Source: Polytrichum commune
Lineage: Eukaryota > Streptophyta > Polytrichopsida > Polytrichales > Polytrichaceae
DNA length: 64,000 nucleotides
Assembly (NCBI GenBank): GCA_950295325.1
Contig: OX485805.1
Location: 186,501-250,500 of the forward strand
Direction of reading: 5' to 3'
Below, piece by piece: positions 1-64,000 of this stretch; within the stretch, counting starts at the first letter, position 1, and every line of letters starts with the position of its first letter. The notes beneath the pieces are model-generated. The model did not search any database. It was not told the DNA's origin and saw nothing but the letters and a program-made list of their open reading frames with translations. Position numbers and translations under genes: made by a program.

Positions 1-1861
1 AACACCAATGAATTGGTGAAGCACTTTGAAGAAACTAAGGCTAAGGATTCCAATAAAATGAAGCGTAGGCATTGATGAGGACATCAATCTCCTTTAGTGG
101 GGGAGAGACGCTAGTAGCACACTTAGCTTCGAGGCTAATTACTCCACAACATGAACTTGTTCTTTGGCTTGAGGGAATAAAGTCCAAACTTTAGTGGTGC
201 AAAGAGAAAAGTATGAGATGAGGTCCTAGTCTTGTACTTGTGCTTGGTTAATGGAAGAGGGGGAATAGATATGCCAAACTAGGTTGGGTAAGCCGAGTAA
301 TTGGGGGCCATGGCTTGGAGGGGCCTTGGATAAAACCAAGAAACTTCTTAGTTGTGGGCTTGTCCGGGCGGGGACAAGGTGATGGCGCGTGCTCATAAAA
401 GTGCTACCCGCGAGCTAACGAGAGTTGGCGCATGGGAGTCATGAACCCATGTCTCGAAAGAGCAAAGTGGGAACCGAGTCGGGCGGGACTTGGCATCACC
501 CCCGTGCGATCGAGGCGTGGCTTAACAATGGAAAGCCATCTCGGAGTTGCAACCGAGACAACTTAGTGGAAGCGTTGAGGTCTCGCCTAGATGTGTCACG
601 TTAGGCTAGTGGAGCTTAACGGGGGAGGCCCCAAAGGAGGGGCAACCCAAGTGAGTCCCAAAGTAGGTGGGTCTAGTATAGGTTAGGTCCTTGGATGAGA
701 GATCCAAGGTCGCTAATGGACCACCTAGGAACGACACCTTTGGGACTATGCCAAATTTGAAGATGCATTGTGGGGGTCGCGCCCTAAGGTAAACACAATG
801 CCGCACCATAGAGGATGGCAACTTGAGAATTGGTGTGCCGACTACGAGTATAGTCGATGAGGGCATCGACTCCATTTGGTGGGGGTGAGTGTCGCGCACC
901 TCTCCATGAGGAGTGGCCGAAACACCATGGGCACAAGGGGGACCCCGGAGTGACACCCGGGACTTGTGGCGCCGTTGGTGAGAGGGCCCAAGTGATCCTA
1001 GTGTGGGTGAGGGCCCCGGGCGTTGGGAACGCCTCCCACCCACGGAGACTAGGAGGCATGAGGGTAAGGCCATGAGCTATGCGTAGCTCATGGCGTGGTG
1101 ATTCTAGAATGCTCAAGAACACCTCAATCGGAGGTGTGAGCTAGGAGTTATGGCCATTTGAGTGGGGCGCTGTCCCGGGACAGCGCCCTGGTACAGCAGT
1201 GCCTGGGAGTGATTCCCGGGACTGCCAAGGTTCAAACAGGCATAACTTCCTCACCACTTGCCCGAATGGGGCAAGTGAGGAGTCCATCGGCATCTACATG
1301 AAGCGTAGATGAAGATGGATTGGTCAAGTGTTAGCATCAGATATCATACAAGGAAGTTATGATGGTCTGAATCTGTGGGGGCTTCTAGGCCCAGCGGCTA
1401 AGGGAAAATGTCCACTTGGCCCCAACTCTTGGTAGAGAGACAAGAGGTTGGTTGACGGTGGGGTAGGGGCCCCGCGTAGAGTCCTAGAGGCTTATATGGG
1501 TGAGGTGGTGTGGCCTCACCCACCCGAGGCCGAACGGCACGGCCTCCATGGGCATTGGCCCATTGTGAGGCCATAGTTGCCTAGTATGGTTCGGGTTGTT
1601 GTAGTGTTGCTCCGGCAACGCGATGATCAACATAGGATTGGACTTCCATGGATGGAAGTCCACATCCAAGAAATGAGTTACCGATTAAGGGGTGAGTCCC
1701 GAAAGCAAAGTAGGAGGGTTGGTTCCCTCCTATGAACTATAAGGTCCGGGGTAGGAGGAGCTAACCATTAGCATGGCGGAATGCGAATGGTTAGCGCTCG
1801 TAACCTTTGCTAGAATTGAAAATTGGCAAGATTGTCAAGGGGGCTAGCAAGGGTTGCGACA
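1..1861 (+). mobile_element. Ty3/gypsy chromovirus copy 1, 3' end only
   Basis: The first 80 bases encode the last residues of a gypsy pol C-terminus (ELVKHFEETKAKDS, then stop), the same tail that follows the chromodomain in the fuller copies near 7.3 and 54.8 kb. About 800 bases of non-coding 3' internal sequence and an LTR at 890-1861 follow. The whole stretch is nearly identical to 7266-9131 and 54811-56673 apart from small changes. The element runs off the left edge, so its 5' half and left target-site duplication are not visible. It ends inside a copia RT gene, which resumes at 1862. Confidence 0.85.
890..1861 (+). repeat. Gypsy LTR, 972 bp
   Basis: Starts TGTCGCGCACC and ends GGGTTGCGACA, so the ends form the inverted repeat TGTCGC/GCGACA with canonical TG...CA. 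A purine-rich tract (GGTGGGGGTGAG) lies just before it, as expected for a plus-strand primer. It carries a perfect 24-bp palindrome at 1165-1188 (half site GGGCGCTGTCCC) and a TATA-like stretch near 1491. Boundaries were set by comparison with the two LTRs at 48869-49842 and 55700-56673. Confidence 0.9.
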
Positions 1862-3190
1862 CCGGTGGCCAAATTCAACACCATTCGAGTCATACTCGCA
1901 TTGGCGGCGGCCATGGGCTTGGAGATACATCAAATGGACGTGAAGACCGCATTCTTGAACGGCGAATTGGACGTGGTGATCTACATGGAGCAACCGGAGG
2001 GGTTCGTGCAAAAAGGCCGAGAGCATCTCGTATGCAAGTTGAGGAAAACGCTCTACGGATTGAAGCAATCCGGACGAGCATGGTACGAATGCATTCACGT
2101 ATTCTTCGTGAATAGAGGTTTTACGAGGAGCCATGCGGATCACTCGTTGTATGTTTTGCAAACTTGCAACTACATTGTGATTGTGATCATATATGTGGAC
2201 GACCTCGTGATTTTGTCGGACGACGTGGACATGATCAACGAGTTGAAGGCTAGCCTCGAGCGCGAATTCGAGATGAGCGACCTCGGCGAGTTGCATTTCT
2301 TCCTCGGCGTTCATTTCGAGAGGGATAGGAGGTCGCGCACCATCACCATGCATCAACGAAGCTACATCGAAACCATTTTGGAGCGATTCGGCATGAGTGA
2401 TTGCAAGCCCATCGCAACCCCGCTCGACACCAAGACATCGTTGCCGAAGCTTTCGGATGACGAGCACGAAGAGCATTTGCATGAAATGAAGGACGTTCCA
2501 TACCAAGAGGCGGTGGGGTCGTTGATGTACGCCATGGTGGCCACAAGACCGGACCTCGCATTTGCGGTAAGCGTGGTAAGCCGGTATATGTCGAAACCGG
2601 GTCCGATGCATTGGATGGCGGTCAAACGGATCATGCGCTACTTGAAGGGCACCTTAGATATGAAGTTGCGCATCGGAGGCAATCATATTAACGTCAAAAG
2701 GTATTCGGATGCGGATTGGGCCGGCGATGTGGAAAACCGTAGGTCCACGTCCGGGTACGTATTCTTTGTTGGAGAGGGAGCCGTTTCGTGGAATAGCAAA
2801 CGGCAACAAACGGTGGCACAATCAACAATGGAGGCGGAGTACATGGCCATGAACCGATGCACGAGGGAGGCCATTTGGCTAAGGCAATTAATGGAGGATG
2901 TAGGTTGTGTACAAGAGGAGGCGACTACCATCATGTGCGACAACCAAGGTTCTATGGCATTAGCTAAGAACCCAACCAACCATGATAGGTCGAAGCATAT
3001 AGATGTGCAACACCATTTCATTAGAGAAAAGATTGAAAACAAAATTGTACAGTTAGAATATTGTCCTACGCAATATATGGTAGCGGACATTCTAACAAAG
3101 GCTTTAGCGAGAGATAGGCATGAGGGGTTAAGTGAAATAATGGGGTTGGAGTACAATGCCACCTCGCAAAGTGGGAGTATTGGAAGATAG
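1862..3190 (+). pseudogene. Copia reverse transcriptase/RNase H, 3' part
   Basis: Reads PVAKFNTIRV at the junction, then the RT palm (QMDVKTAFLNGEL, YVDDLVIL), the connection region, and RNase H (SDADWAGD, STSGYVFF, QSTMEAEYMAM), ending TSQSGSIGR and stop. The frame is open for about 440 residues from the gypsy junction. Gag, protease, integrase and the start of RT are missing because gypsy copy 1 was inserted just upstream; they may lie left of the window. It is closely related to the full copia at 47566-61424. The stop lies 13 bases inside the 3' LTR. Confidence 0.9.
3168..3177 (+). other. Copia polypurine tract
   Basis: AAAGTGGGAG immediately precedes the LTR start TATTGG. The same tract, reversed, borders the other copia 3' LTR at 47758-47767. 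It would prime plus-strand DNA synthesis. Confidence 0.75.
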
Positions 3191-3369
3191 TGTTAGGTTG
3201 CAACGGTGACATTGTCCCATATGGGTTGTCTATGCTGGTCCTAACCCATACATATAAATAAAGGCATAAGGGGAGGAGCTAATCACTCTCTCCATTGTAT
3301 GCAATCCTTGTGTGTTGTGTTCTACCTTTCTACGCTGATGTCTTTGCTTTCTCCTCTCATTTCTCAATA
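3178..3369 (+). repeat. Copia 3' LTR, 192 bp
   Basis: Begins TATTGGAAG and ends TCTCAATA. It has the same 192-bp length as both LTRs of the complete copia (47566-47757 and 61233-61424), whose ends are TATTGG and CCAATA. The termini are TA...TA rather than TG...CA. It contains TATAAATAAAG, a probable TATA or polyadenylation region. The next five bases, AATAC, match the uninterrupted gypsy sequence near 50106 and are the right half of a target duplication whose left half is off the window. Confidence 0.85.
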
Positions 3370-3769
3370 AATACCGAAAGCACCCAAAACCTTGGAGGGC
3401 ATTAATGTTGGATTGAAATTCCAATTCAAAACGCTTGGAAGGTATTGATGTTGGAATGAATTTGGTGCTAATGAGGCACCCGGGGCCTCTTAAGGCCTAT
3501 GTGCGCTATTCAAACGCACAAATGAAGGATACACCTAAAACGGACGAGCTTTCTAAGAAATGCATCCTTTTAGGTGGGGTTTCAAAAGCGGGTGGTGGAT
3601 GCCTTGTTTAAGTCCCCAAGGCTTCTTGAGGACATGGTGGGGACCATCAAGTTTGCAAGAGCATTGAAACCGATGGTCCCAAAGAGAAGTTTGGCGGCGC
3701 ATCACCACAAGTGGCTTTAGCCAAAGTAGGTCCCAAAGAAATGAGTGCAAATTGTTTGGTCCATTTTAC

Positions 3770-4020
3770 TTAGGCAAAACATGTTGGTGCCGCGGACGGA
3801 ATGTTGAAAGGTGGCTTTATGCTTCCAAAGCAAATCATACTTGTGCCGCGGACGGAATGTGGGAAGGTGGCTTTGTGCTACCAAGGCAAAACATGTTTGT
3901 TTTGCGGACAAACTATTAGAAATTGGTTTTGTGGCACCAAACCAATTTGTCCTGCGGACGAAATGTTTAAAGTTGGCTTTGCGGACCAAGCCAAACCAAG
4001 TTGCGGAGGACCAAATGTAA
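3770..4020 (+). repeat. Degenerate ~60-bp tandem repeat inside gypsy
   Basis: Several diverged units share the pattern GCGGACGGAATGT...GGTGGCTTT.TGCTACCAA.GCAAA. The corresponding stretch at 50510-50800 of gypsy copy 3 has one more unit. Function is unknown. Confidence 0.65.
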
Positions 4021-4479
4021 GACGATGGCATTGTGGCCAAGGCTAGTAGCCTTAAGCCGAGGCCAAGTCTTTTGTACCTTGAGGCTCAAATGAATGGGAG
4101 AAATGTCTCATGGGTTGACAAAGAGGCAAGCCATTCCTTCTTGAGCCCAAAACTCACAAGGGAGTTGGGGCTTGCCGATTGATAGAGCGGGCAAGCCCAC
4201 CAAGGTGCGGTTTGGAAAGGGCGAACCGCATGAGACGAAGGAGGCCGCGATGCATGTAACCTTTCAATGTGGGACATTGGATTTTTGTCAAAATTTCATA
4301 CCATGTGAAATAGATGAAATGTATGTCATTGTGAAGGCCGCCTTCTTTGAAACTCACATGAAAGATGTGTCTACCGCAGGTGTGATTACCGGTGTGTGAG
4401 GTGCAAGCCGGTGTGCTTGCGGTGCATTATGATGTGTCATAATGGCAATGAGTTGATGTTCAAATTGACAAAGACTCCT

Positions 4480-5835
4480 ATGGTAGGAGGACCCAAGTTG
4501 AATTTGGTCTTAATGGACCAACTGAAAAATAGAAAACATAATGGTCGTGGTTCCATTGGAGCAACTCCAAGGAATGTATGGAGAGGCTAGGAAAGATGGG
4601 CCTCCTCCAAATCACATTGGTGGGATGTTGGTGAGATACAAGGATGTATTCACCAATGTGTTGCCCAAAAAGTTACCGCCAAGGAGTGAAAAATAACTTT
4701 GCTCAACGAGAAATTGAGTTCTTGAGGTATGTGGTGACAAAGGAAGTTGGTGGACGAACATGAAGAATGTCAAGGCAATCCAAGAAGAAAATTGGCCTAA
4801 CCAACTACTACCACCACTTCATTCATGGTTTTTCTAAGGTTGCTAGAACCTTAGTCAACATGTTGGAAAAAATGGCTATCCCAAGAGTGGGATGAGCCTT
4901 GTCACCAAGCCTTTGGGGAGCTCAAGAGTAACTTCTCTTCACAACATGTGGTTAAGTTTCGGGTTTTCATGAGCATGTTGAGGTGCACATGAAGGCAAAG
5001 GACTTTACCATTGGTGGATGTTGATCCAAGATGGAGGACCATTGCTTATGGGAGCATTAAGCTCCATGGTTGTAGAAGCTTGTCCAACTTGTGCAAGAAA
5101 TGGCTATCCCAAGAGTGGGATGAGCCTTGCCACCAAGTTTTTGAGGAGCTTAAGACCAAGTTCCTCTTGACCACCCTTGTTCAAGTTCGCGGAGCTTGAA
5201 AAACCTTTTGAGGTGCATACGGGGGGCGAGGACTTTACCATTGGCAGATGTTGATGCAAGATGGATGGCCATTGCATACGAGAGCATGAAGCTCGATGGT
5301 TGTCCCACCTTGTGCGACTTGTGGAAGAAATGGCTATCCCAAGAGTGGGATGATGTTTGTCACGAGTCTTTGGGGAGCTTAAGACCAAGTTCTCTTCGCC
5401 GCCCGTGCTCAAGTTCACGGAGCTTGACAAACCTTTTGAGGTGCATATGGGGGTGAATGATTTTGCCAATGGTGGATTATGTGTAAGATGGATGGCCATT
5501 GCATATGCGAGCATGTAGCTCGATGGTTGTCAAAGAAGACAACCAACTCATGACAAAGAACTTCTTTGCGTAGTGTATTGCTTGAAGATGTGGCAACACT
5601 AGTTGGGGTCGCACAAAGTAAAGGTCTACAAGGACAATGTGTCCTAAAAGTATTTTGACATACAAGCGCAAGTGAGCGCCAAGTCATTGCGTTGGCATGA
5701 TAGTTTGGCGCTTATGAAGGTGGATTTGATCCACAAACCGGACCGTGGAAATGTGGTGCCGGATGCGCGAAGTAGACCGGATGAGTTCCAAGCAATGAGA
5801 ACCATCCAAACCTTGTGGCTAATGTGTGCCGGCGA
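4480..5835 (+). pseudogene. Gypsy RT-thumb/RNase H remnants, RT palm deleted
   Basis: Scattered frames match pol segments. LVLMDQ and GGMLVRYKDVFTNVLPK precede the usual RT start; NYYHHFI, then WLSQEWDEPCHQ.FEELKTKF, match the RT thumb; THDKELLC, LKYFD and HKPDRGNVVPDA match RNase H. The 150-200 residues normally between VLPK and the thumb, including the YxDD active site, are absent. The thumb/RNase H block is repeated three or four times in degraded form (4870-5520). Stops and frameshifts are frequent. The same structure at 51270-52200 and 53180-53400 shows the deletion is ancestral to the family. Confidence 0.75.
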
Positions 5836-6879
5836 AGGAAACTTGTGATGCAAAATACGGGAGGGGTAAATTAACTACCCCAAAAGCACAAAAACTTTTA
5901 GGTGAACTTCGCAAGAGCAAGGTGCTCAAAGAGGTTAAGTTGGTGGACGGATTGTTCAAGTGTAAGCAAAGTTGGGTGTATGTGCCACAAGGCAAGTTGA
6001 GGCTATCGGTTTTGAAGGAGGAATTTGATAGTCCTATTGCCGGCCTTAGAGGAGAAAGAAAAAACCGCCATAGAATGGTGTCATGGAGGTACCATTGGCG
6101 GTGCATAAAGGAAGATATAGCCCACTTTGTGAAGGCTTGAATCAAAGTGCAAAGTGAACCGAGCCTCTTATCAAAAGCAAGGCGGTTTCTTGCAACCGTT
6201 GCCTATCCCGTCGGCGCCATGGCATAGTATGTGCATGGACTTGATCACAAGTTTCCCGGAGTCACATGGGTATGATGCCATCTTGTTGATGGTAGAGTGG
6301 TTTGCCAAGTTGGCACACATGGTGCCGATTGTGGGAACCGCCACCGCGTTGGAGACCGCATAGCCTTTTCTCAAAGGATGGTTGAGGCACCACGGGTTGC
6401 CAAGAGTGATTGTGTGGGATCAAGATCCAAAGTTCACAAGTGCATTTTCAATGCATTTCTCTAAGGAGGTTGTATTGAAACTAAGATTTAGCACGGCCGT
6501 GTATTCCCAAATGGATGGGAAAACAAAGCGTGTGAATGGAGACTTGAAGCAATACTTGAGGAACTTGGTGGGGGCGGACCAAGGAGATTGGGCGGACTAT
6601 GTGGGTCGAGCGGAGTGCAATTGCAATGTAGCCACGCACTTGGCTACCAAGGGGTGGTCTTTGGTGGTGGCTTATGGAGTGGATGCGCTCCAACCTATTA
6701 ACCTAGCTCTCGAGGGGGCACATTCAACACTAGAGTTCAACCAAGATGGTGAGGACTTGGCCAAGAAGCGTGAACAAGTCTTGGAGATGACCAAGTTGTT
6801 GGTGGAGAAAGCCCGAAGGTGCTACGGAGTGCAAATCAATGCCGGAAGACGCGAAGTGGAGTATGAGGTGGGCCAATAA
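5826..6879 (+). pseudogene. Gypsy integrase (broken)
   Basis: Three consecutive open stretches (5826-6140, 6154-6363, 6382-6879), separated by single stops, give a gypsy integrase. A degenerate HHCC zinc region comes first, then WHSMCMDLITSFPES and DAILLMVEWFAKLAHMVP with the first catalytic Asp, then VIVWDQDPKFTSAF with the second Asp, then QMDGKTKRVNGDLKQYLR. In this copy the region of the third catalytic Glu is altered: GKTKRVN here, GKAEHVN in copy 3. Probably inactive. Confidence 0.85.
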
Positions 6880-7179
6880 GGTGTTGTTGAATGTGGACAA
6901 CTTCACCTTGCCCAAAGGCCTTACTTCAAAAGTTCATGTCCAAAATTGGAACTTCGTTTTCCATTGTGGAACAAGTGTTCAAGGACATGTATAAGTTGGA
7001 ATTACCGCCGGACATCAAAGTGCATCCGACATTTCATGTCTCATTACGAAAGTCATTTTAGGACGACACCTTGTGGCCCGATCACAAGCAAGTGATTAGG
7101 CCACCTCCCGACCTTGTGGAGGTCACTTGGAACATGAGGTAGGAGGGCATCCTCAAGTGTAGGAAGCCTAAGTGAAAAT

Positions 7180-7341
7180 GAAAGAAAATGTACAAAGGAG
7201 TACTTGGTGAAATGGTGAGGATACCATGAGAAAGAAACCGCTTGGGTGGCGGCAAGAGACATGGTCAACACCAATGAATTGGTGAAGCACTTTGAAGAAA
7301 CTAAGGCTAAGGATTCCAATAAAATGAAGCATAGGCATTGA
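7180..7341 (+). pseudogene. Chromodomain C-terminus of gypsy pol
   Basis: The translation reads EYLVKW, stop, GYHEKETAWVAARDMVNTNEL and so on. The K-W-x-GY...TW pattern identifies a chromodomain and places the family among the chromoviruses. The stop after W is shared with copy 3 (54760-54762). Chromodomains guide integration towards marked chromatin. Confidence 0.75.
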
Positions 7342-7344
7342 TGA

Positions 7345-8155
7345 GGACATCAATCTCCTTTAGTGGGGGAGAGACGCTAGTAGCACACTTAGCTTCGAGG
7401 TTAATTGCTCCACGACATGAACTTGTTCTTTGGCTTGAGGGAATAAAATCCAAACTTTAGTGGTGCAAAGAGAAAAGTATGAGATGAGGTCCTAGTCTTG
7501 TACTTGTGCTTGGTTAATGGAAGAGGGGGAATAGACATGCCAAACTAGGTTGGGTAAGCCGAGTAATTGGGGGCCATGGCTTGGAGGGGCCTTGGATAAA
7601 ACCAAGAAACCTCTTAGCCGTGGGCTTGTCCGGGCGGGGACAAGGTGATGGCGCATGCTCATAAAAGTGCTACCCGCGAGCAAACGAAAGTTGGCGCATG
7701 GGAGTCATGAACCCATGTCTCGAAAGAGCAAAGTGGGAACCGAGTCGGGCGGGACTTGGCATCACCCCCGTGCGATCGAGGCGTGGCTTAACAATGGAAA
7801 GCCATCTCGGAGTTGCAACCGAGACAACTTAGTGGAAGCGTTGAGGTCTCGCCTAGATGTGTCACATTAGGCTAGTGGAGCCTAACGGGGGAGGCCCCAA
7901 AGGAGGGGCAACCCAAGTGAGTCCCAAAGTAGGTGGGTCTAGTATAGGTTAGGTCCTAGGAGGAGAGATCCAAGGTCGCTAACGGACCACCTAGGAACGA
8001 CACCTTTGGGACTATGCCAAATTTGAAGATGCATTGTGGGGGTCGCGCCCTAAGGTAAACACAATGCGGCACCATAGAGGATGGCAACTTGAGAATTGGT
8101 GTGCCGACTACGAGTATAGTCGATGAGGGCATCGACTCCGTTTGGTGGGGGTGAG
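7345..8155 (+). other. Non-coding 3' internal region of gypsy copy 2
   Basis: No convincing coding sequence. It is nearly identical to 80-889 and 54885-55699. It ends with the purine-rich tract that borders the 3' LTR. Confidence 0.7.
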
Positions 8156-9131
8156 TGTCGTGCACCTCTCCATGAGGAGTGCCCGAAACACCGTGGGCAC
8201 AAGGGGGACCCCGGAGTGACACCCGGGACTTGTGGCGCCGTTGGTGAGAGGGCCCAAGTGATCCTAGTGTGGGTGAGGGCCCGGGCGTTGGGAACGCCTC
8301 CCACCCACGGAGACTAGGAGGCATGAGGGTGAAGCCAAGAGCTATGCGTAGCTCATGGCGTGGTGATTCTAGAATGCTCAAGAAAACCTCAATCGGAGGT
8401 GTGAGCTAGGAGTTATGGCCATTTGAGTGGGGCGCTGTCCCGGGACAGCGCCCTGGTACAGCAGTGCCTGGGAGTGATTCCCGGGACTGCCAAGGTTCAA
8501 ACAGGCATAACTTCCTCAAGACTTGCCTGAATGGGGCAAGTGAGGAGTCCATCGGCATCTACGTGAAACGTAGATGAAGATGGAGTGGTTGGTGTTTATG
8601 ATCAGACATCATACAAGGAAGTTATGATGGTCTGAAGCTGCAGGGGGGGGGGGTTCTAGGCCCAGCAGCTAAGGGAAAATGTCCACTTAGCCCCAACTCT
8701 TGGTAGAGAGACAAGAGGTTGGTTGACGATGGGGTAGGGGCCCCGCGTGAAGTCCTAGAGGCTTATATGGGTGAGGTGGTGTGGCCTCACCCACCCGAGG
8801 CCGAACGGCACGGCCTCCACGGGCATTGGCCCAATGTGAGGCCATAGTTGCCTAGTATGGTTCGGGTTGTTGTAGTGTTGCTCCGGCAACGCGATGATCA
8901 ACATGGGATTGGACTTCCATGGATGGAAGTCCACATCTAGGAATGGGTTACCGATTAAGGGGTGAGTCCCTAAAGCAAAGTAGGAGGGTTGGTTCCCTCC
9001 TATGAACTATAAGGTCCGGGGTAGGAGGAGCTAACCATTAGCATGGCGGAATGCGAATGGTTAGCGCTCGTAACCTTTGCTAGAATTGAAAATTGGCAAG
9101 ATTGCTAAGGGGGTTAGCAAGGGTTGCGACA
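8156..9131 (+). repeat. Gypsy copy 2 3' LTR, 976 bp
   Basis: TGTCGC...GCGACA ends as in the other copies. A run of nine G at 8643-8651 is private to this copy. The 24-bp palindrome with half site GGGCGCTGTCCC is retained. The right edge directly abuts coding sequence of the ParB-like gene at 9132. Confidence 0.9.
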
Positions 9132-10332
9132 CTGCCCATGAAGCCTCGAACTGCCTAACTTTATTTCCTTGGTTCATGAAAGCAGATATTGCTATGAGCT
9201 GGTTCGAGTCCTTGGAATGCACGACGAATGCCTTCCAATATCGGATTGTTTCCTTCAATGGGCTTTTCCACTCGTCGTCTTCAAGGAGAGCTTTTGCAGC
9301 CATCACACTATGTTGGCCGTCGACTATGTAGAACTCTCCATTCTTGAGAATTGGCCAATTTTTCTCGTTGACTTCTACTATAGGATCCTTTGGTGTGACA
9401 CAAATGGTCTGCCTGTCAAATTTGGGGTTGTTCATGATGTTGTTCATTTGCCACCATACCCCGCTTTCTTCTTTCGCTCTAGTATTCATACTCTCGGTGC
9501 CCTTGTGGCATTTGTAGACGTCTACGTCGAAAGTGAAATACCTGCCCAGCGGCCAGCGGCCCTTTGTCTTCTCATCGAATTCTTGGAAGATCTTTGTGGA
9601 AAGTTCGGCGTCAGGGCGTTGACCCTTTTTTAGGAGAGGAGCGACAGTTAGTGTGGAGCTGACATCTGGACCCTCTGTTAGCCCAGATGACTCCATCTGC
9701 GAGTGAGAGCGTTTACTCGTCTGTCTGCTCCCTCTTGATGCACCACTCGGCGAGGGCCTTGAGGTTTCTGGCACAGGTTTGGGCACACGCTTGGGTCGTT
9801 CAGAAACGACTTGTTTCTTCTTCTTCTTCCCCTTTCTGGCCTCTAGCAACGCCCCATTCACTCTTGTAACATTGTTCAAGAGTCGTCCAAGCCGCTTACC
9901 CGTCCAATGTGCATTGCATGCATAGTCTTGGAACTCTGTCTGGAGATTGAAGCAAGCCGCATCTGTACTAGCATTTTCACACTCATTTTTGTTGAAGGGG
10001 TGGTAGGATTCGTGCAAAATGAATGTGACCCGATCTTCTTTCTTCTCAAGGTCAATAACTACATAATTCCCTTGGGCCACTGCACACTCTACTGTCCAGG
10101 ATTTAAGCTTTATCCACTTTTCGGCTTCATCTATGTCCGACTTAATTTGATATGCAAATCTAAGCACAAATATCTCTTTCTCGTCCTTCTCTACCAGTAC
10201 TGTCCAATTATCTACAATTTCATCTTGTGGCTTGTAGTGGTCGTTGGGGCTGATGTCTTTGATATCTTCTGGCAGCGGAGGAATGAGAGCCTCTGCGAAC
10301 ATCTCAATTGCGTGTCTCTTTTTAGATGCCAT
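9132..10332 (-). pseudogene. ParB/DGQHR-like protein, unit A copy, truncated
   Basis: About 400 residues are open from an ATG at 10332 to the gypsy LTR at 9131. The ATG directly follows a splice acceptor (TTTGCAG), as in the unit C paralogue, so I start there rather than at the longer open frame. The N-terminal ~180 residues share order but little sequence with the paralogue. A basic, Ser/Pro-rich linker follows (GKKKKK...RPSPSGASRGS). A ParB-N-like domain comes next: DRQTICVTP, then EFYIVDGQHSVMAAKALL near residue 338, then NQGNKVRQFEASW. In ParB/DGQHR families the DGxHR-like box is the conserved nucleotide-binding or catalytic core. Exons after the first are lost or off the window. Function here is inferred. 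Confidence 0.75.
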
Positions 10333-10389
10333 CTGCAAATGGTCACATACACAACATGTTCGAATTATGGTCAATGGATGTAGATCTAA

Positions 10390-11137
10390 CTTTACGAACG
10401 CGCGTTCGTAAAGTTTTGCATATTCTATCAATTATTTCTTTTAAAGAATGTTATAGTGAATACGCAAATCGCGTACATTATATGCGCGTCCGTGACCTCT
10501 GTACATATATGATAGAAAATGATGTGCTTACTTATATATGTCTAGTTTACGGACGTGCGTCCGTAAACTCTGCACATATATTATATACATAATTAGTTGT
10601 CATATATGCCTTGTTTAGGAACGTGAATCTGTAAAGTTTTCAATCATTTTATACTATTGACAATTCTCTACATGTTACGGACGGGCGTCCGTAACCTCGA
10701 CATATATTATTCAGTGAATTATTACTTATTTTGCCTAGTTTACGGACGCGCGTCCGTAAACTTTTCAAATATTTTATTCAGGAAAAGTTTATGCTACTTA
10801 CAATTCTTTTGATGTTACGGACGTGCGTCCGTAAACTACTCACATATATTATTCAGTGGATTATTACTTATTTTGCAAAGTTTACGGACGCGCGTCCGTA
10901 AACTTTGCAAATATTTTATTCAGGAAAATTTTATTCTATTTACAATTCTGTAGAAGTTACGGACGCACGTCCGTAAACTCCGCATATATATTGTGTGAGG
11001 GTCTTCTTTCTCACCCACACAAGGTCCATAAAGTTTACGGACGCGCGTCCGTAAACTCCGCATATATATATTGTGTGATGGTCTTCTTTCTCACCCACAC
11101 ATGGTCCATAAAGTTTACGGACGCGCGTCCGTAGACT
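10390..11137. repeat. Palindrome array A1 (leader of unit A ParB-like gene)
   Basis: At least nine clear palindromes with arms (A)GTTTACGGACG and CGTCCGTAAAC(T), centred near 10401, 10557, 10686, 10750, 10824, 10893, 10968, 11045 and 11125, plus two decayed ones near 10490 and 10626. Central dinucleotides are CG, TG, GG and CA. The later spacings are 64-80 bp. The first copy uses the ACGAACG spelling of unit B. The copy at 10876-10909 extends to a 34-bp perfect palindrome. The array lies just upstream of the ATG, in what should be a leader intron of the minus-strand gene. Confidence 0.95.
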
Positions 11138-12440
11138 TTAAGGGGTTTATTGGTTACTGTAAATTAAACATTCTGGAGCATTTGCGGAATAGGTTGTTTT
11201 CATTAATGACCCGCATTTTTCGGGATTTTACCTTGTCTTCTAATATGGTATTGCTCTCCAAAGAATGCAATATGGCACAGCACTGCAATAGCAACCTCTG
11301 CACTGCAAAATTGAGAAAATTATACCCTTTCAGAACACTGACATGTCCAAAACCAAATGATTCTTAGAGTCTGGCGATATGCAAAGTACCAAACAAATTC
11401 AGAATTGCTTGAATGTGGAATCTCACTTGCTCTCAAGGTTGTTGGAGCTCACATGCTTTGAAGCTAACCTTAAGCCCTAAACCACAACAACCAAAGAGTG
11501 CAATCATACAAAATGCAATTGCAATGTTATAGAAATGTTACCTTTGTAGAATGTTTTCTCCTGCTCCTAAACTACAACTCCTGCTCGTGCTGCAGGTAAA
11601 ACCGACTGCAAATCAACAATATAATTGAGGTTAGAAACCTCGAGTAATGCAATGGTACTCCTAAATTGCATCAAAACCACAAAAAAACCCTACTACAAAC
11701 ATTAAACTGGATTGAACATGGACATCACATTGAAGTGTCCTTTCAAAACAAAACATGTGATTTCTTAGATCTTGGAAGAGGCAAAGATTTCAATAGGAAG
11801 AGAAATGAACAAGGCCTACAAGATCCCCAAAACAATGAAATTGAACAATGAGAATGACAAAGTGAGAATGACAAAGGAGAATGAGCATTGACAAAGGAGA
11901 ATGACAATGACAAAGGAGAATGCAATTGCAATGTCATTCTACACCAGCAAGACCAGCAAGACCAGCAAAAGCAACAAAAAGTATGCGAACACAAGGTTAC
12001 CTGAAGAGCAAATATGTGGAAACCTATGTACATCAAAGGATAGCGCCAAATAACTTTTGGCAGATCATGGGGTAGCCGAAAGAAACCATACACAAGTAAA
12101 TATATTCTCTGCAATAAATCAGTCCAACTGTTAATGTAATCCAGCTTCAACAAGGAGCAACTTGAAACCAACCTAAAATATTTAGATCAAGCAAGAAAGA
12201 AAAGAAGATAAACACTCATCGCTATCTATCACTGGAAGGTGTGGTATGCTCTCTAGAATGTAAATGGGTTGAGGTTTTCTCCACACCTGAATCCCAGCAA
12301 GAGCACGAAGCAGCAGGAACGAAGAGAGCATGAACACCAGCAAGACCAGCAAGAGCAACAACACAAAGAGAGCAGCAAGAGCAACACCACAAAGAGAGCA
12401 GCAAGAGCGAAGAGAAACGAAAACGAGGAGGGCGAAAATG
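11138..12440 (-). other. Presumed 5' leader (exon/intron) of unit A ParB-like gene
   Basis: No coding sequence. Read on the minus strand, 12.25-12.45 kb is pyrimidine-rich, with CTTGCTG/CTCTC repeats like the 5' leader of the unit C paralogue. Possible splice donors occur on the minus strand (TTCAG/GTAACC near 12000, CAAAG/GTAACA near 11540). It also holds short simple repeats: AGCAAGACC units at 11944-11975 and 12334-12420, and GACAAAGGAGAAT units at 11855-11925. Confidence 0.4.
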
Positions 12441-12459
12441 AGCTCCTGAAAACCCTAAA

Positions 12460-12570
12460 ACCCTAATGAGGAACGAGGGCCTCCAATCGCCCCGACCCCA
12501 AATGTCGCATCACCCCGCGCCCAAACGCCACGCGTTCACCACACGTGGCATAACCCTATTCGCCTAGCCA
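12460..12570 (-). promoter_or_regulatory. Candidate promoter of unit A ParB-like gene
   Basis: A short GC-rich island in AT-rich surroundings, containing the G-box-like CACACGTGGCAT and CGCCACGCG. It lies just upstream of the pyrimidine-rich leader on the minus strand, with telobox-like AAACCCTAA at 12453-12466. The equivalent point in unit B (about 28610) has GCTACGTGGCC. I see no clear TATA box. Confidence 0.35.
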
Positions 12571-15457
12571 CTGTGGTTTGTGTGTGTTGAGAAGAGATTG
12601 GAGTACATGCTCAAAAATTGTTAACCATCTAGACGCAATAATCAAACATAATTGCGTAGACCTGTATCATCTTTTGATAACTGATGAGAGAATATTTATT
12701 TCGACAATGGATGAGATATTTAAACAAACCTTGAATTTCATGAAGAAAGTTGTTATAGGCACGAAATGGATTTGCTAATCATATCGCACTAATGACGTTT
12801 TCCACTTTTTTCATATCCTACAAGAAGTGGGTGCAAATAGAAAAGTGTTTTTTAAAAACCCTCTTACCTTACCACCAAACAATGCAAGTTTTTTATGAGT
12901 GTTGCTCTCAACTAATGGTTCCTTGAGGCCAACCTTGTCATTGGGTAAATGTAAAATGTGTTTACACTGTATTTTGTAGCTTGCACAATGACTTGCCTTG
13001 GCGACAACCACTTTTCTGTTGGGTTGTACAGCTGCTCGCCCGGCTACCCGGCCTCCCCATAGACTAAAATTAGATGTCAGTGTGGGACAACAAAGCTCGG
13101 CCATGTGCCCAATCCAAGACATATTATTAGCTACAAAATATTTGACATTACAGCCCAACCTCATTGATACGACACTCGTTTATACAACACCCTCGATATT
13201 ACGACACAATTTTGCACGACCAAACTTTTTAGTTCAAACTCCCTTTTCTATACGACTACGACACTTGATACTGTGACATTAAGAATCTCCGTTTCATTAT
13301 ATTAAAGAGGTAGTTAATGTTAAAATTCCTTTCATCCACGTTATGTACATCTACAATACATTCATTTTCACTTGGGAACTACTTGGGAACTTCACTTACC
13401 ATTGGGAACTTAATGAGAATTAGGGTTACTAGTGCAAAATGGGCATGGTTAGGATTAGAGTGGCCTCCTGCTTAGTATGTTGTTAAACGTCATGCATCAT
13501 TGTTGTCTAGTTTCTTATTAGAGAACTCTTTCTATTTTGGTGTTAATGAATTTATTAATATTCAAAAGTTAGTAGGGAATTTAGATAAGATGACAATTGC
13601 TAACTTGGGTAGGCAACACTAGAGGTCTTTATACTCTTATTTCAAGAGGTCTTGAAAACATTTATATTTGTTTGGAGTTATAAGTTATTATTTCATACCA
13701 TCTATATTACTTAAACTCGTTGTATATGTATTTAAAGCTCATATTACTTATGTTTTTGTTGTCCCTCGATAATATGACAACTTTACACCATTTGTAATAT
13801 TAATGAGAAGACGACACCTCAATAATACGATTTTTTTGTGTTTCCCAAACGTGTCATGGGCCATCATTAGTACATATTGACTATAATTAAGATAACGATA
13901 GTCTAGAATGAAGTTAAGTAAAAGCACATAGTTCATTATTTTTGCGTTAATAGATTTGCAAAAATAACATGCGTTTACATGGTTTAGGGTTTGTTACAGG
14001 GTTTGTTACATGGTTTAGGGTTTGCCTCATAGAAGAATTGAATTGTTACAAAGGAGGGATTTCTCATGTGATAATTGTCAATATGTGGTTTAGCTTATTG
14101 ACGCAATTCATGAATTTTCTGATTACGTTGGCCAAGATTGGGTAAAAGGCTATAGCAGGACAACTTAATTCAAAATCATAATTAATCTAAGAATGTCAAC
14201 AATTTTGATTAATGTTGACTACATTGTAAATTTCAAGTTACACTAATTTTTTAAAATTAAATGCAAGGGTATGGACTATACCCAAGTGCCCCCGGTTTTG
14301 GTAAGTAAATGGCCTACTCACTGCCGGATTGTTGTTTGGGTAATTAGAGTGAGGCGAGTGGTTGTCAACATTGCATGTATTGATACATAGAGATTTTTTA
14401 AGTTTATACCCCTAATTGATAATCTAATTGTCAATGTTACCACTACATAAAGTGAAATAATCATGTGTTTGTTTCAATAAAACTTAATTGTGACACCTAA
14501 ATGATACCAAAATAGTCTTTTAAAAGTATGGTAACCATCACGGTTCAATAGTCAACATAATTGCGGGGACCTATATGAACATTTCATGAACATGAGAATC
14601 TTCACTTTTGATATTAATGAGTGAAATATTCATACGAGCTCTGAAAGAATTCATTATTCTAGGAAACGTAAAAGTATTGAAATTATAGGATGTGAGGTTG
14701 AGTAACTCAATTATTGTAAGATTTTCTTTGTGGAGTTGTTGTAACATAAAGGTAAGCGGGCTTTAAATTATTAGTACACTAAATATTGTAAGTAGTATCG
14801 CTTAATATTTAGAATTATGGAATGCTATAACTGTTCATTGTATATTATGTCATTGTCAACATTTAAATATCCTCAATAATAAAAAAGATAAGGCATTTTG
14901 AGAAACATTATACTATCATCCACTTGCAAACTTCATTAAAGTTGGACACTTTGGATGCTTTGATGCGAGTATCATTATGCATGATATTTAAATTTAAGCA
15001 TAGTTCAAACGCAATTAACAAAACCCAAACATCGAGATATGGGTTGAATTCATATGCTTATAATATCTTAAACAACATTTACGGATTAATTCAATCCCTC
15101 CACACATAGGTCTAAGCTTGTATTAAAACAAAACGCATGGGTATCTGTTGAATTTAGATCCCTCATGTACATTACACAACATTCGGGATTCATCCACGCC
15201 TAGGCTTGAGCTTGTATTATCGCTTATAAGTAGTAGCCAACTTGTTTATACTGGAGTTTTGTTTCGGTGGTGAGTTGTGTTAAGTACTCGATTATAGAAT
15301 ACCAATATATGATCTTCAAAACCTTTCATCAAAAGTACAGGGGCCTATTGCCAATGGTAAAATATGGTTTAGAACATAAAATTAATGGATACATGTGATG
15401 TAATGTTTGGACAATTTAACAACGACATCGTAACAATGTAGGGTGGATTTTGCCATT

Positions 15458-15622
15458 CATAACATTATTCATATCCACAACATTGTTTTGTGGGATTGAT
15501 AGTATCCCACAAAACATTCCTTGATATTCCCACATTCACTCTTAATATGGGAATATCAAGGAATATTTTATAAAATACTATCAATCCCACAAAACATTGT
15601 TATGGATTTGAATAATGCTATG
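15458..15622. repeat. Foldback/MITE-like inverted repeat, ~165 bp
   Basis: The left arm, starting CATAACATTATTCATATCCA, returns as its reverse complement at 15575-15622 with few mismatches. An inner pair (CCTTGATATTCCCA and TGGGAATATCAAGG) makes almost the whole element one hairpin. Nothing in it is coding. Confidence 0.8.
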
Positions 15623-15898
15623 TTTAGCTCACATGAAAGGATAACAAGTCCCGTCTAAATCTTGTACTTGCCTCTAAGGGGTAGATTTTACCTAGCCAAA
15701 GAAAGATTTAAAATAATGAAAGGCAAGGTTACCCATAAATTTGCTTCACTTTTGAAGTGTTTATGGTTTTATTTTACAAAATTTAAAGGTAGTCATATAG
15801 TTTTGAATTACTTCCACTTAAGCCTTGACATGTATTGGAAGTTATTCAGTTAACCATGCTTGCACTATGTCCTCGTGTTTGTTTATGGTTGGGCGGTT

Positions 15899-15926
15899 AT
15901 AGGGTTTAGGGTTTAGGGTTTAGGGT
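15899..15926 (+). repeat. Interstitial telomere-like repeat
   Basis: Three to four TTTAGGG units in tandem, the plant-type telomere sequence. The AAACCCTA telobox is also a known plant promoter and Polycomb-recruiting motif. Confidence 0.9.
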
Positions 15927-16820
15927 ATCACGTATGAACTAATGAGAGTATCCCCCTTCTGTCACCAACTTAATATTGTTTGCCTTAATAATATTTGGAT
16001 ACCCTACCCTCCCCTTCTCTCTATAATGTTACTTTGAACAACAATTGCTATTGTTTGAGTCATTGCTATAGATAATGTACATGGGGTACTAAAAATTGTT
16101 TTTTTCTCACGTATAGTACATGAAGAAGGCTAGTATTAGTTTTTTTGAAATAAATGTTGATGTATTGAAGGGGGCCCTAAGGTTAAGAGAGGAAATTGAC
16201 AATATTGATTTTAATGCACCCATAGTACCTATGACAATAGATGTGCTACTTTCATGTGCTACTTTAGATGTCCTCAAAGTTTGTGTACGTATTAATACAA
16301 TTATGTATAGATGTGTAAAGGTGGGTAAATTAAACGGGTTAAATGTTAGGGTGGTGGCCAATGTAATTACGATATTAAATGCAAGATGAGAGGAGATAAC
16401 ATGATATTGGAGTGAATATCATTACATTGTATGCAAAACAATAAAATGGATGCTAGTTTAATTTTGAATGACATGTATTTTTATACTCCATGCACTATTG
16501 TTGTTGTTGTGGTTTATTTTTTACACGATACTATAATGTTCTGTCTACTAATTCTACAATGACCTCTCAATATTAGGTACTTCAATATTATAAACCACAC
16601 CTCAACAATGTTCAATGCTCATATATTATTAGCCAATTTGCTTTGTTGTCCACCATAAATACATAGATGCCTTTTGCTTTGTCATTATGTGGACTCATGG
16701 TCTATGCATGTTGTCCACTATGAATACACATTCCATTGTAAGGCTGGCACTCGGAATGTAGTAATGTTAGGTTTTTATTTATAGGACGTAGTTGGTGGCG
16801 AATATCCTATGTTGGAAAAC

Positions 16821-16865
16821 GGATCCAAGGGAAAACGATGAGTACTTAAGGGGACACCCCCCCAC
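16821..16865 (+). promoter_or_regulatory. Core promoter block, DDE-like side of unit A
   Basis: GGATCCAAGGGA, then AGTACTTAAGGGGACAC and a run of C. The same order occurs at 30553-30610 (GCATCCAAGGGA, AGTACTTAAAGG, CCCCTCC) and on the minus strand at 39435-39495 (GCATCCAA, AGTATAAAGG, CCCCCC). Conservation in three units at the same position relative to the palindromes supports a TATA-type core promoter for the DDE-like gene. Confidence 0.5.
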
Positions 16866-17128
16866 TTCAGGACTCTTTTTGCATCTCAGATGTGGGTTGC
16901 GCTGCTTGGACCCTTGTAGTGTGCTGGATGTTTATTTCGTGCAGGTACAGATCTTATTGCAATGGACCTTTTATACCCTAAACACTAAATTCCAAGCCCT
17001 AAACCCATTAGTGGAGGCAATTTTTATGTGGGTTGCACTCTCTGGATCCTTGTAGTCTGATTGATTATTATTTATGGCAGGTATCGTTCCTGGTGTAAGG
17101 TTCCTATTATGGCGCCGCAAATCACGGA

Positions 17129-17783
17129 GGTTTACGGACGCGCGTCCGTAAACCTTAAACCTCTTGGTTAATTGATTATCTATTGCTCTGAGAACTGTAC
17201 TTGATCTAGTACTCATGTACATTGAGGTTTACGGACGCGCGTCCGTATACCTTCGTACCTTGTGGTGCCATAGTTCGGTGTTGCACCTGAACTGGGATCA
17301 TTACCACTTGCCTTTTAGAGTATGTAATCGAGACTGTAAATTTACGGACGCGCGTCCGTAAACCTTCGTACCTTGTGGTGCCATAGTTCGGTGTTGCATC
17401 TGAACTGGGATCATTACCACTTGCCTTTTAGAGTATGCAATCGAGACTGTAAATTTACGGACACGCGTCCGTAAACCTTAAACCTCTTGGTTAATTGATT
17501 ATCTATTGCTCTGAGAACTGTACTTGAGCTAGTACTCATGTACGTTGAGGTTTACGGACGCGCGTTCGTAAACCTGCGTACCTTGTAGTGACATAGTTCG
17601 GTATTGCACCTGAACTGGGATCATTACCACTTGCCATTTAGAGTATGCAATCGAGACTGTAAATTTACGGACGCGCGTCCATAAACCTTAAACCTCCGGG
17701 CGCTTTGTTCCTTTGTTGCCTTGAGCATTGTCTTTGTGCTCGTACTGAGGTCCAGATAGGTTTACGGACGCGCGTCCGTAACC
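17129..17783. repeat. Palindrome array A2 (leader of DDE-like gene 1)
   Basis: Seven palindromes of the GTTTACGGACG/CGTCCGTAAAC class starting near 17129, 17226, 17340, 17453, 17549, 17663 and 17759. Spacings alternate about 97 and 113 bp because two longer units (TTAATTGATTATCTATTGC... and ACCTTGTGGTGCCATAG...) alternate. The centre is CG except one CACG variant. The array lies between the candidate promoter and DDE-like gene 1. Confidence 0.95.
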
Positions 17784-17884
17784 TGCAAACCTCTGGTGCC
17801 ATAGTTTTGTGCCATGTAGAATATTACGTTGAGACTGTACGGTCAATGGAGGCATAAGATCCCTAAACCCTAAACTTACATCAT

Positions 17885-20800
17885 TGTCGCAACCCTTGCT
17901 AGCCCCCTTGACAATCTTGCCAATTTTCCATTCTAGCAAAGGTTACGAGCGCTAACCCTTCGCATACCGCCATGCTAATGGTTAGCTCCTCTTACCCCTG
18001 TGAACCCTTTGAATGGTCCACCACTCTGCGGGATCACTTTTAGTTAGAATGTTAGCATTAAAAGTTAGAATTGATAGGAAATTTAGGAAAAATTAGTTCA
18101 TTTAGCATTTAGCCTAGAAGAAGGAAGGTCAAAATGAAACTAAGTAGTGCTAGAAGATAGCAAAGTAGAAAAAATGTGCTAGCTAGTAAAAACAACTAGC
18201 TAAGCAAATATTAGTAGATGCTAGTTATTAAGCAAATGTTAGTAGATGCTAGCTAAGCAAGTGTTAGTTTATTAGTTAGTGTGAGGCACACAAGACTATT
18301 AGAGGTGGTTTAGGTAAGAAGATAAAATCGGCGTGAAGAATTTTGAAGAAAAAAAGAAAGAGAGCAAGGGGGATACTTGCCCATTTGCCCCCTTGCCAAC
18401 TCGATGGCGGAAAAATTAGAAAGATTTCTAAAGGTTTTTTGTCGGAGCCACCTCGGCGAGAGGGTGGCAACCTCAACCGGGAAAACCCCCGAGCCAAAAT
18501 TTCGGGAAAGGGTTTGAAAAATGGATCCGGTGGAGGAGGGGTCCAACCCTTTTGTGAGAGGGTTTAAAAACCCCTCCTTCCACCTTGTAGCTCTCTCTCT
18601 TTCTCTAGTTTTTGGGCGAAGCCCTGCTTCAATGTAGTTAGGAAAAAATCCTTTAGCATGTATTCTCAATGGTCTAAAAGAAAGGCTTGAGAACCCCCTC
18701 TACTCTCTCTCTCCTAGTTAGGTTGTGTGTTTATTAACACACCAACAAAATTATTCCTTCTTTTGTAGAGGTAGGTTGGATGGTAGAGTTTTGAGTAGAG
18801 GCATTATAGACCTCATCTGCCAATGCCCTGAAGGCTTAGTTAAAAAGCTAGAACAAGATACTTATCATTTTTCTCTTAGAGAGATTTCATATAGCCATCC
18901 ATAGCCGTTTCCCATTTGTGATTTGGTTGAGATGACAATTAGTTATGGATTTTCAAAGATGGAGTAGAAAAACTGGGTGGTCTTATGGGTAGCGGCTGCT
19001 GGATCAGACCTGCGAGCCCAATAGGAATTTTAATTCCAAGAAGTTATTTTTTTTCCAAGTAGAACTTTTGTGTAGCTTTCCAAAATGGCTTAGAACATTT
19101 CATTTGAGCATGATTTGAATTAGATATGAATTGTGCAAGATGGGACACATAGTTTGAGAACTTTTGGTTGACTGCTGCATTACAGAGGACCTGCTGGGTT
19201 CACTTCGGCTTACCTTTCTAATCACATATTTTTATCAAATACATCTTTTTAATATCTCTCCAGGGTCATATAGAACGTTTGATTTGACTAAGATTTGAAT
19301 TAGATATGAATTGTTGAAGGCGAGATACATAGTTTAAGCCTTCTTGATTGACTGCTGTGTTACAAGGAGTCCGCTGAATTTCTATTAGCTTAACCTGCTG
19401 ATGTCATAATTTTTCTAGTTAGAGCTTGTTCATAGCTTTCCAATGGTATAAGGAAAGCCTAGATCCAAGTAGTAAGGAATGTGCTATGAATTTTTGAAGT
19501 TAGAAGGTAGATAGGTGGGTTGGAAGGGTCGGTTGAATCGACCTCACACTTCCAACCCTCATAACTTTTGCATTTCTTATCCGATTAGAGTGATTTTTAG
19601 ATCATTGGAAAGATAATTTGGTGCACTAAGTATAAATATTATCCTTAGGATTAAATTACAGGGCAGAATAACACTTTATATTTTAATTGTTAACTAAGGT
19701 ACGCTTACTACCAAACTAGTTACAAAGAAGGAGGCAAGGTCGACGCTCGGAAAGTGGAGCAAGGAAGGAGGTAGCGGCTCGGCCTACATCAAGCCCAAAT
19801 CAACCGAGGAAAATTGAGGTAAATTAACTAACCTTAAGCCTTCCATTTAGGATTGGAGGGAGCACGGCTAAGGTACGCATCTCTAAACCCACTCACCTAT
19901 CTCGTAAGGTCAAGTGGCTTGACCACTTGACCGCCGAGGGAGTACCCAATTCCATTGTTTTCGGGGCCCTTGGTATGTTTTGTGGTAGTAGCTTCATTTA
20001 TTAGCAAGTTTCGTGTGTGGTAAGTCGGATTAATCACCGACACGACCACTCTGAATGTTGTTGGTGGAAAGGTGGGGTTAATGACCCGCGAATCCACTAT
20101 TATGTTGTTGGCCCCATAGATTGGGAGTAATGGCCCCAATTTATGAAGATTGCGCAACAGGTTGAACCTACAGGTCGCCCGTCACCCTGGTCCCATTGAG
20201 TTGCATTTCGTGGTCTATCCAGTGTAAACACATTTAACAATCAAAACATACAAAATAAATCGTAAACCCTTGTTGGCAAAAGACCCGAGGTAAGGGGTGA
20301 TGCCTAATATATTAATGTAGTAAGTTAGGACGTGCAAACAAAAGTAAGTAATTAAGAAGGAATTTGTGTGAAGGGTGGGACTTAGGCCAAGTTCCCCCGC
20401 TTAGAAAACTAAATAGAACTAAATAAAGAAATAGGAAGAATTGAATGGTCCATCAAATTGTCGTTATTCCGTTCGTTGAGTTAGGGTGGTATGAGTCACA
20501 CCCGGTTGGGTGTATCAGAACCATCCCAATTCACAAATTAGGATTGCCTTGGTTTCAAGGCTGGTGCGTCTGCGCGTAGAATAGGTTGTAGGTTAAGGTT
20601 AGAACTAGATATGAAATTGGTTAGTGGAGTTTAAAGCCACACTAGTAAAAAACTAAGGCCTAACCTCCGGAGGTACTACGACGCATATTTAATCTCCCTT
20701 AAAAATCTAACTACTCACGTTATACACCTATCATCCGGGTTCGGCTTGGGCGCCTGCAAATGCAGGCCACCTTCACCGAAGGGCTTGTGTGATACTTTTA

Positions 20801-21700
20801 GGCTCCCTCGAAAGGGGGTGGCCCAAAAGTACCACAACCCCGGACCATATAATTCAAAGGAGGGGAACCAACCCTCCTACTTTGCTTTCGGGACTCACCC
20901 CTTAATCGGTAACCCATTCCTAGATGTGGACTTCCCTCCATGGAAGTCCAATCCCATGTTGATCATCGCGTTGCTGGAGCAACACTACAACAACCCGAAC
21001 CATACTAGGCAACTATGGCCTCACAATGGGCCAAAGCCCATGGAGGCCGTGCCGTTCGGCCTCGGGTGGGTGAGGCCACACCACCTCACCCATATAAGCC
21101 TCTAGGACTTCACGCGGGGCCCCTACCCCACCGTCAACCAACCTCTTGTCTCTCTACCAAGAGTTGGGGCCAAGTGGACATTTTCCTTTAGCTGCTGGGC
21201 ATAGAACCCCCCAGCAGCTTCAGACCATCATAACTTCCTTGTATGATGTCTGATCATAACAACCAACCACTTCATCTTCATCTACGCTTCACGTAGATGC
21301 CGATGGACTCCTCACTTGCCCCATTCGGGCAAGTGGTGAGGAAGTTATGCCTGTTTGAACCTTGGCAGTCCCGGGAATCACTCCCAGGCACTGCTGTACC
21401 AGGGCGCTGTCCCGGGACAGCGCCCCACTCAAATGGCCATAACTCCTAGCTCACACCTCCGATTGAGGTGTTCTTGAGCTTTCTAGAATCATCACGTCAT
21501 GAGCTACGCATAACTCATGGCCTTACCCTTGTGCCTCCTAGTCTTCGTGGGTGGGAGGCGTTCCCAACGCCCGGGGCCCTCACCCACACTAGGATCACTT
21601 GGGCCCTCTCACCAACGGCGCCACAAGTCCCGGGTGTCACTCCGGGGTCCCCCTTGTGCCCATGGTGTTTCGGGCACTCCTCATGGAGAGGTGCGCGACA
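17885..21700 (-). mobile_element. Gypsy solo LTR, split by a later insertion
   Basis: TGTCGCAACCC at 17885 and GCGACA at 21700 are the two ends of a gypsy LTR in minus orientation. Removing the insertion at 17999-20841 leaves about 974 bp, the normal LTR size. Flanks are ATCAT (17880-17884) and ATCAC (21701-21705), a target duplication with one change. No internal gypsy sequence is present, so it is a solo LTR. It sits in the presumed leader intron of DDE-like gene 1. Confidence 0.9.
17999..20836. mobile_element. 2.84-kb LTR-like insertion, unknown family
   Basis: Begins TGTGAACCC and ends AGTACCACA, with TG...CA ends, and is flanked by the 5-bp duplication ACCCC (17994-17998 and 20837-20841). 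These are marks of an LTR retrotransposon or solo LTR. I find no coding domain, no PBS and no internal pair of LTRs, so a long solo LTR or a non-autonomous element is likely. It contains the palindrome-flanked GGGTTTAAAAACCC (18561-18574), which could be a promoter core, and CTAGCTAAGCAA.TGTTAGTAGATG repeats at 18190-18265. Confidence 0.7.
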
Positions 21701-21882
21701 ATCACCCTATGTCTCATAGTATAATATTTTGACATTCATAAAACACACTAGGAAGCGCGTATGTTAACCTCTTCAAACTCATAGTCGTCAGGCTTGGGTA
21801 AACATGTCCGTGGCACCTGGACCTCTTGGGTCCCTAAACCTCTATGTGTCTTGGACAACACTGGCTTTTGACATTTGGATGT

Positions 21883-22089
21883 TTTCGGACGCGCGTCCGT
21901 ATTCCTAAGTTGTATAGTTTGCGGAAATATTTGCGCATGATAATGACCTCTTTGATCACGAAGAGATTTACGGATGCGCGTTGTCTGGACCTTTCCGCAG
22001 ACTATGAACAAATAAATGTATTTGTATGCGCGTGTGCTTGCACTGATAATGTTGTTACATGGAGGTATACGAACGCGCGTTCGTATACC
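21883..22089. repeat. Palindrome group A3 upstream of DDE-like gene 1
   Basis: One near-perfect copy at 21883-21903 (TTCGGACG-CG-CGTCCG), one half-lost at 21965-21985, and one perfect 26-bp copy at 22064-22089 with the spelling GGTATACGAACG and its complement. It continues array A2, from which it was separated by the solo LTR. Confidence 0.9.
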
Positions 22090-22228
22090 CTAAACCCTTT
22101 GTTTCCAGGCCATGAAATTCATTATTGTTCACATTGTGTTTCATTGACAATAAGCGTTAGGCCTATCCATATCATTTATTGAATGGGATATTTTAACATA
22201 CTCTTCGTTTGGATCACTTGTAGTGGCC

Positions 22229-25200
22229 ATGGATTCCAACATTAATGATAGTGCATTCGAGTTCTCTTCGGAAGCGTCAAGCTATGCTAGCGAATTTGAA
22301 GATGTCGTGGAACAGGAAACTACAATTGGTGTCGCCAATGCAGAGGATGAATTCCTTCCACCATGTGAGGGTTATTCGCGGGAACAATGGATTGATCTTG
22401 ATGTTGTCCTAGTCAATGGATGTGGCGTCTCCGTGGTCGATGATGTTTGTAGGAACTCAAATCCTACAGACTGTATTGATGCAAATCCCCTTGGGGAGGA
22501 AGATGTTGGGGTGTGCATTTTGAATTCCAAACATCCATTGGAAGTGCCTCCTGGTTGGAGATTCTCTCTTCGTCGATGGCCGTTGCGAAGTGTTCTTCAT
22601 GATGGTGTCAGCTTGTGGAATCATGCCCGTCGTTTTGAGGAAATACAAAAGACTTTGTTCGCCACAATGCGTCCTAGAAAAGGTCGGCGTAAGTATGATT
22701 CCGTTCGCGTGCCTCGTGAACCCACGCAACGTCATCGTGATCAAACATTGGGAGACACATCTATTAGGTTCGTAGCAACAAAGGATTGTTGTGCAAAGAG
22801 GTGTTGCCAACTATTTCCCCGTGACAAAATCAAATTTGTGAGACAAGAGATGTGGCTTGCGGACTTTCGTATGCGATCTGCAAAGAAACTTGAAGTTCAT
22901 CGCAACGTGCACTTTGATGCCGAAGGTCGTAAGGTTGTGACCTTGGAAAATGTAGAGGTATGTTGCAAGGCATGGTACATTATACATGCAGTTTCAAAGG
23001 CAGATTTTTATAGGTTCCGGAACTACTTGATGCAAGGACGGCGTTCTCGGTTCCATGGCAACTCTGGCACAAAAAAGCCCAGGGAAGCAACACTCCAAGC
23101 GGCTGCAACACTATCAACCATCATTATGCCATTAGCGGATGCGATGCCACACAAGACGCGGACTTTGCCGTCGGGGGAAAAGGTTGTTCAGATGGTTTTG
23201 CCTACTGGGACAAAATGGAAGAACATACTTATGGATGTTAATGAAGTTGGCGAAAAGGCTGGATGTGGGCTCATTTCGTTGTTAAAATTGAGTGTGATCA
23301 AGAGTCAACAATTTGCAGAGTACATTACGAAGAGGCCTGGGGATAAGTTTGCTAGGTGTTCTGCTTGTGAGAAATATAAAGGCCTTCGAGATGCACATCC
23401 AATAGGGACTGAGTCGCACAATAGACATCAACGGAAATACATTGAGCATGTCAACAACCAGGAGGCACACCGTCAAGACTACTACAAGAATCGCGCATTA
23501 TCGATAATGAGGCCGAATGAGGTTTTGACAATCATTCATGACAAAATGGACCATGCGAAGACTGCGTGCCCGTGTTATGCGCGGAAAATAAAGGCTACAG
23601 ATGGATATTTCAAGCTTCCAATATCTGTCACAGGTTCGTTGGGTTTCATATTTTTTGGCGCACCCACATACTAATCGTTAAGAGTTACGGATGCACGTCC
23701 GTAAGTGTTTGTTCATTTTCTTGGCGTGCTTGCGGAAAAATTGAATCTCATTCTCATAGCTGATTTTGGAATGTACCTCTCATTTGTATATGTTAATTCA
23801 AGTATGATCGCACATGGCCATGTGGACGTCAAATATGCACATTATGGCTTGGATTTCTATCCAGGCGACGCCAATCATACCGTAGGGTCTTTTGCAAAAC
23901 TTCTACGAAATCTTGAGAGTCCGCCAACATCATCCTCTCGTGCTCTTTTTGTTGGATGTGGAACAACACCGATTTATGAGGCTGTGCTAGAGGGGAAGGA
24001 AGTTTGTCTATCTTCACTGCAAGAACCACCTGAACAACCCGTTCTTGCTAAACCTTTGCCTCCAACTCTACACGTGCAACTGGACAATTGTGCCAAAGAC
24101 AACAAATGTCGATACGTGTTTTGTTTTTGGTCATTGCTCGTAGCCAAGGGCATTTTCAAAGAAGTGTTTGTGTCTTTTTTGATGATTGGCCACACGCATG
24201 ATGACATTGACGCTTCATTTGGACGTTGGAGTATGAAGTTGCACGAGGAGGATTTTCCGACAATTCCTCTTCTCATGAAATCATACATGGATTTGGATAA
24301 TGTGCCAGTCATCCCGCATTTGATTGAAGAAGTGCCCGATTTCAAATCGTTTATCAAACCATTCATTCTTAAAGGAGGTGACCGCTTAGTGGGCCATACC
24401 AAGGCTCAACAATTCCGATTCTATATGCGTGATGATGGTCTGCCGGCCATGCAATTCAAAGTTTTGTGCACTTCTCCGAATTGGGGTCCATAGGAAGGGA
24501 TACTCGTATGGCGCCAAAACGAAGAGGGCAAATGTATGCTACCTGATGGGGAGCCAAAGCCTTGCACACCCAACCCCATGAGGAATGGACTTGAAATTAT
24601 CAAAGGTATATCCGGATTCATCGAGTATTGGAAAGAATTGTGCGAGGAAGACATCACAAGGCGTGTTCGGGATACCCACGAACCATTGATTACGTATTGG
24701 GATCGCATTCGCTCAGCATTGCTAGCACCCGATGTCGATACACATTCATGTTTGACACAAGGTTTTTGGCCACAAAGCCGAGTGACAATCGTGGAATCTG
24801 AGGCCATGTTCTTTGACAATGGGGACATCGGTGAAGAGTTCGCTGCGGACGACCATTATGTTGGCCCAGCTCGTAATCGCCCGGCTCCATCATTTCGTGT
24901 GGCTATTGATTGCTACGAAGGTTATATGATCCTCGTACGTCCGGGAGATGAGGAGCACCCTAAACCGATTTGGTTGGTAAAAGCATTGTCATCACCAAAT
25001 TTTGTTCCAACTAGCCCAAATTTTCGTCAAATTGAGGTGGAATATTGCCGTCCAAGCACCAAAGATCAAAATGTGCTCCGCACATATTTAGGGTGGGACA
25101 CAAAAAAAGGTTTCAAATGGACAATGGACTCAGCATACGAACCAATTTGGATAAACACAGATACCATACTTTGTGCTTGGAAACCACGCAAAGGTTCCAA

Positions 25201-25324
25201 ATCAGAGACAATGACCATCCCCCAAAAACATATAGATTTTGCCAAAGACAACTTGGCACGTATTGCTGCTGCAGAAAACGATGTCGATAATGGAAATGAA
25301 GCTGAGGATGAAGATGGAGAGTGA
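22229..25324 (+). pseudogene. DDE-transposase-like protein, unit A copy (broken)
   Basis: Two exons, 22229-23633 and about 23803-25324, closely match intact gene 2 on the minus strand at 35061-38123. Exon 1 has the acidic N-terminus, the Cys-rich block DCCAKRCCQLFPRDK, and CSACEKYKGLRDAH. Exon 2 has VQLDNCAKDNK and GHTHDDIDASFGRWSMKL. Two defects are visible. The splice leaves exon 2 one base short (AG/TATG instead of AG/GAATG), and an in-frame TAG lies at 24491-24493 where gene 2 reads on. The ATG follows a TTGTAG acceptor, so there is a leader intron. The family resembles DUF7869-containing, probably transposon-derived proteins; the enzyme activity is inferred. Confidence 0.8.
23684..23705. 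repeat. Single palindrome in intron of DDE-like gene 1
   Basis: GTTACGGATG-CA-CGTCCGTAAG lies within intron 23634-23802. The left arm has one change from the class A arm. The intron of intact gene 2 (36548-36679) has no palindrome. Confidence 0.9.
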
Positions 25325-25433
25325 TATTGACGTAGGTTTGGACCAAAGTTATTTGAAATGTGTCTTGGTTTTTCATGAAATATATGACATGGGGGTCGAA
25401 TACTAGTATATAAGACACATTTTATAGCAATGT

Positions 25434-25760
25434 TATGGATTACAATTATATTGCATGATTGTATTGATTTATGGATGTGGAATCCAACTTCCCATGCGCT
25501 ATCAAATGTTTTTTATATGTTTGTTTTTACGGTTGTTATAGATTACAATTATATTGCATGATTGTATTGATTTACGGATGTGGAATCCAACTTCCCATGG
25601 CTATCAAATGTTTTTTATATGTTTGTTTTTACGGTTATTATAGATTACAATTATATTGCATGATTTTATTGATTTACGGATGTGGAATCCAACTTCCCAT
25701 GTGCTATCAAATATTTTTTATATGTTTGTTTTTACGGATGTGGAGTCCAAACTATATAAT
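25434..25760 (+). repeat. Three ~109-bp tandem repeats after DDE-like gene 1
   Basis: The unit ATTGCATGATT.TATTGATTTA.GGATGTGGAATCCAACTTCCCATG...TATGTTTGTTTTTACGG is present three times with few differences. The start of each unit contains TTTACGGATGTGG, half of a class A palindrome arm, so the array may derive from it. The remaining stretch to 26165 has no gene. Confidence 0.85.
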
Positions 25761-26159
25761 TATATTGCAGATGCTAATTTGCAATTTCTTGTACCCACTG
25801 TCAAATTATTTTAATATTGTTGCGTTTGGGATGTGCCGTTCAATTCACCCACAATTGGCTAAGACCTTTATGTTTGGGATACACATCCAAGAGTCTATAG
25901 ATATAAAATCAGATGGCTATTTATAGATTCGTTATTTTTGCTCACTACAAAATCGAAAATACAAAATAATTGTGAATTTTTGTCATTGGAATATTGTGTT
26001 GGCGTAGTTTTGATTATCAACTAAATAATTACTATATTTGGATATCTATATATAGTAGTCACATATGGATCTCCTAAACATTGTGTTGCCATTGTTCCCC
26101 ATATTCCCCATGTTCCCTACGTTCACAATATTCGCATCCGAAACTATGGGTCCAATTTA

Positions 26160-26199
26160 TTTGGAGACTTTCCAAAGTCTCCAATTAACGAATATAGTG
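26160..26199 (+). repeat. CACTA-like terminus of unit A
   Basis: A small hairpin (GAGACTTT-CC-AAAGTCTC), then AATTAACGAATATAGTG. The same sequence occurs at 33662-33697 (plus) and reversed at 34532-34567, each time on the 3' side of a DDE-like gene or its remnant. Read outward it ends TAGTG; its complement starts CACTA, as in CACTA-type DNA transposons. The opposite terminus was not found, so the class is tentative. Confidence 0.5.
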
Positions 26200-26201
26200 T
26201 T

Positions 26202-26436
26202 ACATCTAAAAGTTGGCCATTCAGACCAAAAATGTGAGCTCGTAGGTAGTGTCCAAGACATATTTTTAGCCTTAAATATAAGTTTAAGGCGATCATACGT
26301 CAAAGGAGTTTTCTAGAGATGCACTAGGTTGGGAGGTGTTTTTGGAAGGCTTGGAAATGACTAGCAACAAAAGAGTTAATGTAGCAAGGAAGGACTGCAA
26401 ACACCCATTAACAATGGGCTTTCATATATATGTACT
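26202..26436 (+). repeat. Left TIR of unit B
   Basis: Inverted partner of 31259-31494. Differences are few, for example AAATATAAGT against AAACGGAAGT. Not coding. Confidence 0.9.
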
Positions 26437-26447
26437 TCTATTCGCTA

Positions 26448-27025
26448 CACGGGTAGATCACTTTAAGGCATTTTTGTGCACCACGTGTGGCTGGGGGTTT
26501 TTTTGTTTTGGGGTTATTTACCTTCAAGGGCTGAATTAAAACCTCCCTATAATTACTTAAATTTCAAAAATGGCCCATTTGTTTGCAACCTTCCATTACT
26601 TATATTGTCCAAGTCACTGTAATTTTTTGTACTCTATATTCCTTTTAAGTAATAAAAGCTAATCTACTTCCTAACGCAATTGACGAGTGTTGAGGGAAAG
26701 CATGAAAACAAAGAAGGGTGCAAACAGTAATACCATTGCAAACAAAGTTATGAAGAAAACACATAGGACCATAGCAAAGTAACCATTGCAAACACTATTA
26801 TGATGAAAACACATAGGATCCTTATCTTCAGCCCCTATATTAATTTTACAAAAAAAGAATGGCCCACGTTTTATGTCCATCTAACTTACTTATAATGGGA
26901 TTGTCTACATTTAATGGCCCCTTCATTATTTGGAATTCCTTTATAATTTTTATTTCAAATGATTTTAATCCTCTCTATATTATGCCGCACGTCGTTTTTA
27001 AAATGCACTAAGTGATCTACCCGTG
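26448..27025. mobile_element. hAT-type MITE, 578 bp
   Basis: The ends CACGGGTAGATCACTT and AAGTGATCTACCCGTG are perfect 16-bp inverted repeats. They are flanked by identical 8-bp duplications ATTCGCTA (26440-26447 and 27026-27033). An 8-bp duplication with short TIRs and no coding capacity fits a hAT-related MITE. Internally, 26720-26820 holds two copies of a ~60-bp unit (ACCATTGCAAACA...GAAAACACATAGGA). Confidence 0.9.
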
Positions 27026-27082
27026 ATTCGCTATTGATTATTGTAACAGGGGGGTGGTGCACATTTTCATTGTATGTAGCCA

Positions 27083-27794
27083 AGGTTTATGAGCGTGCAT
27101 TCGTAAACATGCAGCCCTTGGTTATTACACCGAAGTTCACAATTGCATATTCGTAAATATGCAACCTTTGTTGTTGGCCAAGGTTTACAAACGCGCATTT
27201 GTAAATACTCGTCGAGGTTTACGAACACTCGTTCGTAACAGTGCAACACTTGGTTGTTGAATAGAAGTTTACGAAAATGTGGGCCGAGGTTTACGAACGC
27301 CCGTTCGTAAATGTGCGCCGATTTTGTTCATAACTATGCAGCACTTGGTTACTGCGCAGAATTTTACGAAAATGTGGGCTGAGGTTTACGAACGTCCGTT
27401 CGTAAATGTGGGCCGAGGTTTACAAACGTCCGTTTGTAAATGTGGGTTGAGGTTTACGAACGCCCGTTCGTAAATATGCGCCGACTTTTACGAACGCACG
27501 TTCGTAACTATGCAGCACTTGGTTGCTGCGCAGAATTTTATGAAAATGTGGGCCGAGGTTTACGAACGCCCGTTCGTAAGTATGGGCCGAGGTTTACGAA
27601 CGCCTGTTCGTAAATGTGCGCCGACTTTGTTCGTAACTATGCAACACTTGGTTGCTGTGCAGAATTTTACGAAAATGTGGACCGAGGTTTACGAACGCCC
27701 GTTCGTAAATGTGCACCGACGTTTACAAACCCACGTTCGTAATTGTATAACACTTGGTTGTTGCGCTGAAGTTTACGAACGCCCGTTCGTAAAC
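27083..27794. repeat. Palindrome array B1 (left arm of unit B)
   Basis: About fourteen copies of TTTACGAACG-NN-CGTTCGTAAA in varying states, with centres CC, TC, CA and CT. They are embedded in repeats containing AAATGTGGGCCGAGG and GCAGCACTTGGTTGCTGCGCAG. Several half palindromes (TTTACGAAAATGTGGG) are also present. The array is the inverted counterpart of B2. Confidence 0.95.
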
Positions 27795-27799
27795 ATGCT

Positions 27800-28620
27800 C
27801 CAATATTTACGCATGTACATATGTTTTTTATATTCATATATAAACAAATACAAATATGCATTGGTCTATAATGGAGTGGTTGATATGTATCAGTAATTTG
27901 TCCATTGCATCTTGCCACTTTTGGTTTGTGATTGATACCTATCAACCTTAAATTGGTGCCTTTGCATACTGCAAGTGAAAATAAAACTTGAGAACGATAA
28001 AAATTGAAACAACCGAATGAAAACATAATTGAGTTTCAGGTTGTGAGAGAACACTAAATCGAAAAACATGGGGAAGCTTGCAAACAAAACATGCCAAAGC
28101 TCAACATACATGGAAAAAAACACATGGAATTCAACAATGAAAAAATTTTCAAAATGTGAAGGAAGTGAGTTCAGGAGGATTACACTATGCACGTTGAATT
28201 GGTATACATCCAAAACTTGTGCTTCCTCATTTAGTGAAAAACTTCGAAAACCTCAGAATTGTAAATTCAATCTACTGCACCCTCACATTAGTCATTCCTC
28301 CCTCACACTCTTAAGCCCTCGCACGTTACATACAAACCCTTGCAACAACTCTTATGTGTATGCAACTTTCAAGTTTGTAGCTCTCAAGCTCTCTACTAGC
28401 AAACTTGCAACTCTCAAAAGAAATCTGTGACTCTCAAACACGCGCACCAACAAAACAAAGAAAAGATATGAGTAAAGAAATGACAAAACCTCCGCTCCGC
28501 ATGTGCTCAGCGTTCCGCTTCTCCTTTCTATGCTCCAAATGACAATGAAAGGAGAAGAAGGGGTGCGGGGAGGTAGCCAACGCCGCTAGGGTTTCCCTAT
28601 CGTTGCTACGTGGCCTCCTC
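27800..28620 (-). other. Leader/promoter-like part of unit B, no gene
   Basis: No coding sequence. Near 28330-28440 the minus strand is rich in GAGAGTTGCAAG-type repeats; near 28490-28620 there is a short GC-richer block with GCTACGTGGCC. Both correspond in place to the leader and promoter of the ParB-like gene in unit A. Confidence 0.35.
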
Positions 28621-28728
28621 CATGTGGGAAGGGTTGGGATGTGGTGGGATGGGGTTTGGGAAAGGGATGGGATGGGATGGGATGGGTTGGGATTGGATGG
28701 GTTGGGATGGGATAGGGGTGGGGAGGGA
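28620..28728 (+). repeat. G-rich minisatellite (GGGATG/GGGTTG)
   Basis: A run of GGGATGGGATGGGTTGGGAT-type units. Repeated GGG tracts could fold into G-quadruplexes. Confidence 0.85.
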
Positions 28729-28729
28729 A

Positions 28730-30525
28730 TTTGTTACCATTGAAATGTGTTAGTTTCATCCAAGTTATGATACATGAATTGTTATCATATTATGGAGGCA
28801 GTCATATGACTACTTTGTCCATACTTGTTAGGATGGAAAAACGTTCGATGACTCTCTTGCTTGAAAATAAAAGTAAAATTTGTAAGTAATGAAGACATGC
28901 TTAATTCATGTTTTGTATTATGTATATGTAGTATAGGTGTTTATCATATTGATTTGAATAGCTTGATATAAATACAAATGAAATTTTTCTCCCATTCTAT
29001 TAATCCCTATACATTTGGTTCTTTTGTAAATATTAGGTACATAGGGAGTATAAATTTGTAGTGAATAATGCACATCATTTAGTAGAAATTTGATGAAGAA
29101 TCCAACCCCAATGATGCTCATATGGTGTTTTGAAATATAATGTTTTCAAGAATGAAATATCTTTCAAGTTGTTCATTACTTCCTCTAATCATTATTAGCT
29201 TCATAAAATACACAATTTGAGATTGGGGGGAGGGGGTGAACTTAATTTTAGTAGAGGTGGAGGGAAATTCAATTTCGAACATGTCATCAATTCATATAAT
29301 TAGGTGTCAACTTGAACTAACATTTGTATAGTGCATTGAACTTTAACTTCAACTTGAACTAAGTGTATTTGAGCCATGTGATCGGATGTTTGGCAAGTAT
29401 AAAATGTGCATTCTACATAATTAAGTGAGTGCAATATGGGCTATTGAGTAGTCAATATCGTTTGTGTGTGTAATCTATTGTATTAACTGCCGGACATGCA
29501 CAACTTTCACAAACCCTAACCCCAAACCCTAACCCCAAACCCTAAACCCTACATCCCTAAATCTTCTAATCTTACCAACATTCAAAATATGTGGCCATGT
29601 TGTGGTATGTGGGCATGTCCAACTGGTCTACCAATGTTGGTTGGATTAGATATTGCTTCATCCGGTTAATAACAACTATTGAGAATCATGCCGATTGTCA
29701 TTTCAAGATTCAAAATTGGATTTGAGATACAACTTTGGTTTATGTCAAAAGTGAAGTTTAGAATTCTTCCTCTTTCACCTTAATAATGTTGAGTGCATTT
29801 TGATCACACAGTCCATACTTAATCTTATTCTAACATGCATGTCTTAAGACTCAACTTTAAATGAATACTTTTAGTTATGCACCTACTTCTCGTAGGATGC
29901 AAAAACATGCAATTAGTGTGACTCGACCTAGGTATGTTTTGAATTCATATGCTTACTCTACCTTATGTACCATTCCAAATTAATTTCAATCTTGCCACAC
30001 ATTCTGGATTAATTCAATCTTTCCACATCTAGGTTTGCACTTGAATTAAGACCTACATTATACCTAGGTATGGTTTCATATCATATCCTTCCTCTACCTT
30101 ACAAGCCATTCCAAATTAATCCGACACACTTAGTGAGCATATTTTGGACATGTTTTGAATGTGAATCATATAATATATACAATTTTAGGGGCCTTCACAA
30201 CTAATTTTGACCCACTCCTACCTCATTGTATGTATGTGTATATATATACATCACTTAGACGTTGGTAACATATAGGTATCAATTGTCCAAAAACTTGAAT
30301 TTCATAACTTGGTCGCAAATCATTTATTTAATGTTAAGCATCATCATATTTCAATAACATTTGACTATTACAGTATTTATGTTTTTATCCTGAGGCCTTG
30401 GTAACACCTAAGGTGTGTGAGCGACATTAATATTTTCAATATGTTGCATGCATGCCATACATGTTCCATACATAGCGTCATACATGTTTCGCATGGATAG
30501 AATGACATATTGTTAGGTTAAGGTA
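28730..30525. other. AT-rich centre of unit B, no genes seen
   Basis: Only short open frames without recognisable content. It holds the telomere-like tract at 29511-29551 and sequence at 29940-30060 related to the centre of unit A (15040-15200). Confidence 0.65.
29511..29551 (-). repeat. Telomere-like repeat in unit B centre
   Basis: AAACCCTAACCCC units followed by AAACCCTAAACCCT, a mixed CCCTAAA/CCCTAACC tract. Confidence 0.9.
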
Positions 30526-30528
30526 GGC

Positions 30529-30610
30529 GGCGGGAATCCGCTTTTTAAAAAGCATCCAAGGGATTTTGAATCGCCCTAGAGCAGTACTTAAAGGTCTTCC
30601 CCTCCACACC
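30529..30610 (+). promoter_or_regulatory. Promoter-like block of unit B, DDE side
   Basis: GGCGGGAA (E2F-like) at 30529-30536, GCATCCAAGGGA at 30551-30562, then AGTACTTAAAGG at 30583-30594 and CCCCTCC. The same elements in the same order occur in unit C (minus, 39507 to 39451), and most occur in unit A (16821-16865). No gene follows here, only the palindromes and the TIR. Confidence 0.45.
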
Positions 30611-30754
30611 ATAGCTCTTTTTTGCGGCATGCTCTAGAGATTGCTCTAGAGACTTGTAGGAGTGCGCGCATATCACATTTCTATGCGTCGACACTACACA
30701 CTTCATGTACGTACAACGTATATCCACCGCATATACCGCCGCGTATTCCGGAGT

Positions 30755-31209
30755 TTTACGAACGGGCGTTCGTAAATCTCTGCCACATTTACGAACAGGC
30801 GTTCGTAAACCTCGGCCCACATTTTCGTACACTTCTTTGCAGCAACCAAGTGCTGCACAGTTACGAACGTGCGTTCGTAAATCTCCGCCACATTTACGAA
30901 CGGGCGTTCGTAAACCTCGGCCCACATTTTCGTACACTTCTTTGCAGCAACCAAGTGCTGCACAGTTACGAACGTGCGTTCGTAAATCTCCGCCACATTT
31001 ACGAACGGGCGTTCGTAAACCTCGGCCCACATTTTCGTACACTTCTTTGCAGCAACCAAGTGCTGCACAGTTACATCGGCGCACATTTACGAACGGGCGT
31101 TCGTAAACCTTGGCTCACATTTACGAACGGGCGTTCGTAAACCTTGGCTCACATTTACGAACGGGCGTTCGTAAACCTCGATGCACATTTACGAACGGGC
31201 GTTCGTAAA
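30755..31209. repeat. Palindrome array B2 (right arm of unit B)
   Basis: About ten copies of TTTACGAACG-NN-CGTTCGTAAA, centres mainly GG and TG with one AG. The first six are arranged as three ~105-bp units, each with two palindromes and the spacer CCCACATTTTCGTACACTTC; the last four are spaced about 33-35 bp. The centres are the complements of those in B1, as expected for inverted arms. Confidence 0.95.
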
Positions 31210-31258
31210 CATCGGCCCCCATTTTCGTAAACTTCTGCGCAGCAACCAAATGCTGCAT

Positions 31259-31494
31259 AGTACGTATATATGAAAGTCCATTGTTAATGGGTGTTTGCAG
31301 TCCTTCCTTGCTACATTAACTCTTTTGTTGCTAGTCATTTCCAAGCCTTGCAAAAATACCTCCCAACCTAGTGGATCTCTAGAAAACTCCTTTGACGTAT
31401 GATCGCCTTAAACTTCCGTTTAAGGCTAAAAAATATGTCTTGGACACTACCTACAAGCTCACGTTTTTGGTCTGAATGGCCAACTTTTAGATGT
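31259..31494 (-). repeat. Right TIR of unit B
   Basis: Inverted partner of 26202-26436. It directly abuts array B2, whereas the left TIR is separated from B1 by the MITE. Confidence 0.9.
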
Positions 31495-31659
31495 TGTTTC
31501 TATAATATAAGCTTAGAGCTGGCATCTGTAACCTTCTACAACCTATAGTGGAGTTTTCGGGTCCTTATGACTAGCTAATATTTTTGGTCAAAGATGGTTT
31601 TCGCAAACCGAATCCAGATCCAGTGTTTCTAAGCTTCAACCAACCTATGGTACAAATAT

Positions 31660-31697
31660 AAATCACAAATCACAAATCACAAATCACAAATCACTGC
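31660..31697 (+). repeat. AATCACA microsatellite
   Basis: Five tandem AATCACA units just before the unit D palindromes. The same AAATCACAAATCA sequence recurs after the first palindromes. Confidence 0.85.
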
Positions 31698-31736
31698 ATT
31701 TGTAGTATTGGTTCAAACATAGATAATGGTTGAAAG

Positions 31737-32767
31737 TTTACAAACGCACGTTCGTAAATCACAAATCAACGCATTTGTAGTATTGGTTGAAACATATATG
31801 GTGATTGAGAGTTTACAAACGCGCGTTCGTAAATCACAAATGAACGCATTTGTATTAATGATTCAATCACATATGATGGCTAAGAGTTTACGAACGTGCG
31901 TTCGTAAATATCACCTGTGAGTATGGTCTATGTATCTAGCAATATCCATAGATAGACATACATCTATGCATAGACCCAAACAATATATCATAGTGATATA
32001 CGAACGTGCGTTCGTAAATACCACCTATGAGTATGGTCTATGTGTCTAGGAACATCCATAGATGGACATACATCTATGCATAGACCCAAACAATATATCA
32101 TGGTGATATACGAAGGCACGTTCGTAAAGATATGACCCAAAGCCTTATGAACGGTCGTTTGTAAATACCACATGTGAATATGGTCTATGTATCCAAACAA
32201 CATCCATACATAGACACATCTATGCATCGACCCAAATATGATGATGATATATGATACAAGTCTGTCATGATGATATACGAATGGGCATTCATAAATATAC
32301 CTACCAAAGCTTTACGAACGGCCATTCGTATGGAGTATATCAATCCAATTGCCCCAAATGCCCGTATGATGGCATACGTTTTGCGAAAGTACATCCGTAA
32401 ATACCACAATTATTACAGTCTAAATTTTATTTGCCATAAAAAATACAACATGTGACATACGCGCGGCCGTTCATAAAGATACCCTCCTGGAATATGTATA
32501 GGGAGGTATACAAATGCCCATTTGTATATCCCAAGTCGTATTTTTTTGTATTTTGGGCCGATAATCGACGACATACATCGTGTCGACTGTGTATGCGACT
32601 AATATTTTTTAAATTCATATCATTCAGTTTTTTTCATATGCATGTATAATGTTCTTTGACACCAATGTGAATATATGTATCGTGTGATCTTTAACATCAT
32701 GTGTTGTTTGTCCCATGCACATTTGATCATGAAATGGGATGTACTTTACGACCGCGCGTTCATGAAC
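31737..32767. repeat. Decaying palindrome array of unit D
   Basis: About a dozen class B-like palindromes, from good ones (31885-31906, TTTACGAACG-TG-CGTTCGTAAA) to barely recognisable ones (32461-32480, 32508-32530, 32745-32767). They are spaced about 70-120 bp, with shared flanks such as GAGTATGGTCTATGT and ATAGACATACATCTATGCATAGACCCAAA. Divergence suggests an older unit. Confidence 0.85.
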
Positions 32768-32769
32768 AT

Positions 32770-33655
32770 ATGTGAAAATCGTGTCTTGTATTGATGTAAA
32801 ACCATGTCCATGGTTACTTAACAAATCATTTCAACGCCTTCTAAAGATAATAAATAACACCATGTGATGCCCATGTTTATTGGAATGGAAAAATAAGGAT
32901 TATTTGCACCTGACCATGGATTGTTTTGGAACACATGTTCGTGTTTATTTATGAGGTTCTCCAATGGTATCCCAACACCTACTTTTTAATGTCCACAATG
33001 CGAGCGTGTCTTTGGTTTGCTAGTCATTATTGTCTCTTTAGTTGGAAAGTGTATGTATTTTAGGTCATATATACTCACATATAGTGTGTCCACTCTTATT
33101 TGCATAGCATCGGTTATGTGGTTGTCCATTCCATGGTTGTTTTTTAGGTGTATGGTAGTGGATGTAGTAGATAGTGCCTTTGTGTTGTCAACATATGCAT
33201 CGTCTTTAGATAATGAATGTGAACTCTCTTCCCGATCGGCTGACAATATTGACGGGACAATCGTGGTGGGTGTGTTTGTGGATACATCTTTCGGTAGACA
33301 TAACATAGGTTGGAATTAGTGTGAAAATAGGGGCATTGTATAGACTTGGTTGTATTGCAGCTACATTCAAACTTATTTTAAATAAGTTTGGGATGTGCCA
33401 TCTAATTCAATAAGACCTTTCCATATGGGATGCGCATCCTAGACTCTATAATGACATAAAACCATTTTTTGGGAGATTTGATTGTTATTTTCCATGTGAA
33501 GTTCATGTTTTGATCACGATATTTAAAATTACTATATTTAGTAATGTGAATATTCTTTGCGTACAAACTTATGAACTATCATTTTCCCAATGTTCCCAAT
33601 GTTCCCATTATAATGTATGCTCACAATATTGGCATCCCAAACTATGGGTGAATTT
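32770..33655 (+). other. 3' part of unit D, no gene seen
   Basis: 33370-33655 resembles 25800-26160, the sequence after DDE-like gene 1 (TTTGGGATGTGCC, CAATAAGACCTTT, GGATGCGCATCC, CTATGGGT). This marks the region as the end of another unit, but no DDE-like coding sequence is left. Open frames here look accidental. Confidence 0.55.
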
Positions 33656-33661
33656 GATTTT

Positions 33662-33697
33662 GAGACTTTCCAAAGTCTCCGATTAACGAATATAGTG
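33662..33697 (+). repeat. CACTA-like terminus of unit D
   Basis: GAGACTTT-CC-AAAGTCTC hairpin, then GATTAACGAATATAGTG, almost identical to 26164-26199. It faces the reversed copy at 34532-34567. Confidence 0.5.
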
Positions 33698-33699
33698 TT

Positions 33700-34205
33700 T
33701 AAAGCTACAAAAACAATTGAGAAAACATCTACTTGGGAATCAACACCTTCGCAATTTCGATGCCGCCCATGATCTAACAAAGGCATCAATCACCCGCAAC
33801 GCAGAGGGAAGCTAGCATGTGAGCGTTGAGCGGAGAGCAGTGAGCAGTGAGCAGTGAGTGGTAACATGTGAGCAGTTAGCAAAAAAATGACCAATAATAG
33901 GATTTTAAAAGAAATTATTCCAATATAGTTGGATTATATATTATGAAAACAAAATTGTGGGAAAAAAAATGTATTGAGCTCGGCCCTATTACCATGGATT
34001 TCAGGAAGTTTGTTGATCCACGGTGATAGGCATTTTATTGACATGTCAAGTACGGCATTGAAATGTCGAGCACTTTATTGTGACAAACAATTATTTAGTT
34101 GTACCATCAGTTTGTACTACATACATTTCATATGGATATACACAAATATTTCTATATATGTAAAAATGATGAATAATTGTGTCCATGCCCTTCACCCCTA
34201 TGCCA
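33700..34205. other. Spacer between units D and C
   Basis: No gene seen. It holds a small GAGCAGTGAGCAGTGAGCAGTGAG repeat (33826-33856). With the SWIM fragment it is probably older DNA into which both units inserted. Confidence 0.5.
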
Positions 34206-34529
34206 CTACGCCTTTTCTGCAACACCCGTGAGCTCAAGAAGTCGCATTACCTCATTGTAGCTGAATGTCGGTGCATGAATGAACTTGTCAGTGGCATAGT
34301 CAACCTTGCACAAATACCTGAACAAGTCATACAAGTGCTTGCATGAAACCCACTGACCATTTTTTCCCACTGCCAAAGACAATATTTTCACAAAGTCCGG
34401 GCAAGTACATTGTGGAATATCTGCAATGGAGACAAGGTATGTCTTCTCTTTTTTGGAAACTATGATTATGATGCATCCGTATCCAGGGTATGGAATGGGA
34501 GTCACACCAACCACATAATACCCATCCAT
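34206..34529 (-). pseudogene. SWIM zinc-finger protein, C-terminal fragment
   Basis: About 107 residues. The SWIM pattern CxCxnCxH is complete: IPQCTCPDF, then about 15 residues, then WVSCKHLYDLF. SWIM fingers bind DNA or protein and are common in plant MULE transposases and FAR1-like proteins. The tail FIHAPTFSYNEVMRLLELTG is unfamiliar to me. The frame begins two bases from the CACTA-like terminus of unit C, so the 5' part was probably cut off when unit C inserted. It may be a fragment of a host gene or of another transposon. Confidence 0.65.
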
Positions 34530-34531
34530 AA

Positions 34532-34567
34532 CACTATATTCGTTAAATTGAGACTTTCTCTAGTCTC
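34532..34567 (-). repeat. CACTA-like terminus of unit C
   Basis: CACTATATTCGTTAAATTGAGACTTT at the left end of unit C, the reverse complement of the termini at 26160-26199 and 33662-33697. It lies about 0.5 kb beyond the stop of DDE-like gene 2. No gene was seen from 34568 to 35060. Confidence 0.5.
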
Positions 34568-35060
34568 AAATTAATATATGGATCAAACAACATTCCGTGT
34601 TCCGAAACTATATTGCGAACAATCTCAAATATATTATATGTTCTAATATCCCAAATCTATTATGTGTGGACATAAGCACATATGGTAGAGCACTCAACAC
34701 CAACCTCATCAACAAAAACACTTTGGGTAGAGCACTCCAAACTAGTTTCACCCAAGAAACATATAAAATGATTTCTATTATTAGCATGATCAATAAAATA
34801 TAGACATTGCAACATACAAAGTGCATGCAATAAATGCATATTTCTTCAATGGAAAATTTAGTCCCAAATTTAATAAAAAAATGAACTTCACAATTGTATT
34901 GAAATATAGTAAATGGATATTCATCCAACCCCAAACAATATAGCATTCGCAAGTTCTACCCAAACTTTGCCCCAAGTTTGAGGAGCACACATATGAGTAA
35001 TATATATTCGTCGAATTACTGTTTACACTATAATCATGCTAACACAATCCTACCAACTTC

Positions 35061-38000
35061 TCATTCAACGTGGGTTGCTTCTTCTGCGATCCGAGCAAGG
35101 TTGTCTTTTGCAAAAGTTATGTACTTTTGAGGGATGGACACTGATCCACTATGATTTTTCCGTGGTTTCCATGCTATGAATATGGAATCTGTATCTACCC
35201 AAGATGGACCGTGCTCAGAATCCACCTTCCACCGAAAGTATTGGTTTGTATCCCAGCCTGTATAATGCCGAACAACATCTTCATTCCGTGCTGTCGGTCG
35301 GTAGTACTCTACTTGTATTTGTCGAAAATGAGGGCTGGAAGATACAAAATTTGGATTGGACAAAGCTCTTGCCATCCACACTGGCTTTGCATATGTCTCA
35401 TCTCCAGGACGCAAAATGAACATATAACCTTCATGACAATCCACTGCAATGCGGAAAGATGGTGGGGGACGTTGACTAGCAGGCCCAACGTAATGGTCGT
35501 CCATATCAAACTCCTCACGAACCTCTCCATTACTCAAAAGACTAGCCTCCGAAGCTTGTACATCGATACGAGTTTGTGGCCAAAATCCGTGCCTCAAAGT
35601 ATGAGGGCTATCTTGGTGGAGGTCTGCCAAGGCCGCACGAACACGTGTCCAATAATGTATCCAACTCCCATAACGATGCCAACATGATCCGCCAACATCC
35701 GCTATCTTCAAACTCTCCCAATATTGAATGAAGCCTGATATACCTTTCAAAATATCCTCCAAATTCTTCATGGCTATTGGCTTGCAAGGCCTAGGCTCTC
35801 CATCCGGTAACATGGTCTTCCCATCCGCATCCACGCACCACACAAGGAGACCCTCTGGCGGGCTCCAGTCTTGTGTCGTGCACAACAACTTGTATTGCAT
35901 GGCCGGGATACCATCGTCACGCATGTAGAACCGGAATTGTTGTGCCTTCGTATGGCCAATCAATCGATGAGCTCCACTTCGAATATAAGGTTCTATAAAT
36001 GCCTTGAAGTCTGGCACCTCCTCAATCATATGGGGGATGACGGGAACGTTCTCCAAATCCATGTACGACTTCATCAATAACGGGATTGTAGGAAAATCCT
36101 CCTCCCGCAACTTCATGCTCCACCGTCCAAAAGATGCATCAATATCGTCGTGCGTGTGGCCTACCAATAGGAAGGACACAAAAACCTCCTTGAAAATGCC
36201 TTTCGCAACCAACAACGACCAATATGCAAATACATATCTACTTTTATTGTCCTTGGCACAATTGTCCAATTGGACACGCAAAGTGGGGGGCAACTTCTTG
36301 GCTATCACGGGTTCACTGGGTGGTTCGGGCAACGAATGCAAGCATACATCTTTTCCATCCATCACTGCTTCATATAAAGGTGTTGAACCCGTATTTTCAA
36401 ATAACAATCCTGAAGAATAGGCTGGCGGTTTCTCTAAATCACACAAAAGCCTTGCAAATGACCCTATCGTGTGGTTTGAATCTGCTGGATATAAATCAAG
36501 AGCATAATGGGCAAACTTGACATCACCGTGTCCATGTGCAATCATTCCTACAATGCCAACCCAAAGTGATTAGTATCTATGTATGTCTAAATCGTTTTGA
36601 ATGAATCAATGTTCTCAAGTACATCACATAATAAAATACAACAATATTTAGGGTATGTCAACATTGTTTCGAAGATCACCTGTAACCGATACAGGCAACT
36701 TAAAAAACCCATCCGTGGCCTTGATTCGTTTCGCAAAACATGGGGAGGCTGTTTTGGCATGGTCCATTTTGTCATGGATGACCGTAAGAACTTCCAAGGG
36801 CCTGGAGATGGACAACGCTCTATTTGTGTAGTAATCATTACGGTGTGCCTCTTGCATGTTTACGTGCTTGAAATAGTTCAATTGATGCACCGCAAACGAC
36901 TCGGTACCCATCGTGTGTGCATCCCGAAGGCACTTCAACTTCTCGCAATTAGAGCACCTTGCAAATTTGTCCCCTCGTCTTTTTGTAATGTATTCGCTGA
37001 AGTTTGCTTTCTTGATTGCACTCAATTTTGACGATGAAATTGGCTCCAACCCAATCTTCTCCCCAACTGCATTTACATCCAACAATATGTCTTTCCATTT
37101 TGTGCCTGTGGGAAGAACTTTCTCCACAACCTTTTCACCAGTTGTGAGTGTGCGTGTTTTGTGCGGCATTGCATCGGCAAGTGGGACAATTATGGTTGCT
37201 AGAGTGGCCATTGCTTGCCTTGTTGCTTCCCTAGGTTTCTTTAAACCCACGTTCCCATGGTGACGGGACCGGCGGCCTTCCTTGGCATAAGCAGCTTGTC
37301 TATAAAAGTCCGCTTTCGACACACCATGAATGGTGTACCATGCCTTGCAACACACGTCTATGCTCTTAATGGTGATGACCTTGCGACCTGCCCCATTCAC
37401 ATGTATCGCCCTATGCACATCAAGTTTTTTGGTGGATCTTAGACAGAAATCACCAAGCCACATTTCTTCGCGGATGGCCAACAATTTATCCCGGGGAAAC
37501 AATTGGCAACAACGATGCACACAACAATCCTTTGTGGCAACTTCTCTAATGGACTCCTCCCCGAGCAACCTTTGACGTTTACAATCAGTTGCAGACGGAG
37601 CAGGACGTGCCAATGTATCGTACTTTCTTTGACCCTTGCGTGGCCGCATGTTTGATTGCTGCTCTTTTTGGATTTGCAAGTGTCGTTGCTCATGTTCACA
37701 CAAGGAAACACCATCAATCGTGACATTCCTCAATGGCCACCTCCGGAGGAAGAACCTATGAGTGGGATCCACCTCGGAATGAACGAGCGACTCCAATATG
37801 ACAACCCCAACGTCCTCGGTGCCAAGCGGGTTTTCATCAATGCAATCTTGTGGATGGGTGTTGCGACAAATCCCCTCCGCCACAACAACTCCACTGTCAT
37901 TAAGAAGTACCACCTCCAAATTCACCCATGAAGCCCTTGAGAGTCCCGTACATTCAGCAATGGGACATTGCGGTACGGAAGGCGAAGGTAAATCCAAATG

Positions 38001-38123
38001 ATCTTCATCTGCACTGTCAGCCAAAGTATCCTCCCCGACAATGTCTATCTCATCCTCAGATGCAGATGGCCAAGTGGCCATATCTTCAGATGACCAATCC
38101 CCTCTTTCACTAAACCCATTCAT
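35061..38123 (-). CDS. DDE-transposase-like protein, unit C copy, intact
   Basis: Exons 38123-36680 and 36547-35061 join across a 132-bp GT-AG intron to give 976 residues without a stop. The intron splits a Gly codon (SVT-G-MIAHGHGD). The ATG follows a TGTGTAG acceptor, implying a leader intron. Order: acidic N-terminus (~70 residues); DCCVHRCCQLFPRDK; a Cys pair motif CSNCEKLKCLRDAH; LSISRPLEVLTVIHDKMDHAKTA; then exon 2 with VQLDNCAKDNKSRYVFAYWSLL and LVGHTHDDIDASFGRW. The C-terminus is about 200 residues of chromo/BAH-like unknown character. Such LDNxxxxNK plus GHTHxDID proteins resemble the DUF7869 group, thought to be transposon-derived with an RNase H-like fold. Catalysis is inferred, not shown. 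Confidence 0.8.
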
Positions 38124-38280
38124 TCTGCCTACACACATGAACATTGAACCTTATCAAGAAACCACAAAAATTGTAGGTTCCAATCGAATAATACAAAAAC
38201 CATTTTTTATATATACAATATTGCAAATACACAGTGTTCATACATGTTCATATGAATGCTATGCCATTGGCTTTGTAAAG

Positions 38281-39200
38281 GTTTGGGTTGGCCAGTGGAC
38301 ACACTATCATTTAGAGCCCATCCACACGGTGGGTTTGAGTTTGGGTCGACCAAACCTTGTGGCACGATGGGATCATGGTCATCCAGACTCCATCCAAACA
38401 GTGGGGATAAATTGGGTTGACCGACCCAAACCTTTTCGCAAGATGGGTTCAGGCTCATAACAGAGAGCACCCACACAGTGGGGATGGATTGGGTAGACCG
38501 TCCCAAATTATGTAAGGGCAATGGGATGTGTCAAACCTAGTACATGCCCACTGTGGGATAAGGTTTGGGTCGACCGACCCAAACCTTGAGGGGTAAGATG
38601 GACTCCGTGTCCACCCTAGTACCTGCCTCATGAGGGTATAGGTTTGGGTCGACCGACCCAAACCTTGAGGGGTAAGATGGACTCCGTGTCCACCCTAGTA
38701 CCTGCCTCATGAGGGTATAGGTTTGGGTCGACCGACCCAAACCTTGAGGGGCAGGATGGACTCCGTGTCCACCCTAGTACCTGCCTCATGAGCGTATAGG
38801 TTTGGGTCGACCGACCCAAACCTTGAGGGCCTGGATGGGCTCCTTGTCCACTCTAGACCCTGCCTCACGAGGGGATAGGTTTGGGTCGACCGACCCAAAC
38901 CTTGAGGGCCTGGATGGGCTCCTTGTCCACTCTAGACCCTGCCTCACGAGGGGATAGGTTTGGGTCGACCGACCCAAACCTTGAGGGCCAGGATGGGCTC
39001 CTTGTCCACTCTAGACCCTGCCTCACGAGGGGATAGGTTTGGGTCGACCGACCCAAACTTTGAGGGGCAGGATGGACTCCGTGTCCACCCTAGTACCTGC
39101 CTCATGAGAGTAAAGGTTTCGGTCGACCGACCCAAACCTGATCAGGGTCAGGCTGAAACCCGCCCACAGTAGCGGAGGGGTTTGGGTCGACCGACCCAAA
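38281..39200. repeat. Palindrome array C1 (leader of DDE-like gene 2)
   Basis: Eight copies starting at 38564, 38643, 38722, 38801, 38880, 38959, 39038 and 39117, exactly 79 bp apart, plus one at 39181 and decayed copies near 38337 and 38405. Arms are AGGTTTGGGTCG and CGACCCAAACCT, and the centre is AC in every intact copy. Spacers are near-identical and fall into two types (CCTGCCTCATGAGGGTATAG and CCTGCCTCACGAGGGGATAG). The array lies between promoter and ATG. Confidence 0.97.
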
Positions 39201-39280
39201 CCTGATAAGAGTCACGCTAAAACCCTCAAAATCCGGCGGATAATGCGAAATGTGTTGTTTTTGAGCTCATTGCAAAGTTC

Positions 39281-39350
39281 ATGGTGGGCTTCCATGCTGT
39301 GGGTAGGTGCTCATGAACTTGCATGCTGTGGATAAGTGCTAATGAACGGC
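39281..39350 (+). repeat. Short ~31-bp tandem repeat
   Basis: CATGCTGTGGGTAGGTGCTCATGAACTTG occurs twice with small changes, beside the palindrome array in the presumed leader of DDE-like gene 2. Confidence 0.6.
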
Positions 39351-39450
39351 AGCATGCACGAACCTTGAAGTATAGCTCCGACTAAGAGTTCTCTCTACGA
39401 ATTCAATAGTGGGAGAAGAGCAATAAAAGACAGACTTTTGGGGGGTGCGT

Positions 39451-39507
39451 CCCTTTATACTATCCACCTCCGTTTCTCGGACTTCCTCATTGGATGCCTT
39501 TCCCGCC
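39451..39507 (-). promoter_or_regulatory. Promoter of DDE-like gene 2
   Basis: On the minus strand, in order: TTTCCCGCC complement (E2F-like, 39499-39507), CCAAT (39489-39493), TATAAAGGG (39451-39459). The spacing fits a TATA promoter starting near 39425. It would transcribe leftwards through array C1 to the ATG at 38123. Sequence and order agree with unit B (30529-30610). Confidence 0.55.
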
Positions 39508-39873
39508 TTCTTCTCCTGCAGAGGTTATTTCAAACCTCCTGACATAATTCCCCGTTTTTTTTTTATAGTAGAAAATGCACATCTTTCAATGCCCCTCTGA
39601 TACCCCAGCCGTCATATGACTTAGTCTATGATATTTAATTTTTTTTTTTTGTCTTGTGTGGATATGACATACGCCGTTGGGAGGAAGGGTGGCGGCCACA
39701 TTAATTTTTTCAAGTGTCATGACGGTATATTTTAACAAATATTTTAACTCCATTCAATGCTTTCAAGTGTAAACCTATTTAGGTGGGGTTTGGGCCATTT
39801 GGAGGCTGCAATTATGAAAGGGTTTCCAAGGCTTGAGGCCATTGTCGTGATGAATAAAATTATTTATTTGTCT

Positions 39874-39893
39874 CCCCTAAACCCTAAACCCTA
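39874..39893 (-). repeat. Telomere-like repeat
   Basis: CCCTAAACCCTAAACCCTA, nearly three plant-type units. Confidence 0.85.
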
Positions 39894-41490
39894 GAACATT
39901 GCTCTATTATCTCGCATGCAAGTGTGCCAATGAGGAACGTATGTGGACGTTGTTAAAGGGATACTAACTACCAATGTCGCTTTTTAGTTCAATCTGTTAA
40001 TGATATTTGAATCCATCTTGAAGTTCACTTCAAGTTTACTAATGTGTGGCCTTCGTGGCTCTTCGTGGCGCCAACCATCAAATGACATTGCTAATTCCAT
40101 GATGAAATAACTACACAAAATATGGGGTGTGTGTTTCATTATATTTAGTGTTGTTACCACCCTACTATGCTCAACATTAATTTTTAAATCTTTGACAATT
40201 ACTGTTACACATAAATGTGTCGCTTACCTTCTACTTTCACGTATATTTTTTCTTTTCACATCCTTCCTAACACTAATTGCAAACATGTAAATTCCACATA
40301 TTACCATAGATGATACTTATTGTGAGAGTTTACATTTTATGTCACTGACTTTCATATGGTTATTGATATTTAGTGCATGCGCTTGTATATAGGGTATCAA
40401 ACACTAGATATCATATTTTGTGTAGTTGGGTTTTGTAACTTAAGTTATTTGTGATTTGACCTGTCAAAAAAATGTCCCTACAATAAATAACATATTTAGA
40501 GTTTGATACACTAAATACGAACGCATCTACTCAATACTAATACCACTATGAAAGTAAGTAACATCAAACATTGTAAACTCAAACACTCAATATTATCTAT
40601 GGTAATATGTTGAAGTTACATGTTTGAATATAGTGTTAGTAAGGATATGGAAAAAAAATGATAAAGAAAGATCTCCAATATATCTTCCAATATCCTATAA
40701 CAATATTTGTCAAAAAAATTAAAATTATTGTTGATGGGGGTAGACTGTCTCATTTTATGTGCCTATGACATGCACCATTGGGAAGAAAATGATATTTGAT
40801 AACTGATTTTGAGAACCCATCCTCCACAACTTCACATTGATGCATTGCATACAAATTAAATTATGTACTTCCAAGATATTACTCTACTTGGACTCAAATA
40901 TTATGGTTTATTTCAAATAATATCTTGACAATATATGTGGCAACATTATGAAACTTCATATAGCTGAAGCCACCAAATACAATTACAGTTTATGTCGTTA
41001 TGAAGACTTTCACATGAGGACTTATACATTGAAAACAAGGAATTGATCTCATGACAAATTTGAATAAATTGGCCAACTTTCAATTTGCAACAATAAAATG
41101 AGATAAGCTTTAAAAGAACATGTGACGTTTGTAATGTGTGCACACAACGTTGATCCATTGTCCAACATACAAGTGTGGCAATGGATAACCTATGTGAAAG
41201 GCATTAATGGGAATTCCATCACGAATAGGACTTTTTAGTTCACTCTTTCAAGGATGTTTGAAACTATCATGAAGTCCATTTGAAATCTAGTATGAAGATC
41301 ATATATACTATAATCAAGTTATTATACTCTTCTTTTTAGACAGACATTGTTATAACTTAATATTGGTTGACATGATCGTGAGCACATATGATTAGGATGT
41401 TGTCAAGACAATATACATTTGTATTGGAAACTACAAGCACTAAGGCCCTGTCATTTAACCTTATGTGCCATTCATTTAAGGCTTGCGGTG

Positions 41491-41518
41491 TTTAGGGTTT
41501 AGGGTTTAGGGTTTAGGT
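41491..41518 (+). repeat. Telomere-like repeat
   Basis: Four TTTAGGG units, opposite in orientation to 39874-39893. Confidence 0.9.
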
Positions 41519-42268
41519 TGGAGGGATCATCGAACATCAAGCTTAATGCTTACATGGCTTCATATGATGTTGAACTCCATGGGGTTGCAGTAGATAAATT
41601 TGTAATCTTTGTGTATCTCCCATGTACTTCAAATGTCAACTTCTATGTACTGATATAAATGTTGAATTTAATGCTACTTGGGTGGGTAATATCCATTGTA
41701 GGCTAGAGCCTTATCTTCTACGAACTTGGGTTATAGAAATTACAATAGAGAGCACTAAACCCTTGACCATGTAAATTGTCACCATATTTTAATTGTTGCA
41801 CCGTGCAATTGCATTTGAGGATTGCAATATACTTATGAAACACTCCTCTTAGACTTTGTATCGCTCTCATCTTACTCCATATGACTACAATATTCAAATA
41901 CTAAAACAAATAATGGATTCATTCTATGATGTAAGCAATTCCAACGCGGGACCATTGAATTGAACACCATTAAAATCAGAGTTGGTGATGGTGTTAATTT
42001 TGTGCAATACCTTAGGCTATGTTGCTTTTCGATTTTTGGGCTAAGCCTATATAGATAGCGGCTTAGAAGGCCGGGGCCGGGCTTCGGCGGGCAGGAGGCC
42101 GGGTGGCCGCTAGGCGCCAGGTGTGCACCCCAGAAGCCTCGGGTAGCCACCATCACCAATAAGGTGTTGACACATGGCAGGGTGGCTGCTCGCGAGGCTT
42201 GTGAGCCGTAGATGGGCTCGGGGCGCTCCCATGGCCCAGATTGGGTCCCATGGCGACCCCTCTAACTC

Positions 42269-42276
42269 TATAAATA
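42269..42276 (+). promoter_or_regulatory. TATA box of unit C ParB-like gene
   Basis: TATAAATA lies in a GC-rich island (42060-42400) and is followed by a CT-rich start region (CTCCCTCCTTTCTCTCCCTC). Transcription probably starts near 42300. Confidence 0.6.
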
Positions 42277-42299
42277 TCCCTCCGCGCCAAGCTCCCTCC

Positions 42300-42995
42300 T
42301 TTCTCTCCCTCGTTTCTGACTCCTTGTCGTGAAGCGTCGCCTCCCTTGAAGCGGCGCCTCCGCCTAGCCCCAACCTTTCGGCTCCGTCTCACCTTCCTTT
42401 CCCATTCTCTCCTTCTTGCATTGTCTCACCTTCATTCTCCTTCTGGCATTGTCTCACCTTCATTCTCTCATTCTCTCTTCTTCTTGTGAGGGTTTAGGAG
42501 TGATTGTAGTGTGTGTTTATTGTTTAGGGTAGTATTTTTGTGTAAAAGTATCCGCATTGAGTGATTGAGTGTGTTTGTGTGTAAAAGTATCCGCATTGAG
42601 TGTGTTTGTTGTTTAGGAGTGTTGTTTATTTAAAAATACGACCATTGAGTGATTTCAGAGTGTGTTTGTTGGTTAGGAGTGTGTTTTTGTATTAAAGTGC
42701 GCGCTTGTAGTGATTTCAGAGTGTTTTTGTTGTTTTGAAGTGTGTTTTTGTTCTTAAGTTATTTGAGTGATTTCAGACTGCTTAGGGTTTTGTTGGAAGG
42801 ATCAGGTTGTTGCAAAAACAAACTATTGAGTGCATCTGAGATTAAGAGTGTGTGTGAGTTGTTTGTGAAATCCAGTGAGAGGAATTTTAGTGAGTGTTAG
42901 TGATATCTGAGTGTTCAGGTGTAATCTGATTCTAAGAATCAGATTGGCAAAACCTATTGGCAAAACAACATCAGATTGGCAGAGCTTGCATCAAG
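42300..42995 (+). other. 5' leader exon of unit C ParB-like gene
   Basis: Non-coding and pyrimidine-rich. It contains repeated TTCTCCTTC.GCATTGTCTCACC (42405-42470) and GTGTGTTTGTTGTTTAGGAGTG units (42500-42740). It ends at a good donor, CATCAAG/GTAACT, at 42995/42996. The intron 42996-43592 ends CTTACAG immediately before the ATG and carries three palindromes. Confidence 0.5.
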
Positions 42996-43180
42996 GTAAC
43001 TAATTTCACTCAACATAACATGCTTCATATCCTTTAGGGTCTTCATGCATATACAATGCATAAGCATTGTATATGCAGCGTAAGACATTATGTATGAATA
43101 TTGAAACACTACGGTTTCGGTAGACGCCCGAAACCTCTATATTAAACCCCAAACCCATAAAGAATTAACTGGGCAGCTAG

Positions 43181-43565
43181 TTTGGGTCGAACGACCCAAA
43201 CTCTGCAACCTACAAATCCAATATCCCAAAATAAACATCCTTCCCACCATCAACAAGAAATTATATTCAAATGGCTATAATTTGAAATCGTCTGATATTT
43301 GTTGGCATGTCCACATACGTCTAGCGCGGCCCTAGAAGGTCACCAAAAATTGCTCTCCTGTTGGATAATTTGACCTCTACACAATATTCAATATATTCAT
43401 ATTCTTAAGACCCGAACTCTACCAATAATTCTTATACGATTAGGCTATTCGAGGCTTGGGTTTGGGTCGGTCGACCCAAACCTATTCATGATGGCCAGTA
43501 GAGCACCCTTCAATTCGCACTGATGTTCAATCCAAGTTGAAAAACTTTGGGTCGATCGACCTAAA
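43181..43565. repeat. Three class C palindromes in the leader intron
   Basis: TTTGGGTCG-NN-CGACCCAAA at 43181-43200 (centre AA), 43461-43480 (GT) and 43546-43565 (AT, one mismatch in the right arm). Confidence 0.95.
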
Positions 43566-43592
43566 CTAACAATTTTGTTTCTGGACTTACAG

Positions 43593-44942
43593 ATGACCAC
43601 TAAAAAGAGACCTGGAGAGAGGTGGTTCATGCTCGCCCCAGACCACCTTTGGGAGGAGTACGAAACTCCACAGGACGACTCATACGTCCCAAAGGACGGG
43701 ATCATTCTTGCGTGGTCCGTTCAGGTTGTGAAAGCCTCCCAGTACAAGCTCTTGTTCGTGGTGAAAGTGGGGACCCACGAGCAACACACCTGGGCAACGC
43801 TGACGGGATGGGAGGTTGCTTCCGTCCAAGCTCTCGGGGAGCACGTTGACGTTATTCTAGAGAACTCCGCAGTGCAGAACGTGCATATGTTCATGCACCA
43901 ATTCTCCGAGGCTTTCGACCCCCTATACGCCAAGGAGACGTGCGTTGACCCGGAGATAATAAAACCGGAGACCATCTTCATAGATGGCACTGTATCGAAC
44001 ATCAAGGTCGCTAGCAGGTTCACAAAACTGAAACAAACGATCACGGTTTTGAATAAAGCGTTGCAAAGCAAACCAAAAACGCAACAGCCTGTCAGGCGGA
44101 AGGCCAAGATAGAAGAAGGAGCAAGTTCCTCCAGACCCCAATCTGTGAGGATTCCGCTGGCGGTTCCAGCAGATTCTAGAAGACTGAGCACTACCTCGAC
44201 TCCGGCTGATAGCGAGACGCCAACTCCTTCAGGAAGCCGGCAAACGACCCCGTCCGGAAGCCGGCAGACGACCCCGTCGAAAAGGGCAAGGGAGTCATCA
44301 GTCATGACCACCGAGCCAGTTTCGCCAGAGTTGCGGATGCCCAAGCCTGGCCAAGAGGTTGATGCTGGGGAAATTCAAAAAATCAACGACAATTTTGAGA
44401 CGAAATGCCTCCATTGTTTCTTCATGGGCAGGGACTTCAAGTTCGAGGTGAACATTGCACAATGCCACCTTGCGCCACCCGAAAAGTGTGTCCGAGCCAA
44501 GGAGGATGCCTATGTCGACTGGATGGTCGCTCAAATCTTGGGCGGGCAGTTCAAGGACGACAGGCAGACAATTGTCGTGATGCCCCAGGGGCTAAAAAGA
44601 ATGCCTACAGCTGATATGTGGCCGGCGATTTCTAAAGGAGATTTCTGGCTGATTGACGGCCAACACAGTGTCGAGGCCTCCAAAAAAATCCAGCTGATGA
44701 CTGAATGGGACGACCCCAACAACCAGAAGGAGAAGCTCAAGGTATGGAAGACACTGGTGGTTTGGTCGGACAACGAGACCGTCCTCAGTGACATCTCCAG
44801 GTTTTTCAACATGGGGAATAAAAAGAGGGCGTATCAGGCATCTTGGATTAGGAATATAATGGCCTCGAGGGATGTGTGGGAGTTCTATGGCAGGCCTCCC
44901 AAGGAAAGGGAGAATGCAAAAGACAAGATTCCAAAATGGGAG
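43593..44942 (+). pseudogene. ParB/DGQHR-like protein, unit C copy, coding exon 1
   Basis: 450 codons from the ATG after the CTTACAG acceptor to the donor GGAG/GTGAGT. Residues 1-190 are an unrecognised conserved N-terminus (MTTKKR here, MASKKR in unit A). Then a Ser/Thr/Pro linker with duplicated TPSGSRQT. Residues 255-430 resemble ParB-N: FEVNIAQCHLAPPEKCVR, VAQILGGQFKDDRQTIVVMP, then GDFWLIDGQHSVEASKKI (DGQHS at 355-359), then FNMGNKKRAYQASW. Bacterial ParB and DGQHR/DndB proteins have a like order of hydrophobic strand, xDGxHR box and A-K helix; here Arg is replaced by Ser. No helix-turn-helix seen. Labelled pseudogene because later exons carry stops. Confidence 0.75.
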
Positions 44943-44951
44943 GTGAGTAAG

Positions 44952-45077
44952 TTTGGGTCGATCGACCCAAATTCTTGTATTGTTTTATTTTCTTCGCAAG
45001 TTTGGGTCGATCGACCCAAACTGCTGGATTGTCTTATAGTCTTCATGAGATTTAAAGTTTGGGTCGATCGACCCAAA
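44952..45077. repeat. Three class C palindromes in intron 1
   Basis: TTTGGGTCG-AT-CGACCCAAA at 44952-44971, 45001-45020 and 45058-45077, perfect 20-mers inside the 195-bp intron 44943-45137. All three have the same centre. Confidence 0.97.
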
Positions 45078-45137
45078 CTGCTGTTCCATTTTTTTCATGA
45101 TGTGTTCTCTAACATATGTTCTTGACTTCATGTACAG

Positions 45138-46469
45138 GACTTCAAATACCAGATGATCAATAAATTCTCCTCTATTGACAACGCTAGCCACAAGAAAAAA
45201 AAATATAACGAGCTAAGAGGAGAAATCTACTTGATCACAGCGTCCGACTCCGTGTGGACAAAATGGAAGACTGTCTTCGAAAAACACGAGACGGGAGACC
45301 TCATTGATCCCGACACCGGCATTCTGTACAACCAGACTACGCGCTTCAAGCAAATGAAGCCACTGGTGAGGGAGTTCTTCAGAGCTCTTCAAGGTCTCTC
45401 GGAGACAGAGGTGGGAAAGGCGGTGTCCCACATCTTCCACATGCAGCCGACGGCGAAGAGATGATGGGTTCACCCGAAGATCGTCTTCACGAAGCCTAAG
45501 ATCTTCGTCCCTTCATGCTACACCTTGAAGGAATGGACGGAGAACAAGAAGAAGAAGACGACCATCGTCCAAGAGCTGCACAAGCTGGTGCCCGAGAAGA
45601 AGCTCATCGTGGACGGAGAGGTTGACGAGGCGCACTGGAGGGCATTCAAAGCCGAGTACAAGTTCACCAGTGCGTCCATGGCGGCACTCATGAGGGAGGC
45701 GGGAGACGACTTCCTCAGGTCCAAGTTCGTGAAGGGTGGGAGGAATCGGGCGCTTCCCGAACACTCCGCGCGTGCCTTCTCCAACTTTATAAAGGAGAAG
45801 AAGATCGTCAGGTTCGAGGGCGAAGCTCACTTCAACTTGGTCTCCCTCGAGCCTCTAAAGATCCAAGGTTGGCCGGGCTCTGATGCTAGGAAGGCGATCA
45901 GGACTGCAGCCGGGGACCACTTCCCCTTCGGAATGATAGACTTTAGGAACATTCCTGGAGCGTCATTCGAGGGGACAATGAGCACCCCGTTTTACGAGCC
46001 GTTCTTCACCAAGTTCGTGGACTACGCCAGCCCCAAATTCAGGGAGGTCGACGTCTGGTTGTGGATTGTCGAGGACAGGAGGGCGGAGCAGGTGTACGAG
46101 ATCGTGCGTAAATTGCAACCAGAGTACGCCGTCTCAAAATCTCATTACGTTGCTGCACCGGCGGAAGGGGCGTACAGCTCATTGAAAGACAAGAAGACGA
46201 AGATAGTCTATGTGCTGTGCTTGTACTTCGTGTACAAAGCTGAGCTGCTGAAGGTGCCAAACCATCCTATAGCCCGGATGGAAAAGCTTTTCCAAGTCCC
46301 AGAAGGGTTGGGCACCAGCAGAAGCTTGTACGACGAGGCGAAGTACGCCAACTACCCCGCGAATGAGCTGCGGATGGATTTTTACCTGCGGATGATGAGG
46401 ACCCTCACGAAGAGGGGGGACTTCATCTTCAACGTCTTCGGGGGCTCCAAACCGGTTTTTGCAGCAATG
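45138..46469 (+). pseudogene. ParB-like gene exon 2: methyltransferase-like part
   Basis: Exon 2 joins in frame (W-E/D-F) and runs 444 codons to the donor GCAATG/GTAAGA. One in-frame TGA at 45462-45464 is followed at once by TGG, so a Trp codon was probably lost. The C-terminal half, with FPFGMIDFRNIPG, then VDVWLWIVEDRRAE, then GDFIFNVFGGSKPVFAAM, has the order of a beta-class DNA amino-methyltransferase: a catalytic-loop region, a strand, and a late FxGxG SAM loop. Exon 3 opens with GLNIYSYVEDTDVQFY, like the next acidic SAM strand. A normal DPPY/NPPF motif is missing, so it is either degenerate or a different Rossmann protein. ParB plus methylase fusions are known in phages. Confidence 0.5.
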
Positions 46470-46503
46470 GTAAGAAACTAACCTAGTGGATGTATATGCC
46501 TGG

Positions 46504-46559
46504 TTTGGGTCGAGCGACCCAAACTATGGGCATGCACAGTTTGGGTCGAGCGACCCAAA
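46504..46559. repeat. Two class C palindromes in intron 2
   Basis: TTTGGGTCG-AG-CGACCCAAA at 46504-46523 and 46540-46559, inside the 170-bp intron 46470-46639. Confidence 0.97.
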
Positions 46560-46639
46560 CTAACTATTATTGTTTTTTGGGTGTCATTTTTGCTTATTCT
46601 TCATTTGTGATACTAATACTATTGATTTGGATTGTGCAG

Positions 46640-47565
46640 ATGTCTGGGTTGAACATCTACTCCTATGTGGAGGATACCGATGTTCAATTCTACAGGACCC
46701 AGAAGGCGCTGGCGAAGAGAATGGACATCCTCGACTGGATATCCGGATCCTACGTCGAAGAGATCGTCGAGGGGGGCGAGAATCCTTTGGATATGGCGAG
46801 GCGAATCAACCCGGGTGAATTCGCCATGCGCGCCCCCGTTCAATTGCCAAAGCCGCTCATCGGGTTGCATCCGGGCAATCCGTCTATGGGAGCAGGTGGC
46901 GAGGTTGCAGAGGAGGGGGAGGAAGAGGAGGATGAGGAGGAAGCAGAGAAAGTGGAGGGGGAGGTCGAGGAAGGGGCAACAGGATTCACTCAAGAATCCG
47001 AGGCCCCTCAGCGGAAGAAGGCCATGCGAGCTGCCACGCCGCAGAGCAAGCTAGTGCCCGTCCTCACGGTGGCCGACGCGAAGGACATGTATTCGAGGGA
47101 CGCGACGGCCACCTTCAGGGAGCGGCGAATGCTGAAGGGGAAGAAATTATACAGCGACTATGCGGTGGAGGAGACGATCGCCATAAGCTCCGAGGACGAG
47201 GACGACATGGAGCTCGCGAAGAGGCTGAGGTCGGATCCTGCCTCCCCCACAACGTTCGCCGGGATGGTGAGGGTGAAACCCGAGGTCCTCACCGTGGAGG
47301 AGGCCAACGCGAAGATGCTCCGGGACGAGGAGCAACGCGTCCGATTGCAAAAGGCCGCCGCCGAGGAGCCCTCGGTCCGCAACGAAGTCGCGGAGTTGAG
47401 GGCTCTCCTGTTGGAGCAGGAGCGGCAAAGGGCGATGGCCCCACCTCCGTCCCAAGCGGACCTGATCACGCAAGTGATCTAGGGCATGCTGGCGCAGGGA
47501 TTGGTGATGGCTCCCCCGAGTTCATTCCCTCACTTGCCCGCAGGCTTCCCTCCACAGGATATCCG
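46640..47565 (+). pseudogene. ParB-like gene exon 3, left part
   Basis: Starts after the TGTGCAG acceptor with MSGLNIYSYVED, in frame with exon 2. A Glu-rich stretch follows (EEGEEEEDEEEAEKVEGEVEEG), then a charged helical region (LTVEEANAKMLRDEEQRVRLQKAAAEE). An in-frame TAG at 47480-47482 stands where a Gln would fit. The frame reads on to the copia insertion at 47566. GC content is high, unlike the DDE-like genes. After removing the copia and one ATCCG duplication, the same frame continues at 61430. Confidence 0.7.
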
Positions 47566-47757
47566 TATTGGGAAATGAGAGGAGAAAGCAAAGACATCAG
47601 CGTAGAAAGGTAGAACACAACACACAAGGATTGCATACAATGGAGAGAGTGATTAGCTCCTCCCCTTATGCCTTTATTTATATGTGTAGGTTAGGACCAG
47701 CCGTGACAACCCATATGGGACAATGTCACCGATGCAACCTAACACTACCTTCCAATA
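47566..47757 (-). repeat. Copia 3' LTR
   Basis: 192 bp. It reads the same as 61233-61424 at nearly all positions, pointing to recent insertion. The adjoining PPT is at 47758-47767. Confidence 0.95.
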
Positions 47758-48868
47758 CTCCCACTTTGCGAGGTGGCATTGTACTCCAACCCCATTATTT
47801 CACTTAACATCTCATGCCTATCCCTCGCTAAAGCCTTTGTAAGAATATCCGCTACCATATATTGCGTTGGACAATATTCTAGCTCTACAACATTGTTTTC
47901 AATTTTCTCTCTAATAAAATGATGTTGCACATCTATATGTTTTGACCTATCATGGTTGGTTGGGTTCTTAGCTAATGCCATAGAACCTTGGTTGTCGCAC
48001 ATCATGGTTGTCGCCTCCTCTTGTGCACAACCTACATCCTCCATTAGTTGCCTTAGCCAAATGGCCTCCCTCGTGCATCGGTTCATGGCCATGTACTCCG
48101 CCTCCATTGTGGATTGAGCCACCGTTTGTTGTCGTTTGCTATTCCACGTCACGGCCCCGTCTCCAACGAAGAAAACGTATCCGGAGGTAGACCTTCGGTT
48201 TTCCACATCGCCGGCCCAATCCGCGTCCGAATAACCTTTAAGGTTTATGTGTTGTCCTCCGATGCGCAACCTCATATCAATGGTGCCTTTCAAGTATCTC
48301 ATGATTCGTTTCACGGCCATCCAATGCATCGGACCCGGTTGCGACATAAACCGACTTACCACGCTTACCGCGAATGCGAGGTCCGGTCTCGTGGCCACCA
48401 TTGCGTACATCAACGACCCGACCGCCCTTTGGTACGGAATGTCCTTCATTTCGTGTGAATGCTCCTCGTGTTCCTCCTCCGAAAGCTTGGCCAATGAGGT
48501 CTTGGTGTCGAGCGGGGTTGAGATGGGCTTGCAATCACTCATGCCGAATCGCTCCAAAATGGTTTCGATGTAGCTTCGTTGATGCATGGTGATGGTGCGC
48601 GTCCTCCTATCCCGCTCGAAATGGACTCCGAGGAAAAAATGCAACTCGCCGAGGTCGCTCATCTCGAACTCCTTCTCGAGGCTAGATTTCAACTCGTTGA
48701 TCACGTCCACGTTGCTTGCCAAGATGATGAGGTCGTCTACATATATGATTACGATCACAATGTAGTGGCAAGTTTGTAACACGTACAACGAGTGGTCCGC
48801 ATGGCTCCTCGTAAAGCCTTTGTTCACAAAGAATATGTGAATGCACTCGTACCACGCTCGTCCGGATT
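47745..48868 (-). pseudogene. Copia RT/RNase H, part downstream of the gypsy insertion
   Basis: Resumes at KSGRAWYECIH right after the gypsy, through YVDDLIIL (RT active site), IPYQRAVGSLMYAM, SDADWAGDVENRRSTSGY and MEAEYMA (RNase H), to TSQSGSIGR and stop. The frame is open throughout. Before the gypsy inserted it was continuous with the polyprotein at 56674-59124; the codon at the break falls in LYGLKQS-GRAW. Confidence 0.95.
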
Positions 48869-49842
48869 TGTCGCGCACCTCTCCATGAGGAGTGCCCAAA
48901 ACACCATGGGCACAAGGGGGACCCCGGAGTGACACCCGGGACTTGTGGCGCCGTTGGTGAGAGGGCCCAAGTGATCCTAGTGTGGGTGAGGGCCCCGGGC
49001 GTTGGGAACGCCTCCCACCCACGAAGACTAGGAGGCACAAGGGTAAGGCCATGAGCTATGCGTAGCTCATGGCGTGGTGATTCTAGAAAGCTCAAGAACA
49101 CCTCAATCGGAGGTGTGAGCTAGGAGTTATGGCCATTTGAGTGGGGCGCTGTCCCGGGACAGCGCCCTGGTACAGCAGTGCCTGGGAGTGATTCCCGGGA
49201 CTGCCAAGGTTCAAACAGGCATAACTTCCTCAAGACTTGCCCGAATGGGGCAAGCGAGGAGTCCATCGGCATCTACGTGAAGCGTAGATGAAGATGGAGT
49301 GGTTGGTTGTTATGATCAGACATCATACAAGGAAGTTATGATGGTCTGAAGCTGCTAGTGGGTTCTAGGCCCAGCAGCTAAAGGAAAATGTCCACTTGGC
49401 CCCAACTCTTGGTAGAGAGACAAGAGGTTGGTTGACGGTGGGGTAGGGGCCCCGCGTGAAGTCCTAGAGGCTTATATGGGTGAGGTGGTGTGGCCTCACC
49501 CACCCGAGGCCGAACGGCAAGGCCTCCATGGGCATTGGCCCATTGTGAGGCCATAGTTGCCTAGTATGGTTCGGGTTGTTGTAGTGTTGCTCCGGCAACG
49601 CAATGATCAACATAGGATTGGACTTCCATGGATGGAAGTCCACATTGGGGAAATGGGTTACCGATTAAGGGGTGAGTCCCGAAAGCAAAGTAGGAGGGTT
49701 GGTTCCCTCCTATGAACTATTGGTCCGGGGTTAGAGGAGCTAACCATTTGCATGGCGGTATGCGAAGGGTTAGCACTCGTAACCTTTGCTAGGAAATGAA
49801 AATTGCCAAGATGGTCAAGGGGGACTAGCAAGGGTTGCGACA
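48869..49842 (+). repeat. Gypsy copy 3 5' LTR, 974 bp
   Basis: TGTCGC...GCGACA. It shares private variants with the 3' LTR (CACGAAGACTAGGAGGCAC, CTAGAAAGCTC, CGGCAAGGCC, CTGCTAGTGGG). The 24-bp palindrome with half site GGGCGCTGTCCC is at about 49145-49168. Confidence 0.95.
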
Positions 49843-49844
49843 CG

Positions 49845-49856
49845 TGGTATCAGAGC
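49845..49856 (+). other. Gypsy primer-binding site (tRNA-iMet 3' end)
   Basis: TGGTATCAGAGC, two bases after the LTR, is complementary to the 3' end of plant initiator Met tRNA. It is the most common PBS in plant LTR elements. Confidence 0.95.
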
Positions 49857-52199
49857 AGGGTTCCAAGTTTTGAGCTCGCACTTTGAGGGAAACATGGCTA
49901 TTAAAAATGCGGGTTATGATGGTGAGCCCGGGGTTTCCAAAAGGTTGTGAGGCTCAAATTGGAACAAGGATCATGTGCAAGTGGAATTTGACCATACCAT
50001 TGGTTCTAATGACAATGGTGGGCATGAGGGTGGATTTGGTAAGGAAAATGGAGGAGTGCTTTGAAAAGGGCTCCCGCAAACCTCAAAAAAACATTTGGGG
50101 CCTAGAATACCGAATGCACCCAAAACCTTGGAGGGTATTAATGTTGGATTGAAATTCAATTCGAGATGCTTCGAAGGTTCGGATGTTGAAATGAACTTGG
50201 TGCTAATTAGGCACCCATGGCCTCTTAAGGCCTATGTGCGCTATTCAAACGCACAAATGAAGGATACACCTAAAACGGACGAGCTTTCTAAGAAATGCAT
50301 CGTTTTAGGTGGGGTTTTAAAAGCGGGTGGTGGATGCCTTGTTTAAGTCCCCAAGGCTTCTTGAGGACATGGTGGGGACCATCAAGTTTGCAAGAGCATT
50401 GAAGCCGATGGTCCCAAAGAGAAGTTTGGCGGCGCATCACCACAAGTGCCTTTAGCCAAAGTAGGTCCCAAAGAAATGAGTGCAAATTGTTTGGTCCATT
50501 TTACTTAGGCAAAACATGTTGGTGCCGCAGACGGAATGTTGAAAGGTGGCTTTATGCTTCCAAAGCAAATCATACTTGTGCCGCGGACGGAATGTTGGGA
50601 GGTGGGTTTGTCCTACCAAGGCAATTCATGTTCGTGCCGCGGATGGAGTGTGGGAAGGTGGCTTTGTGCTACCAAGGCAAAACATGTTTGTTTTGCGGAC
50701 AAACTATTAGAAATTGGTTTTGTGGCACCAAACCAATTTGTCCCGCGCACGAAATGTTTGAAGTTGGCTTTGCGGACCAAACCAAGTCAAGTTGCCGAGG
50801 ACCAAATGTAAGACGATGGCATTGTGGCCAAGGCTAGTAGCCTTAAGCCGAGGCCAAGTCTTTTGTACCTTGAGGCTCAAATGAATGGGAGATATGTCTC
50901 ATGAGTTGACAAAGAGGCAATGGACTCTTTCATGAGCCCAAAGCTCACAAGGGAGTTGGGGCTTGCCAATTGATAGAGCGGGCAAGCCCACCAAGGTGCG
51001 GTTTGGAAAGGGCGAACCGCATGAAACAAAGGAGGCCGCGATGCATGTAACCTTTCAATGTGGGACATTGGATTTTTGTCAAAATTTCACACCAAGTGAA
51101 ATAGATGAAATGCATGTCATTGTGAAGGCCGCCTTCTTTGAAACTCACATGATAGATGTGAGGTGCAAGCCGGGTGTTTGCAATGCATTATGATGTGTCA
51201 TAATAGCAAAGAATTGAAGTTCAAATTGACAAGGACTCCTATGGTAGGAGGACCCAAGTTGAATTTGGTCTTAATGGACCAAATGCAAAATATAAACATA
51301 ATTGTCGTGGTTCAATTGGAGCAACTCCAAAGAACGTATGGGGAGGCGAGGAAAGATGGGCCTCCCCCAAATCACATTGGTGGGATGTTGGTGAGGTACA
51401 AGGATGTATTCACCAATGTGTTGCCCAAAAACATTACCGCCAAGGAGTGAAAAATAACTTTGCTCAACGAGAGATTGAGTTCTTGAGGTATGTGGTGACA
51501 AAGGACGTTGGTGGATGAACATGAAGAATGTCAAAGCAATCCAAAAGGAGAATTGGCCCTTCATTCAAAAAAATGCTTAGGTCATTTGTTGGCCTAGCCA
51601 ACTACTACCACCACTTCATTCAAGAGTTTTTGAAGGTTGCTAGGACCTTAATCAACTTATTGAGGAAAATGGCTATCCCAAGAGTGGGATGAGCCTTGTC
51701 ACCAAGCCTTTGGGAAGCTTAAGACCAAGTTCTCTTCGCCGCCCGTGCTCAAGTTCGTGGAGTTGGCAAACCTTTGAGGTGCATACGGGGGCGGGTGACT
51801 TTACCATTGGCGGATGTTAAGGCAAAATGGATGGCCATTGCATATAAGAGCATGAAGCTTGATGGTTGTTCAACCTTGTCCAACTTGTGCAAGAAATGGC
51901 TATCCCAACAGTGGGATGAGCCTTGCCACCAAGTCTTTGAGGAGCTTAAGACCAAGTTCTATTCGCCACCCGTGCTCAAGTCCACGGAGCTTGACAAACC
52001 TTTTGAGGTGCATACGGGGGTGAATGACTTTGCCAATGGTGGATTTTGTGTAAGATGGATGGCCTTTGCATATGGGAGCATGAAGCTCGATGGTTGTCAA
52101 AGAAGACAACCAACTCATGACAAAGAACTTCTTTGCCGTAGTGCATTGCTTGAAGATGTGGCGACATTATATGGGGTCGCACAAAGCAAAGGTCTACAT
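49857..52199 (+). pseudogene. Gypsy copy 3 internal: remnants up to RNase H
   Basis: Parallels 3370-5600. The 60-bp repeat is at 50510-50800, followed by a protease-like remnant (MHVTFQCGTLDFCQNF), YKDVFTNVLPK, SFVGLANYYHHFIQ (split), WLSQQWDEPCHQVFEELKTKF and THDKELLC. Stops and frameshifts are frequent, and the RT palm is missing as in copy 2. Confidence 0.75.
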
Positions 52200-53171
52200 T
52201 GTCGCGCACCTCTCCATGAGGAGTGCCCGAAACACCATGGGCACAAGGGGGACCCCGGAGTGACACCCGGGACTTGTGGCGCCGTTGGTGAGAGGGCCCA
52301 AGTGATCCTAGTGTGGGTGAGGGCCCCGGGCGTTGGGAACGCCTCCCACCCACAAAGACTAGGAGGCATGAGGGTGAGGCCATGAGCTATGCGTAGCTCA
52401 TGGCGTGGTGATTCTAGAATGCTCAAGAACACCTCAATCCGAGGTGTGAGCTAGGAGTTATGGCCATTTGAGTGGGGTGCTGTCCCGGGACAGCCCCCTG
52501 CTACAGCAGTGCCTGGGAGTGATTCCCGGGACTGCCAAGGTTCAAACAGGCATAACTTCCTCAAGACTTGCCCGAATGGGGCAAGTGAGGAGTCCATCGG
52601 CATCTACGTGAAGCGTAGATGAAGATAAAGTGGTTGGTTGCTGGAATCAGACATCATACAAGGAAGTTATGATGGTCTGAAGCTGCTGGGGGCTTCTAGG
52701 CCCAGCGGCTAAAGGAAAATGTCCACTTGGCCCCAACTCTTGGTAGAGAGACAAGAGGTTGGTTGACGGTGGGGTAGGGGCCCCGCGTGAAGTCCTAGAG
52801 GCTTATATGGGTGAGGTGGTGTGGCCTCACCCACCCGAGGCCGAACGGCACGGCCTCCATGGGCATTGGCCCATTGTGAGGCCATAGTTGCCTAGTATGC
52901 TTCGGGTTGTTGTAGTGTTGCTCCGGCAACGCGATGATCAACATAGGATTGGACTTCCATGGATGGAAGTCCACATTGGGGAAATGGGTTACCGATTAAG
53001 GGGTGAGTCCTGAAAGCAAAGTAGGAGGGTTGGTTCCCTCCTATGAACTATTGGTCCGGGGTAAGAGGAGCTATCCATTAGCATGGCGGAATGCGAAGGG
53101 TTAGCGCTCGTAACCTTTGGTAGAAACGAAAATTGGCAAGATTATTAAGGGACCTAGCAAGGGTTGCGACA
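52200..53171 (+). mobile_element. Gypsy solo LTR nested in copy 3
   Basis: 972 bp, TGTCGC...GCGACA, flanked by TACAT (52195-52199 and 53172-53176). The uninterrupted target, GGTCTACA.GGACAATGTG, is seen at 5621-5640. Its palindrome is mutated (GGGTGCTGTCCC...CAGCCCCC). Confidence 0.95.
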
Positions 53172-53370
53172 TACATGGACAATGTGTCCTAAAAGTATTT
53201 TGACATACAAGCATAAGTGAATGCCAAGTCATTGCGGAGGCATGATAGTTTGGCGCTTATGAAGGTGGATTTAATCCACAAACCGGACCGTGGAAATGTG
53301 GTGCCGGATGCGCGAAGTAGACCGGAAGAGTTCCAAGCAATGAGAACCGTCCAAACCTTGTGGCTAATGT

Positions 53371-54423
53371 GTGCCGGCAAAGGAAACTTGTGATGCAAGA
53401 TACGGGAGGGGTAAATTTACTACCCCAAAAGCACAAAAACTTTTAGGTGAGCTTCGCAAGAGCAAGGTGCTCAAAGAGGTTAAGTTGGTGGACGGATTGT
53501 TCAAGTGTAAACAAAGTCGGGTGTATGTGCCACAAGGCAAGTTGAGGCTATCGGTTTTGAAGGAAGAATGTGATAGTCCTATTGCCGGCCATAGAGGAGA
53601 AAGAGAAAGCCGCCATAGAATGGTGTCAAGGGGGTACCATTGGCGGTGCATAAAGAAGGATATAGCCCACTTTGTGAAGGCTTGGATGAAGTGCCAAGTG
53701 AACCGAGCCTCTTACCAAAAGCAAGGCGGTTTCTTGCAACCGTTGCCTATCCCGTCGGCGCCATGGCATAGTATGTGCATGGACTTGATCACAAGTTTGC
53801 CGGAGTCACATGGGTATGATGCCATCTTGTTGATGGTAGAGCAGTTTGCCAAGTTGGCACACATGGTGCCGATTGTGGGAACCGCCACCGCGTTGGAGAC
53901 CGCATAGCCTTTTCTCAAAGGATGGTTGAGGCACCACGGGTTGCCAAGAGTGATTGTGAGGGATCAAGATCCAAAGTTCACAAGTGCATTTTCAATGCAT
54001 TTCTCTAAGGAGGTCGGAATGAAACTAAGGTTTAGCACGGCCTTGCATTCCCAAATGGATGGGAAAGCGGAGCATGTGAATGGAGTCTTGAAGCAATACT
54101 TGAGGAACTTGGTGGGGGCGGACCAAGGAGATTGGGCGGACTATGTGGGTCGAGCGGAGTGTAATTGCAATGTAGCCACGCACTTGGCTACCAAGGGGTG
54201 GTCTTTCGTGGTGGCTTATGGAGTGGATGCGCTCCAACCTATTAACCTAGCTCTCGAGGGGGCACATTCAACACTAGAGTTCAACCAAGATGGTAAGGAC
54301 TTGGCCAAGGAGCAAAAACAAGTCTTGGAGATGACCAAGTTGTTGGTGGAGAAAGCCCGAAGGTGCTACGGAGTGCAAATCAATGCCGGAAGACGCGAAG
54401 TGGAGTATGAGGTGGGCCAATAA
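53371..54423 (+). pseudogene. Gypsy copy 3 integrase
   Basis: Two open frames, 53371-53907 and 53926-54423, are separated by one TAG. Zinc region HRMVSRGYHWRCIKKDIAHF...KCQVN; core DLITSLPESHGYDAILLMV; VIVRDQDPKFTSAFS; QMDGKAEHVNGVLKQYLR, which retains the catalytic Glu. It is better preserved than copy 2. Confidence 0.9.
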
Positions 54424-54734
54424 GGTGTTGTTGAATGTGGACAACTTCACCTTGCCCAAAGGCCTTACTCCAAAAGTTCATGTCCAAAATTGGAGCTTCG
54501 TTTTCCATTGTGGAACAAGTGTTCAAGGACATGTATAAGTTGGAATTACCGCCGGAGATCAAAGTGCATCCGACATTTCATGTCTCATTACGAAAGTCAT
54601 TTTAGGACGACACCTTGTGGCCCGATCACAAGCAAGTGATTAGGCCACCTCCCGACCTTGTGGAGGTCATTTGGAACATGAGGTAAGAGGGCATCCTCAA
54701 GTGTAGGAAGCCCAAGTGAAAATGAAAGAAAATG

Positions 54735-54884
54735 TACAAAGGAGTACTTGGTGAAATGGTGAGGATACCATGAGAAACAAACCGCTTGGGTGGCGGCAAG
54801 AGACATGGTGAACACCAATGAATTGGTGAAGCACTTTGAAGAAACTAAGGCTAAGGATTCCAATAAAATGAAGCGGAGGCATTG
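54735..54884 (+). pseudogene. Chromodomain of gypsy copy 3
   Basis: EYLVKW, stop (TGA 54760-54762), GYHEKQTAWVAARDMVNTNELVKHF and so on. A single stop in an otherwise normal chromodomain, shared with copy 2. Confidence 0.8.
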
Positions 54885-55699
54885 ATGAGGACATCAATCT
54901 CCTTTAGTGGGGGAGAGACGCTAGTAGCACACTTAGCTTCGAGGTTAATTGCTCCACAACATGAACTTGTTCTTTGGCTTGAGGGAATAAAGTCCAAACT
55001 TTAGTGGTGCAAAGAGAAAAGTATGAGATGAGGTCCTAGTCTTGTACTTGTGCTTGGTTAATGGAAGAGGGGGAATAGATATGCCAAACTAGGTTGGGTA
55101 AGCCGAGTAATTGGGGGCCATGGCTTGGAGGGGCCTTGGATAAAACCAAGAAACTTCTTAGTTGTGGGCTTGTCCGGGCGGGGGCAAGGTGATGGCGCGT
55201 GCTCATAAAAGTGCTACCCGCGAGCTAACGAGAGTTGGCGCATGGGAGTCATGAACCCATGTCTCGAAAGAGCAAAGTGGGAACCGAGTCGGGCGGGACT
55301 TGGCATCACCCCCGTGCGATCGAGGCGTGGCTTAACAATGGAAAGCCATCTCGGAGTTGCAACCGAGACAACTTAGTGGAAGCGTTGAGGTCTCGCCTAG
55401 ATGTGTCACGTTAGGCTAGTGGAGCCTAACGGGGGAGGCCCCAAAGGAGGGGCAACCCAAGTGAGTCCTAAAGTAGGTGGGTCTAGTATAGGTTAGGTCC
55501 TTGGATGAGAGATCCAAGGTCGCTAACGGACCACCTAGGAACGACACCTTTGGGACTATGCCAAATTTGAAGATGCATTGTGGGGGTCGCGCCCTAAGGT
55601 AAACACAATGCCGCACCATAGAGGATGGCAACTTGAGAATTGGTGTGCCGACTACGAGTATAGTCGATGAGGGCATCGACTCCGTTTGGTGGGGGTGAG

Positions 55700-56673
55700 T
55701 GTCGCGCACCTCTCCATGAGGAGTGCCCAAAACACCATGGGCACAAGGGGGACCCCGGAGTGACACCCGGGACTTGTGGCGCCGTTGGTGAGAGGGCCCA
55801 AGTGATCCTAGTGTGGGTGAGGGCCCCGGGCGTTGGGAACGCCTCCCACCCACGAAGACTAGGAGGCACAAGGGTAAGGCCATGAGCTATGCGTAGCTCA
55901 TGGCGTGGTGATTCTAGAAAGCTCAAGAACACCTCAATCGGAGGTGTGAGCTAGGAGTTATGGCCATTTGAGTGGGGCGCTGTCCCGGGACAGCGCCCTG
56001 GTACAGCAGTGCCTGGGAGTGATTCCCGGGACTGCCAAGGTTCAAACAGGCATAACTTCCTCAAGACTTGCCCGAATGGGGCAAGCGAGGAGTCCATCGG
56101 CATCTACGTGAAGCGTAGATGAAGATGGAGTGGTTGGTTGTTATGATCAGACATCATACAAGGAAGTTATGATGGTCTGAAGCTGCTAGTGGGTTCTAGG
56201 CCCAGCAGCTAAAGGAAAATGTCCACTTGGCCCCAACTCTTGGTAGAGAGACAAGAGGTTGGTTGACGGTGGGGTAGGGGCCCCGCGTGAAGTCCTAGAG
56301 GCTTATATGGGTGAGGTGGTGTGGCCTCACCCACCCGAGGCCGAACGGCAAGGCCTCCATGGGCATTGGCCCATTGTGAGGCCATAGTTGCCTAGTATGG
56401 TTCGGGTTGTTGTAGTGTTGCTCCGGCAACGCAATGATCAACATAGGATTGGACTTCCATGGATGGAAGTCCACATTGGGGAAATGGGTTACCGATTAAG
56501 GGGTGAGTCCCGAAAGCAAAGTAGGAGGGTTGGTTCCCTCCTATGAACTATTGGTCCGGGGTTAGAGGAGCTAACCATTTGCATGGCGGTATGCGAAGGG
56601 TTAGCACTCGTAACCTTTGCTAGGAAATGAAAATTGCCAAGATGGTCAAGGGGGACTAGCAAGGGTTGCGACA
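55700..56673 (+). repeat. Gypsy copy 3 3' LTR, 974 bp
   Basis: The same length as the 5' LTR and apparently almost identical to it. It is preceded by the purine tract GGTGGGGGTGAG and followed by GGATT and copia RT sequence. Confidence 0.95.
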
Positions 56674-59124
56674 GGATTGCTTCAATCCGTAGAGTGATTT
56701 CCCCAACTTGCATACGAGGTGCTCTCGGCCTTTTTGGACAAACCCCTCCGGTTGCTCCATGTAGATGACCACGTGCAATTCGCCGTTCAAGAATGCGGTC
56801 TTGACGTCCATTTGATGTATCTCCAAGCCCATGGCCGCCGCCATTGCGAGGATGACCCTAATGGTGTTGAATTTGGCCACGGGTGCGAAAGTCTCGCCGA
56901 AATCCACACCTTCCACTTGCGAGCACCCCTTGGCCACCAACCTCGCTTTGAAACGCACCACCACGCCGTTGGCATCCTTCTTCGTGCGAAACAACCACTT
57001 GCATTTCACGGCCTTGCGGCCCTTCGGCAATGGAACCAACTCCCACGTGGCGTTGGCTATGAGAGATTCGTACTCCTCTTGCATAGCCGACTCCCACTTG
57101 CTCGCATCACTCGATTCAAATGCTTCTCTCAAGTTTCTAGGTTCCCCAACCATTGCTATGTTTGCGTGCTCATCGTCTTCGGGTTGCGGAATGTGGTTCT
57201 TCCACCATTCCCCAAGAGGTTTGCGTGGCCTATCCGGATACCTAGAATTGCCTATGGTCTCATTGCCATCTTGCGGTGGTGGAGGTGGTTTGGTTGCGGT
57301 TCTCTTACCGGCGTTAAGTTTCGATGCCTCCGCGCTACGAGTGGATTTCGCGGCCGGTACTTCGGCCTCCGACTCGTCCTCAATGTTCGGCTCCTCCTCG
57401 TCCGGCTCCGAAACGTCGCCGCTCGCCTCCAACTCCTCCGCTTCCGATTTGGGAGATATGTCCACCTTCACCGTCGGTACTTCATCAACTCTCCCACTTG
57501 GACAATCCTCCAAATGCGTTTTGTCTTCGAAAAACACCACGTCCGGACTCTTGATGATTTTCTTCGTCTCCAAGCACATGAGCCGATACGCCTTGGTGCC
57601 TTCGCAATATCCGAGGAACAAACACTTGACGCCCTTCGCATCCAACTTCGTTCGCCTTTGATCCGGCACCTTCGCGTAAGCCACGCATCCGAACACCCGC
57701 ATGTGCGACACGTGCGGCATCCTCCCGCTCCACGCCTCCTCGGGTGTCATTCCTTCAACCGCCTTGGTGGGACACCGGTTGCGTACGTACGCCGCATTGC
57801 ACACCGCCTCCGCCCAAAATTCGTGGCCGAGGCGTTGGGCATGAATCATGGACCGTGCCATCTCCACGATGGTCCGGTTGGCTCGCTCCGCCACGCCGTT
57901 TTGTTGCGGCGTGTAAGGTGAGGAGGTTTGCCGTGCAATGCCATGTTTGCTCAAGAAATCATCAAATGCCTTTGAAATGTATTCCCCCCCGTTATCCGAC
58001 CTAAGAACCTTCACTACGTGCTCCGATTGCCTCTCCACCAAGGTTTTCCATTCTTTGAACCTTGCCAACACCTCCTTCTTGGACTTGAGCACGTACACCC
58101 AAATCTTGCGTGAGAAATCGTCAATGAAGGTGAGAAAATACCTTGCGCCCCCGATGGACGCCGTTTTCATCGGCCCGCACACGTCGGAATGCACGAGCTC
58201 CAAGATCTTGGTGGCGCGGGTGCCTCCGTCCGTGGGGAATGGTCGCCTCGCTTGTTTGCCCTCCACACATCCTTCGCATGCGAAGGAATGCACGTCGCCT
58301 TGCGCCGCTCCCACGTCCATCCCGCTCACCATGCTTTGGAGCATTTTCACGCTATTGGCGTTGAGATGCCCCAACCTCTTGTGCCAAAGCTCCAAAGGAT
58401 GCGAGTTGGCCTCGGAATGCGCCAAAGAACTCGTTTCGGCCCCATTCAACACGTTGGTGTCCAATTGGTACAAATTGGACTGCAACGACGCCACGGCCAA
58501 CATCTCGCCGTTGCTCGCCCTCACCACGCATCCCAACGAGTTGAAATGCACTTTCAAACCCCTCGAAATGAGCTTGCTCACCGAAAGCAAGTTGGAATGC
58601 ATTTTCGGCACATGAAGCACGTCGTGCATTCTAATGCTCCGCACACGGCCTTTCACGCGTGTTTCCACTAGTATGGAGCCTTTGCCTACGGCATCTACCA
58701 TGCCGTTATCACCCATAAACACTTTGCGACCCGTGATGGGTTCGTAAGTGTCGAAAAAATGCTTATGTGGTGTCATGTGTTGCGAGGCCCCCGAATCCAC
58801 GATCCATCTAGTGGCGGACATTTTAGACGCCCCATCTCTCGCTACGAATGCAAAATCATCGCTCGCCCTTGCCATGTTTGCGTTCCCCTTGCGTTTCATT
58901 CGACAATTACGAGCAATGTGGCCCAACTTACCACAATTGTAGCACCTCGGGCCGTCGCCGCGCCTCTCGTTGTTGTCGAACGCTCGATGTTGGCGGGACA
59001 ACATGGCCGCATCGTCGCCTTGAGGCTCCTTCTCCTTCCTCTTGGACACCTCGTGCATGAGACGTGCGGTGATGAAGTCCAACTTGAGCTCCGAAATGGG
59101 GCGCGTCTCCAATGCGGTGATCAA
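56674..59124 (-). pseudogene. Copia polyprotein: zinc knuckle, protease, integrase, RT start
   Basis: About 815 open residues on the minus strand. CYNCGKLGHIARNC is the gag zinc knuckle; WIVDSGASQHMTPH is the aspartic protease with its D-S-G; LWHKRLGHLNANSV...CEGCVEGK is the integrase zinc domain. HSDVCGPM, then DNGGEYISKAF, then PQQNGVAERANRT, carry the integrase D, D and E. WELVPLPKGRKAVKCKW to LYGLKQS is the first part of RT. Cut by gypsy copy 3 at 56673. All catalytic residues upstream of the cut appear intact. Confidence 0.95.
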
Positions 59125-59611
59125 CCACGTCCTCGTCCTTCATAGGCACCTCCAAGCACGTGAGTTGGTCCGCAAGAGATTTTACCTTGTTGATGTGCGT
59201 GAGGATGTCGTCGCCCTCGTCCATCTTGATGGTGAAGAACTTGTGCCTTATGAACAAGATGTTGGACAAGCTTTTGGTTTCGTGGATGTTGCACAAGGTC
59301 TTCCACGCTTCCGCGGGTCCCTTGCATCCTTTGATGTGCGCCAACTCCTTGTCCACCAAACTCATGGCAATGATGGCGAAGGCTTTCTTGCATCGTCGCT
59401 CGTACGCCTTCTTGACTTCGTCGCTCGCCGTAGAAGGTGGTGGCAACTCCGAACCATCCACGATCTCCCAAAGATCTTTGGTGGACATGGCCATCTCCAA
59501 TTTAAACTTATAGAGGTTGAAGTTCTCGCCACCGAACTTGTCAACCGATATAAGTCCATCGTTTTCCCTAGAAGCCATTTTCAAAGCGAATGCAAGCTCC
59601 CACTCACTCAA
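58928..59611 (-). CDS. Copia Gag (UBN2-type) N-terminal frame
   Basis: The frame has candidate starts MSEWEL (59611) and MASREN (about 59578), then LISVDKFGGENFNLYKFKLEMAM, WEIVDGSE, AFAIIAMSLVDKELAHIKGC, AWKTLCNIHE and VKSLADQL, typical of copia gag. It leaves the pol frame near 59124: an extra T in GTGGTTGATCAC puts ITALETRP, the expected continuation, in the next frame. This is either a one-base insertion that breaks the polyprotein or a frameshift site. The true gag product therefore ends around 59120 rather than at 58928. Confidence 0.85.
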   Translation of the reverse strand: MSEWELAFALKMASRENDGLISVDKFGGENFNLYKFKLEMAMSTKDLWEIVDGSELPPPSTASDEVKKAYERRCKKAFAIIAMSLVDKELAHIKGCKGPAEAWKTLCNIHETKSLSNILFIRHKFFTIKMDEGDDILTHINKVKSLADQLTCLEVPMKDEDVVDHRIGDAPHFGAQVGLHHRTSHARGVQEEGEGASRRRCGHVVPPTSSVRQQREARRRPEVLQLW

Positions 59612-59692
59612 TGTAGTACAAGGGCTTAGAAACCCTCAAGGAAGTTTAGAAAATGATTTTAAACTTTGGAATTAATTCAAGGTTCTCACACA

Positions 59693-60990
59693 CTCAAGTC
59701 AGCACCTTTCCACTCCAAAGCTAAGCCAAATAACTATATAACCATCAAAAAACCACAACTAAGCCTTTTGGAACTCAAAACACCTCAAAGTAAGCATAGA
59801 ATGGATGGATCTCTCAAGTCAGCACCTTTCCACTCCAAAACTAAGCTTAATAACTATATAACCATCAAAAAGCCACAACTAAGCCTTTTGGAACTCAAAA
59901 CACCTCAAAGTAAGCATAGAATGGATGGATCTCTCAAGTCAGCACCTTTCCACTCCAAAACTAAGCTTAATAACTATATAACCATCAAAAAGCCACAACT
60001 AAGCCTTTTGGAACTCAAAACACCTCAAAGTAAGCATAGAATGGATGGATCTCTCAAGTCAGCACCTTTCCACTCCAAAACTAAGCTTAATAACTATATA
60101 ACCATCAAAAAACCACACCTAAGCCTTTTGGAACTCAAAACACCTCAAAGTAAGCATAGAATGGATGGATCTCTCAAGTCAGCACCTTTCCACTCCAAAA
60201 CTAAGCTTAATAACTATATAACCATCAAAAAGCCACAACTAAGCCTTTTGGAACTCAAAACACCTCAAAGTAAGCATAGAATGGATGGATCTCTCAAGTC
60301 AGCACCTTTCCACTCCAAAACTAAGCTTAATAACTACATAACCATCAAAAAGCCACACCTAAGCCTTTTGGAACTCAAAACACCTCAAAGTAAGCATAGA
60401 ATGGATGGATCTCTCAAGTCAGCACCTTTCCACTCCAAAACTAAGCTTAATAACTACATAACCATCAAAAAAGCCACACCTAAGCCTTTTGGAACTCAAA
60501 ACACCTCAAAGTAAGCATAGAATGGATGGATCTCTCAAGTCAGCACCTTTCCACTCCAAAACTAAGCTTAATAACTACATAACCATCAAAAAAGCCACAC
60601 CTAAGCCTTTTGGAACTCAAAACACCTCAAAGTAAGCATAGAATGGATGGATCTCTCAAGTCAGCACCTTTCCACTCCAAAACTAAGCTTAATAACTACA
60701 TAACCATCAAAAAAGCCACACCTAAGCCTTTTGGAACTCAAAACACCTCAAAGTAAGCATAGAATGGATGGATCTCTCAAGTCAGCACCTTTCCACTCCA
60801 AAACTAAGCTTAATAACTATATAACCATCAAAAAGCCACAACTAAGCCTTTTGGAACTCAAAACACCTCAAAGTAAGCATAGAATGGATGGATCTCTCAA
60901 GTCAGCACCTTTCCACTCCAAAACTAAGCTTAATAACTACATAACCATCAAAAAGCCACAACAAAGCCTTTTGGAACTCTAATCACCTCA
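59693..60990 (+). repeat. 120-bp tandem array in the copia 5' leader, 11 copies
   Basis: Units begin CTCAAGTCAGCACC at 59693, 59813, 59933, 60053, 60173, 60293, 60413, 60534, 60655, 60776 and 60896. They are nearly identical; a one-base change in an A run makes some 121 bp. Read on the copia strand, the array lies between the PBS and gag. Confidence 0.98.
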
Positions 60991-61218
60991 AACCCTCAAA
61001 ATGCGAATCGATCTCACATAAACACTCAAGATACAATGAACCTCAACCTAAGGTATCCTCCACGCTGGTCCAAGTGTCCAAGAATGCTCCAAGGCGCTCC
61101 AAAAATGCTCCAAAACTCCAAAACTCCACCAAAAGCTTGAAACACCTTCAAATCGCCTCCGATCAGATCCGACTCTCTCCTACCTCCTCCTAAGCTGATC
61201 TCTAAGCTCTAAAGCAAA

Positions 61219-61232
61219 GTGGGCCCATAACC
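61219..61232 (-). other. Copia primer-binding site (internal tRNA-iMet)
   Basis: On the minus strand GGTTATGGGCCCAC directly follows the LTR. It is complementary to the anticodon arm of initiator Met tRNA (GTGGGCCCATAACC), not to the 3' end. This is the half-tRNA priming known from Drosophila copia and other hemiviruses. Confidence 0.85.
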
Positions 61233-61424
61233 TATTGGGAAATGAGAGGAGAAAGCAAAGACATCAGCGTAGAAAGGTAGAACACAACACACAAGGATTG
61301 CATACAATGGAGAGAGTGATTAGCTCCTCCCCTTATGCCTTTATTTATATGTGTAGGTTAGGACCAGCCGTGACAACCCATATGGGACAATGTCACCGAT
61401 GCAACCTAACACTACCTTCCAATA
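61233..61424 (-). repeat. Copia 5' LTR
   Basis: 192 bp with TATTGG/CCAATA ends, the right partner of 47566-47757. It is followed by the ATCCG duplication. Confidence 0.95.
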
Positions 61425-61429
61425 ATCCG

Positions 61430-61976
61430 CCCGCGGCCGGCGCCGCAGCAGTCCTTCAGCTTCGCGCACTTGCTGCAGCCGCACGCCCGCCCTTACGTGC
61501 CCGTCCAGCAGGTGGACGACCCCAACCTTTGGCGCGTCCCCGGAGCTTCCAGCTCGTTGGCACCCCCGCCGCTCCGGCCTCCCATCCTCTCGCCCCCACA
61601 CCACCAGCGGGACGACCCCCACATGTTTGGGTCGTCCGACCCAAACAGTGCCGACGTTGCAGCGTCCCAGAGCGACGCTCGCCAAGCAGCAGGGTTTGGG
61701 TCGGCCGACCCAAACCCCGTCCCCGATCGGACCCCGGTGGACGAGCCCATGTTAGATGTTGAAGGCCCGCAAGGGCCTGGTGATACCTCTACTCCTAACC
61801 CAGTCGATGAACCAATGCATGATGCGCATGCGGAGGTTGGGTTGGGACAAAGGCCTGACAGTCAGCCTTTGCAGGAGCAGGTTGCGGCTGACGTCGTCGT
61901 CGGAGGCGGCGGTGACAGAGGTGGGGCAACGCACGCGATGCCGGCATCAACGTCGTCGAGGCACGACCAAGGCAAG
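61430..61976 (+). pseudogene. ParB-like gene exon 3, right part
   Basis: Continues the exon 3 frame after the copia (QDI-R/PRPAPQQ). It is Pro/Ala-rich and low in complexity, and ends QGK at the donor GGCAAG/GTAATG. Two class C palindromes lie within the reading frame (61626-61645, 61695-61714) and are translated as FGSSDPN and FGSADPN. GC-rich. Confidence 0.65.
61626..61714. repeat. Two class C palindromes inside an exon
   Basis: TTTGGGTCG-TC-CGACCCAAA at 61626-61645 and TTTGGGTCG-GC-CGACCCAAA at 61695-61714, the latter extended by GGG/CCC. Both keep the frame. Confidence 0.95.
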
Positions 61977-61997
61977 GTAATGCACTGACCCCACTCA

Positions 61998-62017
61998 GTT
62001 TGGGTCGGTCGACCCAA
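61998..62017. repeat. Class C palindrome in intron 4
   Basis: TTTGGGTCG-GT-CGACCCAAA close to the donor of intron 61977-62489. The rest of this 0.5-kb intron shows nothing else. Confidence 0.9.
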
Positions 62018-62489
62018 ACTCCCTGGGTCTTTGACTTCTTGCCTTGGTCGTGTCCCCTACCTACCCTAAACTCACGCACACGTCGCCCCCCTGGCACTCG
62101 CGCCCTTCGCCACTTCCCCCCGACCATTCGTTCGTCCACATACCCCCCGGCTGGCGACGAAGTCTTCATCACGGTGGCCCGTCTCTTCAATTTTTGCTAG
62201 ATGGAGAAGTAGGCTAGTTTGAACGCATCGTTCAACGCGGCTCCCCCCAATCAAGATGTACATAGAGCATTGTATACAATATAATCGCCATTTTTTACTG
62301 CTATATACTTGTATCATGTGTTTGAATGTATGTTGTATGCTCTTGCCTCTCTTGTGTCCCTTGTTGCACCCCCTCCAAAATGAATCAAATGGTTTTGTGT
62401 TTGCACCGAGAACACTCATTTCTTTAATGCTTCGTTTGGACATAGCATGACATAAGTCGCCCACCGTTTTCTCTCGATCGTATCCACAG

Positions 62490-63052
62490 GGCTCGGAGCA
62501 TAGCATAGCGGCTCCCCGACGTTCTTCTCCAAGGAGCAGAGAGGGCAGCGCGGCAGCGCCCCCGATTTTACCCGCCCCGCCCCCGCGGCCGAAGAAACGA
62601 TTCCTGGTGTTAGACCTGAACGGGGTCCTCGTCCAATGCGTTCATTGCCCGAGGACCCCCACGGTGCCCTTTTGCAAGCCCGAGGACGCGAATTACGACG
62701 GCCCGCCCACGTTCATAAAGAGCAAGCTAGTTCACCTCCGCCCGTGGCTTCGGACCTTCCTCCAGCTGGCCCAACAACGATGGTGGGTGGTCGTTTGGAG
62801 CTCCATGACGGCCGAGAACACCAATGCCGTCGTGGAGTTCATCTTCAAGGGCATCGAGCCCCCGTGCATGGTCCTAGCACAGGAAGCCTGTAGAATATTG
62901 TACACACCGGACGGCAAAGTCGTCAAAAAACCAAACAACCCCGCTTCCCCCCAATACCTCAAGGTCTTGAAGCCCATTTTTTGGGACCAGCGGCCGTCCT
63001 TGATAGGCGTCCCCTACGACGTCCGTCCCACCCGCGAGAACACGCTCATGGT
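62490..63052 (+). pseudogene. FCP1/HAD-phosphatase-like exon, truncated
   Basis: After the ATCCACAG acceptor the frame continues: a Pro-rich linker, then KKRFLVLDLNGVLVQC, then LRPWLRTFLQLAQQRWWVVVWSSMTAENTN, and RENTLMV at the break. This is an FCP1/NIF-type HAD domain: motif I is DLNGVL (second Asp replaced by Asn, as in some plant members) and motif II is VVWSS. The DD motif expected directly after NTLMV is missing because a gypsy fragment begins at about 63053. Canonical members remove phosphate from proteins such as the RNA polymerase II tail; here the D-to-N change and the truncation argue against activity. Confidence 0.75.
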
Positions 63053-64000
63053 GCGCATCCACTCCATAAGCCACCACGAAAGACCACCCCTTGGTAGCCA
63101 AGTGCGTGGCTACATTGCAATTACACTCCGCTCGACCCACATAGACCGCCCAATCTCCTTGGTCCGCCCCCACCAAGTTCCTCAAGTATTGCTTCAAGAC
63201 TACATTCACATGCTCCGCTTTCCCATTCATTTGGGAATGCAAGGCCGTGGTAAACCTTAGTTTCATCCGACCTCCTTAGAGAATTGCATTGAAAATGCAC
63301 TTGTGAACTTTGGATCTTGATCCCACACAATCACTCTTGGCAACCCGTGGTGCCTCAACCATCCTTTGAGAAAAGGCTATGCGGTCTCCAACGCGGTGGC
63401 GGTTCCCACAATTGGCACCATGTGTGCCAACTTGGCAAACCGCTCTACCATCAACAAGATGGCATCATACCCATGTGACTCCGACAAACTTGTGATCAAG
63501 TCCATGCACATACTATGCCATGGCCCCGACGGGATAGGCAACGGTTGCAAGAAACCGCCTTGCTTTTGGTAAGAGGGTCGGTTCACTTGGCACTTCATCC
63601 AAGCCTTCACAAAGTGGGTTATATCCTTCTTTATGCACCGCCAATGGTACCCCCATGACACCATTCTATGGCGGCTTTTTCTTTCTCCTCTATGGCCGGC
63701 AATAGGACTATCACATTCTTCCTTCAAAACCGATAGCCTCAACTTGCCTTGTGGCACATACACCTGACTTTGTTTACACTTGAACAATCCGTCCACCAAC
63801 TTAACTTCTTTGAGCACCTTGCTCTTGCGAAGCTCACCTAAAAACATTTGTGCTTTGGGGTAGTAAATTTACCCCTCCCGTATCTTGCATCACAAGTTTC
63901 CTTCGCCGGCACACATTAGCCACAAGGTTTGGATGGTTCTCATTGCTTGGAACTCTTCCCGTCTACTTAGCGCATCCGGCACCACATTTCCACGGTCCGG
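63053..64000 (-). mobile_element. Gypsy integrase fragment (copy 5)
   Basis: Minus-strand gypsy sequence matching roughly 53290-54230, with integrase motifs (QMNGKAEHVN, DLITSLSESHGYDAILLMVERF). The left edge has no LTR; it starts in mid-integrase where GCGCATCC is shared, so the junction is a rearrangement or truncation rather than a normal insertion end. It runs off the right edge. Confidence 0.85.

Follow-up and report, generated by a model that had tools for sequence, protein, structure and literature searches.

Two ParB-like and two DDE-like genes form head-to-head pairs, termed units A and C, in the window (the whole 64,000-nucleotide stretch that was analyzed), which consists of plant-like nuclear DNA crowded with nested gypsy and copia retroelements. 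A tblastn comparison of 133 relatives (65 ParB, 68 DDE) with the window placed the ParB loci at 9-10 kb on the minus strand and at 43-46 kb on the plus strand, the latter having its tail at 61 kb. The DDE loci fell at 22-25 kb (plus) and 35-38 kb (minus). Apart from single stray matches at 33 kb (+) and 46 kb (-), this search detected no third ParB or DDE copy. The divergent arrangement, which a preliminary description of this DNA had reported to occur twice, was borne out, as both pairs (2/2) are linked and divergent. By arithmetic, two of two pairs would be divergent by chance once in 16, so that the orientation by itself counts for little. Scanning the window for Rfam families and tRNAs gave 0 matches.

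All four loci lie where the preliminary description had placed them, although the extents of two genes required correction: ParB-A is cut at 9132 by a long terminal repeat (LTR) and ParB-C extends to 61988. The ParB-C gene spans 43593-61988, with three exons ahead of a copia insertion and a continuation past it. Exon 1 (43593..44942, plus strand), defined by its ORF and the predicted structure, encodes an N-terminal β domain and a ParB/sulfiredoxin-like domain. Exon 2 (45138..46469, plus strand) encodes a helical linker and an amino-methyltransferase-like region, with an in-frame stop near 45463. The first part of the last exon (46640..47565, plus strand) has an in-frame stop near 47480, and the second part (61430..61988, plus strand) matches the C-terminus of the metagenomic relative P0003, a single continuous protein that aligns there with the window ORF 61410-61988. 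Between these parts lies the copia insertion (47566..61424, minus strand), which exhibits 196-bp LTRs of 99.5% identity and ATCCG on both flanks; a gypsy element (48869-56673), flanked by GGATT, is nested inside it. Only the first part of ParB-A is present (9132..10332, minus strand, within ORF 9061-10431), ending at 9132 against a gypsy-type LTR. The remaining fragment is 31% identical to ParB-C (E 1e-48) and matches the ParB-like proteins of PHROG with an E value of 0.0054.

The ParB proteins exhibit the ParB CTPase/Srx fold of the ParB/sulfiredoxin superfamily. The ParB and DDE folds are well assigned, the methyltransferase fold weakly. The earlier label "ParB-like" correctly named the ParB domain and overlooked the methyltransferase-like half: the protein also appears, less surely, to possess an N4/N6 amino-methyltransferase-like region, with a weakly supported Rossmann-like methyltransferase fold seen in ParB-C only. 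The catalytic motif IV of amino-methyltransferases is (D/N/S)PP(Y/F/W), and in all seven sequences of alignment A3 (7/7) DFRN replaces DPPY. A conserved FNxFGG loop is present, which we take to be a possible S-adenosylmethionine-binding motif. Sequence-library searches with the methyltransferase half gave no result, and Pfam scans of the ParB proteins listed no VANC-type family.

The DDE-like genes encode proteins with a DUF7869 domain. DDE-A (22229..25324, plus strand; PF25273, E 3.9e-39) comprises exon 1 (22229-23633) and exon 2, which starts at about 23803. Its leader contains two degenerate palindromes (21882..22087) and its intron one degenerate class-A palindrome (23684-23705). DDE-A is probably dead, as a stop near 24491 interrupts its reading frame and its splice acceptor is unsettled. 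DDE-C, on the minus strand, comprises exon 1 (36680..38123), supported by relatives, and exon 2 (35061..36547), which contains the DUF7869 domain (PF25273, E 8.9e-43); spliced at 36680/36547, the gene is open throughout, with no stop. The two genes share 68-69% DNA identity, and the PF25273 profile scored 134.7 and 146.5 bits against a curated cut-off of 26. An RNase H-like fold and an invariant D-D-D acidic triad, the hallmarks tested for DDE/D transposases, were found, and from fold and triad we infer a cut-and-paste transposase. A Sola1-type transposase is a plausible candidate identity for DUF7869. The mosses Ceratodon purpureus and Physcomitrium patens supply the best named relatives of the DDE proteins, which makes a moss the likely source of the DNA. 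A Foldseek comparison of the DDE structure with viral models gave no match at E<=0.001, and viral contigs contained no relatives of DDE-C or ParB-C, nor any detected with the ParB and DDE alignments (A5 and A6). Against genome contigs, the ParB alignment (A5) found 0 relatives and the DDE alignment (A6) found one, L001.

Each unit contains its own 22-bp palindrome, located in leaders, introns and the centre between the genes. The consensus is TTTACGGACG NN CGTCCGTAAA for class A, TTTACGAACG NN CGTTCGTAAA for class B and GTTTGGGTCG NN CGACCCAAAC for class C. The palindromes announced in the preliminary description far exceed chance: 21 class-C and 51 class-A/B matches (<=3 mismatches) compare with a mean of 0.00 for each in shuffled sequence. 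The arms are constant and the central two bases vary, with six spacers or more among the 21 class-C sites; a variable spacer between constant arms is what a putative protein dimer site would look like. The class-C sites are 19/21 noncoding and 2/21 coding. They occur upstream of DDE-C (38410..39201, in 79-bp tandem units), in the ParB-C leader (three, 43180..43566), just inside intron 1 (three, 44951..45078, the same place as in relatives), in intron 2 (two, 46503..46560), in the coding sequence of the last exon (61625-61646 and 61694-61715) and immediately 3' of the stop codon (61998..62019). In unit A, class-A palindromes lie beside ParB-A (10391..11135, with a class-B half-site in the one nearest the ATG) and in the intergenic region (17131..17782, in tandem units of about 100-113 bp). 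The class-A and class-B half-sites are one base apart and are mixed at two sites, 10391 and 17551. Family-specific motifs thus recur in introns and intergenic parts, the pattern looked for in VANDAL-type elements. None of the three palindromes matched viral contigs (0 matches each). An interrupted solo LTR (about 17885-21700) lies between the unit A genes, and the AT-rich centre between the unit C genes (39202..43179) contains telomere-like AAACCCTAA clusters and no long ORF. Apart from telomere-like repeats and a single weak peptide match, the two centres show no similarity.

Units A (26157..26202, plus strand) and C (34529..34574, minus strand) have a DDE-side terminus in common, a motif that points the same way with respect to DDE in both. 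The sequence behind element B, a second class-B region (31737..33700), has it as well and ends in a unit A-type terminus (33655-33700). The motif comprises GAGACT..AGTCTC followed by TTAACGAATATAGTG; the end reads CACTATATTCG, with TAA next in unit C. The terminus 15-mer is absent from 30 shuffles, and a looser copy with 4 mismatches occurs at 40621 in the unit C centre. The ParB-side partner end of unit C was not found in 61989-63048 in the needed orientation with up to 5 mismatches, the corresponding side of unit A lies beyond the window, and neither unit shows a complete terminus pair or a target duplication in the window. CACTA/EnSpm elements have ends of the form CACTA...TAGTG and a 3-bp target duplication; membership in this group was set aside because only one end was seen. 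Non-coding element B (26202..31494) has 235-bp terminal inverted repeats of 95% identity and TGTT on both flanks; the target duplication of Sola1 elements is 4 bp. Class-B palindromes lie inside both ends of element B, which codes for neither protein and looks like a non-autonomous relative that uses them.

Metagenomic relatives, whose proteins were translated straight through introns and so expose intron DNA, allowed the position of the palindromes to be followed outside the window. The end of exon 1 is present in 38/65 ParB relatives, of which 6 were dropped for tails of <8 residues, leaving 32. The exact class-C palindrome occurs in intron 1, within 45 residues, in 18 of these 32, and in 25/32 when one-residue variants are allowed. 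Among the script-matched relatives that include the end of exon 2, palindromes occur there in 3/4 (P0001, P0003 and P0073), and P0074, which the script overlooked, has them too. In the leaders, P0107 has an exact palindrome and P0081, P0098 and P0132 have palindromes one residue off, while the leader of P0099 has none. The class-C palindrome was found in 0/68 DDE relatives, few of which extend into an intron. On a tree of 30 exon-1 ParB proteins, 21 of them labelled, 2 changes suffice for the VSxxRPK half-site variant, whereas shuffles average 4.6 and 0/500 of them were that low, a test of a kind that near-copies inflate. Judged from these sequences, the half-site variants appear to follow the ParB tree. 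The 4.3-kb contig L001, filed under a cyanobacterial bin, is in our reading surely plant contamination because of its DUF7869 gene. Three palindromes, GTTTAGSTCGANTCGASCTAAAC, lie upstream of that gene, and half-sites flank it on both sides (12 versus 0.48 expected); no ParB gene is present within the 4.3 kb. A distinct palindrome set appears, therefore, to mark a DUF7869 locus outside the window as well.

Units A and C are not copies of one element but two old families of one lineage, because each has a different palindrome and the identity between the two ParB proteins is only 31%. Of the earlier proposal that they are two copies of a composite mobile element, the composite transposon is retained and the copies are not. 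In-frame stops, insertions and the unsettled DDE-A acceptor mean that both units are taken as relics, not active copies. The further statement that no eukaryotic transposon with this content had been described is contradicted by Ectocarpus Sola1-1_Ec32, which, according to the available text of PMC12477816, has a gene for a ParB and DNA methyltransferase protein on the strand opposite its transposase. That text reports similar proteins in green and red algal transposons, citing Iyer 2011 and Petroll 2025, so brown, green and red algae are already on record as having the ParB-methyltransferase transposon gene, and its authors suggest that each such protein acts on its own transposon by binding and modifying it (PMC12477816). 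The units described here resemble Sola1-1_Ec32 as probable large DNA transposons with an accessory gene opposite the transposase strand, but differ in the probable moss host and the atypical methyltransferase motif IV (PMC12477816); their transposase is DUF7869, a plausible relative of Sola1. Opposite strands and a ParB domain are found in 2/2 units, the methyltransferase part, weakly supported, in unit C only. Palindromic target sites, present here, are not mentioned for Sola1-1_Ec32 in the portions of PMC12477816 consulted. A table entry in PMC9033089 names a "Physcomitrella Sola1".

Other systems offer partial parallels. Arabidopsis VANDAL elements, as presented in the accessible sections of PMC5735166, likewise combine a transposase with a separate protein, VANC, and repeat their motifs in introns as well as in the noncoding intergenic and terminal parts; these motifs vary from one related family to the next and multiply through tandem repetition. 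The VANC motifs, in contrast, are short and not termed palindromic in those sections (PMC5735166); as far as these sources describe them, VANC is without a ParB or methyltransferase fold and the VANDAL transposase is different. Fungal transposons of several superfamilies carry a DNA base-modification enzyme, a TET/JBP dioxygenase, but differ in enzyme, hosts and transposases (PMC12730594, in part). Bdelloid N4CMT is a bacterial-type amino-methyltransferase that acts on transposons in a eukaryote; unlike the protein considered here, it is described in the available text as a host gene with a chromodomain that silences transposons and is not transposon-borne (PMC8885841).

The DDE transposase, the linked divergent partner, the common DDE-side terminus and the palindromes in the noncoding parts of both genes are best read as a composite DNA transposon lineage in which the palindromes are bound by a ParB-methyltransferase-like protein that marks its own element or counters silencing, a reading to which we give slightly better than even credence. 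Units A and C would be remnants of two old families within one lineage of large composite elements of a plant, probably a moss. The DUF7869 transposase would cut and paste the element, and the divergent gene would encode a protein that joins a ParB domain to a C-terminal half resembling methyltransferases. A dimer of this protein most likely binds its own 22-bp palindromes through the 10-bp half-sites, leaving the 2-bp spacer free; the ParB domain would read the palindrome and the methyltransferase-like half would modify DNA or merely aid binding. Through DNA modification, or by counteracting silencing from the host, the protein would label or protect the element and so keep the divergent promoters active; repression of its own gene may be a further function. 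It is quite improbable that the genes, instead of forming one mobile element, came to adjoin by chance or through an ancient segmental duplication where transposons abound. The dense nesting of retroelements, the sighting of only two pairs and the lack of a complete termini pair or target duplication for either unit would suit such an origin; yet one palindrome class per unit flanks both genes, units A and C have their DDE-side terminus in common with each other and with the B region, and a single Ectocarpus transposon encodes this pair of genes on its two strands (PMC12477816, available text).

Two rivals accept a mobile element and assign the palindromes or the protein differently. The palindromes might be sites of the DDE transposase or its repressor function, as are the subterminal repeats of CACTA and Mutator elements, with the ParB-methyltransferase-like protein otherwise employed. 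This is consistent with the palindromes that surround the DUF7869 gene of L001, where no ParB gene lies within 4.3 kb, and with the class-B palindromes inside both ends of element B, which encodes neither protein. It is nonetheless unlikely, since the class-C sites of the ParB leader, introns and last exon and past its stop are distant from the DDE-side end, ParB relatives keep the intron-1 placement, and the half-site variants track the ParB tree, no comparable tree existing for DDE. A stronger rival, which we hold to be a serious possibility somewhat short of an even chance, is VANC-like anti-silencing, in which a dead methyltransferase fold would be used for binding and the protein would evict host methylation from its own element. 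The invariant DFRN for DPPY (7/7 sequences, A3) points this way, and VANC, whose intron and intergenic motifs coevolve as tandem repeats, provides a precedent (PMC5735166, in part). Pfam scans, however, show no sequence relation to VANC. The conserved FNxFGG loop, presumably a cofactor-binding motif, could still bind S-adenosylmethionine.

Returning to the composite transposon with a palindrome-binding partner, joint change of palindrome and protein would keep the families independent. The reading combines the recognition logic of VANC with the gene content of Ectocarpus Sola1-1, each the closest described on its side. Symmetric 22-bp noncoding repeats that are family-specific, stable in position and vary with ParB suggest a self-recognition code, although beyond the co-variation of palindrome and protein each further step, from binding to modification, anti-silencing and mobility, is one that we infer. 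In its full form, as a self/non-self code in which a family-specific 22-bp address, repeated in introns and leaders, is matched by a clamp-forming reader that marks or protects its own family only, the proposal is tentative and somewhat less likely than not.

What is new is a probable land-plant version, the DUF7869 transposase and the candidate self-recognition sites. The open literature searched, in which the older algal sources were represented through PMC12477816 only, contains no report of such a gene in land plants or with DUF7869, or of target palindromes, and the word DUF7869 was not found in it. If the full form is correct, that literature would contain no earlier target for transposon proteins of this class, and no earlier case from land plants. 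The algal proposal of binding and modifying the own element is made without a target site in the available text of PMC12477816; the palindromes are a candidate target that is element-specific, kept in position and changing along with the protein. They make the proposal directly testable and extend it to a probable land plant. Sequence-specific anti-silencing is known from VANC; the ParB system would be a second candidate for it.

Two further ORFs lie near the ends of unit C. A SWIM-like ORF (34206-34559) was rejected as part of the unit, as it starts past the common terminus and its Pfam match (E 0.11) is below the cut-off. Near the ParB-C end, a NIF-phosphatase-like ORF (62451-63260) is a candidate part of unit C.

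The window contains 15 telomere-like motifs (AAACCCTAA/TTAGGGTTT), as compared with an expectation of approximately 0.3 per strand. All of them, at 12450-17873, 29511-29545 and 39879-42790, lie within element B and units A and C, the two divergent pairs of ParB-like and DDE-like (DUF7869) genes, and none is found in the retroelements of the window. As telo boxes are often present in plant promoters, these motifs may form part of the divergent promoters of the gene pairs.

Element B (26202-31494) spans 5.3 kb and is non-coding; it has inverted repeats of 235 bp, is flanked by TGTT, and its insertion point is the exact end of unit A. Class-B palindromes, one of three 22-bp classes, are located inside each of its two ends. 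The AT-rich centre of unit C includes a near-perfect 411-bp fold-back (40248-40658; 74% to its own reverse complement), which is probably a small nested element; near its end lies a loose copy of the DDE-side terminus shared by units A and C.

Immediately past the terminus of unit C begins a SWIM zinc-finger-like ORF (34206-34559) exhibiting a CxC...CxH pattern (Pfam E 0.11, below the cut-off), as if the unit had inserted into or next to it. After the ParB-like gene of unit C, a NIF/FCP1-type phosphatase-like ORF (62451-63260; Pfam E 3.6e-08), its end overlapped by a gypsy fragment, may be either a host gene or cargo. Within the copia element inserted in the last exon of that ParB-like gene, a 120-bp unit is repeated in tandem about 11 times with almost no sequence variation (59693-60992).

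Outside the window, a DUF7869 transposase is encoded on plant contig L001 (1-4327), which is binned in GTDB under cyanobacterial AVDCRST_MAG81, apparently as contamination.
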